From contig QYRS01000011.1 of the NCBI GenBank assembly GCA_006503535.1, positions 2,108,001 to 2,172,000 of the forward strand: DNA of 64,000 nt, read 5' to 3'. The notes under the pieces were generated by a model that was not told the DNA's origin, did not search any database, and saw only the letters and a list, made by a program, of their open reading frames with translations. Both the position numbers and the translations under genes were made by a program. This document shows positions 1 to 64,000 of the stretch, piece after piece; the stretch's first letter is position 1; the number at the start of each line of letters is the position of its first letter. Source of the stretch: Arthrinium phaeospermum (taxonomy: Eukaryota > Ascomycota > Sordariomycetes > Amphisphaeriales > Apiosporaceae).

Positions 1-1476
1 GGTGATAGCCCGGGGCGACGGGGAGATGGAGGGCAACGTCTCGAAGAAGCTTCCTCCGCGGATCAAAACAGGACGGTGTTTGCGGACTGTCCATGAATCC
101 ATGCAGGCAGTCGTTGCGAAAAGAGGCAGGTGGTTAGTTGTTGATTTGCGTGCGTACGGCTAATATACGCCAATCCACCCTTATTTCCACAGAATTCGCA
201 GTTCGATGGCATTTCATGCTGTGCCGTGAAGTCGTTCCGAGATTAATTGGTCAGATCTGATTGGTCCCAGAGACCGAATCCTCCGTGGGGTTGCACACCC
301 TCACCCCATTGGCTGCGCGCCACTACCCGGATTAGGTGTAATATTACAGTCGCCAAGCTGGAGAAACCCGGTGACGGCTCCTTTCTGCGGCCGAATCACA
401 ACCCTCAATTATGTCGCTACCGTTGTTTTCCCCCAGAATCGGCTTCCCCATAGGAGTGTGACTAACGGTGTGACCGTTGGACTGACTACGCCAAGCGTGC
501 GTCAGTCTTTGGGATCTCTCACCGAAAATCTGACATGATCTGCGGCGAATGTGCAGAGTTGGTCTCCAGACCCCTGTGGACACAGTCACACGACGACAAT
601 TGAACAAGAGCCTCGCGAATCATGTGCGCTCCCCTCTGCCCCTGTTACTGTGGTTCGCTTACCCAATACGCGGCGTTCGAGTTCATGCGGGTGCTGACCG
701 TCAGCATTTCGCATTTGCTGTGGGGCCAATCACGCCGGCGGCCCAGTCATACGCGCGGGTTAGAAACATCCGGTAAAGGCCGTAAACGACGAGACCCCTG
801 GCAGAGCTAACGGGCTTGGCCCTTACCGAGCCTGACAGGAAACGGTCGGGCCGCCTTCGTAGGGCTGAGCCTTGCGGGCCCTTACCCCTGCATCTATCCA
901 CACACATGCGTGGTGCGTGATGAGGGAAAAAAGGGCCCTCACACTCAGCTTACCTGCCTCATCTACGGAGTTCCCGCTTGGGAAACCCTGGTTCCACACC
1001 TTTCTATCTTGTGATTGGGAAGCATGTTGCCGGCCATAAGAGGCGGTCTAGCACGAGCACACAGCCTGGTCTGTATTGTCATTTGGACCGCTCAACTTCG
1101 GTTCCGAGATTTGGTTGGGCGCTGGGAGTCATAAAGCGGGCATTGCCAGCGGGCGAGTTCCGCATGAGACTCAGGGCAAGGCTGTCTTGTGTAAAACGCC
1201 CCCTTCTGTTGGCCCGGAGTTTGTATAACAGTATTCGATTACTGACCCGAGTGTGGGTGGATACGCAATCAAGGGACGGATGAGACCAAAAAGTGAGCTT
1301 ATATAAGTCATTGTTGTTTCCGAGGTGTGTCTTCTCGATCCTGATGACCAGAGCCGCATCATAACTCGTTGCATTTTGTTACCCGTTCACTCTAAGATCA
1401 AACGATATACCATCTAACCCATAACAATCCTTGCCAAGAACACTTGCTTAACCGCCTCTCTCTGACTTCTCTCATC
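1..1476. other. Intergenic, no gene seen
   Basis: No open frame here has domain-like composition, and I found no splice-joined frame that continues. Only short overlapping frames on both strands are present. The last ~100 bases are the presumed promoter and 5' leader of the terpene synthase gene. Confidence 0.5.
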
Positions 1477-2702
1477 ATGAGTTCCGTGGGGACCGTAACC
1501 GCAGTGCTCCATAGCCTGTCTCCCCAGTCGTGGTACTCAAGTAACCGGGCCGGCAATGCTCTCGCCAATGACGACATGTTGAAACATGATGTAAAGACAC
1601 CGGAGAAGACGCTAGGAGAGAGACTCCGTCCTATTATCACCTCCTTTGTGGAGGATGACCTCAAGTATGAACCAAGACCAGCCAGAGACAACACCGCCCT
1701 ATGGAAGGCGGCGGACGAGTACGCCGGCCAGACCGGCGTACTGAGAGAGCCGGGCTCCCGATCGGCCAAGATCTTCCAGACAGGGGTCATGTACGCAGCG
1801 GTAAGCTCAAAACCAATCCACGCCTAATCCCACCATCATGTTTTGCTGACTTGTCCCGCGGACTAGTGCTGCGTGCCGAGACACCCCGTTGAGGTCCAGG
1901 TCTACGTCGCCATGTACAGCTGGCTTGGCCTGCTGCTCGACGACTCGGCCGCCGAGCACGAGGACGAGTTCGCCCGGTTCGGGGCGCGGTGGGCGGGTGG
2001 CGAGCGGCACCCCCTGCCCCTCCTGCAAGCCTGGGCCGACCTCCTGCGGCTGACCTACAAGTACTGGGACGCCGCCCCGGCCAATTTCATCGTGACGGCG
2101 TCGCTCAACTTCCTCAACTCGAACCTGTTGCAGACGGGCGCCGCCTTCCGGGGCATCGCGGCAGCTGCGGCCGCGAATGGTAGTAGTGGCAACTCGAACA
2201 ACAGCGGCCGCAGCTGGGCGCGGTATGTCCGGGAGAAAGATGGCGGCGGCGATGCCGTCGCCTACTTCACGTTTCCCAAGTCCATGTACCCCAACCAGGA
2301 GGAGTACCTGGAGTGTATCCCGGACCTCGCCCGGTATATCAACCTAGCCAACGACGTCTTATCGTAAGTGACCCCCACTACCCAACGCCCCCAACCCCCG
2401 ACAGAAGACTGACGCTCATATCACCCAGATTCTACAAAGAGGAGATAGCAGGCGAAGACGACAACTTCATCAGCCAGATGGCCATGTACGAGGCCAAGGA
2501 CAAGATGGCCGTCGTGGAAGACCTCGTCGAGGACGTGGCCCAGGCGGTGGCGCGGATCCGGGCCACCATCCGGGGCAAGGAGCCCTACGCGTCGGCGGTC
2601 GAGGACCACATCCTCGGCTACGTGGCCTTCCACAAGCTGAGCCCGCGCTACCGGCTCTCCGAAGTGGGTCTGGGCGAGGAGACGTTCAAGGTCGTCCCCT
2701 GA
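1477..2702 (+). CDS. TRI5-family (trichodiene-synthase-like) sesquiterpene synthase
   Basis: Three exons: 1477-1800, 1867-2363 and 2429-2702, giving 364 aa. This is close to the ~375 aa usual for trichodiene synthases. Phases are 0 and 2, and intron 1 has a TGCTGAC branch site. Class I terpene cyclases ionise farnesyl diphosphate using Mg2+ held by an Asp-rich motif and an NSE triad. Both are visible: DDSAAEHEDE at about residues 133-142 (after YSWLGLLL) and NDVLSFYKE at about 270-278, with N270, S274 and E278 in the correct spacing. The junction LS|FYKE is restored only by splicing, which supports the model. The enzyme should be cytosolic. The product cannot be read from sequence; longiborneol- or trichodiene-type cyclases are the nearest families. 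No P450 or other tailoring gene lies next to it in this window. The start is the first ATG of the open frame. Confidence 0.88.
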
Positions 2703-2930
2703 TCAGCACCGAAGGAGGTTGACGGTCTTTCTATTTATCTTTTTCGATTTGGCAATGGTTGAATGAATGGGGGTTTAAAAAGACTAGCCTGCCGCAAGGC
2801 ACTGATAGCTGATACGTTTACGAATTATCGACATTGCTTCACATTCGTCTTTGACCTTGGCTGCTCCTGTACACAATCTAGCGGCCCGTGCTGGAGATGG
2901 TGCGCTGCGACCAACTTCTGGTAACACGAG

Positions 2931-3841
2931 TCAACAATCCCTCAACATCCCGGCGTAAAACCGCACAGAATCCGGCCGCAAGGGTAACGGGCGCGGCGCA
3001 GGCGCGTCCTCGTGCTCGCACGAACAGGTCTTACTGTGCCGCCACGGCAATGGCCGAAAGTCCCTTCCGACCCGATACGGACTATTTGCGTACCGTTGGC
3101 GTACGGCCTCGAATACTTCGAGGTAGTTGTCCGGGTCCACTCGGAGGTCTTCCGCGTCCGGGTGGGGGATGACTGTATAGTAGGACACCGGATCGCACCG
3201 ATAGTACCAATCCATCATGAGCTCGTAGGCCGTCTGTAGTAGCGTAGCAGAGTTAGTATTCACCTATTGATTTCTTCTAGCCTGTGATGGTGCGAGGTTG
3301 GTCATACTACAAGGAACCAGTAATCTTGGCGACTACCGTAACTCCAAGTATCAGCAAGCGTCAGTTCCCTGATGTCGAAGCCGTGACTGATGCCCCGCAG
3401 CTCGGAGCCTCTTTCAAAGAGCTCCGGAATGATGCCGGGGTGGCTGAGACGCAGACGAACGATGCGGTCCCACTCGTCGCTTAGCACCTCGGTCCAGTCG
3501 AGCTCGAAACGGAGGTTGTCGAGGGCGATGGTGTCGAGGGCGAAGTTGACCCATGTGTAGATGGGATCCCCGCCCCCGGTGAACGCTTTGGTGTAACCGC
3601 CCACGCCTTCCAGATAGGCGCGAGCCTCGTGGCAGGCCTGCAAGGCGGGCGGCGTCGTGCTGCGCGAGCGCAAACACTTCAATTCCGGAAAGTCCGGCCA
3701 GCCGGTGTCGCACCAATGCTCATCCTCCTCCTCGCCCTCGAAAACGGCGCGTATGTCGACCTGTCGCGGGGGGATGCTCAGATCCCAGATCTCGCGCCGC
3801 AGTTCTGGGGGTAGCCGTGGGAAGGGGTGGAATGAGGTCAT
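2931..3841 (-). CDS. 2EXR-domain protein, tandem copy 1
   Basis: Two exons: 3841-3308 and 3233-2931, giving 278 aa. The donor GTATGA sits just before an in-frame stop. The intron has an ACTAAC branch and a CTACAG acceptor, and phase is 0. The N-terminus has the fungal 2EXR signature (FHPFPRLPPELRREIW, then a PPALQACHEAR segment near residue 65), an F-box-like helix region of unknown biochemical role. Exon 2 carries RCDPVSYY and WRHSKTCSCE, both shared with the neighbouring copy. The two genes are head-to-tail with about 400 bp between them, which indicates tandem duplication. The protein is probably intracellular because no signal peptide is visible. Function is unknown. Confidence 0.8.
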
Positions 3842-4250
3842 CGCAGTAGGCAGGCTAAGATGTACGGACGTCTAGCAGGATGTTATGTCATCAAGGGTAG
3901 GGCGACTAGTGAGAATGAATGCGGATACTACCCACTGCACTTTCTGATACACTGCACGTCCTTGGAATATGTAGCAGATGAATGCTGAGCTGGTTTCCGT
4001 GATCCTTGTCGCCTGAACTCGGAGGTTTTGACGGAGTATTGATGCGGGGAAGTCCCGGCCTCTACATGGGCCATTGGAGCTGACTTACTAAGCAAGCCAA
4101 AGAGCTGCCAGCCTACTTAAAGCATTAGCTACCACTACACTTGTATCTGCCTGGTCCTTACGTTTCTATCCCCATTAAATACACAATCTCCATTCTGGTC
4201 TCAGCTTCTTGTCCCTCAATGGTTCAACACTCGAACTGTACGAATGAATG
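3842..4250. other. Intergenic between tandem 2EXR genes
   Basis: This is the promoter of copy 1 plus the 3' region of copy 2 (both on the minus strand). Nothing else was seen. Confidence 0.4.
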
Positions 4251-5205
4251 CTATTGGTTTGGCGGAGGAGTATCCTCCTCTTCCGTCAGGATATCTCCTT
4301 CTGCGTCTGTGGAGACTGAGCTAGGGGTCGACGCGCTCCTGTCCTCGCAAGTGCAGGTCTCGCTATGCCGCCAGCTGTTTGGCCGCCAAAACCTCGGATT
4401 TGCCGACCCCGCTGCCAAGTACCTTTCGCCCGCAGCTTTGAATATCTCATTGAAGTTGTCCTTGTTCATCTCGACGTCCCCCAGATGCTGGGGGCAACGG
4501 ATTCTGATGTAGTAGGATACCGGATCGCACCTGTCGTAGCAACCCCACATGTATTCATATGCCCCTAGAGAAAGAGCGGCGAAGTCAGTAGGCACACAGT
4601 CTGATTGCAAGACACTTACCCCGGTGGGGGACCTTTTGGCGAGGATGCAAGGCTATGTGGCCAGTCACTCTTACCATTAGCCATTGATCCTCGTATGAAA
4701 TCGGAAATGGGCCGGTCTCAGAGACAGTAAGTTCCTCGACGTTGGAACGTGCAAGAGACGATTTTATTTCATAGTCGCAGAAGAAATCCACGTCTATACC
4801 ACTTGCGCAATGGAGGGCTAAACGGATGATACGCTCGTACTCCTCTTCGAATAGCACTTCAAAGTGGAATTTAGAGCAGATGGTGTCGACGGAAAAGTCC
4901 ACCCACGTGTAGATAGGATCCGAGCCCCCGGTGAAGGCTCGGGTGTAGCCGCCGCCGCCGCGCTCCTCCAGACAGGCGCGGGATTCGCGACAAGCTTGCA
5001 GGGCGGGCGGCGTCTTGGTAGACGAGTGAAAGCGGATCGGTTCCCGGCTGCGCCAGTATTCGTACTCATCCCAGTGCGGCTCGTAATCGGATTCCAGCTC
5101 CTCGAAAACAGCGCGGATCTCGACCCAGCGCGGAAGGACGGTCAGATGCCAGATCTGTCGGCGCAATTCTGGGGGCAACCGCGGAAACGGATGGAATGAG
5201 GTCAT
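4251..5205 (-). CDS. 2EXR-domain protein, tandem copy 2
   Basis: Two exons: 5205-4620 and 4564-4251, giving 299 aa. The intron has a consensus GTAAGT donor, a CTGAC branch and a TCTCTAG acceptor, and phase is 1. The start is the ATG at 5205, because upstream in-frame codons are not ATG. The N-terminus (MTSFHPFPRLPPELRR) is nearly identical to copy 1. The middle has diverged strongly, while RCDPVSYY and the cysteine motif WRHSETCTCE in exon 2 are kept. Exon 1 runs further than in copy 1 before splicing, adding about 18 residues. The tail is acidic and Ser/Thr/Pro-rich. This is a fast-diverging paralogue of unknown function. Confidence 0.8.
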
Positions 5206-5653
5206 GGAGAGCAGAAAAATACGTGGGTTTATAGGCAATTAGGTAATCGATACACGGGGGGACCCTGAATGAGAGATTGACGAGAATATCTTTACTTCTA
5301 CAAGATGCTGCGGTCTGCTATTCCTCAGTGGCAGAGTGGATTCGGCCATCCTGTCGACCGAATTCGGGGGGGGTTCGACTTCTTTAGGGCGTGGTGCGGG
5401 GTCGTAGTGCGGGCGTGCCCACTAAGGAACCAGCGGGCAGCGCTGTGAGCTAAGCTCGGCCTCTGCCCCTCACCCACATTTGGAAATGAGATCAAACCCC
5501 GACAGATCAGCACACTGCTCGAGTACATAAACCCCAGATCTCCAGCTGTCCCTCAAGGTGTTCGGGTCTTATCAAACTACATCACCATCCTACCAACCGA
5601 TTCAGTCCTATCAAACCCCTGTTAGTTCTATTATTATCCCAAATACTGCCAAA
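5206..5653. other. Divergent promoter, 2EXR copy 2 and GFA-type gene
   Basis: This is shared upstream DNA for the minus-strand 2EXR gene and the plus-strand zinc protein. The last ~100 bases are C/T/A-rich and include short CCTATCAAAC-like repeats typical of a fungal 5' leader. A tRNA-like A-box/B-box pairing near 5330-5385 was examined and rejected. Confidence 0.4.
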
Positions 5654-6204
5654 ATGAGTCTTAGCGGTAGCTGCTTGTGCGGGGCGATCAACTACGAGAG
5701 TAGCAGTAAGTCACTGCCCCTCAGGGGCCTTTTTCCCTTTGCGACACGCAAGACTAATTTGGAATGCTGCAATCCAGAGGAACCTCAGGTCAAGGCGCTC
5801 TGCCACTGCACCGATTGCCAGAAGTGGACCGGCGGCGCATTCACCTCCAACGCCGTCGTCCCCGCCGATGGCTTCAAGGTGGTGAAGGGTAAGCTTCAAA
5901 TCACTTACCTGTGATGCGACGCCTGAAAACTGACCGCAAAATCCAATTCCCAGGCGAGCCCAAGACCTATGATGTCACCGGCGACTCGGGCAAGAACAAC
6001 CGCCACTTCTTCTGCGGCACCTGCGGCTCCGGCCTCTACACCAAGCTCGACATCATGCCCGACGTCATCATCATCAAGGCCGGCGGTCTGGACAACGGCA
6101 AGGCGGCCCTGGACGGCAAGGTCGACGTCGAGTTCTACTGCAAGGACCGCGTCTCGTACCTGTCCGACCAGCCGGGCGCCAAGCAGACGCCTGCGTTCAG
6201 TTAG
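5654..6204 (+). CDS. GFA/CENP-V-type zinc-binding protein
   Basis: Three exons: 5654-5705, 5778-5888 and 5954-6204, giving 137 aa, typical for the family. Both introns are phase 1. Intron 1 could be read through in frame, but splicing it joins the conserved N-terminal strand directly to KALCHCTDCQKW as in other family members. Zinc ligands are visible: CLCG near residues 8-11, CHCTDC near 28-33, and CGTCGSG in exon 3. The family (glutathione-dependent formaldehyde-activating enzyme / CENP-V) binds zinc through these cysteines. True enzymatic activity has been questioned, so only the fold is safe. The protein is small, soluble and probably cytosolic. Confidence 0.87.
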
Positions 6205-7860
6205 ATTGGAAAGCAGTCATTTGAAGAGGCTGTTTGTTAACAATGTGCTGGTATAACCTGTATTTGAGCATGTTTATATAGCTTGAAGTCGGTACATAGT
6301 TGATCAAAGTCTCGCCATCATCGAAAGCCCCGCTGTTTTTGAAGTGCGGTGTTCTACAGGGTGTTGGAACCGAACATAACTCAAGCCGATATTGCATCTA
6401 TTGTCTCCTCGCGCCAGTAAAATCTAGCCAGTTGATCCTAATGACTTTGGTTGGCATTCATGAATGAATGCATAGTCTCAAGGCCTTTTAAAGGATTTGT
6501 TGAAAGATAGACTGCTCAGCTGTGTACCCGGACGGTCCATTGATTCGGGGGTGCCGTGCCCGGGCTCTGGTGGGTCTGTGGTACTTTTCACCCCTCCAAA
6601 ATGCCCAATTACGTCGGGAATCTGATTGAATCTTCAAGGCTTTTGGTCTTGACAATTGACTAGATGTGCGAATCAGCCCGAGAGTTCCAAGCATGAAATT
6701 TGACAAGGCGTGCAGTATGGTGTTGCGGCGGCAGCTTATGCGACTCTCTGCCTTGGTCACAACCCGTCAACAGAATCGAGCTCCGTTTTGGCATGTTGAG
6801 CCTCATTTCATCCGGAGAGCTCATGCAGTGTCACAGCATTGGTGCACCCCCTCGTACTACCTATGAACCGTTATTGGTGGCTGAGACATGCAAGGGAAAT
6901 TTGAAGTAAGCCTCATGACGTCTCCTCTTCTAGGTCTTGATGACTCATCACACCATTCCGCTGCACTTTCGGTTCAAATCAGCCTACGAAGAACATTCGC
7001 CAAAGCGCTTCACGCAGAATCATGGGGACCCGACTTCGCGCACGACACCCACGGGAACGCCGACAGTACCCGGCCACTTGGTGGAGCTGACTTAGAGATG
7101 AACACCCTTTGCGTCGCCCATTCGCTTCATCATCTTTCTGTGTGGGTATATACACACACCGCTTGCTAGTGCTGATGTACTGCTGGGCCTGGATTGAGTG
7201 AGTCAGGGGCAACAGGAACAGCATGGTGGGCGGACCGGACCGGACCGTTGCCAGTGAAACTTCAAGACTGTGAGGCAAGTCTCGAGGCATGGCTTGAAAA
7301 GATGATTCAACACTGAACGTGATGACGCAAGGGGGTGCGATGCAAGGCGATGCACTCATCCGTCGCCTCCAGACGTTCCCCCTTGCATCGAACCCATTTG
7401 TCGGCGATCCGATACTCCGGCCCGTCATCCGGGACTTCTTTCGTCTCCTGTGATTTACGGGTCGAGACCACCCATCTGGACCGGAAAGGTGGGGTGCAAG
7501 GGGTGTGGGACGGTAGAGGTGCCAAACACTAATTCGACTTCATCTATCAGACGGACAAGCCAGAACAGCGTGCATGCGCCCGCATTCCCAACAAGTGCAG
7601 TTCATGTTCAATTGTAACTTATTGCGGTGCCATGCGATATGTCTCATAATGTTAGTTCCAATTGGTGATTCCAGAACTCGTCAATAAGCTCTGATGACAT
7701 GCTCTTGATGCGCAACCCCCTTTTAGTGTCAATCCCCCCTCCTGAACGTGCCCCACAATTTCACAGCGTCATCACCACCATCACCATCACGTCCTACGAA
7801 CTTTGACAGAAAGAGCCAAAGACGAGCACCTCTCCTAGCATTATTTCACAACGAAACATC
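6205..7860. other. Long intergenic stretch, nothing recognised
   Basis: About 1.65 kb without a supportable gene. The frames present on both strands are short, lack domain-like composition and do not join across plausible introns. The final ~120 bases contain CACCACCATCACC-like simple sequence in what is probably the 5' leader of the VOC gene. Confidence 0.5.
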
Positions 7861-8576
7861 ATGTATCGGTGTCCTGTACTATCGAGCCGACTCCTATCCA
7901 GCAGCATCATTGCCAATAGAAGTACCACCAGTACCATTATCAGACCCAGCACCATCGCTAGCTTCACCCAGCACCACCACCCCCGCCGCAACATGGCTTC
8001 CAAGTCCCCCAGCAGCCTCGCCAAAGTGCGCTCCCTCGACCACCTGGTCCTGACGGTCCAGAACCTGCAGACCAGCGTGCGCTTCTACGAGTCCGTACTG
8101 GGCATGCGCCACACCACCTTCTCCGGCGAAGGGGACACCAAAACCGAGCGGCACGCCCTCGTCTTCGGCACGCAAAAGATCAACCTGCACGTCAAGGGAC
8201 GCGAGTTCGCGCCCAAGGCCCAAAACGCGCAGCCCGGCTCCGCCGACCTCTGTTTCCTGGTCGACGAGGACGTCGAGATGGTGGCCGCGCGCCTGCGCAA
8301 CCAGCGCGCCGACGTCGAGGTCCTCGAGGGGGGCGGCGTCGTCGAGCGGACGGGGGCCCGCTCCAGGTTGCGGAGTGTTTACGTGCGGGATCCGGATGGG
8401 AATTTGGTTGAGTGGGTCTTTCCTAATTTGTTTTTTTGTACCTTTTTCGGACATGGTGAATGATAACTAACAAGCATCGCCACACGCGCAGGCTTTCGAA
8501 TGAGGTAGGGGATTCGGACATCGGTGGCATTAAGGATGTCCCTGGCATGGAGGATGTTCCGGTCAATCCGTCCTAA
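7861..8576 (+). CDS. VOC/glyoxalase-fold protein, GLOD5-like
   Basis: Two exons: 7861-8411 and 8492-8576, giving 211 aa. The intron (GTGGGT ... CGCGCAG, phase 2) is required to complete DPDGNLVELSNE. Without it the reading frame runs into unlike sequence. The protein has one vicinal-oxygen-chelate domain: LDHLVLTV with H61, INLHVKG in the middle, and the terminal Glu (about E184) in NLVELSN, all at metal-ligand positions of the fold. The segment order matches glyoxalase-domain-containing protein 5 relatives. The first ~45 residues are rich in Arg, Ser and Thr with no acidic residue, which suggests a mitochondrial targeting peptide. An internal ATG at 7993 could start a cytosolic form. The substrate is unknown. 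The 3' end converges with the kinase-like gene. Confidence 0.85.
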
Positions 8577-9842
8577 CGGTGTAGAGCTTATTACTCGCGG
8601 CATGATCCGACAAAGCGTGAACGTAGTAGCAGATATTATATAACATTGAAAGACATCTTCTTCCCACATGCCTTCGGGCACCTTCCACTTCCTGTCCCGC
8701 CTGGGCCGCTCAACCTCGAGCTCCCCCACGGTTTCGCCAGAGCAGTACAACTCGCCCGCGCGAAGCGAGCACGCCATCTGCTCCGTGTACATCAAGTCCT
8801 CGATTATCACCCCGCTCGGTCCCCAACCACCCGGACCGAGAAGGGTAATCCCCGGGAAGTTGACCATCCAAGCATTGTCGTGCCTGTCGATGAGGACATT
8901 ACTAGGAGAAGGGTCCGACCAGGTGATGGCTTTATCGTGAAGCGCCCGCACATTTGCCGTCAGCTCGGCGGAGTTCTCAGGGGCCTTGCCCGGTACCAGA
9001 CGGCCTTTGACGTCGATCCAGTCGAAGAGCAGGCCGAACACGCTCCTGCCGTCCCGCACGATCCCGCGGAGGCGCGAGAGGCGTGGCCCGGTGGGCGGAC
9101 GAGGCATGTTCACCACTACCTGGGTAGAGAGCTGGATCTCCGCCCGGGACGCCATCGGGCATTCGTCCGCCGGCTTGAAGAAACAAGTGACGAGGCGGCC
9201 TTGGTGGTCGTGCACGAAGACCTTCCCGGGGCGTTTGATCAAAACGTCCTCGGCGCCGGCACGGTCGTACCACAGCTCGACGTCGGACGGATGGTAAGAC
9301 TTGACGTGCGGCTCTGCGCTGTCCAGGAATTCTTCCCCCAATTTGACCGAGGTACCCATGTGATGGTGCTCAAAGGATCCGTATCCAAAACTTGTCTCCC
9401 ATGCCTCATTACCATCCACACGGAGTGCTTGCATCTTCTCGTCGGTGGCCCCCAGTACGCAACAGAATCGCGGCGCAAACATGTAGTCCGACAAAGTCGG
9501 GCGTCCCTTCCTCTGGGGACGGGACTGCGCCGAGGGCGCGAGCTCGGCGATCAGAGGCTCAAAGGGCTTGGATAGCCACCTGCACGCATCTCCCGTATCG
9601 GTAGGATCCCATTTGCTCGACCGGCGGCGGAGGAGGTCCAGGTGTTGGGTGTACTGCTCTCGGGCCAATGGAGACTCGCGGAATCGAGCGAATTCGGTTC
9701 GGCAGAGGAAGACGGATCCAGTGCTAGCCCGGATGACGAATCGGCAGTCTTTGTGCCATCGGTCTACTCTCCAGGATGCAACGCCGTAGTGTGGAAGCTT
9801 GTTCACTTTGCGAGCTGCCGTCGTGATGAACTTATGCATCAT
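8379..9842 (-). CDS. Degenerate protein-kinase-like protein
   Basis: Uninterrupted frame of 487 aa from the ATG at 9842 (upstream in-frame codons are not ATG). Around residues 295-325 there is a kinase-type catalytic loop (ALHDKAITWSDPSPSNVLID) followed by VNFPG where DFG would stand. The fold is therefore kinase-like, but the metal-binding DFG Asp appears replaced and activity is doubtful. Family membership beyond this is not clear. As drawn, the last ~65 codons overlap the convergent VOC coding sequence by 198 bp. A 3' intron or earlier end near 8640 is possible, because the protein loses kinase character after the WEEDVF segment. The N-terminus is basic and could be organelle-directed. Confidence 0.6.
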   Translation of the reverse strand: MMHKFITTAARKVNKLPHYGVASWRVDRWHKDCRFVIRASTGSVFLCRTEFARFRESPLAREQYTQHLDLLRRRSSKWDPTDTGDACRWLSKPFEPLIAELAPSAQSRPQRKGRPTLSDYMFAPRFCCVLGATDEKMQALRVDGNEAWETSFGYGSFEHHHMGTSVKLGEEFLDSAEPHVKSYHPSDVELWYDRAGAEDVLIKRPGKVFVHDHQGRLVTCFFKPADECPMASRAEIQLSTQVVVNMPRPPTGPRLSRLRGIVRDGRSVFGLLFDWIDVKGRLVPGKAPENSAELTANVRALHDKAITWSDPSPSNVLIDRHDNAWMVNFPGITLLGPGGWGPSGVIIEDLMYTEQMACSLRAGELYCSGETVGELEVERPRRDRKWKVPEGMWEEDVFQCYIISATTFTLCRIMPRVISSTPLGRIDRNILHARDILNATDVRIPYLIRKPARVAMLVSYHSPCPKKVQKNKLGKTHSTKFPSGSRT

Positions 9843-10189
9843 CCTGGATTGAACTATTTTTGACGTGGTGAAATACGTTGCAAGCACAATTGGAGAAGCT
9901 CGATCGAATAGCTACGATCCTTCGCCTTAGAGCAGAGAGCCTCCGCTCCGAGTGGTCAGTGCTTGGTGGCTTTCTTGTTTGCTCTTCACTGGAACATTCT
10001 GTTCAGCTCCGTCCACTGGATAATTTTTCGTAGAGCTAACGCAGGTACACACGTAGGTGGCGGGCTTCGTACATATGTAATCACGCCAGGGCAAATATCG
10101 TAATGTAATGCTCTCAATTCCTCATTGAACGGCGCTTTGTATGGCAACACCATGCGCTTCGCCAATTAGCTATAGATGTCCGCTCGTAG
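9843..10189. other. Intergenic
   Basis: This lies between the start of the kinase-like gene and the 3' end of the orphan gene, both minus strand. It is the presumed promoter of the kinase-like gene. No feature was recognised. Confidence 0.4.
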
Positions 10190-11160
10190 TCACAAATCCT
10201 TTAGAAAAATGGTCACTCCTTGCTCTTTGAGATACCCCAGCGTCATTCCGTACGGTTTGAGGTAGTCGTCGATTTTGGCCTTTGTCCGGAACCAACGAAC
10301 GCCCACAGTAGTGAAAATGCGTCGAAGTGCCGCACGTAGAGCCGCAACCCAGGCGGTGTATCCGCGATCGTAATCCTTGAGCCGTAGCGTACAAGCCATG
10401 TCGAAGGCAGCTTTAACACTGGGGGTCTATCAAAGATTAGCGAAAAGCTCAATAAAACACCAGTCCGAACATCAACCACGTACCGCATCATGCTGCAGAG
10501 GAGCGAAAGAGGATCTCATGGCCGCCTCGCGGGCCATGATTGTAGATCTGTAAGCCGCTAGGGCTCCCTAGGTTATACAGACGACTCGTTAGCCATACCT
10601 AACCAGAATGGAGTTTTGGTTGATTGTACACCACCTACCACGCTGTCCTCGGGGACCCCATCAATACGGAATTCGGCCTTGTGTGTCTCGACGAGGCTGA
10701 CGAATGCCATGGCCAAGGCGCTGAGGGTCTTGGATATTTCAAGACGATCGTCCTCTGACTGGGTGAACTCGTGGTATTCATCAATTTCGAAGACCTGATC
10801 GCTCACCATGTCGACGATGGCACCGAATAGAATACTATCTCCACGAAGGAGGGCGGGAGCCTGTTCGCGAGAGCGGCGTTAGTAAACCCTTACCAATAAA
10901 TTGAAGAAACCGAGTGGGTTTGGGGGTATAGGTAATTCGACGATCATTACCGGTTGACAGATCTTGCCACTGCTACGGCAGCCTTGCTTCGCATCATCGC
11001 GACCACAGACCGACGAATTGCCCTTGAAGAAACAACTGAAGGTCGGCTGGACGTCAGCAGAGGGAGTGTAATTATACGCCCATGACGACATGCAAGGGTA
11101 GCAGGCCTTGATATCAGGCACTCCATTGGGTAGACCCTCCAAACGATTGGAGTCAGCCAT
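10190..11160 (-). CDS. Orphan four-exon protein
   Basis: Exons 11160-10894, 10860-10599, 10563-10484 and 10426-10190 join in phase to 281 aa. Intron 1 is a 33-nt GTAAGG..ACTAAC..ACAG and intron 2 (35 nt) is also at the lower size limit. Intron 3 has GTACGT and GCTAAT signals. The N-terminal third is Cys-rich (CYPCMSSW, then CFF, VCG, GCRSSGKIC), which suggests disulphides or metal binding. There is no clear signal peptide. The C-terminal half is helical and basic (ALRAALRRIFTTVG, WFRTKAKIDDYL). I recognise no domain. The phase-consistent joins support a real gene, although the exact third exon is less certain. Confidence 0.6.
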
Positions 11161-11862
11161 GATTGACTTGGGCAAGGAAGAGGGTAAACTCAGATGAGCT
11201 GATGTTGTGTGGAGGAGAAGATGGAACGGGGAGACATGGAATGAACCTGAAAAGATGGCAGGTGGGCGAGAAGGTCAAATGAGCTGTACGATTTCAGATT
11301 TTCTAATTTGTAGGAAGGGCAAGGTTTGTTTGCACACTGAATTGAATGCAGTCAATAGAAGTAGAAGCCCTGCCACTCACAATCACCTCAATATTCCAGC
11401 ACAGGCTCTTCAATGTACTTAACTACCCGCAAAGAGCTAATTTTTTCGATTGAATTCAATGTATCTCAAACAGCGCAGCATCCAAGGTTACTTATGCAAT
11501 CCAAGTTGGCACCAACATCTTTCACTTGTGCTCCCACCAGGAGCATTGACGAGCGTCAGTCCAGTAGAAAGGGCAATGTCACAATTATCTTTCCTCGGCT
11601 TACTGGATGAGATCGTATTCAAATACTATTAGGATTCGTAATGCAAGGCCCGGTTGAGGACAAAGACATTATCCATTAGACTCGCGATCCGTTTTCGTAC
11701 GTCACACTATCCCCTTTGTTTATTCGCGTAATTTTGTCATTATCTGTTGGACCATAGAAAATGACAACTAAATCAATGATCCACACGTTCTTGTGACATG
11801 AGTCTCCGTTTGGGTCGTGGCTCGATGGAATCACGGTCGGCGATATACTCAAGTTCCGTCGA
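11161..11862. other. Divergent intergenic region
   Basis: Promoter space for the minus-strand orphan gene and the plus-strand metallopeptidase/b5 gene. It is moderately AT-rich with no feature recognised. Confidence 0.4.
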
Positions 11863-14800
11863 ATGATGTCTGGCCAGGATGCAACACCGGCCAGGCCTTT
11901 ATCTCCATGGGCGAAGGAGTATGGATCTTCCTGGAAGGGCAGTGTCTTTCGCGATGGTGCAGACCACTCCTTGCTGAATCCAATCTTCCCCCGCCTGGAT
12001 CCCGTTTTATATGACGATCTACCAGGAGGGAATGATGTGGCCCAACCGGATCTCGATACGCTTCTATACAGTCAGCAAACACAGCTTGTAAGCCACCCGT
12101 CCAATGGGCATGAAAGTTTCTAACTTAGGTTCAAGACCGATCTCGGGGGCATCTATTCATACCAGCTCGGCCCGTTGAATGAAACTCTGGGCACTGTACG
12201 TGGTGGCCATTCCGCTAGATATGATCGCGCCAGGAACCGGGATCGTCATCGGGAGAAACTCCTCCAGGTGGACGAAGGAACTTGGTTCGAGTTTCTTAAT
12301 AGGCCTCATTGGTGGTACTTGGACGGGGATGTTCTCATCGACGAGAGGCTAGACGATCCCATCCGGCTTTGGGACCCTCAAAGGAGCGACCGGATCTGGA
12401 GCGAGCTGCGTATTGTTCTGGAGTTCTGCAACAGGACTTTGGTGAAGCTTTTAGAGGAGAGGGACCCCTGGTAAATAGCCTTCCTCTTCTTTTTGATAAT
12501 TCTTTTGGGGTTATGGTGCTCATCGTCCTTACTGTAGGCTTGACGCTTTGCTATTTGGAGAGCTCCAGTACTCTGACGGTACGCCAGTGCCGCTGTCGTC
12601 AAGTCACCCATCCACCTCGAGAAATGATCCCATCTACACTATCAAGTACCGGAACCCTGCCGAAATGCCTACTACACGTGACTACTATCGCCAAGCCGAA
12701 CAACGGCTGCTCTCGCTTTTGCCATTCCTCACATTCGGGTTTCGAGGTCGGTTTCAGCTCCCATCCATCCCAATCCTTCCTGAATCTTATGGCCTTGCTA
12801 ATTCAACATGGCCTACGAAGACGAAAACAGCTGTGGTGCTGTAGCGAATATGTTCCGTTCTTACCCTCGCGGCATGACTAGTTCACGTCAAGAGGAGCGT
12901 GATGATGGAACGATCCTGGTGCAACCTATGATCTGGCTTGACGTTGTAAGTTCACATACACCCACCGTCCACCTGTGGGCTACGCCAATCTTACGGATTA
13001 TTTAGACACCCATGCGCGTGCTGTTAGAGAGGGACCCCGAGCCGGCCGACGCCTCGGTAGCCCGCTTCGACCTCGCAGGCACTATTCTCCACGAACTTGC
13101 GCACGCCATATACCGGGCCCGCCGGCCGGACTACCAGTTGGATGAACTCTCGGGTGAGCCGTACATGGGAGAGGAGCAGATCCGCGAGTTAGGCCTGAGC
13201 TTTGCCAGTCACATATTCGAGGGCATACCGGTCGGTACCTCGCTGCCACAAGTGGGACCAGGGAAGGTCTGTGGGCGGGACATGACGGTTGGCACGAGAG
13301 ACTTCCCCAGCGCCGCCAGTTTCCAAGGCTACGAGCAGGAACCACGAGATGGATGGCACTATACCCCGTACGGCCAACAACAGAAAGATGCCCCTATATG
13401 GCTCGTGCTACCAGTCTTCTGCTCTGCAGTCTTTGAACAGAGCTACTGGGATAGTGTGGTGAGCAAGATAGGCACGAATGCGCTGAAACACGCGCGGTTC
13501 AGAGCATGGAACGGGGCGATTACTAGCATGCAGACGCGAGACGATACGTTTTTCAAAAGGCTGCGACAGATTTCAGGGGCGCTGAAGAAAAGGAAGCTGG
13601 AAGTAGAACAGAGATGGCCTATCAACCCGGATGATAAGGCTATATGGAGCAATAGTCTGTGGAGCTACGTTGCTATGAGGAGCGACATCGCTCTGTTCCG
13701 CCGACACCATTGTCGCCAGGATTTGAGGCTATGTCGAGAAGTCGCTCACAATCGAATCGACGTAACCCGTGTGAGATTGGAGAAGTTGGAGGAGACAAAG
13801 AAAGAGGACGACACGGAACAAGGCGCCAATTGGATATGCCTTGCGATAAGTTACCTGTATGGTCCTCACGCCCTCCTCATGCACATGCATCCCTTAATAT
13901 CCGCTTCCTTTCCTAGCGCTAACAGTCCGAAAGAATGTTAGCAAGTTTGCCCGCCGAACACCTCGAATATGGGGACACTTATGATAACAAGCCCCCGTCG
14001 CTATGGCGGAACCCTCAAAATGAAGCAGACGTCTTCGAGGATGATTGGGGACGAGCGTGGGATGCGAAGAACTATGAGGTCGAGTCTGCCGACGGCTACA
14101 CTGCGGAAGAGCTGACACACCCTGTTCAATACCTGGAAGTCGCCGAGAAACAAATCTTCACGAACCTCTCCGCGGCCCAGTCACTGCACGCGCCCTGGAT
14201 CGAGGCATGTCAGCAATCCTTCGCAGAACTCCGTCGCCTCCGCGGGCCTGGATCTGACCCCTTGTCTTGGGCCGAGTTCGGTTTTCAGGTCCCCGTCTTC
14301 GAACTCGACTCGGGGTTTGCGTCGCGTCCGGCGCCGTCGTGGCTGCCCAAACCTCAGGGGCCACAGCCGCGGTACAAACGGGTAGAAAGATTCCTCGCCC
14401 CGAGCGACGTCGCCGACGACGGGCTGGTGCTGGTCAGGACCGCCAATGCGCCGGGCTGGTCGTGCTACGAGGTGCCCCCTGTCCTTGGAAAGGAGGTGGA
14501 AAGTGTCGTGCAGCGGACGCTGGCTGGTAGGGCCCTGCCGGACGACGCGGAGGATCCGCGGGCGAGCGGGCTCCGCGCCAAGTTGAGAGCTTACCGGCGG
14601 CCGAGGGGGGCCTTGATGCCGTGGCTCAGGATAAGCGAGGTAGGCTCTTCATGATTGCTAGTGAGGCTTGCATTGGTATATGACTCAGCGTTACTAACGC
14701 CTCCTTTTCAGGTGGCCGAGTTCAACGGCACGCTAGCCATGCCTCTGTGGCGTGTGTACCAAGGGCGGGCTTATAATATAACCGGTACGTTATTCCTTGA

Positions 14801-16038
14801 GAGAATGCTAAATACTTTATTCAAAGTCTCATTCTCGGACAATTATATCTATTCATCTTAACATCTTCTCTTTAGATTTTCTCCAGAGTTACAAGGAAAG
14901 GGGCAAAGCACTACCACAGGCAGATATAAACACCGTTACCGAGTCTGAATCGATATATCTAGACGAAAAACAGCTGAGCCCAAAGCTTATGGGTTTATTA
15001 GAACCTTATATGTGTGCTTTTGTGAAGCCAGATCAATACGACAGCAACGCAGACTTCCACAAGTCAGGTCCTATACTCTTAACCGAGAAAGAGCTGGTGA
15101 CATACGATACCCCAGATACAGGTGCGTCGGATTCTCACAGCCACCCTACGAGAACCATTGGTCTTTTTAGTACCCTGTTAACTTTCCTGTCCTCCGGGGC
15201 TGCACAGGTGTCCTTGTAGCCTACAAGTCAAAGATTTACAATATAACGAGTAAGATATACTGTTTTCTTTTTTTCCAACTCCCATCAGGCACACTAACCC
15301 CCTTTTCCAATTTAGATTATTTTGATCACCATCCCATGCCGTACTCCGTCCTGGCGCAATGGGGCGGGCGCGACATCACCGAAGCGTTCGACCGAAATCA
15401 CGGCCAGCCGTTGACCGCGCTCGACATAGGCGACGCCAAGTGCACGATCGCCGAGGTGGGCCGCCTCGTGCCGACCCTGACATCCATTAGCAGAGTCCAG
15501 GTGGTACTCAATGGCTACGTGTTCGCGATCGATGATTTGAGCATTGTGGATGCTGTGCAGACGCGATGGGGAGGGAAAGTGGTGTCGCAAACGGACTGGG
15601 CTGGCGAGGCGGGGGAACTCTTCGATGTTCTATGGGCACGTCAGGCCGACGCGGCTTTGGCGAAGTACGAGCCGCGAAAGCCGGGTGGTATACTGGGGGG
15701 CCTCAATGTGAAGCGGTTTACAATGGCCGAGCTCGCCGAGCATGGGTTGGAAAGGCGCCCGAGCGGCCAGGATGCGTGGATTGCGGTGTATGAAGGCCAG
15801 CGTCGTATTGTTTACGATGTGTCAGGTAAGTGCAAAGAGTTGATACTCTCGGGTTGGGCAAAATGCTGACCAGCTTCATCTCGGCGGTATAGGTCCTATC
15901 CGCTATCCGGACTTCTTCCCTGACTGTCCGTGGAAGGCGCAGCAGTGGAAGGCGGTAGCGGGAGATATCACTCCTGACAGGGTCATAGGCGAGTGGCTAC
16001 GGGTAAACCTTGGGCATCGGAAGCTGGGCGAATTGTAG
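11863..16038 (+). CDS. HELAH zincin-like protein fused to cytochrome-b5-like modules
   Basis: Eleven exons: 11863-12087, 12136-12470, 12538-12746, 12821-12945, 13006-13856, 13934-14639, 14712-14784, 14876-15121, 15208-15249, 15316-15825 and 15893-16038. All phases close to give 1155 aa. The splice choices at 12088-12135 and 13857-13933 are the least certain. Residues 327-331 read HELAH, the HExxH zinc-peptidase motif. It is followed by GEEQIRELGLSF, which could supply the third ligand Glu. The last third contains three cytochrome-b5-like stretches: VAEFN..AYNITDF near 818; LTEKELVTY..KIYNITNYFDHHP..GGRDITEAFDRNHG near 905-1005; and MAELAEHG..RIVYDVSG near 1070-1110. Only the middle one keeps both candidate haem histidines. 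No signal peptide or membrane segment was seen. It may be a peptidase with redox or ligand-binding modules, or both parts may be catalytically dead. Confidence 0.7.
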
Positions 16039-16178
16039 AGTAACGATATGACTACTAGAACATTCCAAGCAAATAAATAATTATCTTTGAACATTCATTT
16101 GAATTCGAGAGAAAGTTACATCACTCAGATCAAGGTATACTACCAGGACCCCAATTACACAGATCGCTAATACTTCTA

Positions 16179-19100
16179 CTAAGCAGCGACCGCAGCAGCA
16201 AGCAACGGGGGAGCCACATACAAAACCCCAAACTGCTCCGCCGTCTTCTCCGGAATGGCAGCAATATCAGGCAATCCACCACCACCAGCAACAACATCCC
16301 ACCCAAGGGAACTCAGCCACAGACTCACAAACGTCTTCACGTCCGTCTCCTCCCACACCGGCTTTTTCCACTGGTCAAGCACGGCATCATACTGGTCGCA
16401 GATCGCCTTTTTCCTAACTTCGTCTTCCGGGTCGGGCGGTAGTTGGTCTTCCAGCGACGGCTGCGGGGCAAAGAGTTGCGCATTGGACACCTTGGGCTTC
16501 TCAAAGTGGCGTTCCGCGTCGAGTCCGACGAGAGTGGCGTCTGCGACGTCAAAAGCGGGGTAGGGGTCTGGGGATAGAATGGGCTTGGGGGCGGTTATGC
16601 GGAGACCCATCATCAAGGGGGTAGAACCCGACTTTTGGTCGAGGAGTGGACCTGTGTCTGCGCTGGGCAGGGATGGGTCGGTTTTTGATTGATCTGGATG
16701 GAATGTCAGTGCGTCTTGTATCTCATGAAAAAGGAAGGGGCAATGAAAGCCGAAGAAGATCGAAGGGGTGACTTACACTGCGCCCACAGTCCCGTCGGCA
16801 TAGCATTCCACACCATCTCCATCTGCCAATTCGTCTCGTCCTCGTTGACGCCATCCTGCGTATACTCGATAGTAAAGGTCGACGTCATCGGATCGCTCAG
16901 CAACATCGGCTTGCTATATATGTTCGGCGGTGTTGTGACTGATCCATCGGGCTTCTTGAACTCGACGGGCGCCGTGGTCTTGTTTCCAGCGGAATCGGTA
17001 CTCGTCACGAGCTGGACATGACTAACGGGCATTTTACATTCGGCGACAAAGCAGAAGAGACCGCCTTTCACGGACCATGATGCGTCTTTCGCCTTTTGAG
17101 GATTTTCGTCTGCGTTCAGGAGCCCCGAAGTGGCGACGAAGTTGTGAGCCTCGTTTGGAGGGCGGGGGGCTTCCGCCTTCTCTTGGTCTGGAGTGAGACC
17201 GGATGCCTGGCGCAGACTTGCGGGAAGGACAAGCAGGTAGAACGAGTACAAGTCGACGATTTCTTGGGTGCCCTGTGCGGCGCCAAAGTCGATGCTGAAG
17301 GAAGCAACCCACAGATCCACATGCACTGTTCCTGCGAGCGGCGGTCCCCACAGGGTGAGGTCGGCGCCGATCTCGACAGAGATGTGGGTGTGGATGAAGA
17401 GGAAGTCAATGTTGAAACTAACGCCCACGGCAATGCTGACATGGCCGATGAAGTGGAATGGCTTGTAGTTGATCAAAAAGTCGGCAAAGGCGTCAAACCA
17501 AGCTTCGATGGGTCCGGCGGAGAAACTGGCGTGAAGACGTGCTCCTGCCATGCACACCTTGGGAGTTACGGCGAAATAAGCCTTGCCTGAGATGCTGAGA
17601 TGAGCGCCCAAGCCCCAGCTGATGCCGAGACGTGGCGGGTTGGGCCAGCCGGGTGGTACAACCATGGCCTCATGGTAGCCTCCTAGAGTGAAGACGAAGT
17701 CGCCTACTCGGTTCTTGTCGGCGTGGGGGCCATCAAACCAGTACACGAGCGCCATGCCGCCAGTGAGATGACAGTCGGGTGCCAGAATGTAGGATCCTGG
17801 GGCAAGCTGGGCCTCGACCTTGAGCAGACCGTAATCCGGGTCGACTGTCAGAGACATGCCGAGCTCAACATGTGCGAGTTTGACAGGTGACTTGGCAGAA
17901 GGAACATCTGCCACTGCAACGGCGAAGATGGCGAACTTGACTGACCCATTGCCAAACTGCACCAAGACAACAGCATCAATGGAGACCATCTGGAACGCGT
18001 CGACCTTGAGACCCGCCGCGGCCCAGTATGTCTTGTTCGCGGGCGAGAACCAGCCTCCCTGGCCCGGGTCCGTCAACGTCTTCAGTGCATCGAGCGCGCT
18101 ATTGGCGTCTTTGAGACTGATGGGCGCCACTAGAGGGTACTTGACGACGTCTTCAATCGCTGGCATACGTGCCGACGAATTATACCCGAAGCCTCCGGTT
18201 AGGCCCGTGATGTCGGCAAAACCAAGCGACACCAGTGGGCCGTCGAGCTTGGCAAAAACGAAGACGGATGTATAGGGATCCTCTCCCGCTTTGCTGACTA
18301 CGCCGTAGAAGCCTGCCGCCATGAACTGGTAAGGGATGTAGCTGATAATGAGGCCACCCGCGTAGTACCTGACACCATCGGTGTTGCCGCGACGGATAAT
18401 GCCAGCGATGGTCAACGGGGGCTTATCAAAGGCTGCGGACAGACCATCGAGGTTGAAGCCGACCTTGACATCCTTAAGACTATCAAGCGTCTTGATCTCC
18501 AGGTCGATGCTAAATCCGAGCAAGGCGAATGCCAGCGGGCCGAGGTCGAAGTTGGCGTCCAAGATAACGCTCAGGGTCTGGCCCTTGTACTTGAGACCGA
18601 CGTTGCTGACTGACAGAGGACCAGATTTCTTCTTGAGAGGAGCATGAGCACTGGGATTGGTAGGACCTGATGTTTCCTCTCCGGCAGGTGTCTTCGGCTT
18701 GTCGTCGGCGGCATTGGTATCTGACGGCGTGTTTCCGCTGCTGGCAGCACTGTCGGCAGACTCTTCTACCTTCTTGCCTGAGCCCTTGAAGTCGTAACCC
18801 AGAATGCAAGACTTGGCGCCGGAAGAATCGACGGAAATTATACCAAAGTACGACCCCGCGGCCAGCATCAGGTCGGCCGGGTCCTGCGTCTTGAACTTGT
18901 CCGCAACCAATATCTCATCAGCGCCCTTGAACGGCTCGATACTGTTTAGTTGTTCCAAGTCACCACGTGTGAAGCCCGCCTGACGGGGCTCTGCCTTGGA
19001 TTCCTTGGGCTGAGGAGGAACCTTGTCCTGCGTCCAGATATAATACATATCATCCAGCGGCAACTTGAGGTCCCCGATGAAGTCGTCCACATGGATCGTC

Positions 19101-21626
19101 GGCAGTAGTGTCAGATCGACTTTGGCCCTGAAGAGACGTTTGGAAGGCGCGGTTGGCTCCCAGTCGCTGCTATGGATCTGCGCAAATGTGAAGCCCAACC
19201 CTCCAATATTGATTGACGCGATGAGATAGAAGAACTTGACGGGGGCTGGTTTCTTCTCATCTGAACTGCCTGCCTCTGCTGTTACGACTGCACCGGTAGC
19301 GTCTTTGTCATCCTTCGTCTTGGCAGGCGGCGTGTTGTTCCCAACCCGAAGCTCCAGAACATTCGCGCCCTCCTTTGCCATCAACTTCATATTGGCAACA
19401 AAGTCAGGCAAATCCAATTCTGCAGTATCATGAAGCATGGAATGAAGGACGTCACCCAACGTGGCTTCTTCGTCCTGGGGGTTCACCCATGCCCTAAAGT
19501 TCCATTCACTGCTCTTGTGCCAGAAGTCGAGGGTGAGTACGATCGATGCGATCCGGATGCTGCCTTTAATGGTGAACTCGCTGGCAGCAGCTGTCTTCCC
19601 CATCTTCGAGTACGTGTAAGTGACGTCCAGATGGTCGACGAGGATCGACTCGATCAACGGGATGACGTGCTTGCCAACATCCGGGTCGAAGAACTCGAGG
19701 AGGGAAGCTGCGTAGAGGTTTTCGAGTGTTGCGCGGAGCTCCCAGTTTCTCGAGTCGGCCTCAGAATCCGTCGGTGCTGTAACGCCAGTGTCCTGGCCGC
19801 TGGGGACAACAGCACCGGCATCTACAGGGGCAATACTTGGCTTGTCTGTGTTGTTATTCTTGATAGACGCGTTGTCCTTGCCCTTTGTGGACTTGTACTT
19901 CAGGGTACCAATCAGAGTTGCTGCGGTGTTCAGCTCACGTGGGGACGACGCGCTGGCGCTGAGCCCAGCGACAATTCCCAGCTCCAGCGAAAAGTCGGAT
20001 TTTGCTCCCCAGCTATATGATGCGTCCAGGCGGACCTCACCGAGGTAGGGCTGAGGAATGGTAGGTTTGTCAGTGTGGTCGGTAGACTTCTCGGCGGCCT
20101 TGATCGTTCCCCCGAGTGCGAAATCTGTCTGCGAAAGACTGAGATATGCCCGGGTGATTTGCGAGGGTATGGTGTCCGGTATACTGTCAATTGTGATTCC
20201 AGGGATGATGTACCGGAGGTCGATGACTTTGGCAGGTTCTGGCTGTGTCTCTGGAGTCAAGACCTCCCATTCTTCTAATAGAGGAGCGAGACTCCAGGGA
20301 GTTGGTGGGCCAAAGTCTGTATCCCCCGATGTCAGCACTTGTTACTTCCGTCCAGAACTCAAAGGAGGTGTCGGCGTGATAATCAGACTTACCATTCCAG
20401 AATGAGCCCCTGATGGTTCCTGCTCCACCATTACGTTTACTCCATGTGTATGAGAGGAGGAACGCGATCGGCGTGGTCACTTCTGGGGCTTGACCAAATG
20501 CCGTCGTCGATATCTCCACGTCGAGGCTGACGTAGTCTAGTATTGGACTAGACCCTTTGGTTGTATTGAGTCTGACAATCAATCGTCGCAGATGTATCCT
20601 CGAAGCGATGCCATCCTTTTTCAGAACGTCGTTCATGAAACTCTCGAGATCAGACGATACAAGACCGGCAAGCCACTTAATGATGGCGAGAAATCCTGCG
20701 GTTTTGAGATCGGTGGAGGCTGTCGACACCTCTGTAGTTGTCGAACTCTTTGCGGGCGTCTGAATCAGGAAAGTCAAGGTCATCGCCGTCTCTGAAATCT
20801 CAATGCCAGTGTTGAAGAAGACCTTTGGCGTAGTGGTATCTTCAGTCAAGATGGAACAGATGGTGGTGAACATGACATTACCAGCGCCAATTGCTTTCAT
20901 ACCATTAGTGGTCTCAGCAAGGGCCCAGTTCTGCTTGCAGATCACGTCGGCTGCCTCGACTGTGAGACCCTTGAGGACTCCACCAATCAGTGTCTGTAGC
21001 TCTAGTATAGCGTCGACTTTGAACTGGAGGCGGATAACAGTCTGCGGAGACGTGGTGGAGGGTGCAAACCAGACTGCATTGCGAGTACCGCCCTGCTGCT
21101 GGAGCGTCACAGAGAGACCAAGAAGGCTCTCTGGGACGAATTTGGTCATGCTGGGTATGCAGGCACAGTCGAAGAGGGCCGTCACGGTCGTTTTGATAGG
21201 AGCCATTGTCTTGGACAAGGCACATACAAGCCACTGGCCATTGGGAGCGAGACCTCCATCGGGCAGTTTTGAATTGCTCTCTGGGAAGGCGTTGTCGAGA
21301 TCCTCCGCGGTAGAGGTAAACCTCATCGACCATGGTGTTGCTAGATCGATCTGAAAGCTCTTGGGAGCGTGAGGAGTTTGGGCGTCAGGGAAAATGATGG
21401 ATACATCGGGCGTTGCGTCGATGCGCTTGAGCCATTTAATCATTTCATCATCAGTGTTGACTTGCGAGGTGTTGTTGGAGTCCGGTTTGCTTGTAAGAAT
21501 GAGAACTTGACCCGGGAGCAAAGCAACAAAATCGTCGAAAGGCGTGCCCTTCTGGAGAGTACTGATATCATCACCTGGCGATGGTGATTGCGTTGCACCA
21601 CTCGCGTAGAGTCTGTACTTCCCCAT
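16179..21626 (-). CDS. Giant DUF6603-type protein (1762 aa)
   Basis: Three exons: 21626-20393, 20316-16777 and 16693-16179, all phase 1, giving 1762 aa. The start is the first ATG, as the upstream in-frame codons are not ATG. Residues about 1280-1420 form the best-conserved-looking block (GDFVFTLGGYHEAM, PPRLGISWGLGAHLSI, YFAVTPKVCMAGARL, WFDAFADFLINYKPFHFIGH). I recognise this as the DUF6603 type, known from bacteria and fungi and without assigned function. Most of the protein is alternating hydrophobic/polar beta-strand-like sequence, resembling a very long beta-rich or lipid-transfer-like scaffold. Two low-complexity acidic linkers (near residues 555-600 and 930-985) separate modules. No signal peptide or transmembrane helix is evident. 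It is divergent from the next giant gene, which suggests co-regulation. Confidence 0.82.
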
Positions 21627-22720
21627 GTTTGGTGTTGGTGGTAACCTCAACTTGAACGAAGATAGGGGTAATAGAGATTCGGAGTGGCGAACTGTGCGGT
21701 GATGGTACCAGGCGTCATGAGTCGATGGGACATTTGACTGAATCCCGGGTATATCAGACTATGCACCTTCGTTAGCGACGAAGCACATCAATCTGTGCCT
21801 GGCTGGTGATGTTGGCGAGAAGAACTGTAACAAACAGGCTCTCACAGCTATTACTGGCTGTTCAGCGGTGCGCAGCGGCAGTGGGAGACATCCGCCTGCA
21901 AATCCAAGGACATACACATAACTGGCGGTATTTCCCGAACTTTGTTCAGTGTTAAGTGGCGTTCCACGATCAACCGTGATGGGTCGATGCGTGTATGCAG
22001 TGTCCAGGCTAGTTTGATGATGGCAAGTGAGCGTCTTCTAGGTTGGCCGCACAGAGCTGAGAGGTTGCAGCAGCATGCAGCCACAAAGTGAGTATGAGCT
22101 GTCATGTGGCTGGCTGAAATGGACAGGGTAAGAGTTTACGGCGGCAGAGACACTATGGAGTTGGCAGGCAGGGAGGGGTGTGTCGTTAGGAGATCTGATC
22201 ACTCACATATCCAACTCCAGAATAGCCAAAATGTACCGGTACATCCCACGCTTCACCCCACTTTTTGATAGGTGGCGGCATGTATTTAGTGCAGCATCGG
22301 GATCTAGACTGATACATCACGAACATAGCTGTGCATTAGCTAATGCACAGCTATTGCTTTTTGTCCAATGACCCGCACTTCATCGCCCCTGGCTGAACAG
22401 AAGCGAATGCGGCCCTCTCCTCGCCCCAGTACCTCCGTACCCAGATCAGTGTGAGGATTCGACAGTGCTCGAAGATCACAGGGTGCAGGCTGGGCAGCAT
22501 GGCAGGTAGCCAAAAACAAGTAACCGACATTATCCATTGCCAGTTCCGAGACTGGTATAACGGCATGCATCACGGTTACTAGACAAGTAAACATCCGTCA
22601 CCCCTACCTGTTCAGAAGATTTACACAATTGCTAGTATCAAGTAACATTCCGAATCTGGTCTGAGTGCTGCCAGACTGCCATTCTTTTCCAAGGAACAGA
22701 GCTCCAAGACGACTCGCATC
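21627..22720. promoter_or_regulatory. Shared divergent promoter of two giant genes
   Basis: 1094 bp between the ATGs of the 1762-aa (-) and 1480-aa (+) genes. No coding frame is convincing. It contains the 30-bp perfect palindrome listed separately. The plus-side leader ends in CAAGACGACTCGCATC just before the ATG. Confidence 0.6.
22325..22354. promoter_or_regulatory. Perfect 30-bp palindrome in divergent promoter
   Basis: The left arm is ATAGCTGTGCATTAG and the right arm is its exact reverse complement, with no spacer. It lies about 370 bp upstream of the plus-strand giant gene and about 700 bp upstream of the minus-strand one. It could bind a dimeric regulator of both genes, form a cruciform, or be an RNA hairpin if the leader extends this far. 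Confidence 0.75.
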
Positions 22721-25700
22721 ATGGCTTCGGGCTCAGATCCCGTGCTTCAAGGGCCTGTTCTGGTGCCTGTTCAGCTAGATGCTTTTGTCCTGAACCCGAC
22801 AGTCTGTGGTGACGGGGGTGCGGACAATAACGACGCTCTCATCGCACCCATCACTCAGCCCAACTACACGTTCCTCCGTCTGCGTGACTTCCTGCTCCAG
22901 AGCGATGTGCAGAATCACGTCGACCTCCATGCTGCAGCTCCTGCGGCTATGAACACGCGGATGACCGACTTTGGCGGACCGGCGCCAAAGCCCCTGAACG
23001 GACGTTACGGGGTCTATCTGCATTGGACACTCCCGCGCTATTATCGAGTCGCTCCGAAATCCACAGTCGCAGCTTCTGCTCCAGCTACAGACAGCGTGCC
23101 CTCTGCACCCAACCCCCAATCTTCCTCAACTCTGATACAGCCGCCTACACGTTGGCTTGTTGTGCGAAAGCTGAATTTGGAAACCCTTGCTCCAACTCCA
23201 CCTGAAGGCGCGTTCCAGGAGTACTCCGCCTGGGTCATTGAAAGTGACCACCAGTGGGCGCTTTCAGATATCCCTCTGGCGTATGATCTTCAGACTGACG
23301 TGTCTCCATTTGTGGTGGGCGCACAAAATGGTGGACAGGCCGACATTGAAGAGCAAGCAGAGGTCTTCATCGGTCGAAAAATGCCTCTGGAGGAATGGAG
23401 CAAGGTAAAGGCCAGGGATCAGCCCCAAGATCCTCCCAACATCAGCCTCTTGCTCAGTGGGAATCAGCTGTTCGCAGACTTCCAGATGCACAACTCGAAT
23501 GTCTTCAGCATGCTGGACAATTTCCAGTACATGGATACCCAGAACCAACCTGCCTACCTATCGCACGCTGAGGCCAGCTATTATCTCATCGGATGGCACC
23601 GCGATGAGGGCGCGGATCCCTTCTGGAACACCTCCTCGGTACAACATCAAGATATCCTGGAGTCGCTCTCGATGAATCTTCAGCCTTTTGACCAGCATCC
23701 GCCTTCACGAACTAAATGGCTATCTGATCCAACTCCATCACGCCTCGTATGCCATGGAGCCATGTACAATGTCAAGTACGATCTCGATACCAAACCTGGC
23801 CAGCTTCTTGGGAAGCCAACACCAGCCGATGAGTTTTCGCAAGTTCTTCGAAACCAGGAACTGCCCGCCGTATCGGTGGGTACGACTCCAATGGATGCCC
23901 TCATTTCCTACTGCACCTCGAGGGGGGATAGCAAGAAGAAACAGCCAGGTGGGGAGAAGCCCGAGGACACTGTGTCGAAACTTGAGGAGGACATCCTGTC
24001 TCTTTACTCGCTCCTACACGCTCGAGATGATGGGGTTGAGGGCCAGAGGGAAGCAAAAGACACCATCTACAACTGGAACTTTCATCGCGCCCCTGGTGGA
24101 ACCTACTTTCACCTCTCGGCCGAAGACGAGGGCCAAGGAGTAGGCGATGTGCCAGCCAATGATGGCAATGTCAAAGAACCGGATCCCAAAACAAAGCAAG
24201 CCCTGCGGTTATTGAACCACAAGCAAACGCAACTGGATGCAGTGAAGCGGCTGGTTGCTCAGCGTCGGTGGGACCTATTTTCACTGTGGTGGAAATACGT
24301 CAGCGATGCCACGAGCCTTGATAGTCCCCAGGTGGCCAAGGAGAAGGCTGCGAGTTCAAAAGATAACGTTACACCACTAGTCGCCGAGCTCTCCGCGCTC
24401 AAGGAGTTTATGAACGACCTAGAGGGCGCAGTCAAGAAGGGGTTGGAAGATCCATTGCTGAAGCTGGCCAAGACTGGAGCGTCACCTTTCTTCTACCGTG
24501 CACGAGACCCCACGATCCTTGTGGGAGGCATCGAGAGCGGATGGTCCACCGACTTCGTGGAGAAGGTCAATGTCAGACTCCCCGCACAAGTGTTACAACC
24601 CGAGGACTACGGCAGCTCTGTGCCTGAAACGGACGCATTGGCCCCCTTTCAAAACCGTGTCTCGACGTCTCTTTCTGGGGAGTCCAAAGACGTGTCCTCG
24701 GTGATGAACACCCTTCTGATTGAGTTCTACACGCTCGAATCCCGCCGAGATCCCACAGCTGCACCCAACGGGAAGGCGTATCCTCAGTTCCACGATGATA
24801 AAACTCCTCACCGCGATGCACAAGCCCCGACTCAGCGGCAATGGAGAGACGATTGGGGTGATAAGCAACCTTGTGAGTTTCGAAGTTTTTCACTTTTCCA
24901 ATCACGATTGTGCAATCTCACTAACATGGGTTCTCTCGTGAAGGGTTCCCGTTGTTCGCAGAATGGGAGGTCGAGTACACGCACATTCCCTTTGAACACT
25001 GGATATTGGACGACCAGACAGCCCGTCTCTGTGCAAACCCCATGGCACGATACGGCGTCTCTCTCTACAAACCTGAGGACAAGGAAAAGACTACCCAGGT
25101 CCCACTCTGGGAGCAGCTTCCTGCCAAGCCAGACCAGCGGGTTCTCTCGGGTCGCGTGTTGATTCTGCCACAGCCCAGCTTCTCGCTGCAGGCCAAGGTG
25201 GCACAGCTCTTTAGCAGCACACCAAAGGCGATCTTCTACCGCGACGAGAAGGATTCAAAGAAGCAAAAGGAGGCAGAGGATGCAAAGCGTCAGTGGATCT
25301 TGGACAATCTCAACCAGCTCTCATACTTGTCCGCACCGTTGTCTGGCATGACGGAGGGAATCCTTACGCTATCGCAGGGTAGTCACGTGAAGCCCCTGAA
25401 CAAGAGCGTGGACCAAAACGGCCATCAGACTTTGAGCACCATAGCCGCTGCCGTATTTGAAGACGCCGGCTTCACGGGCGAAACACTGGCACTGATTGAG
25501 GGCCAGTCAGCTCTGACCCCTTATGCCAAAAAGGTCAACCTCGTCAGCGAAAACTTCTGTCCTTTCAAACCTGTTACCCACGGGCAGATGCGCTTTCGCA
25601 AATTCAACATTGTCGACAAGTTCGGACAGGCCCTGGCAGCCATAGACCCCATACCCCGACTCACCAACCCGTCATCCTTGTACCCAAGCATCAGCGACTT

Positions 25701-27234
25701 CTACGAGCCTCAAGTCATCAAGCAGGACGGCGAAATGTACGCCAACACGATTCAAAAGGCCAAGGAAGGGCAGTGCGAATACATTCAGATCCCTCCACAG
25801 ATCAACCAGAACGTCAGACTCAATGCCCACTTCGTTGTGCGCTCCGCAAGCGACGATGCCGACATGTACTCCGACCTGGGAGCCGGCACGCCTGTTGCAT
25901 CATGGCGCCCGGCTTCCGAGTGGGAGAACCCGGTTTGGGGCTGGGTCATCGTCAACTACGCCGACTACGGCATCCAGCTCTTCCTCCCAGACGGCACGTT
26001 CTATCGCGAGGTGCGCTTCGGAGGTCCCCTTGGGGCTAGTGTCCAGCCCAAATGGATTCCCTTTGCCCACGATCCAAAGCAACCTGAAGATTCAAAGTCG
26101 TATGCCCAGATGGACGCACTTATCGAGAAACTCGCAGATCCAATCTATCTCGAACGATTCTGGCACATGATCACAACAGCGCAGGATAACCTAGCAGCAA
26201 CTCCCAGCGCATACGCACAATTCCTCAACTCCATTGTCGGGAGACCACTCGCACTTGTCAATATGGGCTGGTCCTTGGAGCTCGATGGTCCAGCATTGGA
26301 GTGTCAAGCGGACTCTCAGAACACATTCCCCGAACGATATCTGACCGAAAACGACGTGCGTCCAGGAGCACCTGTGTACGAGTTTCAAGTCCGCCTCGGA
26401 GACCGGGACAGCCAATACGACGGACTTGTAGGCTATTTTGATCTATCAACCCTGGCCCCCTCAAACTCAACCTACAAAGAGCTGGACCTTAGCCACATCA
26501 ACACATTCTTCGCACTAGCCGAGACCAAGGAGGGCAAGAAGGTCCCTGTGGGCCCACCCCTGAACATGCTTACCACAAATACCTACCCCCGATTCAAGCC
26601 TCATTACGTATCCCCGGCCCTTCCCGCAACTCAAACCTCTCCCGTAACCCTGAAAACGCCCGGTGTCTACCAGAACGAACGAAACACCAAGCTCCAGGTC
26701 TACGGCGCCATATTGGACCCATTCACTGCCGTACATGGTTACTCCTCTTTCCTTCCCCCGAAGGCACTCGAGCTGCCACCGTGGACCTGGCAGCAGGCGA
26801 TGGACAGCATGACTGCCTTCTTCCATGCCGGGCCGCTCAACTTGGCCATGAATGACCTGCCTGGTTACGACCCGAAGCGAGAACTCACGCACACAAACTG
26901 GCGTGATGTACCGCCTCACTCGCTCGGTCTTCCTTCCCTGGGGGCGGGAGAGTGGAACTGGTTGCAGCCTTACGTGAAGCCGAAGTTTGCTGGTTCCCAA
27001 CCCACCTTCAACTCCTTTGGCATTGACAAGACGGGTGACTTGAGGAAACCCGGGTTCCAAAGGGGTCCGTATGTCGCGACTGAGGGGTATCTGCAGCTCA
27101 GGTCGCCACTCACTTCGAAGGCCTCGCAGACGCAAGCGCCGAAAGGTACAGGCACAGGGACCGGGCCAACTGGCACGGGTACAGGCACGGGTGCGGCTGC
27201 GGGCACTAGCGTGACAGGAGGGGGTACTGTATGA
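22721..27234 (+). CDS. Giant protein 2 of the DUF6603 neighbourhood (1480 aa)
   Basis: Two exons: 22721-24872 and 24944-27234, phase 1, giving 1480 aa. The intron (GTGAGT ... ACTAAC ... GTGAAG) restores a frame that reads KQPWFPLFAEWEVEY. The family is unnamed to me. Near residues 97-110 it has YGVYLHWTLPRYY and near 145 RWLVVRK. This resembles uncharacterised large bacterial proteins with an LHW.LP .. RWLVVR pattern (my recollection, not a search). The C-terminus is a Thr/Gly tract of GTGTG-type repeats, unusual for an intracellular protein and perhaps a flexible tether. No signal peptide or membrane segment was seen. It is divergent from the 1762-aa gene and convergent with the lectin gene. 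A structural or adhesive role is only a guess. Confidence 0.8.
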
Positions 27235-27662
27235 TACTATCTCAGATTGTAAATTGAAGACAAATGTTTCAACCCCGTATCTTTTAGCCTTAAGGCACAA
27301 TGTGATTTCCTATAGTGAAACAACTTCATTTGTATGTATCCATCTATATCTTTGTGGGGTGTGGGAAGGGAACTGGAATCTGTCACAGGGCCTTGAGGCC
27401 ATACTCAAAAACAAAGGGAACGCCAAAAGATAACGGTAACGGCAAACCTGAGAGAAGAAAGGCAGGCATACATAAAGTTGTAGTTTGTAGAGAATAGAAA
27501 GTGTCTTCTCTTGTACCTTTGTCTACTACTAGAGCCACTAATCCATTCTCCAAACTATCTCAATCCCTATCCCTGAATATCCAAATGTCTAATCTCAGTT
27601 TCCAGGAAAGTAGCTACCTACAATCTTGACAGACGAATCCGCAACCTCCACGGCCTCCTGCG
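27235..27662. other. Convergent 3' region
   Basis: Shared 3' DNA of giant protein 2 (+) and the lectin-like gene (-). Only untranslated or terminator-type sequence is seen. Confidence 0.4.
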
Positions 27663-28723
27663 TTAGTTCGCAACAGCCTTGTCACGGTAGTGGGTGATCT
27701 TCTTGTTGTTCTGGGCCTGGTAGAACAAGTGGATGGTGCCATTGGCGCCAATGGCGGTAAGCTGGCTGAAGGCGTCGGGCTTGGCGCCCGGAGTGAGTCT
27801 CTCGTGGCTACCCCATCCCTTGGTCTTGTCCTTGATGATGCGATATAGTTCCATGTCCGCATTTGTGTAGTACAGGTAGACGTATCCGTCGAAGTAGGCA
27901 ACGGCGAGAGATGTGTTACGCTTGGCGCCGTCGGAGTCGCCGATGTCGATGGCTGTTGGAGGGGTATTATGGTCAGAATTTGGCTCCGCTCAGGATACAT
28001 TCAAGATACCCATCACTTGGGACACTTTTGCAGCATAACTTACTCTGGTGGGACTCTACTGTGTACTCCTTGATGTGACCTTGGGCCTTGTCCTGGTAGA
28101 GGACCGACCTCATGTTGGCGATCGGGTCGTAGTAAGCACCGAGGGAGCAGTCGGGGTCGATGTTGAGATTGGGAACAAATTGGATGTTGCCCGTTGTCAA
28201 CTCGTACTCGCAGATCTGGATCTGCCCAGGAATAGTGCCCCTACGCCAATGCATTCATGTTAGTATGGTAGTATTGCCACAGTCGGTGTCTTCCATACAA
28301 GAAGGGCAAAGAATAAAGGGAGGCTGACTGGAGGTAGTAGACCCATGCGTTGCTGTTGTCCTGGTTGGACGAGATGGCAGCTGTGGTATTCTTTTCCGAC
28401 GTGGTGTCGAGAACCTGGTAGACTGGGCTCACGATTGAGACATCGTTGAAAATTGTCTCCTCGGTGGGAGTCTTGGGCTTGTGCTTGGTGATGGCTACAA
28501 CGACGTTCAGACCGTTCAGAACGGCGGTGCCAATCTCGGACTTGACAGGGATGAGACCTTCGTAGCCATCGGCGGACGTAGCGTAGAAGTCCTGCGAGTC
28601 AACGCCAGTTTTGGCTGAGTTCTTGAGGGCGATGCCGAGGTTCTTCTGCTCGGTGACGTAGAAGACCTGTAGGCCCTTGTCATCAGTGACGTTGCCGTTA
28701 AGTAGGACCGAGATAGGAGCCAT
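27663..28723 (-). CDS. Fucose-specific-lectin-like beta-propeller
   Basis: Three exons: 28723-28329, 28240-28044 and 27952-27663, phases 2 and 1, giving 293 aa. The first intron has ACTAAC and GCGTAG signals, and the second has a GTAAGT donor. The sequence is a series of blade-like repeats built on an aromatic strand plus turn: LQVFYVTEQKNLGIAL, WVYYLQGT, RSVLYQDKAQGHIKEY, VYLYYTNADMELYRII..GWG and IHLFYQAQNNKKITHY. This fits the six-bladed fungal fucose lectin family (AAL-like, usually about 310 aa). Like those lectins it lacks a signal peptide. The exact sugar-binding Arg/Glu/Trp sets were not verified, so specificity is open. Its place between giant genes suggests it could supply glycan recognition to the cluster. 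Confidence 0.66.
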
Positions 28724-29084
28724 GTTGGAGATCAAGCAGATTTGCAGGAAGATGTGAAAAGTATTGTGTGAGGGATATCAACGTGTGAGGCCTGCAATGA
28801 AGATTCTGGAGAAGTTCCGAGTAGTTGTTTGCCAAATGTCACTCTTCTTAAATATCCTTTGGAGCCACCATTTTGAAACTACGAGACAACCATGGGGTCA
28901 TGTTCTCTGGGACATTCACTAGAACTGACAATCTAGAACTGACAATCTAGAACTGTCACTTGAAGAATGCCTCTTCTATCAACATGGCAGTAACGGGACA
29001 TGGCGGCGTGGTAGATGAAACCTGTTCAGCCCGCCACAAGCCTAATAATGGTTTCTAGACGGCCGTCAATGATCATGTTGGATC
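28724..29084. other. Lectin promoter with short tandem repeat
   Basis: About 360 bp between the lectin ATG and the retroelement. At 28919-28955 a 15-bp unit (AGAACTGACAATCT plus one base) is repeated about 2.5 times. Base composition is normal, so RIP has not spread into this promoter. Confidence 0.55.
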
Positions 29085-29200
29085 TGTCAGAAGTAAGAGG
29101 GTAACACCGTTAGATTAAATAGCAAATCTAGGGGTGGAAGTTCGGGGGATTTCTAAGTTTTATATATATATAAATAAAACGTATTAACCTTTATTTAATA
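29085..29200 (+). repeat. Left LTR
   Basis: This aligns with 40778-40896. Differences in the first ~65 bases are all C/T or G/A transitions, with the mutated base in the right copy. The first ~65 bases keep normal composition (TGTCAGAAG...GGGGGATTTCTAAG). The last ~50 are RIP-mutated (ending TTTATTTAATA where the right copy has CTGTTCAACA). Confidence 0.88.
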
Positions 29201-30975
29201 TTCCTTTTCGATTTAAATTAAATATAATAAAATATAAAAATAATAAAAAGAAAATATAAACTTAATTTTTTAAAAGTTATATTTATATAAAAATTAATAA
29301 ATAAAACTATAATAAATATTTTATTCCCTTTTTTTAATTTTTTAACTTTTTTCGTTATTTTTTTAATTTAATTTAAATATATTTTATTTATATTTATAAT
29401 TTTATATAATTTTTTAATTATAAATTATTAAAACTTTAAAAAGGAATATTACCGTAACTATATTATTTTTTAAGCTTAATATAAAAGCGTAAAATATATT
29501 TTTTTCGGCTTATTTATTTTTTATTAATATTATATTAAATTTAAATATATTTCGATTTTTTTTTAATTTAAAATATTATATTTTATAGGGTATTATAAAA
29601 AACGCGGCGTAGCGGTATATTTAAATCGATATTTTCCGTAATATCGTAATTTTAAATTACGAGGTATTTTCTTTATTTCGAAAGCTTTTTAAATATTATT
29701 ATTATAATTATATATTATACTTTATTATTAAAATTTAATTTTTATTTAAACCCTTTTTAAAAATAAGCTATTAATATTAATTAAATAATTTTTTTTTTTT
29801 AATAACTATTTAAAAATCTTTAATAATATTTTAAATAACGATATTTTAATAATAACGTTCTTTAATTTTTTTAAAATAAATCTATTATTATTTAAATTTA
29901 AAAAAAAAAACTACTTTTAAATATATATAATTTTATTTCTTTTAAAAAAGTATAAAATTTTATAATTATTATAACCCGAATCGCTATATTATATATTATA
30001 TTTTTTTCGTTATATTAATTTAAGTATTTTTAATATATTAAGTTTATTATATAAAAATATATTAATATTTATAAATTTAATATTAATAATTTCTCGTTAT
30101 TTTATTTAACGATATATAATTTTTATTTTATTTATATAAAATTTTTTTTTAATATTTTTAATATATAATTTATACTTATTTCGGCGACCGTTTATAACGA
30201 TATTTATTAATATAAAAATTAATTTATTATTAATAATATTATATAAAAACGACTTTATTATATTAATTAATAATAATTTTAATTTAATAAAATACGTAAT
30301 TATAAAAAAAATATTTTTTAAAATAAAGTATTTTTAAATAATAATAAAAAGTTTTTATTTAAAAAATAAAAGGCGAAATAATAAATTTAATAAAATTAAA
30401 GTTATATAATAAGGTTAAAATTAATTTAATTATATTTAAATTTTTTCTTATTACTTTTTTTTACCTTTTTTTTTTTTAATATTATCTTTTTATATTTTAT
30501 ATTTTTTTTTTTTTTTATTAATATAATACCTTTTATTTATTTTTTAAATTATATTAAATTAAAAACTTCTTTAAACTTTTTAAACGTTAAGTAAAGAAAT
30601 ATTTTTATAAATTTATTAATAATTTAATTATAAATATTAATATATTTAAAATTTAATTCCTCGCTTTATTATTTTTCTTAATAAAATATTTTTTAAACGT
30701 AGATATATTTTATTTAAAAATAAAATTTAAAATTATAAATTAATATTATAACGTTTTAATTATATAAATATTTATATCTTTTAAAAATTAAATTTAAAAC
30801 TTTAAAATCGGCTTTTAATTCGATTTATTTATTTAAAAATTTTATTTATTTATTTTTATAAATATAATTATATATTAAAAAATTTTTATAAAAATTCTTA
30901 TTATAAAAGAATTAATATTAATATTATTTAAAATAAAATAATACTTTTTATTTTTAATAACGAAATTAATTATTT

Positions 30976-32165
30976 TATAGAAGATATTAATTTATTATTT
31001 ATATTAAAAAAAAATTTATATAAAATTTATTATTTTTTATATAATAAATTAAATTAAATAAATATATAAATTAATTAATTATATAATAATTTATTAATAA
31101 TAAATCGATAATAATATATTTATTAAAAAATTATTTATTAATTTTATTTTATTTTTTATTTATCGACGTTTCGACGTTATTTATTTTACTATTTTATTTT
31201 AATAAATTTCTAAATAACGATTAAAAATTAACGTGGTTTTTTATTTTATATTTATATAACCTTTTTTTTAATTTTATAAAAACGTAATATTCGTTATCGA
31301 AATTACGAAATAATCGATTATTATTTTTTCGATTTTTTATTTTATTTTTATTTTTTATTAAATAATAAAAAAGAAATATAAATATAAAATTATTTTTTAT
31401 TTCGATTTTCGAAATATTATATTATCGATAGTTTTAACGATATCGAAATATATTAATTTTAATCGATTAATAAATTTAACGAAATATATTAATTTTAAAG
31501 CGTTATAATATATAATTAATAAAATAACTTTTTTAAAATTATTAAAAGTATTTTTTATAAATATATATAATATAACGTTGTTATTAATATTAATATTATT
31601 ATAATATATAAATAAATATTAAAATTTAAATAATTATATATATATTTAATAATATATAAAAAATTAAAATTAAATAAAAAATAATATATATATATATATA
31701 TATAATAAAAAAAGAAATAAATTATAAATTTTAAATAATATATATCGAAAAAATTTATATTTATTTTTAAAAACTTTTTTTAAAAATTTATATAAAACCG
31801 ATATTATATACGTTAATTTTAAAAATTTTATTATTTAATATAAATAATTTCCGATAAATTTTAAATTTATATAATATAAATAATTTTTTTTTTAATAATT
31901 AAATATAATATTATTATAAACCTCGGGTTTATTTTAAATTTTATATCGTAAAAAATAATAAATAATTATAATTAAAAGTTATAATAAAAAAAGGGTTTAA
32001 AATTTATTATTTATTATTATTAAAAGTTTAATTTTTTTAATTTTATTATTTAAAATACTTATTTATTTTAATACGAAATTATTATAAATTTATATTATTA
32101 TTTATTTATTCTTTATTATTTATATTAATTATATAATATATTAAAATAAAATTTAAATAAATAAT
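30976..32165 (+). repeat. Nested 1.2-kb repeat, copy A
   Basis: Starts ATATTAATTTATTATTTATA and ends near AAAATTTAAATAAATAATAA. It is colinear along its length with copies B, C and D and heavily RIP-mutated. Boundaries are good to about 20 bp. Confidence 0.75.
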
Positions 32166-33827
32166 AAAATTAATATAAATATTTATAAAATAATTTTTAA
32201 TATTTTTAAAAAATAAAAAATTTTATTTTATTCGTATTAATAATATATTAATTATTAAAAATTAAACTTAACGTTTTATAAAATAATCGTTTCGATTAAT
32301 TTTTAATTTTAATAAGATTTAATTTAATAATTAAATCGATTATTAATAAATTATTAAAGATATTAAAAAAGTTTTAATATTAAATTTCGAAATTAATAAA
32401 TATTATTTTTATAAAAAAAATAGTTTTTTAAAATTATTAAAATAAAATATAGTTTTATTATTAATATTGAAAATATAATATTAAAACTTTAATTTAAAGG
32501 AATTATTAAATTTAAAATTATTATTAAAAATAAATTATATAAAGTTTAAATCGATAATATTTTATATTATTTAAAATTAAGAATAAATTTATTATTAATT
32601 TCTTAATTTATTAATAAAAGTATTAAAATCCTATTTCGTAATAATAGCGTTTAAATTAATATTAAAAAAGAATTATATTTTATAGTTTTATAAATTTAAG
32701 GGTTTTTTTTTATTAATATAAAAAATAAAAAACCTTTATAAAAAATTAAAGTATTATTATATTTTTATTTTATTTTTAATCCCGTATTAATAAATTAATA
32801 TAAATAATTAAAATATTTTAATAAAGCTAATTTAAAAATATTAATTATTAAAAATAGCTTAAAGTTTTAAAATTTTACGCTTTATATATAAAATATATAT
32901 AGATTAAAATATAATAAATCTTTTATAAAAAAACTTTTTAAAAAAGAACTTATTTTTTAAAATTATTATATATAATATTATTAATATACTTTAAAATATA
33001 AAAAAGTATAATAAAATAATTTATTATATTATAATAAAATATAATATATATATAATTAAACTTTATTATTAAAAAAAAAAGTAAATTTTTAATAATTTTT
33101 TAAATATTCTTTTAAAAATACGAGCTATTAAAACGAAAATATTATATAATTATTTTCGATTAAATCGAAAAAAATTTTAATTTAAAGTTTAAAAATTATT
33201 ATTTAATAACGATATAATATTTTTTTTTTTATTATCGATTAATATAAATAAAAAAAGATATTTAAAAAAATTATTTTAATATATAAATATATATAAAATT
33301 TATTTAAATTAAGTTAAAAATATCGAAATTTTTATAAAATATTAATTTAAATTAATTAAAATAATTAATTATTTAAACGTTTATTAATTAATTAAAGTTT
33401 TTAATAATTTTACTTTTTATCGAATTTAATATAAAAAAAACCCCGTATAAAATTATATATTTAATTAAAATTTCGAAAAAATATTATATTAAATATTAAA
33501 ATAAATGTTTTTTAATATCGTATTTAATTTTATAAATTTTTTAATTATTAATATTAAAATAATTAAAATTATATTATTTTATTTAAATTTAAAAAAGTTT
33601 ATTATATAAATAATATTAAATAATTATATAAAAAAATATATTATTTTAAAAAAATTTATATAATATTAAAAAAAAATAGGATTTTAATAATATTTTAACT
33701 TTAAAATATAAACTTAAAAAAAAGTTTATTATTATTAAAAATATTTTAAACTTTTTATATAATTAATTAATAAATTAATATATAAAATATTATTTAAAAC
33801 GTTATAATAATAATAATAAATTTTATT

Positions 33828-35000
33828 TTACGGAAAACGTTAATTTATTATTTATATTAAAAAAAAATTTATATAAAATTTATTATTTTTTATATAATAA
33901 ATTAAATCGAGTAAATATATAAATTAATTAATTATATAATAATCGATTAATAATAAATCGATAATAATATATTTATTAAAAAATTATTTATTAATTTCGG
34001 TTTTTTATTTTTTATTTATTAATATTTTAATATTATTTATTTCGTTATTTCGTTACGACGAGTTTTTAAATAGCGATTAAAAATTAACGTAGTTTTTTTT
34101 TTATATTTATACGGTTTTTTTTTAATTTTACGAAAATGCGATATTCGTTATCGAAATTATAAAAAATCGATCGTTATTTTTCCCGATTTCTTTTTTCGTT
34201 TTTATTTTTTATTAAACGATAAAAAAAAATATAAATATAAAATTATTTTTTATTTCGGTTTTTAAAATATTATATTATTAACGATTTTAATAATATCGAA
34301 ATATTTTAATTTTAATAAATTAATAAATTTAATACAATATTTCGATTTTAAAACGTTATAACGTATAATTAATAAAATAATTTTTTCGAAATTATTAAAA
34401 ACGTTTTTTATAAATGTATATAATATAACGTCGTTATTAATATTAATATTTATAAATATATAAATAAATATTAAAATTTAAATAATTATATATATTTAAT
34501 AATATATAAAAAATTAAAAATAATAACGTATATATATATATATAATAAAAAAAAAAATAAATTATAAATTTTAAAAAATATTTATTACGAAAATTTATAT
34601 TTATTTTTAAAATTTTTTTTCGAAAACTTATATAAAATCGATATTTATATATATTAATTTTAAAAATTTTATTATTTAATATAAATAATTTTTAATAAAT
34701 TTTAAACTTATATAATACGAATAAATAATTCTTTTTTTAATAATTAAATATAATATTATTACGAACCCCGAATTTATTTTAAATTTTATATTATAAAAAA
34801 TAATAAATAATTATAAACGAGAGTTATAATAAAAAAAGGTTTAAAATTTATTATTATTATTAAAAGCTTAATTTTTTTAATTTTATTATTTAAAATACTT
34901 ATTTATTTTAATATGAAATTATTATTAATTTATTATTATTTATTTATTCTTTATTATTTATATTATTATAATATATATTAAAAAAAATTTAAATAATAAT
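33828..35000 (+). repeat. Nested 1.2-kb repeat, copy B
   Basis: Same orientation and order of landmarks as copy A (AACGTTAATTTATTATTTA start, TTTATTCTTTATTATTTA near the end). It is heavily RIP-mutated with small deletions. Confidence 0.75.
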
Positions 35001-36429
35001 AATAAATTAAAATTTAATTAAAAATTATTAATATTTAATTTTTAATAATAAACTTTTAAAAAATATATATATTTTTTAAATTTTATAAAAAAGTTAAAAT
35101 AAATTAATAATAAAATAATTTTATTATAATAATAAAAAACCTTTTTTAAATTATTTATATTAAATTTTTAATTTATTTATTTTAATTCTTTTAATTTTAA
35201 TAAAATTAAATTTTATAATTAAAAAATTATCGATAATTTTTATAAATAACGATATAATAATTATTTTTAATAAATATTTTAATATTTAAAATTAAGCTTT
35301 TAAAATTTAATTTTTTTAAAAATATTACGAATATAAAATATTAAATTTTAAATATTTATTTTAATTTATAAAAAACCTTATTTAATTTATATATTAACTT
35401 TAAATATTTTATTTATAAATTTTAATAATTATTTAATATAAACATTTTTTTATATAACTTTATAAAAAAAGTTATTTTAATATTTATTTAATATATATAA
35501 ATTTAAAACGGTAATAATTATAAAAAAAATCTTATAATTTATAAATTTAATTATAAATATAAATATTTATTAAAATTTAAACCGTCGATTTATTTAAAAC
35601 TTTATATATTTAATATATTTTATATTTAAATATTTTATTATTAAATTCGGTTTTTAATTTAAAAATCTACTTTTTATATATTATTTTAAAAAAGTTATAA
35701 TTATAATTATTTTTTAAATTTTCGATTTATTTTTTATATTATTTATTTCTTTTTTTAATATTATTTAATTATTTCGAAATAAAATAACGTTAATAATATA
35801 ATTAAAAAAAATAATTATATTATTATTATTTATAAAGTGTATTAAAAAAGCTTTTATATTTATATTTAAATTATTTTAAAAACTTTTTATTTAAATATAA
35901 TAATAAAACGTAATAAACTTTTTAAAATTATTTATTTTTTATAACGAATATATTTTAAAAAAATATTAAAAGATTTTAATTATTTAAATTTAAATAAGGT
36001 AAATTATAAATAAATTATTATAATTTATATATTTATAATTAAGAAAATCGAACCCTTTTTAAAAAGTTTCGAAATAAACTTTTAAAAGCGAATTTAATAT
36101 TAAAAAATAATAAGATTATTTATATATATATATTAAATATTAAATTAAATATTACGTTTTTATTTTAATATATATAAGTATATAATAAATTTAAATAATT
36201 TTTATTTATAAATAATTAAGAAACTTTTTAAATATTTTTAAATAATTATTAATTTTAAATTAATTTATAATAGAGAAAAAATTAAATTATACGGGTATAT
36301 TAATATAAATTACGTTAAGAATAAAAAATTAAGAAATTAATTTCCGGTTATATATTTAATTTTAATAGCGGCGTTATAAATTAAAATAGTAAAAAATAAA
36401 TTATTATTTTTTAATTCTTTTATAAACCG

Positions 36430-37640
36430 TCCTATAGAGGACGTTAATTTACTATTTATATTAAAAAGAAAATTTATATAAAACCTATTATTTTTTATAT
36501 AATAGACTAAATTAAGTAAGTATATAAATTAATTAATTATATAGTAACCGACTAATAGTAAATCGATAATAATATATCTATTAAAAAACCATTCGTTAAT
36601 TTCGATTTGTTTATCTCCCGTCTATCGGTAACGACCCTTTCCTTTTAATTAGTTAAGTTAATCCGCGATCTTATTACATCGGCCTTTGTCGAACTTACCT
36701 AAAAGCTTTATAATCTCCAGAGCTTTATTCCCGTTTCGCATACGTACAAATACGCCTTTTATCGTCTAGTAATCTCGATAGCGGTCTTCGCCGCCGTATA
36801 CCTTATATACGATATATAGGTTACATACGTAAAAAGTTACGTATTATAGCAACTCGAGAAGTATATTACTAAACGCGGTCTCGAGTACCTTAAAATCGAG
36901 TTTATTAAAGGCGATATAATAATCGCGGAAATAGGGCTTTTTAAAAAATTAAAGTCTAGTTACCGGCGTAGCGGCGCCGGCTTTATCGGAATTGTCAAAG
37001 GCGCCTTCTACGGGCGCGTACAACATAACGTCGTTATTATTATTAATAATTATTATAGTATATATGGGTAGGTATTAAAATATAGATAGTATTATAAGTA
37101 TATAATAGTATAAGAGGGATTAAAGCTAAATAAAAAATAGTAATATATATATATATATGCGATAAGAAGGAGAGATAAATTATAAGTCTTAAGGAACGTA
37201 TATCGCGAAAATTTATACTTACTTTCGAAAGCTTTCTCCGAAAACTTACGCAGAATCGGCATTTGCGTGCGCTGATTTTAAAAACTTTATTACTCGATAC
37301 GAGCAATTTCCGATGGATCTTGGGCTTATATGGTACGAACGAGTACAGTGGTTCCTTTTTCGATGGTTAAACATAATACTATCGCGAACCCCGGGTTTAC
37401 CTTAAACCCTATACCGTAGGGGATAACAAATAGCTGTAGTCGAGGGTTATAGTAAAAAGGTAACTTGGTACTTACTATTTATTATTGCTGGAGGCTTAAT
37501 TTTTTTAATTTTACCATTTAAAATACCTATTTATCTTAGTACGGAATTATTACTAATTTATATTACTATCTATTTATTCCTTACTACTTGTGTTAGTTAT
37601 ATATAGTATATGCTAGAAAAAAAATTTAAATAAATAAATC
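36430..37640 (+). repeat. Nested 1.2-kb repeat, copy C (least mutated)
   Basis: Colinear with copies A, B and D but keeps much more G+C, for example CGGCCTTTGTCGAACTTACC near 36680 and CGGCGTAGCGGCGCCGGC near 36965. It is the best guide to the ancestral repeat. No coding frame is convincing. It could be an LTR or a non-autonomous element. I could not define terminal inverted repeats or a target duplication. Confidence 0.78.
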
Positions 37641-38775
37641 CTTTTATAAATTAAAATTTAAAGGTTAAATATAAGCGATAAAAAAAGTAGTTTAATTATA
37701 AATATTATTTTAAAAATTTAATATAATTAAAAAAATTATATTAATAATTATTTATTATTATAAAAACATTAATATATATTATTTTTAATATAAGCTTTTA
37801 ATTATTTTTAATCGAATTAATAAATAAAAATATTTAATCGATTTTAATTAAAGTTTTTTTAATTTTTTAATCCGCCGTTCGGTTATAATTTAATCTTAAT
37901 TATTAAACTTAAATTTAAAATAAATTAAAAAATATAATTATAAATATAATTTATTATAAATATTATACTTTTTACGTTTTTTATTAAATTTTTATAATTA
38001 TTATTAAAATTTAACGATAAAAATAATTTTAACGTATAAAATTATTTTATACTTTCGAATTTTTTATCGATTTTTAAATTTAAAAGCGTTATTTTAAGTT
38101 TTTTAAAAAATTATCCTTTTAATATTATTTTTATTAATATTTTTAATAAATAAAATAAAATAATAAAGGTTTTAAATAATAAAAAAAATATCGAAATTAA
38201 AACTTAATTTATTAAAAAAAATTAAATTAAATAAATATTAAATTAAATAAAGTTTATATATAAAATTTTATATTTATTTATAATTATTAAAATTTTTATA
38301 TAAATTAAATAATATTTTTATATATTTCCCGGTTAATTTTATCCTATTTTCGAAATAAAGCGAAAAATTAATTTTTTTTTTCGATATAAAAATAAACTTA
38401 AACTTTTTTTAAAAGTTTTTAATAATTTTTTATTTAATTTTTAAAATTCATTAAATTATAACTTTAATTATATAACTTTAAATTATTATAATAATTTAAT
38501 TATTTTTTTTAATTTAAATTTAAAAATTTATCGATTTTTTAAACTTATTTTAAAAATTTTTTCCGAAAAAATATAAACTTAAACTTATTACATTTAATTT
38601 ATTAATTACTTTTTTAATTATATTAATTATTAATTAGCGTTATTTAATTTAATAATTAAATTAATAAAAATTTAATCGATTATAATATAAAATATTATTA
38701 AAAAATAAAAATTATTAAATATTAAATAATAATTTATTTTATATATTTAAATATTTAATAATAATAAATATTATT

Positions 38776-39960
38776 TTACGAAAAACGTTAATTTATTATT
38801 TATATTAAAAAGAAAATTTATATAAAATTTATTATTTTTTATAATAAATTAAATTAAATAAATATATAAGTTAATTAATTATATAATAATTTATTAATAA
38901 TAAATTAATAATAATATATTTATTAAAAAATTATTCGTTAATTTCGATTTTTTATTTTTATTTATTAATATTTCGATATTATTTATTTTATTATTTCGTT
39001 TCGATAAATTTCTAAATAACGATTAAAAATTAACGCGGCTTTTTATTTTATATTTATATAACTTTTTTTAATTTTATAAAAACGTGATATTTATTATTAA
39101 AATCGCGAAATAATTAATCGTTATTTTTCTCGATTTTTTTTCGTTTTTATTTTTTATTAAATAATAAAAAAGGAGTATAAATATAAAATTATTTTTTATT
39201 TCGATTTTCGAAATATTATATTATTAACGGTTTTAACGATATTAAAATATATTAATTTTAATTAATTAATAAATTTAATAAAATATATTAATTTTAAAGC
39301 GTTATAATATATAATTAATAAAATAATTTTTTTAAAATTATTAAAAATATTTTTATAAATATATAATATAACGTCGTTATTAATATTAATATTTATTATA
39401 ATATATAAATAAATATTAAAATTTAAATAATTATATATATTTAATAATATATAAAAAATTAAAATTAAATAAAAATAATAATATATATATATATATAATA
39501 AAAAAGAAAAATAAATTATAAATTTTAAGTAATATATCGTGAAAATTTATATTTATTTTTAAAAGCTTTTTTAAAAACTTACGTAAAATTAATATTTATA
39601 TACGTTAATTTTAAAAATTTTATTATTTAATACGAATAATTTCTAATAAATTTTAAATTTATATAATATAAATGAATAGTTTTTTTTTTAATAATTAAAT
39701 ATAATATTATCGCGAATTTTAAGTTTATTTTAAATTTTATATTATAAAAGATAATAAATAATTATAATTGAAAATTATAATAAAAAAAAGTTTAAAATTT
39801 ATTATTTATTATTATTAAAAACTTAATTTTTTTAATTTTATTATTTAAAATATTTATTTATTTTAATATAAAATTATTATTAATTTATATTATTATTTAT
39901 TTATTTTTTATTATTTATATTAATTATATAATATATTAAAATAAAATTTAAATAAATAAT
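38776..39960 (+). repeat. Nested 1.2-kb repeat, copy D
   Basis: Heavily RIP-mutated copy, same orientation as the others. It begins AACGTTAATTTATTATTTA and ends AAAATTTAAATAAATAAT. Confidence 0.75.
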
Positions 39961-40777
39961 AATAAATAATATAAAATTAAAATTTACTTTTTATTTATTA
40001 TTATTCGAAACGAATAATTTTAAAAATAATTAAAAAAATCGATTCGAAATATTAAATTTATTAATTAATAATAATATAAATAATTTAAATAAAATTAAAA
40101 CTTTAAAATTAAAATATTTACGTTATTATAATAAAATATTATAAAAACGTTTAATAAATTTAATAATAATAATTATAAAAAATCGAATTATTTAAAAATA
40201 AAGTTTACGTTTTTTAAATTTAAATCGTTATTAAATTAATTAATTTAAAAAATTTTAATAAAAGTTTTTATTAAAATAAGGAAACGTTTTTAATTAAAAT
40301 AATAAAAAAATTTTAATAGCTTTAAAAAATTCTTTAATTAAAAATTATATTTAAATAATTATTAAGTTTTATATATTTATAATTCGGCTTTATTTTTATT
40401 AATATATTTAAAATTATTTTATTAAAAATTAAAAGTTTTAAATCTTATAAAAAATTTTAAAAGTTTAATTTAAAACGTATAATATTTATTAATTTTTATT
40501 AAACGTTAACGTATTTAATAATAATTAATTACGGTTAATATATATACGATTTATTAAAAAGCATATATTATATTAAAACGAAAATATAAGGTTTTAAATT
40601 ACCCTTTTTTTTTTAAATAAAACTTATTTATTTTTTTTAAAAAATATATTAAACTTATTAATTATAATTTAATCGTTATAAAATTAATAAATATTTTATA
40701 AAAATAATATAATATATTTTATTTATAAAATATAATTATCGGTTAAAATAAAATTAATATAAACCGGGCTTATAACT

Positions 40778-40896
40778 TATTAAAAATAAAAAAGTAATAT
40801 CGTTAAATTAAATAATAAATTTAAAGGTAAAAGTCCGGGGGATTTCTAGGTCTTATATACACATATAGGGTGGAGCGTATTAGCCCCTGTTCAACA
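40778..40896 (+). repeat. Right LTR
   Basis: Reciprocal pattern to the left LTR. The first ~65 bases are RIP-mutated and the last ~50 are intact, ending TAGCCCCTGTTCAACA. The mutated tract therefore starts and stops inside the LTRs. The outer half of each LTR is spared. Confidence 0.88.
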
Positions 40897-41581
40897 GGAT
40901 CCAGCCAGAAGTGAGATCTGAGAATTAAGACACTGGCATAGCATTCAGACCCGTCTAGACTCTTACCCTCCGCGTAAGAGGATCGGTCGATATGATGTTC
41001 AGCGTGGCGTTGTGAGTTGTGACCCCGCACTTTATGACCACACCCCATCCCGTCCCGGCGTGATCGAGCAACCCCGGAGGGTCAACCTCAAATCTAGCTG
41101 GGTCCACGATGCTCGGCAAATCGGCCTGCGTGCATGCTAGTGGCTGGCTGAACCTGCAGACGAGATACGATACCACTCACCGACATTACTGCACAGCGCT
41201 TCACCAAGCCAGACGGTATTAGGTATGGTGGTATCGATGCTGAACTGAGCGTGCCATCTAGACAGGCGGCAGGAAAGACCACAGAGCCAATTCCCTTCGA
41301 GCTGATTGCGGAGAAACTGGTCACAGTTTGCGGTTCTTGAGAGCATGTCGCGCAGCTGCTCGAATCAAGCGCATCACCCCCGGCGCCCCATAGGTCTTGC
41401 CTACTCATCAGTGCGTGTAACAACGTTGGAAAAGCCTCTCGCCCTGCCCCTGACATCTTTTCATCCAAGTTATAGTCATCAGTGGTGACCGATTTCCCCT
41501 GCACTCCCCGGTCAATGGTCCATGACATGAGCCACCCTCGCGCAAAAGTCAAGAGCAGCTTCATCACCTTCAACAGCAGCC
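40897..41581. other. Upstream region of giant gene 3
   Basis: Begins with the second GGATC target duplication. Base composition is normal. It contains no supportable gene and is the presumed promoter of the 1383-aa gene. Confidence 0.45.
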
Positions 41582-44500
41582 ATGGTCCTGTATCCTGGCG
41601 GCGGTCCAGGCAGGAGTACGGCCGTCGATTCCCCTCGACATCTGACAATTCGCAATACACGCCGGCTTGTCACAGCCGCGCAGACATCTCAGGAACTTCC
41701 CGTCTTATTTGGAGACGTCTCGGCAAATGCTGTCGCCACAGTCCAGTCGACAGCGATACCACCACCAACAACAACAGATGACGCAAAGGAAGGCTCATTC
41801 ACTGTTGCAGCTGCTGTGCCAGCCGCTGCGGATTTGGCCAGCGCGGCAAGCGACGAGGAAAGGCTAAATGCCAAACTCAAGCCTGGACAAGAGCAAATCT
41901 TCTCGTACTGGGCTCCAGGCCTCAAAGCCGGCAAGAAGCATGAGATACGCGTAACTCAGACCATCGATGGACACAAAGCTGGAGACAAGCCGCTACGGCT
42001 GGAGTCGAACCAGAGATTCTCCGTAGAAGCACCGCAGTTCTCCCTTCCGGGGGATGCCATTCACTCCACTTATCCACCTCAGGGATATCGAGACGATGCT
42101 CGAATCTTGCCTCATGTCGTTCTCACCGATCCTCACTTGCCCTGGGAGAGGATCGGGAGCCCCAAGACCGACGGCGAGGATGCGAAGGCAGGCGGTCGCC
42201 CGCGCACAAAAGTGCCCTGGCTCATTCTATGTTCCTTTACCCAGGACGAGCTCGCCCTACCTTCGGGGGCCTTGAACGGCACCGACAGCATCTTCACGGA
42301 CACGAGTGCTGGTCTTGTCAAACCTGTTCAGCAGTCCAACACGATGACCCTAAGCATGGGCATTGCGGATTTGTTGGCTACCACCAAAACTCAGACTCCT
42401 ATAACCAGGGAAGCCATCCCCAAGGAAACCATCCCAGGTTCTGGGGAAAAGGTTCGGGGAGACTTCGTTTTCTTGAAGAAAGAAATGTTTCTCAACTTGT
42501 TTTGCGATTTTGACGACGCTGGTGTCCGCCGGAATCCTCCGGTCATCAATACAGTTCCCTATGGGCTCCTGGCCCATGTACGGCATGTAAATGCTTCGGG
42601 AATGGCGGTGGCCGGGGTGGAAGACTCGGTCGTCTTCTCCCTCGTGATCGGTAATCGTGCTGGACCAGTCGGCATCACCACGCCGACTACAGTGTCAGTC
42701 CATCTCTTGTCGATTGAAGGTGTGGAGGATATGCCTCTCCCATTCGCGTCCACGACCGAGTACATAGCTATGTGTTCTCTATATAGCTGGAACTATACGG
42801 TGAATCCGCCTGGCATGGTCAACGTCCGTGAAACATTCACCAGCCTGGGCAAGACGCTAGACGTGCTTCGTCCCCCAGAGCAGGTCTTGAAGCCACTTTT
42901 GCCAGCCGATGGCCAGACAAGGTCAAAAGAGCAATTACGTGTTGGCGCCCGAATGAATGATGGGTACTCGATTGTCAAACACCGACTCCAGACAGGCGAA
43001 GACACGGTAGCTTTCTTCAGAGGGCCATTCACGCCAACTGTGGTGGACACGACAGCTCCGATATGGGATCGTTGCTCAAATTCGGGGCAGGATCTGCAGA
43101 TATTGGATCCGATACTGGGTATCATGGATATCACGTACTCCTCAGCCTGGCAACTGGGTCGAGTGCTGGCCCTCGGTGATGAAGGTTTCACCACTGCGCT
43201 GGGAAGGCTCAGGACGGCCATCCACAAGCCGGCAATGAAGGAGACCAAGATAGAGGCTATTCGAGCCATCAACCCGATGGCATACAGGGGCAAGCAAGAC
43301 CTTTTGTCCGACCTGCCCAGTTTGGTCCAGGGACTGGTTGATATCCAAACTTTGGGCAAGACGCCGCAGCACGTACTATCATCGGTGACCCCCAGTGACG
43401 ACGGCGATGATGACGAGGGTGCCGACGAGGGTGCAAGCAATGCAGATACGGCACCTGAGACGGTTGATGCCACTCAGTTTGAACCAGGTGGCGTGGAAAA
43501 GCGGTGGTTCAGGCGTCGTCTTGCTCGACGTGAGATCCCCGATCTGTCTTTCTTTTCACCTCGTATTCAATCCCTATATCCGGATGCAGCGGAGAAGTCT
43601 GCCGCGAGGGTGTCTGCGAGCACCGACGGTGGGGTGTACGACGAGACCAACGTTGCGGTTTCGGCAGACTGGACGGTCGTCATGACATGGTTACTGGGCA
43701 AGATGTTCCTCGATGGTGTCCCCGCGCACTACCTCATCACTGATCCTTCCCATTTGCCCGAGGAGAGCTTGCGATTCTTCTACATTGATCCGAACTGGGT
43801 CGAAGCTCTGCTCGACGGTGCCCTGAGTCTTGGTAACCACCGCGGTCGTGATGAAGATCGTGTTGCCATCAAGAAGGCATTCAACAGCCACATCACCTGC
43901 ACCCCGGAGCACACCGACTTCACTCCGCAGATCCCCACATATGGCTTCTTCCTTCGATCAGACCTTGTCTCCATGTACCCAGACCTTAGGGTCACCACAC
44001 TGCCAGCTCCAGATGAACTGCCTCCTGGATTTAGGAACCGTGCTCCATTATTGCGCCATACCATCATAGCCGACGGCGTCATGTTAGGACTGCTCGACCG
44101 CGCCCCTAGCTCAGAAATATTCACCGGCCTGGTCTTCACCCAGCCTCCACACCAGCAGCGATTTGCAGTTGGTGACGAACTAGATGACAAGCAGCTTATC
44201 ATCAACATCCGACGTCAATACACCACACCACCAGCTGGCCAGGAATCAGACAAAGCACGAGACCAAACGCTCCCAGAAACCATCACCAATACCCCTCTGA
44301 AAGCAGGCAGTCCCCAAAACAACCTTTTCACCTGGGGTTCCGAGGTGGGGCGTACTGACTTGCGTACAATGCGTATCCCGCAGTATGCAGCAAAGCAGCT
44401 CGAAACACTACAGGGATCCTGGCCAAAGCCCGATGGCTCCTCTGGGGGCGAGTTGGGATCAGATGGCACTCGCTATTTCCAGGACAATTCGGTGTCGTCG

Positions 44501-45733
44501 GCGCTGTTTGCCATGCAGCTGAGTGATTCCACCTACACTCTCACCGTCAAATTCAAGGAAGACACTACTACCGGTGCGAGGCTGGCATCGCTGCTTCCGC
44601 CAGGTGGTGGTGATCGTGTTTCTTCCACACCAAACACCAGTCCCGCAGCAATCAGTTTGAGTAGTGCCCCTTTGGCAGTCGCCAATAGCAACCCTCGCAC
44701 ATTGGGCAGTCTCAAGCCCCCAATTATAGAAAGACTTCTGGCGTCAGAAGATAGTGACGTTGCTGCTGCTGCTGCTGCCGCTGCTGATGTTGCCGCAGAT
44801 AGCGTGGATGAGGACGAGGGCTCATACACAGCCTCGGAGGGGAGACGTGGGGATGACCTCTTCTCACACCCTCCAAGCTACGCGCCACCTGTTTCGACTT
44901 CTTGTGGTCATGGCCCGCATGTAACGCGAATACCCGAGGTAGTAGCAGTGTCTGGCTCCCCTACCGAAGATGACGACAAGCAGGAGGCATCAGAAATGGA
45001 CATTTCATCGGCATCCAACGAAGAGGCAACACAAACCAGCTCCGGCGTCACCTCTACTGATACTGCTATTGCTACAAGTGTTTTGCCAATCGGTGCTTTC
45101 CGAACACCAGACAACCCCCAGACTAGCAGCCCCGCAAGCCCGCCTTCCTTCGACATCAGCATCTACACCCGCGGCGTCAACACCAACGTCATCAATATCC
45201 CCCAAGACCCGACTGTTCAACTGCCCCAAGATCTCATCTTCTCCATCCAAGCCAAGGACAACGTCAACGGAGATTGGCTGCTCATGGAACTCAGTTTGAC
45301 CATCCCTCTTGGCCCCGCCACAGCATACCCGGCAACCTACTTCCTCATGTCCCAATACGCCGGCCCTGGGGCCACCATGTTGAGCAATCTCCGCTTCAAC
45401 GTCCTCGTGGCGCTAGTGACTCAAGACGGTAAACAGGCATTACAGCTCCGGCTGCTCCCGAGAGCGAAGGAAGGGTACATTCCGATCAACAAGGTAGAGA
45501 ACATCAGCTTCTTGTTGGCTTTGGCGGATATCAATCGTTGGGACGGTAAGACTCCGAGGGCTGCACAGCCGGTGCCGAAGCCGGCGGCGAGCCCAAGAGG
45601 CGGAGCGGATCCATCCCCGCCGCAGTCCATGCAGTTATTCTTTCCGGATGGGGTCAAGGCGCAGTACTCACCGAGGGACGGAGTGAATTTGCCACGGACT
45701 CAGGAGTTGAATATTGCGGTGTTTTATGTCTGA
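41582..45733 (+). CDS. Giant protein 3 of the DUF6603 neighbourhood (1383 aa)
   Basis: A single uninterrupted 4152-bp frame from ATG 41582, with no introns. It begins MVLYPGGGPGRSTAV and has no signal peptide. The most distinctive stretch is near residues 725-750 (LRFFYIDPNWVEALLDGAL), followed by FFLRSDLVSMYPDL and GLVFTQPPHQQRF. I associate this with uncharacterised large bacterial proteins, from memory only. A basic patch (KRWFRRRLARREIPD) lies near residue 640. A low-complexity Ala/acidic region follows near residues 1055-1080, encoded by a GCT microsatellite at about 44760-44790. A Ser/Thr-rich linker to about 1190 precedes a compact C-terminal domain. An intronless 4-kb gene is unusual for this genome and consistent with bacterial ancestry. 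Function is unknown. Confidence 0.8.
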   Translation: MVLYPGGGPGRSTAVDSPRHLTIRNTRRLVTAAQTSQELPVLFGDVSANAVATVQSTAIPPPTTTDDAKEGSFTVAAAVPAAADLASAASDEERLNAKLKPGQEQIFSYWAPGLKAGKKHEIRVTQTIDGHKAGDKPLRLESNQRFSVEAPQFSLPGDAIHSTYPPQGYRDDARILPHVVLTDPHLPWERIGSPKTDGEDAKAGGRPRTKVPWLILCSFTQDELALPSGALNGTDSIFTDTSAGLVKPVQQSNTMTLSMGIADLLATTKTQTPITREAIPKETIPGSGEKVRGDFVFLKKEMFLNLFCDFDDAGVRRNPPVINTVPYGLLAHVRHVNASGMAVAGVEDSVVFSLVIGNRAGPVGITTPTTVSVHLLSIEGVEDMPLPFASTTEYIAMCSLYSWNYTVNPPGMVNVRETFTSLGKTLDVLRPPEQVLKPLLPADGQTRSKEQLRVGARMNDGYSIVKHRLQTGEDTVAFFRGPFTPTVVDTTAPIWDRCSNSGQDLQILDPILGIMDITYSSAWQLGRVLALGDEGFTTALGRLRTAIHKPAMKETKIEAIRAINPMAYRGKQDLLSDLPSLVQGLVDIQTLGKTPQHVLSSVTPSDDGDDDEGADEGASNADTAPETVDATQFEPGGVEKRWFRRRLARREIPDLSFFSPRIQSLYPDAAEKSAARVSASTDGGVYDETNVAVSADWTVVMTWLLGKMFLDGVPAHYLITDPSHLPEESLRFFYIDPNWVEALLDGALSLGNHRGRDEDRVAIKKAFNSHITCTPEHTDFTPQIPTYGFFLRSDLVSMYPDLRVTTLPAPDELPPGFRNRAPLLRHTIIADGVMLGLLDRAPSSEIFTGLVFTQPPHQQRFAVGDELDDKQLIINIRRQYTTPPAGQESDKARDQTLPETITNTPLKAGSPQNNLFTWGSEVGRTDLRTMRIPQYAAKQLETLQGSWPKPDGSSGGELGSDGTRYFQDNSVSSALFAMQLSDSTYTLTVKFKEDTTTGARLASLLPPGGGDRVSSTPNTSPAAISLSSAPLAVANSNPRTLGSLKPPIIERLLASEDSDVAAAAAAAADVAADSVDEDEGSYTASEGRRGDDLFSHPPSYAPPVSTSCGHGPHVTRIPEVVAVSGSPTEDDDKQEASEMDISSASNEEATQTSSGVTSTDTAIATSVLPIGAFRTPDNPQTSSPASPPSFDISIYTRGVNTNVINIPQDPTVQLPQDLIFSIQAKDNVNGDWLLMELSLTIPLGPATAYPATYFLMSQYAGPGATMLSNLRFNVLVALVTQDGKQALQLRLLPRAKEGYIPINKVENISFLLALADINRWDGKTPRAAQPVPKPAASPRGGADPSPPQSMQLFFPDGVKAQYSPRDGVNLPRTQELNIAVFYV

Positions 45734-46773
45734 GGTCATGAGCAATAGGTGTAAATAGTTATTGAACTCGAAGTTTCTGATACTATGAAGTATTGTGCTG
45801 TGATTCATTTACCTAGACAATTTGCATATCTCTGTCGTTGGAACTCAGGGGACTGGCATTTGGCTTTCCTTTCAACGTCTAACTGATCAGGAATATGATT
45901 CGTACTATTCTAATAGTTGAGCAGCCAACTAACCTAGCAGAGAATTGCCATTGATTAGACCTTACGGATGAATTGAGATGCCTCTCCTACGACAGCCTCT
46001 CTTCCGTCGCTACCGAAGGCCAATCCTGCAGCCATAATGGACTATTCCTATCCAGCCAGGGCTTTTCAGCTACCCAAACGTTCATCCTGCAACGATGGGG
46101 GGTTCAGAGGTATCCGTCATCCGACCCTCTCTCAGTTCCTTGGAAACACCCTCCTTCGGTCAGCAACTCCGTAGTCGGGTTTTCACCGCACTTTGAGAGT
46201 TGTGGCTGACTATCAAACCACCATGAGGCCCTCATGCATATCCCTTAAAGCGGCAAGCGGCAAGCAGGAAGGGGTGCGTATTGTCCGTGGGTTGGCATCT
46301 TGAGTGACAGGTACAAATACAGGTATAGGTACAAACACTTGCTGTGAATATCACTTCTTCAGCCCCAGATGATAATTTCTAACCCTGCATAAGTCCTCAC
46401 CTGAACTATTGATTTGTGGCGGCTTCGGGGCGAGCCGGCGGTCTCGGGGCGCGCTGAATCTTCGCCTCATTTGTCTTGATCATATTTTCCTGTCACATAT
46501 CATTATTGTCGCGCTATAACAGGAAATGGTGCTGGGTGCGGGGTTGGAGGGTCCAGACTCAGGGCTATTGGCTTTGAGAACATTTTGCTTTTCTTCCCTG
46601 GTGTTTTGTGGCGTACCTGACAGTCTCTGCCGGGCTGGCTGACAGGATAACCTTACTACATCTGGGAAAGAAAATCAACTAGACTGACTATCCCAGCCTC
46701 TCAGCCCATATATCCCGCTTGCGACCGTCCCAGATAGTGAAACATACTACACCCCCTTTCCAAAAACCCCGCT
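45734..46773. other. Intergenic, convergent 3' ends
   Basis: 1.04 kb between giant gene 3 (+) and the 116-aa gene (-). A triple AAGCGGC-type run lies near 46250. No gene was recognised. Confidence 0.45.
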
Positions 46774-47200
46774 TCAGCTGGAGCTCTGTCCTTTCAGGGG
46801 TACAAATTCCATCTTGAGATCTTTTGAGCCAGCGTCGGTAAGCATATCGCCGAGTGCTTTGACAATGTCGTTCTGGCTAGTGGGCGAGACTATCACTGAC
46901 ACGTCCCCCGAGACGATATTCCACAGGTAAAACTTGCCGCCCGAGCTGAAGAGGAATTGGTCGCCTCCATCGTCCGGATCCAGACGCATCAGAGGGGTGG
47001 GGTTATCGAGACCGCGGTCCTGAGCTGCTTCTTTGCCTCGTACATCGTCCGCCCAGTAATATCCAACGTTCATCACTTTGGCATCTGTAGTCCAGCCATC
47101 CGGCGCGGTGATGTTCTGAGACAGATCGGATACGTCAGCAAAAAGAAACAATGTCAAACTGAGCACTTGGGGATACTGGAAGGATCCTTACAGATGACAT
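46774..47200 (-). CDS. Small 116-aa protein next to giant gene 3
   Basis: A 9-nt first exon (47200-47192, encoding Met-Ser-Ser) is spliced by GTAAGG..CTGAC..CTCAG to exon 2, 47115-46774. The model gives 116 aa and replaces a longer frame that lacks an ATG. The sequence begins MSSNITAPDGW and contains DQFLFSSGGKFYLWNIVSG, a strand-turn-strand pattern like one propeller blade or a small beta sandwich. It ends in a Ser-rich tail. There is no signal peptide. I do not recognise the family. It is divergent from deaminase-like gene 1 and could belong to the giant-protein block. Confidence 0.62.
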
Positions 47201-47543
47201 TGTGCGACGATTGAAAGCAGTTCGGGAAGCTAAATTGGTACAGGTGCGACTTCGTGTCAAAGGTTTGAGGCGGGGGCCTGACTAGTTACACGCAACGGGC
47301 CCCGTTGGTGTACTTATACTACCACGAAATTGGTGGAGGCCTCCGTGGAGCACCATTGTTAGCCTCCGTGGAGCGCCATTGTTATAGTCTCCTGCTTTCA
47401 GGTATCTAATTCTCTTAAAAATAGCCGATTAAAGATCAACACACCTCCATTCTCCTTCGTTCCCTACAAACAGGAAACTGCTCCGAGTGTTTTCGCTCAT
47501 CCGATTTTGATTAGTCACTCTTGTCAGGTCCAAACAATAAGCC
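47201..47543. promoter_or_regulatory. Divergent promoter with 23-bp tandem repeat
   Basis: Between the 116-aa gene (-) and deaminase-like gene 1 (+). Two head-to-tail copies of a 23-bp unit containing CCTCCGTGGAGC and CCATTGTTA lie at 47339-47361 and 47362-47384, with one mismatch. An inverted repeat CAACGGG-C-CCCGTTG lies near 47293-47307. Both are candidate regulator sites. Confidence 0.6.
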
Positions 47544-48908
47544 ATGGACCGAAATAACCAAGAGGAAGTGCTAGTCCTGCCCCTCGTTGTGGGTGGCGAG
47601 CCTCTCAACCCATTGGAGGGCTTCAATTTCGACCGCGACAAAGTCAGTACAATTCCAGTCATGGCTAAGTTTCCACACCAACAACCTTCAGTAAAGTGAA
47701 ACTCAAAGCTACTGTATTTGGCTGATTACGATGGTGGGGTTTAGATATTCGCCTGGATCGATGACGTCGCCGCTAGGGCTGAGGCACCACCCGACAGAAC
47801 GAACCCTCCCGTCCAAATCGATGCAGATACAATCTATTATATGAAAGAATTCATTCATGATATTGCGTAGGTTGTCAACGACTTTCTCCCTAGCGTGACA
47901 CTTTTCTTTTACAAAATATATCAAGGGTCGCTCAGCATAGGAAATCCTTATCACTACAATCTTCAGAGTTTCACCCTGCTAACCCGGGTTTTATCCAAGT
48001 CTTGAAGGTAGACAATACAAAGGCGGGCGTAAAGCTGGTAACAGTCTCGGCCCATCCCATCACTTCTTCCGTTCCCTAGAAGAGGGCACCGGGAAGAAAA
48101 CATTTAAAATCCTCAACTGGGAATGGGAAAAGCTTCAGTTTCGCAACCTGTACGATGTCTTGGGCGCGTATCTCATGGTAGTCGGCCAAGTCCAAGACCG
48201 CTCGACAAAGCGCAACTTCTTCCTCCCCCTGACGGCCATGTATGCCAAGTGGTGCTCTGTCCTTGGTGGCCATCCGGACGGGAAGGAACCTCCACTTAAT
48301 GCGCCTAACCGTCCCGGGGATTGGCCACCCGTGTTTCAATGTACCTGGCTGGCTCCCGGGGTCGTTACAAAAGGCCCTTTCCCCTTCCGCTTCTGTCTGG
48401 GTGCCACCCTTCGAGGCTGCGACTTTAACAATAATGTTCCGGGTATCGAGTGGGAATGGTGTGACAAACTGCGGGATGCGCGTCTAGACATGCTCCGTAC
48501 AGCGCAGGCATTCGATGCAAAATTTGATACGGACGGCAAGCCACTGGAAGACCCGAAAGCCATCGGTAATAGTACTCGTTGGGGGAACTGTGCAGAAGCC
48601 TACCCGTTCGCTGCAATCTTCAGGTATGTTTAGTTTCTCTTTTGTCGCCCTGTGATATCCTCACGACGACTCGCGTAGTACCTTGCTGATAGACACATGA
48701 CAGACAGGTTGATGATTGGAAGGGTGTGAATGGGTTGGCTCTCAGCAGAGCATTCTTCCCCAAATGCGACGCCTATGACTTCTCGGTTATAAGTGATTGT
48801 TTGCAGGGGCCCTGTGGCAACTGCAAGTATATGCTCAAGAAACGTTGGGCAGTCGAGAGATACGAAGACCTGGAAGATAACTGGAGTTCATGGGGCAATA
48901 TGAGATGA
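47544..48908 (+). CDS. Deaminase-fold protein with CAE...PCxxC zinc motif
   Basis: Four exons: 47544-47642, 47745-47866, 48000-48623 and 48704-48908, phases 0, 2 and 2, giving 349 aa. The third exon uses an acceptor downstream of a GCTAAC branch; other joins hit stops. The C-terminal part has the two zinc half-sites of the cytidine-deaminase fold. WGNCAEAYPF has C271, E273 as ligand and proton shuttle, and GPCGNCKYML has C319 and C322, about 45 residues later. The N-terminal 200 residues are alpha/beta-like and unassigned. Family knowledge: fungi carry several lineages of such deaminases related to bacterial toxin-system deaminases. The substrate (free nucleoside, RNA or DNA) cannot be told. 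No signal peptide. Confidence 0.68.
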
Positions 48909-49325
48909 TAAATGTGTAAGCGCCTAATTTTCCCAAATGTCCTAATCAGAGACATGTACGGTTTACACGTATTTAAAACCTCATTTTATTCCGTCGACTG
49001 TAATTGCATTGGGCAGTCATATGGTTGACACTGCTAGTATATCTAGATTATATTGAAATGTTGCATAACACATGCAAACCCCCGAGGTTGATGTCGCATA
49101 GTTCCGTGCCTACAATAAGAGGCGGCCCGACTCTTGGTTACGTGTGTGAGCCAGATATGCACGGAGACATATTTCATTTAACGAACTCTTATGAAAAGAA
49201 ACAAAAAGGATGTCAACCTCCGTATAACCTGTGATATTGTACAACCATACTATACCTGAATGAATCCCGGCTCTCCCTTGGCGTCTGTCCAAGGTATGGT
49301 TGCTATAAAGGTTATCATAATTAGT
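48909..49325. other. Convergent 3' region of two deaminase-like genes
   Basis: 417 bp, AT-rich, with only untranslated or terminator sequence seen. Confidence 0.4.
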
Positions 49326-51101
49326 TTATTGCAACACCGCACCGCCATCATCCCCAGAATCATCATCGTCGTTATCCGACTCAATGCTGACAACACCGAT
49401 TGCGTCAACGGTTGTGCCTACTGAGGCATCAGGGTCAACAGCTCCAGGTACAGAACTACTCGTGACACCGTCGCCCGTGATCGCTGAATCTCCATCGACA
49501 GGAGACCGCCATCGCCCAGGGTCTGTGGTTCCATTTGTGGTAGTGTCGGGGATATCGGCATTGTGGATCGAATGCACACTGTTGCTACTAATGCTGTGTA
49601 CCGTATCAGAAGAGTCCGACTCGTTGCCCTCGGCGTCGGGGTGCGGAGGACCTAAGGTAATGTGAGACACAGATCGCCAGGACACAGGTATCATAGGGAC
49701 AGACTCACCAATATTGAGATTCCCCATTTGATCCTCAAGAGGCCTGTCAGAGAAGATCGAGGGGGTAATGCCAGTGGTCGAGTCTGGGTGGAACCCCATG
49801 TCTGTCACCTTCCTCTCGATCTGGTTCAGGGCCTCCTTGCGAATCGTCTCCACCATGTGGTTGAGGATATCCCGCTGGTGCGGGTACCGGAACGCGTCGC
49901 GGTCGCCGTCCGGGATCAAGGGCGGGCCCCAGTTGAGCCAGATCTTCTGGTGCGAGCGAGGCTCCTCGGGGACGGCCGGGTGGGCTTGGAAGTAGAGGTG
50001 GCAACAATAACACGCGGGTTTACTGCAGGCGATGCTCCGGTCGTTGAAGGCGAACCGCAGGCCGTTCTCGTAGAAGTGTTCCAGGACCTGGACCTCGCAG
50101 TGTACGCTGGGGCAAAAGTCCTCTTTTGCGTAAGTGGCCCGGATCTTGTCGCCGATCCGAAGTTTCTGGTCCATGAACGTCATCGCTTCTTGGTACATCT
50201 TCATCTTGGCTTTGTTAGAGCCACCCATGCGATTCATTATTGAGGACGGGGTGACTTTGCCGTTGGGGGCTGGAGGTGGGACGCTCTCAGGGGTGACAAC
50301 CTTCTTGACCGTGGAGACTCCTTCGTCAAAGATGTTCTGATGCCTCCTGGCGTCCAGGATGACCATCTTGGGCGCTCTTACGTGACTTGCTAGACGCCCC
50401 AGGAAATGTCTCAATCCGACGTATGTCTTTACCAGCGTGCTCTGGTGCGACTCGTCGTCGGCGGGACGGCCTCGGGTCGTAATCAGTCTCATCTTGTCCG
50501 ACTTTCTCTGGTCATAAGCCAGATGGCATACGTCAATAGGGGTCTGGCCATGAAACCCCAGCAGCCAGTCCGCAAGGGCTTGGTCTATTGCACAATTCAG
50601 CAACAGCACATGCATACTCTGAAGAGGAGTGTGATTTAAGCACTAACCGGAATCTGATCTTGGGTATGCCAGGCTGCTGATCGCGGCAGTAATAAAGTTC
50701 TCCAGAAAGCGTTGTTCTTTCTTAATCCGAGCTTTCGCGAAGTCAATGCATTGTTCAACGAACTGTATTTCAGTGAACTCAGGCGCGTCTCTAATGACGC
50801 GGCGTATATTCACAATGCTGGATTCAAGGAATGGTTGCATCTTGGCAAGCTTGGATGCACCATTGGAGGCGATCCAGAAGACGTAGCCAGTATCCAACCC
50901 TTCCAGGGCCAGAGCCGCAGTACTCGAACCGCCTTTGTCATAATCGCAGAGATAGGCCAGGTTCTCAAGGAGCCGCCGACGAGACTGATCCGACGGGTCA
51001 GCCGACCTTGGGACCACTGTGTGTTTCCCCCTGGTCTGGCCGAGCACGTGAAGAACTCGGAGTGGCTCATAGAACCTTCTGATCAACTTCGGGTACCCCA
51101 T
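49326..51101 (-). CDS. OTT_1508-type deaminase-like protein
   Basis: Three exons: 51101-50648, 50584-49709 and 49651-49326, giving 551 aa. Intron 1 uses GTTAGT, branch TGCTGAAT and acceptor CAATAG. Intron 2 (57 nt, GTGAGT..CTTAG) is in frame and could be retained. Zinc ligands of the deaminase fold are visible as VHCEVQVLEHF (H313, E315) and KPACYCCHLYF (C343 and C346, PxCxxC). This is the arrangement of the fungal OTT_1508-like deaminase family. The N-terminal ~250 residues are helical, and the C-terminal ~130 are disordered and Ser/Thr/Asp-rich, ending in an Asp-rich tail. It is convergent with the other deaminase-like gene and divergent from zinc-finger gene 1. Substrate unknown; nuclear or cytosolic. 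Confidence 0.75.
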
Positions 51102-52165
51102 TCTTTGGGTGGAGGGCCCCTTTTTCTTGGCGGGTAGGCGAGCTTAGCTGGCGGGGATCGTCAATCACCCGCTGTCTCCTAGTGGCAGTAAGCTCGAGTG
51201 GAGGGAGTGATCCAGCAGGGGGCTCAACGTTGGAGCGAGGGCTGTGACCGGAATCAATTGAGTGCCCGAACAGTTGACAGGCTGTGATACTTGTAGTTGA
51301 AGTCTAATCGAGTAGGAAATGCTTGCAATATCTCGTCTTCCAAACGATGTCTCGAGCATGTAGCAGTCCGTTTTATGATGGAAAGAAAATTGAAGAGATT
51401 TTATCTCACCTATTTCCCATGCTACTTCCCCCATTCCCGCTGCCAATCAAACTCGCAGCTTGTCGTACGAGTTGGAGTCGGCACAGCCCGCGACCCGAAC
51501 CAACGACCCTGCAGCCCAAAAGTCAGCCTGAACACCCCAAGCTCGGTCTGCAGTGGCCTCACCAGTGGCCCGTCCAGAAGTGGAAAAACAGGGACATAAA
51601 TCCTTCGAGTTTCCATTCCCAGCGTTACAGTCAGCCTGCTTCCGCGTGCCGCATACGCCGGTGTGGGTGGAGAATACCCGACGAATGAGCCGATGCCAAG
51701 ACGTCGCCGGCCTCCGGCGTCATTAGCTTCCCTAGGTGTTTCCGGCGGGCAAGACTCGGATGCGACACCGCCATCATAGTACTTTGTATGCCAAATGGCG
51801 CTGCACTGCGAGAGATATTGGCTGGTTTGGTGCGTCGCAGGACTCCCGCAGTCGCCGGATGTGTAGATGCTGCTTTGCGCCCGGTGCCTGGCCTCACTTA
51901 CGTTATCGGGGTAAAAAAGCAGTTGCGATGTGGAAACGGGAAGAAGTGTAGGGAATGATGTCGGCTCCTCGAGATTTATGTCAGTTTCCGGGTGTGAAGG
52001 TAGAACTTCATTGCTGTCTGGTGGGCTGGAAGGGGTAGTTCAAATATGCCAGCGTTTGTCGCCTACTCTCCTGGCCAGAAGCGTTCTCAGTAGCAGCATT
52101 TCTCATCATTGAGCGCAATCTCCAGGCTAGCAAAGCAAGATAGATCGTTGATCACGCTTCATGTC
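51102..52165. other. Divergent intergenic region
   Basis: 1.06 kb promoter space between the OTT_1508-type gene (-) and zinc-finger gene 1 (+). No additional gene is supported. Confidence 0.45.
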
Positions 52166-53012
52166 ATGGAGTACTACGACTACAATGACTATGATGGGTC
52201 CGGAGACACGGGCGGTGATGGCTGGGGAGATGGCGACGGCATGGATCAGGGTGGTTATGGGATCATCCCCGATGAGGTCGCCCCTAACCCAGCGTCGCCA
52301 TACGCTGGCATCGATCCCGCAATCACCATGTTACCCGATCCAGGCATGGCGTACCCACATGCCAGCAGCAGCAGCTACGGCGTCGCGCAGAATGGTGTGG
52401 CCCCTCAATAGAGTGAGCCAGATACACAGGGTTGGAGCCCCTCTGGGGCACATATACCGGGGGCGTCAGCCTACGATCCGCAACCATCAACCTCATATTC
52501 TGCGACACCTGCCGTTCCTTCAGCCCAGCCGATGGCTTCCTACGAGCAGCAACCTCCCCAAGAGAGCTCCGGCGAGACGGGGCGTTACCGATTTGAAGAG
52601 GCGCCTATGCCATCTCTGGACGGGTACCCACGAGACCGCCACAACGAATACCGCTGCAACCGTTCGCACAAGGGCAAACCATGCGAGAAGCCGTTCAAGC
52701 GGAAGACGGAACTTCAGTAAGTTCCCATGATCTGCCAGATTAAGGTGCATACCACTGACCGCGTGGGTAAACAGGAAGCATCTCAAGACGCACGACAAGC
52801 CTGTCTACTGTCCTTTCTCCGACGACCCCGACTACCCCTGCTCCAAGCCCCGTGCAGCAGAGCAGAGGGACATGGAGCGACATGTAATCATCCACCATCC
52901 TGAATGGGCTAGACAGCATGGGCTCGAGGCAGAGACAGTACAATGCGCATGCGGGGAGAAGTTCACTCGGGGCGACAACTTCAAGCGACACCAGAAGAAA
53001 TGCAAGGCCTGA
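52166..53012 (+). CDS. C2H2-like zinc-finger protein 1, with in-frame TAG
   Basis: Exons 52166-52716 and 52775-53012 (donor GTAAGT, phase 2) form one frame of 262 codons, open except for a TAG at codon 82 (52409-52411). The frame before the stop is Asp/Gly/Tyr-rich and disordered (YYDYNDYDGSGD). After it the same frame continues, Pro/Ser-rich, into three Cys/His units: YRCNRS..C..LQKHLKTH, VYCPF..PCSK..MERHVIIHH and VQCACGEKFTRGDNFKRHQKKC. Spacing is irregular compared with classic C2H2, but paralogue 2 shares the whole layout. The protein is probably a nuclear DNA-binding factor. The stop could be a nonsense allele (CAG to TAG), an mRNA-editing site or a read-through codon. I saw no intron that removes it cleanly. 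Confidence 0.7.
52409..52411 (+). other. In-frame TAG in zinc-finger gene 1
   Basis: Context is CTCAATAGAGTGAG. CTC and GAG could pair to give a 4-nt AATA loop whose last A is the A of TAG. The same frame is open on both sides. UAG with the A in a hairpin loop matches known fungal A-to-I editing preference, giving UGG (Trp). A C-to-T change from CAG is equally compatible. Confidence 0.7.
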
Positions 53013-54512
53013 GAGGGGAGACTGTGGTTGGTACTGCTTGGGGGAGGGACTCCGACTTGGTCTAAGAGAATACGCGGTGGTACGTTACTGTTGGGAGATT
53101 GCCAGTCTGTTTCTTTGAAGCCACTCGTTTGCTTGTACTTCGGGAACCTAGGATACGGAGCGTTACGTTCACACCCCCCTTAATCTTTCTCAAGTTCTTT
53201 TATTTACTTACTACCGTTGCTTTCTCCTAAGATACTTCTCCATAAGTGTTGGTCTGGGAACAAGGACGTTGAGTTTGGTGACTTGAGGGTACATCCCAGT
53301 GACGTAACCACTTCTTGCATCAGACAGTCCACCGATCATTGATGAATCGACATATGCTTACTAGTTTACCATATACCTGCGCTTAGTGTAAGCAATTGAG
53401 GTCGTAAGGAGGTCTGCATGCTGGTGATTGTGAGATCTCCATTGCGTCCAGACTCCTCCTCACCTTGGGGTGTGCACACTCGTCATTTTCAGGGCAGTAC
53501 GGCAACAAACCACGGCACTTGTCAATTGCGAAGCTCGTTCAAGACCGTGATGTTTTCCCATTCTTTCTTTTTAGTCTCGATGGATTTTATGACAATCGCC
53601 AGATACGTTTTAATTCAGGGGTAGAAAGGAGCATGATGTAAAGCAAGAAAGTCACGTGCTGGCTCGTTTACCAATGAGGACTACAAACACAGATGGGGTG
53701 AATTGGTGGTCTCAATAGGTCCAGATCCGAGGCAGTTGCAAACAGGCAGTCATGCATGGCCGCGACCCAGCCAAATCTTGGGTTGCTCTGGGCTGACCTG
53801 TCAGCCCAGCTGCTTGCTCCAACACCGGTCTTGGCGGCCAATCACAGCCATCGTGGTCTCCATTAGTGGTAGGCCCCTTTCACATCCCACGAGGGACTCG
53901 CGGCTACGAGGTCTTCTTTCTGTGGATGATATCTGGATCGGTTCTTTTGCTTTCCATGACCCTGGTCTAGGTGACAGCCACCATGCTGATCTTCTCACTC
54001 CAACCGGAGGGCCCCCCACAGCCCGAGGCGGGAGGCCCACCGTCATCATGCAAGCTGGCCCTCGAGTGTGTGCGCACCCTAGAGTTGATGGTGTGCTACA
54101 AGACTCGTGTCTTTTCAATGTACCCAGGTTCTCGAGTACTTGTATTTCAAAGGGGCCCACCACGTTAGCCCGAGCCTTCTTTATTCATTTCCTTTTTCTC
54201 TTCTCCAGCCAGCTAGCCAGCCTACTTACCCTCCTGCGAGCTCCAGTCCCCGTCCTCCTGCAGTCATACCGGCCACACGGCGCTTCACCCTCGAGGATCT
54301 TTCGCTAAAGCCTCCCTGTCTTGGACGAACCTAGCGTCTTGTCGATGCAAGGTGTTGCCCCGTTGTGTCTCCACGTCGCTTACTCGCTTTCTGTCTAGCC
54401 TTCCACCTGGGTGGGCGATTGCTCCGCTAAACAAGCCTTCGCATCAAAACCTGAGCGCCATCAGATCACGAATTGCGACGGCACACATATTTCCGTGCCA
54501 CATCTGCCCGTC
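53013..54512. other. Intergenic between paired zinc-finger genes
   Basis: 1.5 kb with no supportable gene. A 201-codon open frame at 53703-54308 has random-looking composition and was rejected. The last ~250 bases, C/T-rich with CTTCTCCAGCC-type runs, look like a long leader. Confidence 0.5.
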
Positions 54513-55489
54513 ATGTACAGCAGAAACAGGGCCCAAGGGTGGGGCCAGAGTCCCGAGCGCTCCCTCGACTTCGAGGACGAATACGGTGGTACCCATGGCA
54601 TCGACCAAGCGATCACCCCAGGTGTCCATTGGGCTCCCAATGAAACACTCAGCGAGGATTCGAACCAGTACATTGATCCGTCTATGCTCGGTAACCCAAG
54701 CGGCAGTAGCCTCTCTGCCGAATATGCAGATGGCGATTTCGATTTCGAACTCATTCAGGACGACTCCGAGACCATCTCCACTTTGTAGAGCGGTTTTGAG
54801 GATGTGGCCAATATATCAGATCTGTGTCCCTCGCCGGATTTGCCATTCGATGCCACTTACTCGGTTAATTCTGACATTTCGATATCTTCTAACGATTCCC
54901 CAGCCAGTTTCTCTTTTGACATGGCCTCACCACCACAGTCTTTACTTTCAAACTCCCCATCAACCATGTGTCCAGTCTCAGTTTCCTCTCCGTCCTCCTC
55001 CAGCGAACACTCGGAAGCATCATCAACTAAGAAGCCCAGGAATAACAGCAGTAAAAACAGGGAAAAGAAGTACAAGGAGCTCGACCACATACTTACGACA
55101 GATGAATCCATGCGCATTCCCTCCGGCAAATATCGGTGCCCCTGGATCGAGAAAGGGGAAGCCTGCTCACACGAGGAGGACATCCCCAGGGACCTAAAGT
55201 ATGTGATAGCACCGCCCTCATTGCAGCAGCCATCCATATGATGTTAACGCTTGAAAGTAAGCACCTGAGAAAACACCAGAAGCCGGTTCTCTGCCCTCGC
55301 CGAGAGGACGCGCAGGCCCCGTGCATGGTGCGGGTGCCCCAGCAGCGCGACATGGGTCGCCACGTCCGAAGCCACCACACCAGCCGGAAGGGGACGGACA
55401 GCAAGTACAAGTGCAGGGTGTGCAAGAAGGGCTTCGCGCGGAAGGACCACCTGAAGAGGCATGTGGACAACGACATCTGTGGGAAGTGA
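54513..55489 (+). CDS. C2H2-like zinc-finger protein 2, with in-frame TAG
   Basis: Exons 54513-55198 and 55258-55489 (donor GTATGT, branch GTTAAC, acceptor GAAAG, phase 2) form one frame of 305 codons. It is open except for a TAG at codon 92 (54786-54788). The N-terminus is acidic and disordered (YADGDFDFELIQDDSE), like an activation region. After the stop a Ser-rich stretch leads to three Cys/His units: YRCPW..C..LNKHLRKH, VLCPR..PCMV..MGRHVRSHH and YKCRVCKKGFARKDHLKRH. These align unit by unit with gene 1, including KHL..H.KPV.CP and RDM.RHV..HH. A weak GTAACC donor near 54692 could in principle splice out the stop, but no convincing branch site accompanies it. The pair probably arose by duplication. 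Confidence 0.7.
54786..54788 (+). other. In-frame TAG in zinc-finger gene 2
   Basis: Context is CTCCACTTTGTAGAGCGG. CTC and GAG could pair with a 9-nt loop ending in the A of TAG. As in gene 1 the stop is followed by AG and a Ser codon. It is compatible with CAG-to-TAG mutation or with UAG-to-UGG editing. Confidence 0.68.
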
Positions 55490-56017
55490 GACTGTGCCTA
55501 AGGGAGGGAGGGTGTGAATCAAGGATACCTAACGACTGATATGACCATGTTCACTATGTTACGGCGTGGGAGGGTGGATCTATCGAGTTGCCCAGGGGGG
55601 ATACAAAAAGGGGGCCTGGTTGTTGCTGCATGTACTTTCCAACATATTGTATTCCATTTTCTTGTTTAGCCTTATTCAGTATGTTTTGTTTTCGTCCCTC
55701 GTTGGCTTGCATACATGCTGGTGGTGGTGTGGTGCGACGTTTTTCTGGCGCCTGTGTACCTCGGGTGGCCACGGTACATGACCCCCTGCCCACGCACTCC
55801 ATGCGCTGCCACCAAGGTGGCCAGGGGTCTGGCAGATGTCTAGCTTGCTCCCTCGCACATGCAGCGAGTCTACTTTCCTCCCTCGTTACTTGTCATTTCT
55901 TGATGACTGTCATGGTTTCGGACGAGTGTTAACAAACTGACAGTGGGTTCTTTCTCGATCGCTGTCTAACTTCCTCAACATGACTATTCTCCGCGTCGCT
56001 GACAATCCCGAGGCCAC
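55490..56017. other. Convergent 3' region
   Basis: Between zinc-finger gene 2 (+) and the aldolase-family gene (-). It contains T-rich runs and small GGTGGCC repeats. No gene was seen. Confidence 0.4.
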
Positions 56018-56968
56018 TTAAGCCAGACTCTCTTCAATCTTGGCCACCTCCGCCATGCCCGACCTACACGCCTCCTTCGCCGCCGCCCCCGCCTCCAAGT
56101 ACGGTCGCCGCGGCCTCATCTTCTTTTCCGCGTCCTCAATACCCGCCTTGGGCGCCGTGTAGATCGCCGCCGCATACTTGACGCTCGCGATGCCGCTCTT
56201 GCACGGCTGCTCCGCGAGGCTCTGCCGCTGCTGCAGCGCGAGCGCCTCCTCGTGCTTCCCCGCCCGCCACAGCCGGTAGATCTCGACCACGACGCGCGGG
56301 AACACGTTGCCGAACGCGCAGATGCACCCGGCGCTCCCGCTCGCGAGCCCGCCCAGCAGAAAATCGCTCTGCCCGCCGAACGTCGCGAACGCCTCCGTCG
56401 GCAGCACGGCCGCGAGCCGCGTCACCTTGGCGACCGAGCCGCACGTCAGCTTGACGCCGACGATCTTGGCGGGGTGGCGCTGGGCCAGGCGGGCGATGGT
56501 GGCCGAGTCGAGGTCGATGCCGTTGCAGACGCCGGGGAAGTTGTAGATGACGAGGGGCAGGCGGGACTTGGCGGCGACCTCGTCGAAGAAGCCCTCGATC
56601 ACGGCGGGGGTCGTGGCTTTGCCGAAGTAGGCTGGCGGCAGCAGGAGGCCGTAGTTGGCGCCCGCTTCGACGGCGTCGTCGATGAATTGGAGGACTTGGC
56701 GCGTGCTGTGGCCTGAGACGCCGACCAGCAAGGGGTAGTCGGGCCCCACCGCTTCGCGAGCCAGGCGGACCAGCTGGGTGCGCTCCTCGCGCGTCAGCAG
56801 GAAGGTCTCGGCGTTGGTGCCCAGGATCACCAGGCCCGTCAGGCCCGTCGAGGCTAGGTACTTGTAGTACTTGGACTGGTCCTCGGGGAGCAGCTCGTCC
56901 GTGTCCGGTTCGAAGAGGGTCACGGCGGGGACCCAGATGCCGGGCTGGGGGACTGTGGGGATGGTCAT
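56018..56968 (-). CDS. DHDPS / 4-hydroxy-2-oxoglutarate aldolase family protein
   Basis: Single-exon frame of 316 aa from the ATG at 56968; codons further upstream in frame are not ATG. It is an (alpha/beta)8 class I aldolase/lyase of the DapA superfamily, in which a lysine forms a Schiff base with a 2-oxo acid. Visible landmarks are LVILGTNAET (the GTTGE-type pyruvate loop), IYNFPG with the catalytic Tyr near 143, and VGVKLTCGS with the Schiff-base Lys near 171. The spacing is right for the family (Tyr and Lys 28 residues apart). Fungal members act in sugar-acid catabolism or as 4-hydroxy-2-oxoglutarate aldolases. Lysine biosynthesis is not expected, since fungi use the aminoadipate route. 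Very high GC at third positions marks it as well expressed or old. It is cytosolic or mitochondrial, with no clear presequence. Confidence 0.87.
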   Translation of the reverse strand: MTIPTVPQPGIWVPAVTLFEPDTDELLPEDQSKYYKYLASTGLTGLVILGTNAETFLLTREERTQLVRLAREAVGPDYPLLVGVSGHSTRQVLQFIDDAVEAGANYGLLLPPAYFGKATTPAVIEGFFDEVAAKSRLPLVIYNFPGVCNGIDLDSATIARLAQRHPAKIVGVKLTCGSVAKVTRLAAVLPTEAFATFGGQSDFLLGGLASGSAGCICAFGNVFPRVVVEIYRLWRAGKHEEALALQQRQSLAEQPCKSGIASVKYAAAIYTAPKAGIEDAEKKMRPRRPYLEAGAAAKEACRSGMAEVAKIEESLA

Positions 56969-58274
56969 GGTAGCGGATGGTGGGGGTGGGGTTGAAGTAG
57001 GTTTGATGAGGGACGTCAATCAACAAACACTACGATAAGCAGTTCGAATTGAACTAACATCGAGGACGCAATCGTTTGCGTAAGATAGTAGAGGGACTGT
57101 TTGTGCAGATGCCTTCTCAGCATTCTGTGTCACCTCATCTTGTCCATTTCTCCTCACAAAATCTCAAGTGCCCCTTCCAGGCGGCTGTCGAGCATTGGCA
57201 CATCATAAGTGGATCCCCAATGCTCCACTTCTCGGCCACCATTGACACGATCGGATTCAAACATTTACCCCGTCGGCCTTTTTCTTCACGACACCCGACT
57301 ATGTGTGTGGATTCAGCTGCTTCCATAGACAACCGACTATGCAGACTATACAGAGTATCGATGTTATAATGTCACGGCGTCAGGTCAGTACCCTAGCCAA
57401 GTCGACCGAACCCCTCCCAACCAAGCGAAAGAACGAGGTTGTCAAGTCAGCGTCTTGACCGTCCACGAGAGCTTACCACCCTCCCCCCTTCTCTTACCGA
57501 TGACAATTTATGAAGTAATAGTTCGTCAGATGTCAGAAAATGCCGCATTTCCCACCTCGGCCTCCTATTTCCGTTTCTGTCTCCATTCCCGTCACGGCCT
57601 GTCCCGTCACGGGCTGGGCCGCCGCCAAGCACGCGAGATGCGCGCTTATCTTTGCTTGAGATTACCCCACAGGAGGCAGTTCTGTGCATGAGGCCAGCTC
57701 GGCGTCGCTGAGTGGCCTCCGCCTCTTTTCGGGCGAGCGACTTGCAGTGTATATTAGCGAGACTTTCCCCTTTCAGGAGACCACCCCGACGGCAAGATAC
57801 GAACCGCTCCGCGATCTCACACACTATGCATATCAAGCTGGAAAAGACGCAAATGAGAACTAGATGTGCTGTGGGTATCCAGTCAAGAATTCCCACATCA
57901 CCAGCGGTTGCAGCTTCGGCCGATTGGGGATGCATGGAGGCTCCATCTATCAAGGCTATCAGGTTTGGGGTCATACCGTAACATCAGTGTTTACTTATCA
58001 TTCTTCGATATAAAATGCTTTCCCTTTTGCAGTGACTATAACTATCAGGGTTGGACTCGCTTGTATATCACTCTTACCTTGGGAGGAATTACCAACACGA
58101 CTTCACCTTCCGAAAGTTGAGTTCTGGGACCGACTTTCACGCCCATTTTCTTTCCGTCTTTCATACCCTTTCGCGACTACTTGGTGCCACATCGGCGGTC
58201 ATATAGAATCAGAAACGAGAAATCCATAAGATTTACTTCGACTACACTCGGTACATAACATCAAGTCATACGCA
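56969..58274. other. Divergent intergenic region
   Basis: 1.3 kb between the aldolase-family gene (-) and the DUF2235 gene (+). A short tandem CCCGTCACGG-type duplication lies near 57585-57620. No gene was supported. Confidence 0.45.
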
Positions 58275-60811
58275 ATGTCGCCACAGGAAGACAAATCGCA
58301 CGTCCCCGATGTGGCAGACACAAAACCGTTCGGCCGGCAAATCAGTCTTCAAAGCCAAGCCACACAGAAAGCGGATTCCACATTGGATGCGGAAGCCACC
58401 CAACATCTATGGAACATAGAAAAGGAACTAGATCGACGCATCGAAGACATCAAGGAACTTGTACATCTTGAGAGGTTATTTCCAGACAAAGGCATATATG
58501 AACGTGCTGGCGACTTCATGAAGAGCTTGGACGCAAATTTCGACAAGAAACGCTTGTTCATCTGCTGCGATGGCACCGGGCAGAATGCCTCAGGTACTGT
58601 CGATCCGTTGACCAACGTGGCCAAGCTGGCGCGGGCCGTCTACCGAACCGGCGATGACGACTACACGATACCGCTGACGACCACGGACTCCGACGACAAC
58701 CTCAGGGTAGAAGGAGAACAATACATGGGCAGTGTCCGTCAGATTGTTTACTATTCGAGCGGCGTGGGAACCCGGTCTGCGCTGATAAGTGACAGCTTGT
58801 ATGCATCCGCCTTCGGCAAGGGTTAGTAGCAATACTTCGCTGATTCATTCTCTTTCTCCATTTCACTTGTCTACGTAGAATCTCTCAGTTCATTCCCTAT
58901 TTATAGCAATATACTTACGAGCTTCTGGTGGTAGGGTTAAGTGCAAACCTCTTAGACGCCTATTGCTTCATTTGCAACAACTACAACGGAAGATCAAACC
59001 TCGACGAAATTATCCTCGCAGGCTTCTCGCGGGGAGCCTTCACCGTCCGATGCTTGGCTCGGTTCATCAACGACATTGGCTTGCTTCGTCGCTCGGGACT
59101 TGTCTTCCTGGAGAAGCTGTACCAGCTGTGGAAGAAGAATGCGGGATACAAACATCCGCTAGGACTGCACAGAGATCAGTGGCCTGAAACCTACCGGAAC
59201 TTTCAGAATATGCGAGAGGGTTTGAAAGGCTTCTCCATGGGGCCCGAAAAGGGAGTTCGAATCAAGGTCCTGGCCGAATGGGACACCGTCAGTGCCATGT
59301 GGGGGGATCCTTTTTCGTTTGTGGGAAATAGAGTTCCCGAAAACGTGGACAACGCTTTCCTGGCCTTGGCTTTGCACGAGAAGAGGAAGATGTTCAGACC
59401 CATGATGTGGAACAGCGAGGAAAACCGTGGGACCAAGGCCAACATCAAACAGTGCATCTTTGCTGGATGTCACTCGGACATTGGGGGAGGGAATCCAGAC
59501 CCTGCATTGTCGGCGGCGTCATTCTTCTGGATGATAGGGCAGATCAAAGATTGTGGTTGTAAAGCTGCATTTGATCATGAAACGACAACATTCCAGTACG
59601 TGACACCACTGCAATTGAAACACAGTTGGTGGTCTCGCAAGCGCCAGCCAGTCGGACTCCATGTTCAGTCTTTTGCAGAAGGTTTGTCAATACCCCAGCT
59701 CTCTACATGTTCTATTCATGTACGAGTTGCCTTAGGCTGACCGAAATTGCACTACACAAGGTCGAGTTCATGAATCGCGCAGCGGGTTCTATGCTGTCCC
59801 ATATTGGCTTTCTTTGACATTTTGGAACGGCAAACGTGACTCGCTCTGGCAGTCATTTTTGAAAACAGAGACCAGCACCGAAGATGATGGTGTAGGGAAT
59901 TGCGAGAAGGAAAACCCTGTTGAGCTGACCGTACACGTCACCGCGCGGCTGCTTTATGAACGCAGGTACCGGAAACCAGCTGTGGAAGCGGGTGACAATC
60001 GATTGCGATGCAGACTGTTCAAGAAGTTTAGACCCGAGAAGCAAGACCCAGATTCGGCCACCTTGAGGTGGGTCAAGCGAGGAACCATACCAAATCAATT
60101 CCTTGAGGAGGACAAGATGGGGACCTACGAGAAGAAGTTGTTTCATGAGGTACTCGACCAAGCCAAAAAACTCCGACATTGGAGCTCAGACCAGGAGCTC
60201 AAAGAAGGTGGCGCCAATGGACGAAATTGGACAGCTGTCAACACCGCATTGGGGTGGAATCGTATCATCAAAAGCTGCTCTTATGAGCAGACGTTCATCC
60301 ACCTGCTCGAAGATTATTTGACGACTGAAACCGATGGGTTGAAGTTGCTACCCAAACCGAGAATTTCGAAGAAGTCGTGGGCACGCCGGAACAGGCTCAG
60401 GTACACCGTTCACAACAACCAAAGGGTCGAGCCACCGGAGTCACTGTTTCTGACAGCGACGAGAGTTCTGTGGGCAACTCCAGGGGGGGTTTTAAGTCTC
60501 GAATGGCGGACCCTCTACGGGCACAACCTCAAAGAGGACAAACTGATCCGCACGTCAGTGAAAGAGTGCATTTCAGGGACGAGGACTCAGAGGATGAAGA
60601 TTATGATAAAATTACGAAGAGTCAAGACCCCTTTGGCAGCGTGGCTCGAGATGCGGCAGATCATGGGGACCGACGATCGCGACAAGGAACTAAGTCCACC
60701 CATGCGGTTCCGCCTGGTAGTACTGATAGGTTTAATCGACGCCCGAAGGACAGGGGCACCAATACAGAGGCTGACATAGAGGAAAATATAAGAAGTATGC
60801 GAGACCTCTAA
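58275..60811 (+). CDS. DUF2235 alpha/beta-hydrolase-like protein, probable 3' frame switch
   Basis: Exons 58275-58821, 58935-59681 and 59761 onward, both introns phase 1. Landmarks of the DUF2235 hydrolase domain (the fold of the bacterial Tle1-type phospholipases) are LFICCDGTGQN near residue 97, the nucleophile elbow AGFSRGAF near 211, and AGCHSDIGGG near 361. It is therefore a likely Ser-Asp-His hydrolase, substrate unknown. The frame of exon 3 stays open to 60779 (770 aa). From about 60350 a second frame, ending at 60811, has the more coding-like tail (VSDSDESSVGNSRGG, then EDEDYDKITKSQDPFG). I infer a single indel or frame switch around 60330-60375, or a mis-modelled intron. The catalytic domain is unaffected. 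No signal peptide or membrane segment is visible. Confidence 0.75.
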
Positions 60812-61497
60812 TAAGAGCAGTCTCGCTTAGGATTATTATAATCCCTTCCTTTAAAGAGAGTATAATAATTAAACAAAATTAAATAACGACTTAAACAGAC
60901 CAAATCGTAAGGGGTATAATCTTTAGACACGTTATCCATAAAAGGTAGATTGAAGGGTGACTTTAGATTGAGAAACAGATCCAGATATGGATCGTACTAG
61001 CCCCTGTTCAACACATGGTTAGTGTCTCTGCGCTCCAGTATGTGCGAGGAAAACAGATTGATTAAATTGATCCTCCCGAAACAACAAACTTTAGCCTAGT
61101 AATGAGAAGCGATACATTACCTTTGCACCACTAAAAATGTTGCCCTGCCAGACTGTGATCGAGACCCCGACCCATCCAAGCCCGTTGGTGGTCCAAAGAC
61201 CTATCGGCTCTCAGCGTTAGTACTAGTTCTTAAATTGAACGGGATATCCTAAGAGGGGGGGGGATTGGAAGTTTCTCGGATAAACGCGTACTCATTCCTT
61301 CATCAAAGTGGGATAACGGAGAGTAAACATTGGGATAGGAAGGAGTAAACACCGAAAGTCGCTTACGCCATCTCTACTGGTCACACCAAGTTCAACTATA
61401 TTTTTGCTACAGTACGAGCACTAAAGGTCGTAGTCGTTTATTCGCTGTCGGTACAATATACGCTCGCTTCTGAAACAACTACGCTGCTCGAACCGGA
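60812..61497. other. Intergenic with LTR-end relic
   Basis: AT-richer than its surroundings at 60830-60970. It contains the LTR-like terminus listed separately and a G-run near 61252. No gene was seen. Confidence 0.5.
60993..61013 (+). repeat. Relic LTR terminus matching the 40.9-kb element
   Basis: TAGCCCCTGTTCAACA plus the preceding CGTAC matches the right LTR end (40876-40896) at 20 of 21 positions. The upstream ~150 bp are AT-rich but not clearly homologous. This may be a truncated solo LTR of a related family. No matching 5-bp duplication was found. Confidence 0.6.
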
Positions 61498-62622
61498 CTA
61501 CTTCGCTAAGTAACCCCCAGGGATGCCATGCTCATCCCACCGAACCACATCCGCCCTCCTCGTCTCCGCGACCCTCTCCCCGCACAGCCGTCCCTGGTCG
61601 TCGAGCTGCAACCACAGGACGTCCCGCAGCACCGTCCCCTCGTACCAGTAGTTGAACCGGCGCCGCGGCTTCTCGCCGACGCTAGGCGCGATCACGACGA
61701 CCGGCTCCCGCGTGTAGACGACGGCCTCGTCCCAGCCGTACAGGTCGCCGTCGCAGGCGAAGCTGCGCATCACGGTCTCGTAGTCGTCGCTCCAGAGGCC
61801 GCCCGGGTGGAAGAAGCAGCCCAGGTTGGTCGGCTTCCACGAGTTGAGCACGGAGCCGTGCCGCAGCAGGCCCTGCTTGTAGGCGTTGTGGACCAGGTCG
61901 CGATAAACAGGCAGGATCGTGGGGTACGTCAGGTTGGTGATGGTGAAGGTGAGGTCGGGCCGAGTCGAGACGACGGCGGGCAGGAGGCGCAGGCCGGCCA
62001 GGAGACGGCCCTCGTGGGCGCGGATGGGGCAGGCGATCTGGCGCCAGTCTGGGTGGATGTTGGAGGTGCGCTCGTCGCGGAACTCGGCGACGAAGATGAG
62101 GCCAACGGTGGCGCCGGGGATCATGGCGCCCGGGGGAGATTCCTCGAGCTGGTCGGCCAACTGGCCCGTCTTGGCGCCGCTGTTGGATACGACGGCGACG
62201 TGGGAGCCGTGAGGAATCTCCTGCAGAGCGGCGCGGACGGCATAGGATACCTGGTCCCAAATCGCGGCGCGCCGTCTCTTGGTGGGATCGGCCATGATCT
62301 CCCGGAGGGATGGCGGCTCGCGGGTTCGGTCAATGACGGAGTCGTGGAGGTTATGTAGGCCCGGGAATTGGGGCTCCCGGCGTCCGGGGTGGAGCTCGTC
62401 CTCCATGCGGTACATGTCGCCCGGCGCAACAACGGGGTACCCGTCCTCCTTGCAGATCTCGGTTTTGACGGGCTGAGCCGTCGGCGAAGGCTTCGTGTTG
62501 GTGCCCTCTTTTCCGAATTTGCCGCGGAGGCCGCCGTCAAGGGGTGACAGTCTGGGAGTCCAGACCTCGGTGGGTCCGTCTCGTCGCTGCTGCGCTGTGG
62601 CATTTGTGGTGATCGCCATCAT
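61498..62622 (-). CDS. Orphan single-exon protein
   Basis: Open frame with ATG options at 62721, 62685, 62622 and 62619. I prefer 62622 (374 aa) because a TATAAAA box lies only ~5 bp upstream of the 62721 ATG, so transcription should start downstream of it. The N-terminal third is hydrophilic. The middle has a Rossmann-like strand-turn pattern (SHVAVVSNSGAKTG, GATVGLIFVAEFRDE). The C-terminal half is Trp/Tyr-rich (NYWYEGTVLRDVLWLQLDD). No domain was recognised and no signal peptide seen. Strong third-position GC bias supports a real gene. An opposite-strand 276-codon frame is its Arg/Pro/Val-rich shadow. Confidence 0.65.
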   Translation of the reverse strand: MMAITTNATAQQRRDGPTEVWTPRLSPLDGGLRGKFGKEGTNTKPSPTAQPVKTEICKEDGYPVVAPGDMYRMEDELHPGRREPQFPGLHNLHDSVIDRTREPPSLREIMADPTKRRRAAIWDQVSYAVRAALQEIPHGSHVAVVSNSGAKTGQLADQLEESPPGAMIPGATVGLIFVAEFRDERTSNIHPDWRQIACPIRAHEGRLLAGLRLLPAVVSTRPDLTFTITNLTYPTILPVYRDLVHNAYKQGLLRHGSVLNSWKPTNLGCFFHPGGLWSDDYETVMRSFACDGDLYGWDEAVVYTREPVVVIAPSVGEKPRRRFNYWYEGTVLRDVLWLQLDDQGRLCGERVAETRRADVVRWDEHGIPGGYLAK

Positions 62623-62721
62623 GACCGAAAGTGTTGATTTCAACTTAGACTGTTTTACCCGTAATGACTGCTGGATATCAAGCATGAAAAGAGTCTTTTG
62701 ATGCCTCTCGGGGTGTAGCAT

Positions 62722-64000
62722 GCTTTTTATAGACGATATCGGTCAGAGTGAATGCAAAGGCATTGCGTCGGATCACACGCACTCTGACACAGGATGATCC
62801 AAAGGATTCAATGTCGCCATCCGTACTCCTTTTACATAGCCTTTTCCTTGGTTGTTGGTCAGTGAATCACTCTTTTATGGTGCAAGCGCGGCTCCCAACA
62901 AATGATGATGTTGTGTACTTACTAGGGATTAATTGGTGCTATGAGAATAAATGTTCATTCCGTTAATTAGGATATTGTTTGGATAAAATGGTGTGTCAGT
63001 TAGTCATGGGAAGTAGTATAATACTGGAAGCAACGCTATCTCCGTAAAGGGCATATGGAATGACAGTGCAGAATCCAATTTCGGTTGAATCTAGAAAGAG
63101 ATGTTTGGAGAGTGGCCTGTCTTTCAGTTTGAGAGATATTATAGAGCATTATTCAATTGGGGCCATTGGCTTGAAGTCCACACTTTGCGGCTATGCCACA
63201 TTTTCTCACGATTGGTTGGCCATGCATGCCAGGGAGAAGCCACCCAGCGCCGTTGAACGCATCTGCCTAACCGAGCTCCACATCCTGGCTATGCCATTCC
63301 TGCACCGTGGTATACGGACAGTCCCCCGATAGTGCGACTGGCATTCCTTGGATTGCCAGTCGAGTTCGGGAACGGCATCTCGTGTCCTTCTTGCTTGATT
63401 TCATGCATGCTCAGCAGCTGACTCGGAACGGCCGGCCAGGAGCAAAGTAGCCAATGGGGGGTCTGATCCGGAGAAGAAGCAAAAAGGGTTTGACGTAACC
63501 CGACCATCACGCTACAGGTAAGCCGCACTCGCTTATCTCGTGCGTCAACAATAGCCAGGACCCCAATTGCTTTCTTTTGGCAGTAGGGGTCACCCCACGC
63601 TTCCCAGAGAGACCCTTCGCATTCTGGCGCGCAGGACGCGGGGAGTGATGGGTTTACCTATGTCCGATGCATGGCTCACCACTTTTGGCAAAAGGTTGTG
63701 CTTGCGTGCATGGGGAGCCAGCCATATGCAAGCCACATCAACGGGGAAAACACAAAATCGCCCTATCAAGAACCAGAAGCGACTTGAGACATCTCGTAAA
63801 TGACTATCGCTGCTTGCGGCTGAAAGAGACTAAGGTGACTTCCCACGTCCTCGTGATGCTTGCACATATCAACAACGTGATTAGCTGTTTTTTATTCCTA
63901 TGGCACCTGCGTCACATCACAGATAAGAGAATATGCATAATTATGGATTTATGGTCAAAACCCGCATCAATTAAAAGAGTACATGAATGACTATACCGTT
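62722..64000. other. Right-end intergenic stretch
   Basis: No supportable gene on either strand. The frames are short and of random composition. It begins with the TATA-containing promoter of the orphan gene, on the minus strand. Confidence 0.45.

Follow-up and report, generated by a model that had tools for sequence, protein, structure and literature searches.

Fungi keep lectins in the cytoplasm against the animals that eat them (PMC10512399). In the sections of the literature available to us, these cytoplasmic defence lectins, and the chimerolectins as well, are single proteins (PMC10512399, PMC13324453). In bacteria, Streptomyces coelicolor holds contractile injection systems in its cytoplasm (PMC12237407), and cytoplasmic systems of this kind in Streptomyces and the tail fibres of such systems are treated in the accessible parts of several further reports (PMC10066040, PMC12237407, PMC12923769). 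A domain of unknown function, DUF6603 (PF20248), is named in none of the 5.39 million open papers covered by our full-text search. Here we analysed a stretch of 64,000 nucleotides (the window) from the ascomycete Arthrinium phaeospermum, on contig QYRS01000011.1 of a fungal genome of 48.4 Mb in 19 contigs. It holds a protein with a DUF6603 domain (giant1, family D) together with two other giants (giant2 and giant3, families G2 and G3), and these linked families have no Pfam entry of their own. Like the defence lectins in the cited sections, a lectin-type protein in the window has no evident signal peptide and by analogy may be cytoplasmic; unlike them, its gene lies beside three giant genes with bacterial relatives. 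The D, G3 and G2 genes resemble the contractile injection systems, as far as the consulted parts of those reports go, in being a multi-gene set that may be cytoplasmic and that is accompanied in bacteria by a protein with a constant base and a variable tip. They differ in that one D, one G3, one G2 and three fourth-gene proteins from bacteria, six in all, matched none of the PHROGs families, those of phage tails included. Phage records gave no G3 or G2 match either, and viral contigs no G3 match.

All five gene models in the cluster (see the table) are predictions, reconstructed from splice consensus, and they reproduce exactly the sizes and intron numbers that the initial annotation had given for the three giants. 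The DUF6603-type block that it recognised in giant1 scores 496.2 bits against PF20248 (curated cut-off 27), so this assignment stands, whereas giants 2 and 3 have no Pfam family at an E value of 1 or better. It had also remarked on the lack of a visible signal peptide or membrane span, and a simple Kyte-Doolittle hydropathy scan agrees: none of the five proteins has a clear signal peptide or a transmembrane-like stretch, the highest 19-residue mean being 1.68 (giant1). DUF6603, giant3 and the lectin, the three with which the genome was searched, were each found there once. The three giant genes lie within 30 kb, in the order D, G2, lectin, G3, with an AT-rich block inserted. Beside the cluster, an open reading frame on the minus strand (49326-50642) matches PF14441, the family of OTT_1508-like deaminases, at 66.8 bits.

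Features of the cluster, with positions counted from the first letter of the window (gene models predicted)
Feature	Position	Strand	Details
giant1 (D)	16179..21626	-	1762 aa; exons 21626-20393, 20316-16777, 16693-16179 (2 introns); DUF6603 at residues 972-1496
giant2 (G2)	22721..27234	+	1480 aa; exons 22721-24872, 24944-27234 (1 intron); relatives in fungi and bacteria
lectin-like protein	27663..28723	-	293 aa; exons 28723-28329, 28240-28044, 27952-27663 (2 introns)
AT-rich RIP-like block with diverged repeat copies	29100..40860	.	between the lectin gene and giant3; borders approximate, set by eye
giant3 (G3)	41582..45733	+	1383 aa; single exon; relatives in fungi and bacteria
116-aa protein	46774..47200	-	exons 47200-47192, 47115-46774 (1 intron); candidate member of the system

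The block that separates the lectin gene from giant3 is about 12 kb long and very low in GC, with 5.5 to 9.4% GC in 8 of the 12 1-kb windows between 29 and 41 kb. All 12 show RIP-like indices ((CA+TG)/(AC+GT) of at most 0.37 and TA/AT above 1), and the repeat families inside the block mostly have three or four diverged copies that lie 2.3 to 5 kb apart. The cluster had been described as split by a retroelement. An interrupting block is indeed present and may be a retroelement, but the features observed in it are those of RIP-like diverged repeats. The reading of the lectin gene as a fucose-lectin-like propeller was likewise borne out in part. The protein has a weak similarity to the fungal fucose-specific lectins of PF07938, which we take to be of the Aleuria type, over residues 156-280, but at 16.9 bits it scores under the family cut-off of 25.3, so that fucose specificity was not upheld. 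It also differs from these lectins in that it sits in a cluster of giant genes. Compared with PDB sequences, it gave no match at an E value of 1 or better.

The linkage of the giants is repeated in other fungi. We found 262 relatives of giant1, 236 of giant2 and 184 of giant3, and the named organisms read among those listed are ascomycetes. Locus tags were transcribed manually from the best 120 matches of each set, after exclusion of JGI-style DRAFT numbers, untagged matches and a few oddly formatted tags; gene numbers were taken as a proxy for distance and nearness was judged on the closest pair. Among the matches listed, that pair was at most 11 gene numbers apart in 27 of the 33 series with two or more of the families, and all three families fell within at most 6 gene numbers in 9 of the 11 series that hold them all. 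No linkage was visible in six series (ACHAPA, ACHAPI, ED733, FHETE, FPRO06 and H9Q69), and in two of the near ones (K4K52 and MMC31) the G3 gene is located elsewhere. Five series (DCS, DL767, F53441, TOPH and CDD83) have the order D, G2, one unread gene, G3, and we infer that the unread gene encodes a lectin; other series, for example PT974 and EYZ11, have a different order.

An initial scan of bacterial genomes with the fungal giant2 found no relative, and the bacterial relatives surfaced by tblastn on plasmids. When giant3 and giant2 were compared with 72,556 plasmid records, both matched the same 8 records, from Streptomyces, Embleya and Paenibacillus (three of them S. clavuligerus), and match positions and open reading frames place the G3-like and G2-like genes next to each other. 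DUF6603 occurs in 7 of all these plasmid records, every one among the same 8, and all 7 carry an operon in the order DUF6603, G3-like, G2-like. The annotation of two records gives this order on a single strand, and in P. polymyxa the DUF6603 and G3-like genes overlap by 13 bases. In Paenibacillus sonchi, G3 and G2 occur with no DUF6603 gene annotated next to them. Four actinobacterial giant3 proteins, used to scan genomes, yielded 11 loci, all with the three genes in a row; one of these operons (L010) is compact, at about 8.4 kb. DUF6603 itself was found in 65 of 297 genomes of the family to which one Streptomyces genome (G002) belongs and in 12 of 396 genomes of the wider phylum. From the 82 DUF6603 match rows, 60 loci (the first 40 and 20 lower ones) were scored with our profiles. 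All three genes are present in 44, always on one strand, and 43 of these follow the order D-G3-G2. This leaves 16 loci: L077, where the contig runs out partway through G3, beyond D, and 15 with a divergent DUF6603.

Several other features of the bacterial loci were noted. In L053 the open frame with DUF6603 spans 3373 codons (2239-12357) and adjoins G3 and G2. A recurrent family lies upstream of DUF6603 in six loci (L018, L043, L044, L057, L059 and L061); several members have a VGQGDC motif, and the one member scanned, from L059, matches the metallo-beta-lactamase superfamily. Upstream of the operon on a P. polymyxa plasmid, at a distance of about 8-9 kb (L002, 1-2773), the annotation lists a phage baseplate assembly protein V and a GH-E family nuclease.

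The D, G3 and G2 families occur together, forming a D-G3-G2 operon in bacteria and a gene cluster in fungi, and we have hardly any doubt about this. The initial annotation had proposed a real multi-gene system and had named a lack of co-occurrence of the giant families in other genomes as evidence against it; both the 27 linked fungal series and the bacterial operon speak for its proposal. A chance neighbourhood of unrelated large genes would fit the AT-rich block that breaks the fungal locus and the six series where no linkage is visible, but the repeated fungal linkage and the bacterial operon refute it, and we give it practically no weight. Since the trio recurs in both kingdoms, its presence in the window is not accidental. 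Because the gene set is co-located in many fungi and in Streptomyces, Paenibacillus and other soil bacteria, it points to an undescribed system common to both.

The resemblance of the giants to bacterial proteins, also suspected earlier, holds for all three. Against a small set of bacterial open reading frames, the best blastp E values of the fungal proteins were 6e-75 for D, 6e-35 for G2 and 7e-24 for G3, and the fungal and bacterial giant3 profiles match over 683 columns (E 9.5e-66). As a matter of sequence comparison, we consider the similarity of the three families between the kingdoms secure. The suggestion that the genes were gained from bacteria was not borne out. Trees were built with quick searches, each on a reduced set of rows (34 and 37 bacterial and 25 and 32 fungal, plus 2 divergent ones). 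In the G3 tree the fungal rows are all found on the same side of a single branch with full support, and so they are in the D tree, which is rooted on only the 2 divergent bacterial rows. The fungal rows appear shallow compared with the bacterial ones, a picture biased towards shallowness, as they come from the best 120 matches and under-sample distant rows; long branches were flagged. In a topology test with DUF6603, however, a tree with the main-type bacteria together and the fungi outside scored 8.75 log-likelihood units above the free tree (p-AU 0.698), so that fungi nested inside the main-type bacteria are not supported. One old transfer from bacteria to fungi is possible. Among the listed relatives, those closest to the window giants (P0121/P0122, P0001/P0002 and P0241/P0242) are from Fusarium graminearum or F. 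culmorum and one Colletotrichum species, at 72-83% identity, and a different giant3 of F. graminearum shares just 43% identity with that of the window. These uneven identities may reflect transfer between fungi or old paralogues.

Many actinobacterial loci have a fourth gene 3' of G2, and the family was found in at least 26 of 75 loci, a lower bound obtained with a simple gene caller. The proteins are mostly about 290-630 aa long, with some 260 conserved N-terminal residues and very different C-termini. In one Streptomyces, two copies share 79% identity over the first 269 residues and cannot be aligned beyond. Among the tips, one has a PLAT domain, two have matches to beta-solenoids that remain under the cut-off, and others look by eye like the tip of a tail fibre or like a propeller; most of the scanned tips gave no match. 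The one propeller-like tip that was compared with the fungal lectin, that of L074, has no similarity to it. Because of this design, with a constant base and a variable tip, the sequences suggest that the fourth protein may be a recognition part.

A predicted structure of giant1 residues 640-1591 (pLDDT 80.2, pTM 0.64) has a long run of antiparallel strands, a beta-meander, and in its C-terminal half many strands are hydrophobic on one face and polar on the other. Its fold matches include pilus ushers, SlpA, LptD, porins and ApoB100. Among the matches listed, the Foldseek TM-score is at most 0.28 and the VIA rmsd 8.7-16.5 Å; for ApoB100 the E value is 2.5e-4 and the TM-score by query 0.13. Such low TM-scores and high rmsd values indicate a common arrangement and not kinship. 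The predicted long amphipathic antiparallel strands of D recall outer-membrane barrels, ushers, LptD and ApoB, but D has no evident signal peptide, with no hydrophobic stretch at the N-terminus of giant1 in the hydropathy scan, and fungi and Gram-positive bacteria are among its hosts. For giant3, the model of residues 84-980 (pLDDT 81.7, pTM 0.70) found no credible match in structure searches.

The genes have stayed together over a very large distance, which makes a physical complex likely, and we infer that D, G3 and G2 probably assemble with each other in the cytoplasm. In such a complex, D would contribute a large sheet or barrel of amphipathic beta strands that makes contact with a membrane or lipid, as its predicted sheet suggests, and G3 and G2 would hold and present it. 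A separate recognition protein would aim D, which is suggested by the lectin or variable-tipped partner: the fourth gene product in bacteria and, in the window, the lectin-like protein encoded between G2 and G3. No part shows an evident secretion signal, which hints at cytoplasmic storage, and the complex could then act on other cells once it is freed by lysis or by the feeding of a predator. We put forward with hesitation the chain as a whole, from assembly in the cytoplasm to a membrane- or lipid-engaging sheet coupled to an exchangeable recognition protein. Its end point, a stored and targeted membrane-acting complex that is released by lysis or predator feeding, is proposed by analogy and is more doubtful still. 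We recognised no domain of a toxin, a pore-former or a secretion protein in the system, and the hydrophobic face of D could instead be covered by G2 or G3.

The strongest rival is an intracellular lipid-handling particle, in which D would be an amphipathic sheet of an ApoB-like or bridge-like kind and serve as a coat or carrier for lipids or hydrophobic metabolites, with G2 and G3 as its partners. This leaves the lectin unexplained, and also the fourth gene with its variable tip and its repeated copies, and in our judgement the patchy, partly plasmid-borne distribution is unusual for housekeeping lipid transport; we regard such a particle as rather unlikely. The initial annotation had thought of a surface scaffold. 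As a function this was not borne out, and we keep a spore, hyphal or cell-surface scaffold as an improbable explanation. Many of the carriers (Streptomyces, Kitasatospora, Paenibacillus and filamentous ascomycetes) are, we assume, spore formers, and the size and beta content of the proteins would suit a structural role, but the hydropathy scan made no signal peptide or membrane span evident and the genes are sporadic within one bacterial family (the 65 of 297 genomes). In favour of immunity to phages or viruses, or of non-self recognition, the multi-gene cassette is patchy in its distribution and sometimes carried on plasmids, and its recognition parts vary. Against this reading, the scanned D, G3, G2 and fourth-gene proteins (one of each) fit no PADLOC model, six bacterial proteins in all, two of them from divergent loci, gave no PADLOC family, and Pfam found no nuclease or NTPase domain in the proteins scanned, so that we consider immunity very improbable.

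We rate the D-G3-G2 system as a new kind, because no paper in the full-text search mentions DUF6603, and G2 and G3 have no families in Pfam or NCBIfam (two bacterial proteins of each scanned) nor in PADLOC or PHROGs (one of each scanned). A broad full-text search gave a single paper, on metabolite clusters, and the searched literature holds no account of such a machine. The boldest form of our proposal, a protein machine found in both kingdoms in which three giants surround an amphipathic beta structure in the cytoplasm, aimed by an exchangeable recognition protein and unlike the known phage-tail and injection families in sequence, we think unlikely as a complete description. It is rare, in our judgement, for a cassette to be kept together from Gram-positive bacteria to ascomycetes, and here the cassette is made up of very large proteins, of which two have no Pfam match. 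As the operon is compact and present in Streptomyces, the function of these fungal genes, which are difficult to study, becomes testable in a tractable bacterium, and what were hypothetical proteins and one DUF become a single testable system.

The 15 loci with a divergent DUF6603 (L058, L063, L066, L067, L068, L071, L072, L083, L085-L088 and L090-L092, of which L066 sits on a 6.6-kb contig) have no recognisable G2, and G3 is at best marginal, in three loci with an E value of about 1e-7. In those that were read, other large genes with no Pfam families adjoin DUF6603; one product (in L085) has a PVRLETR-like motif and another (in L058) has 1070 aa. These neighbours match the main G3 over 61 columns only, with a probability score of 12.5, and the main G2 not credibly. 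Because the G3 match is so small and that to G2 not credible, we do not claim the divergent subtype as the same system. In L058, a Kelch propeller gene lies between two giants.
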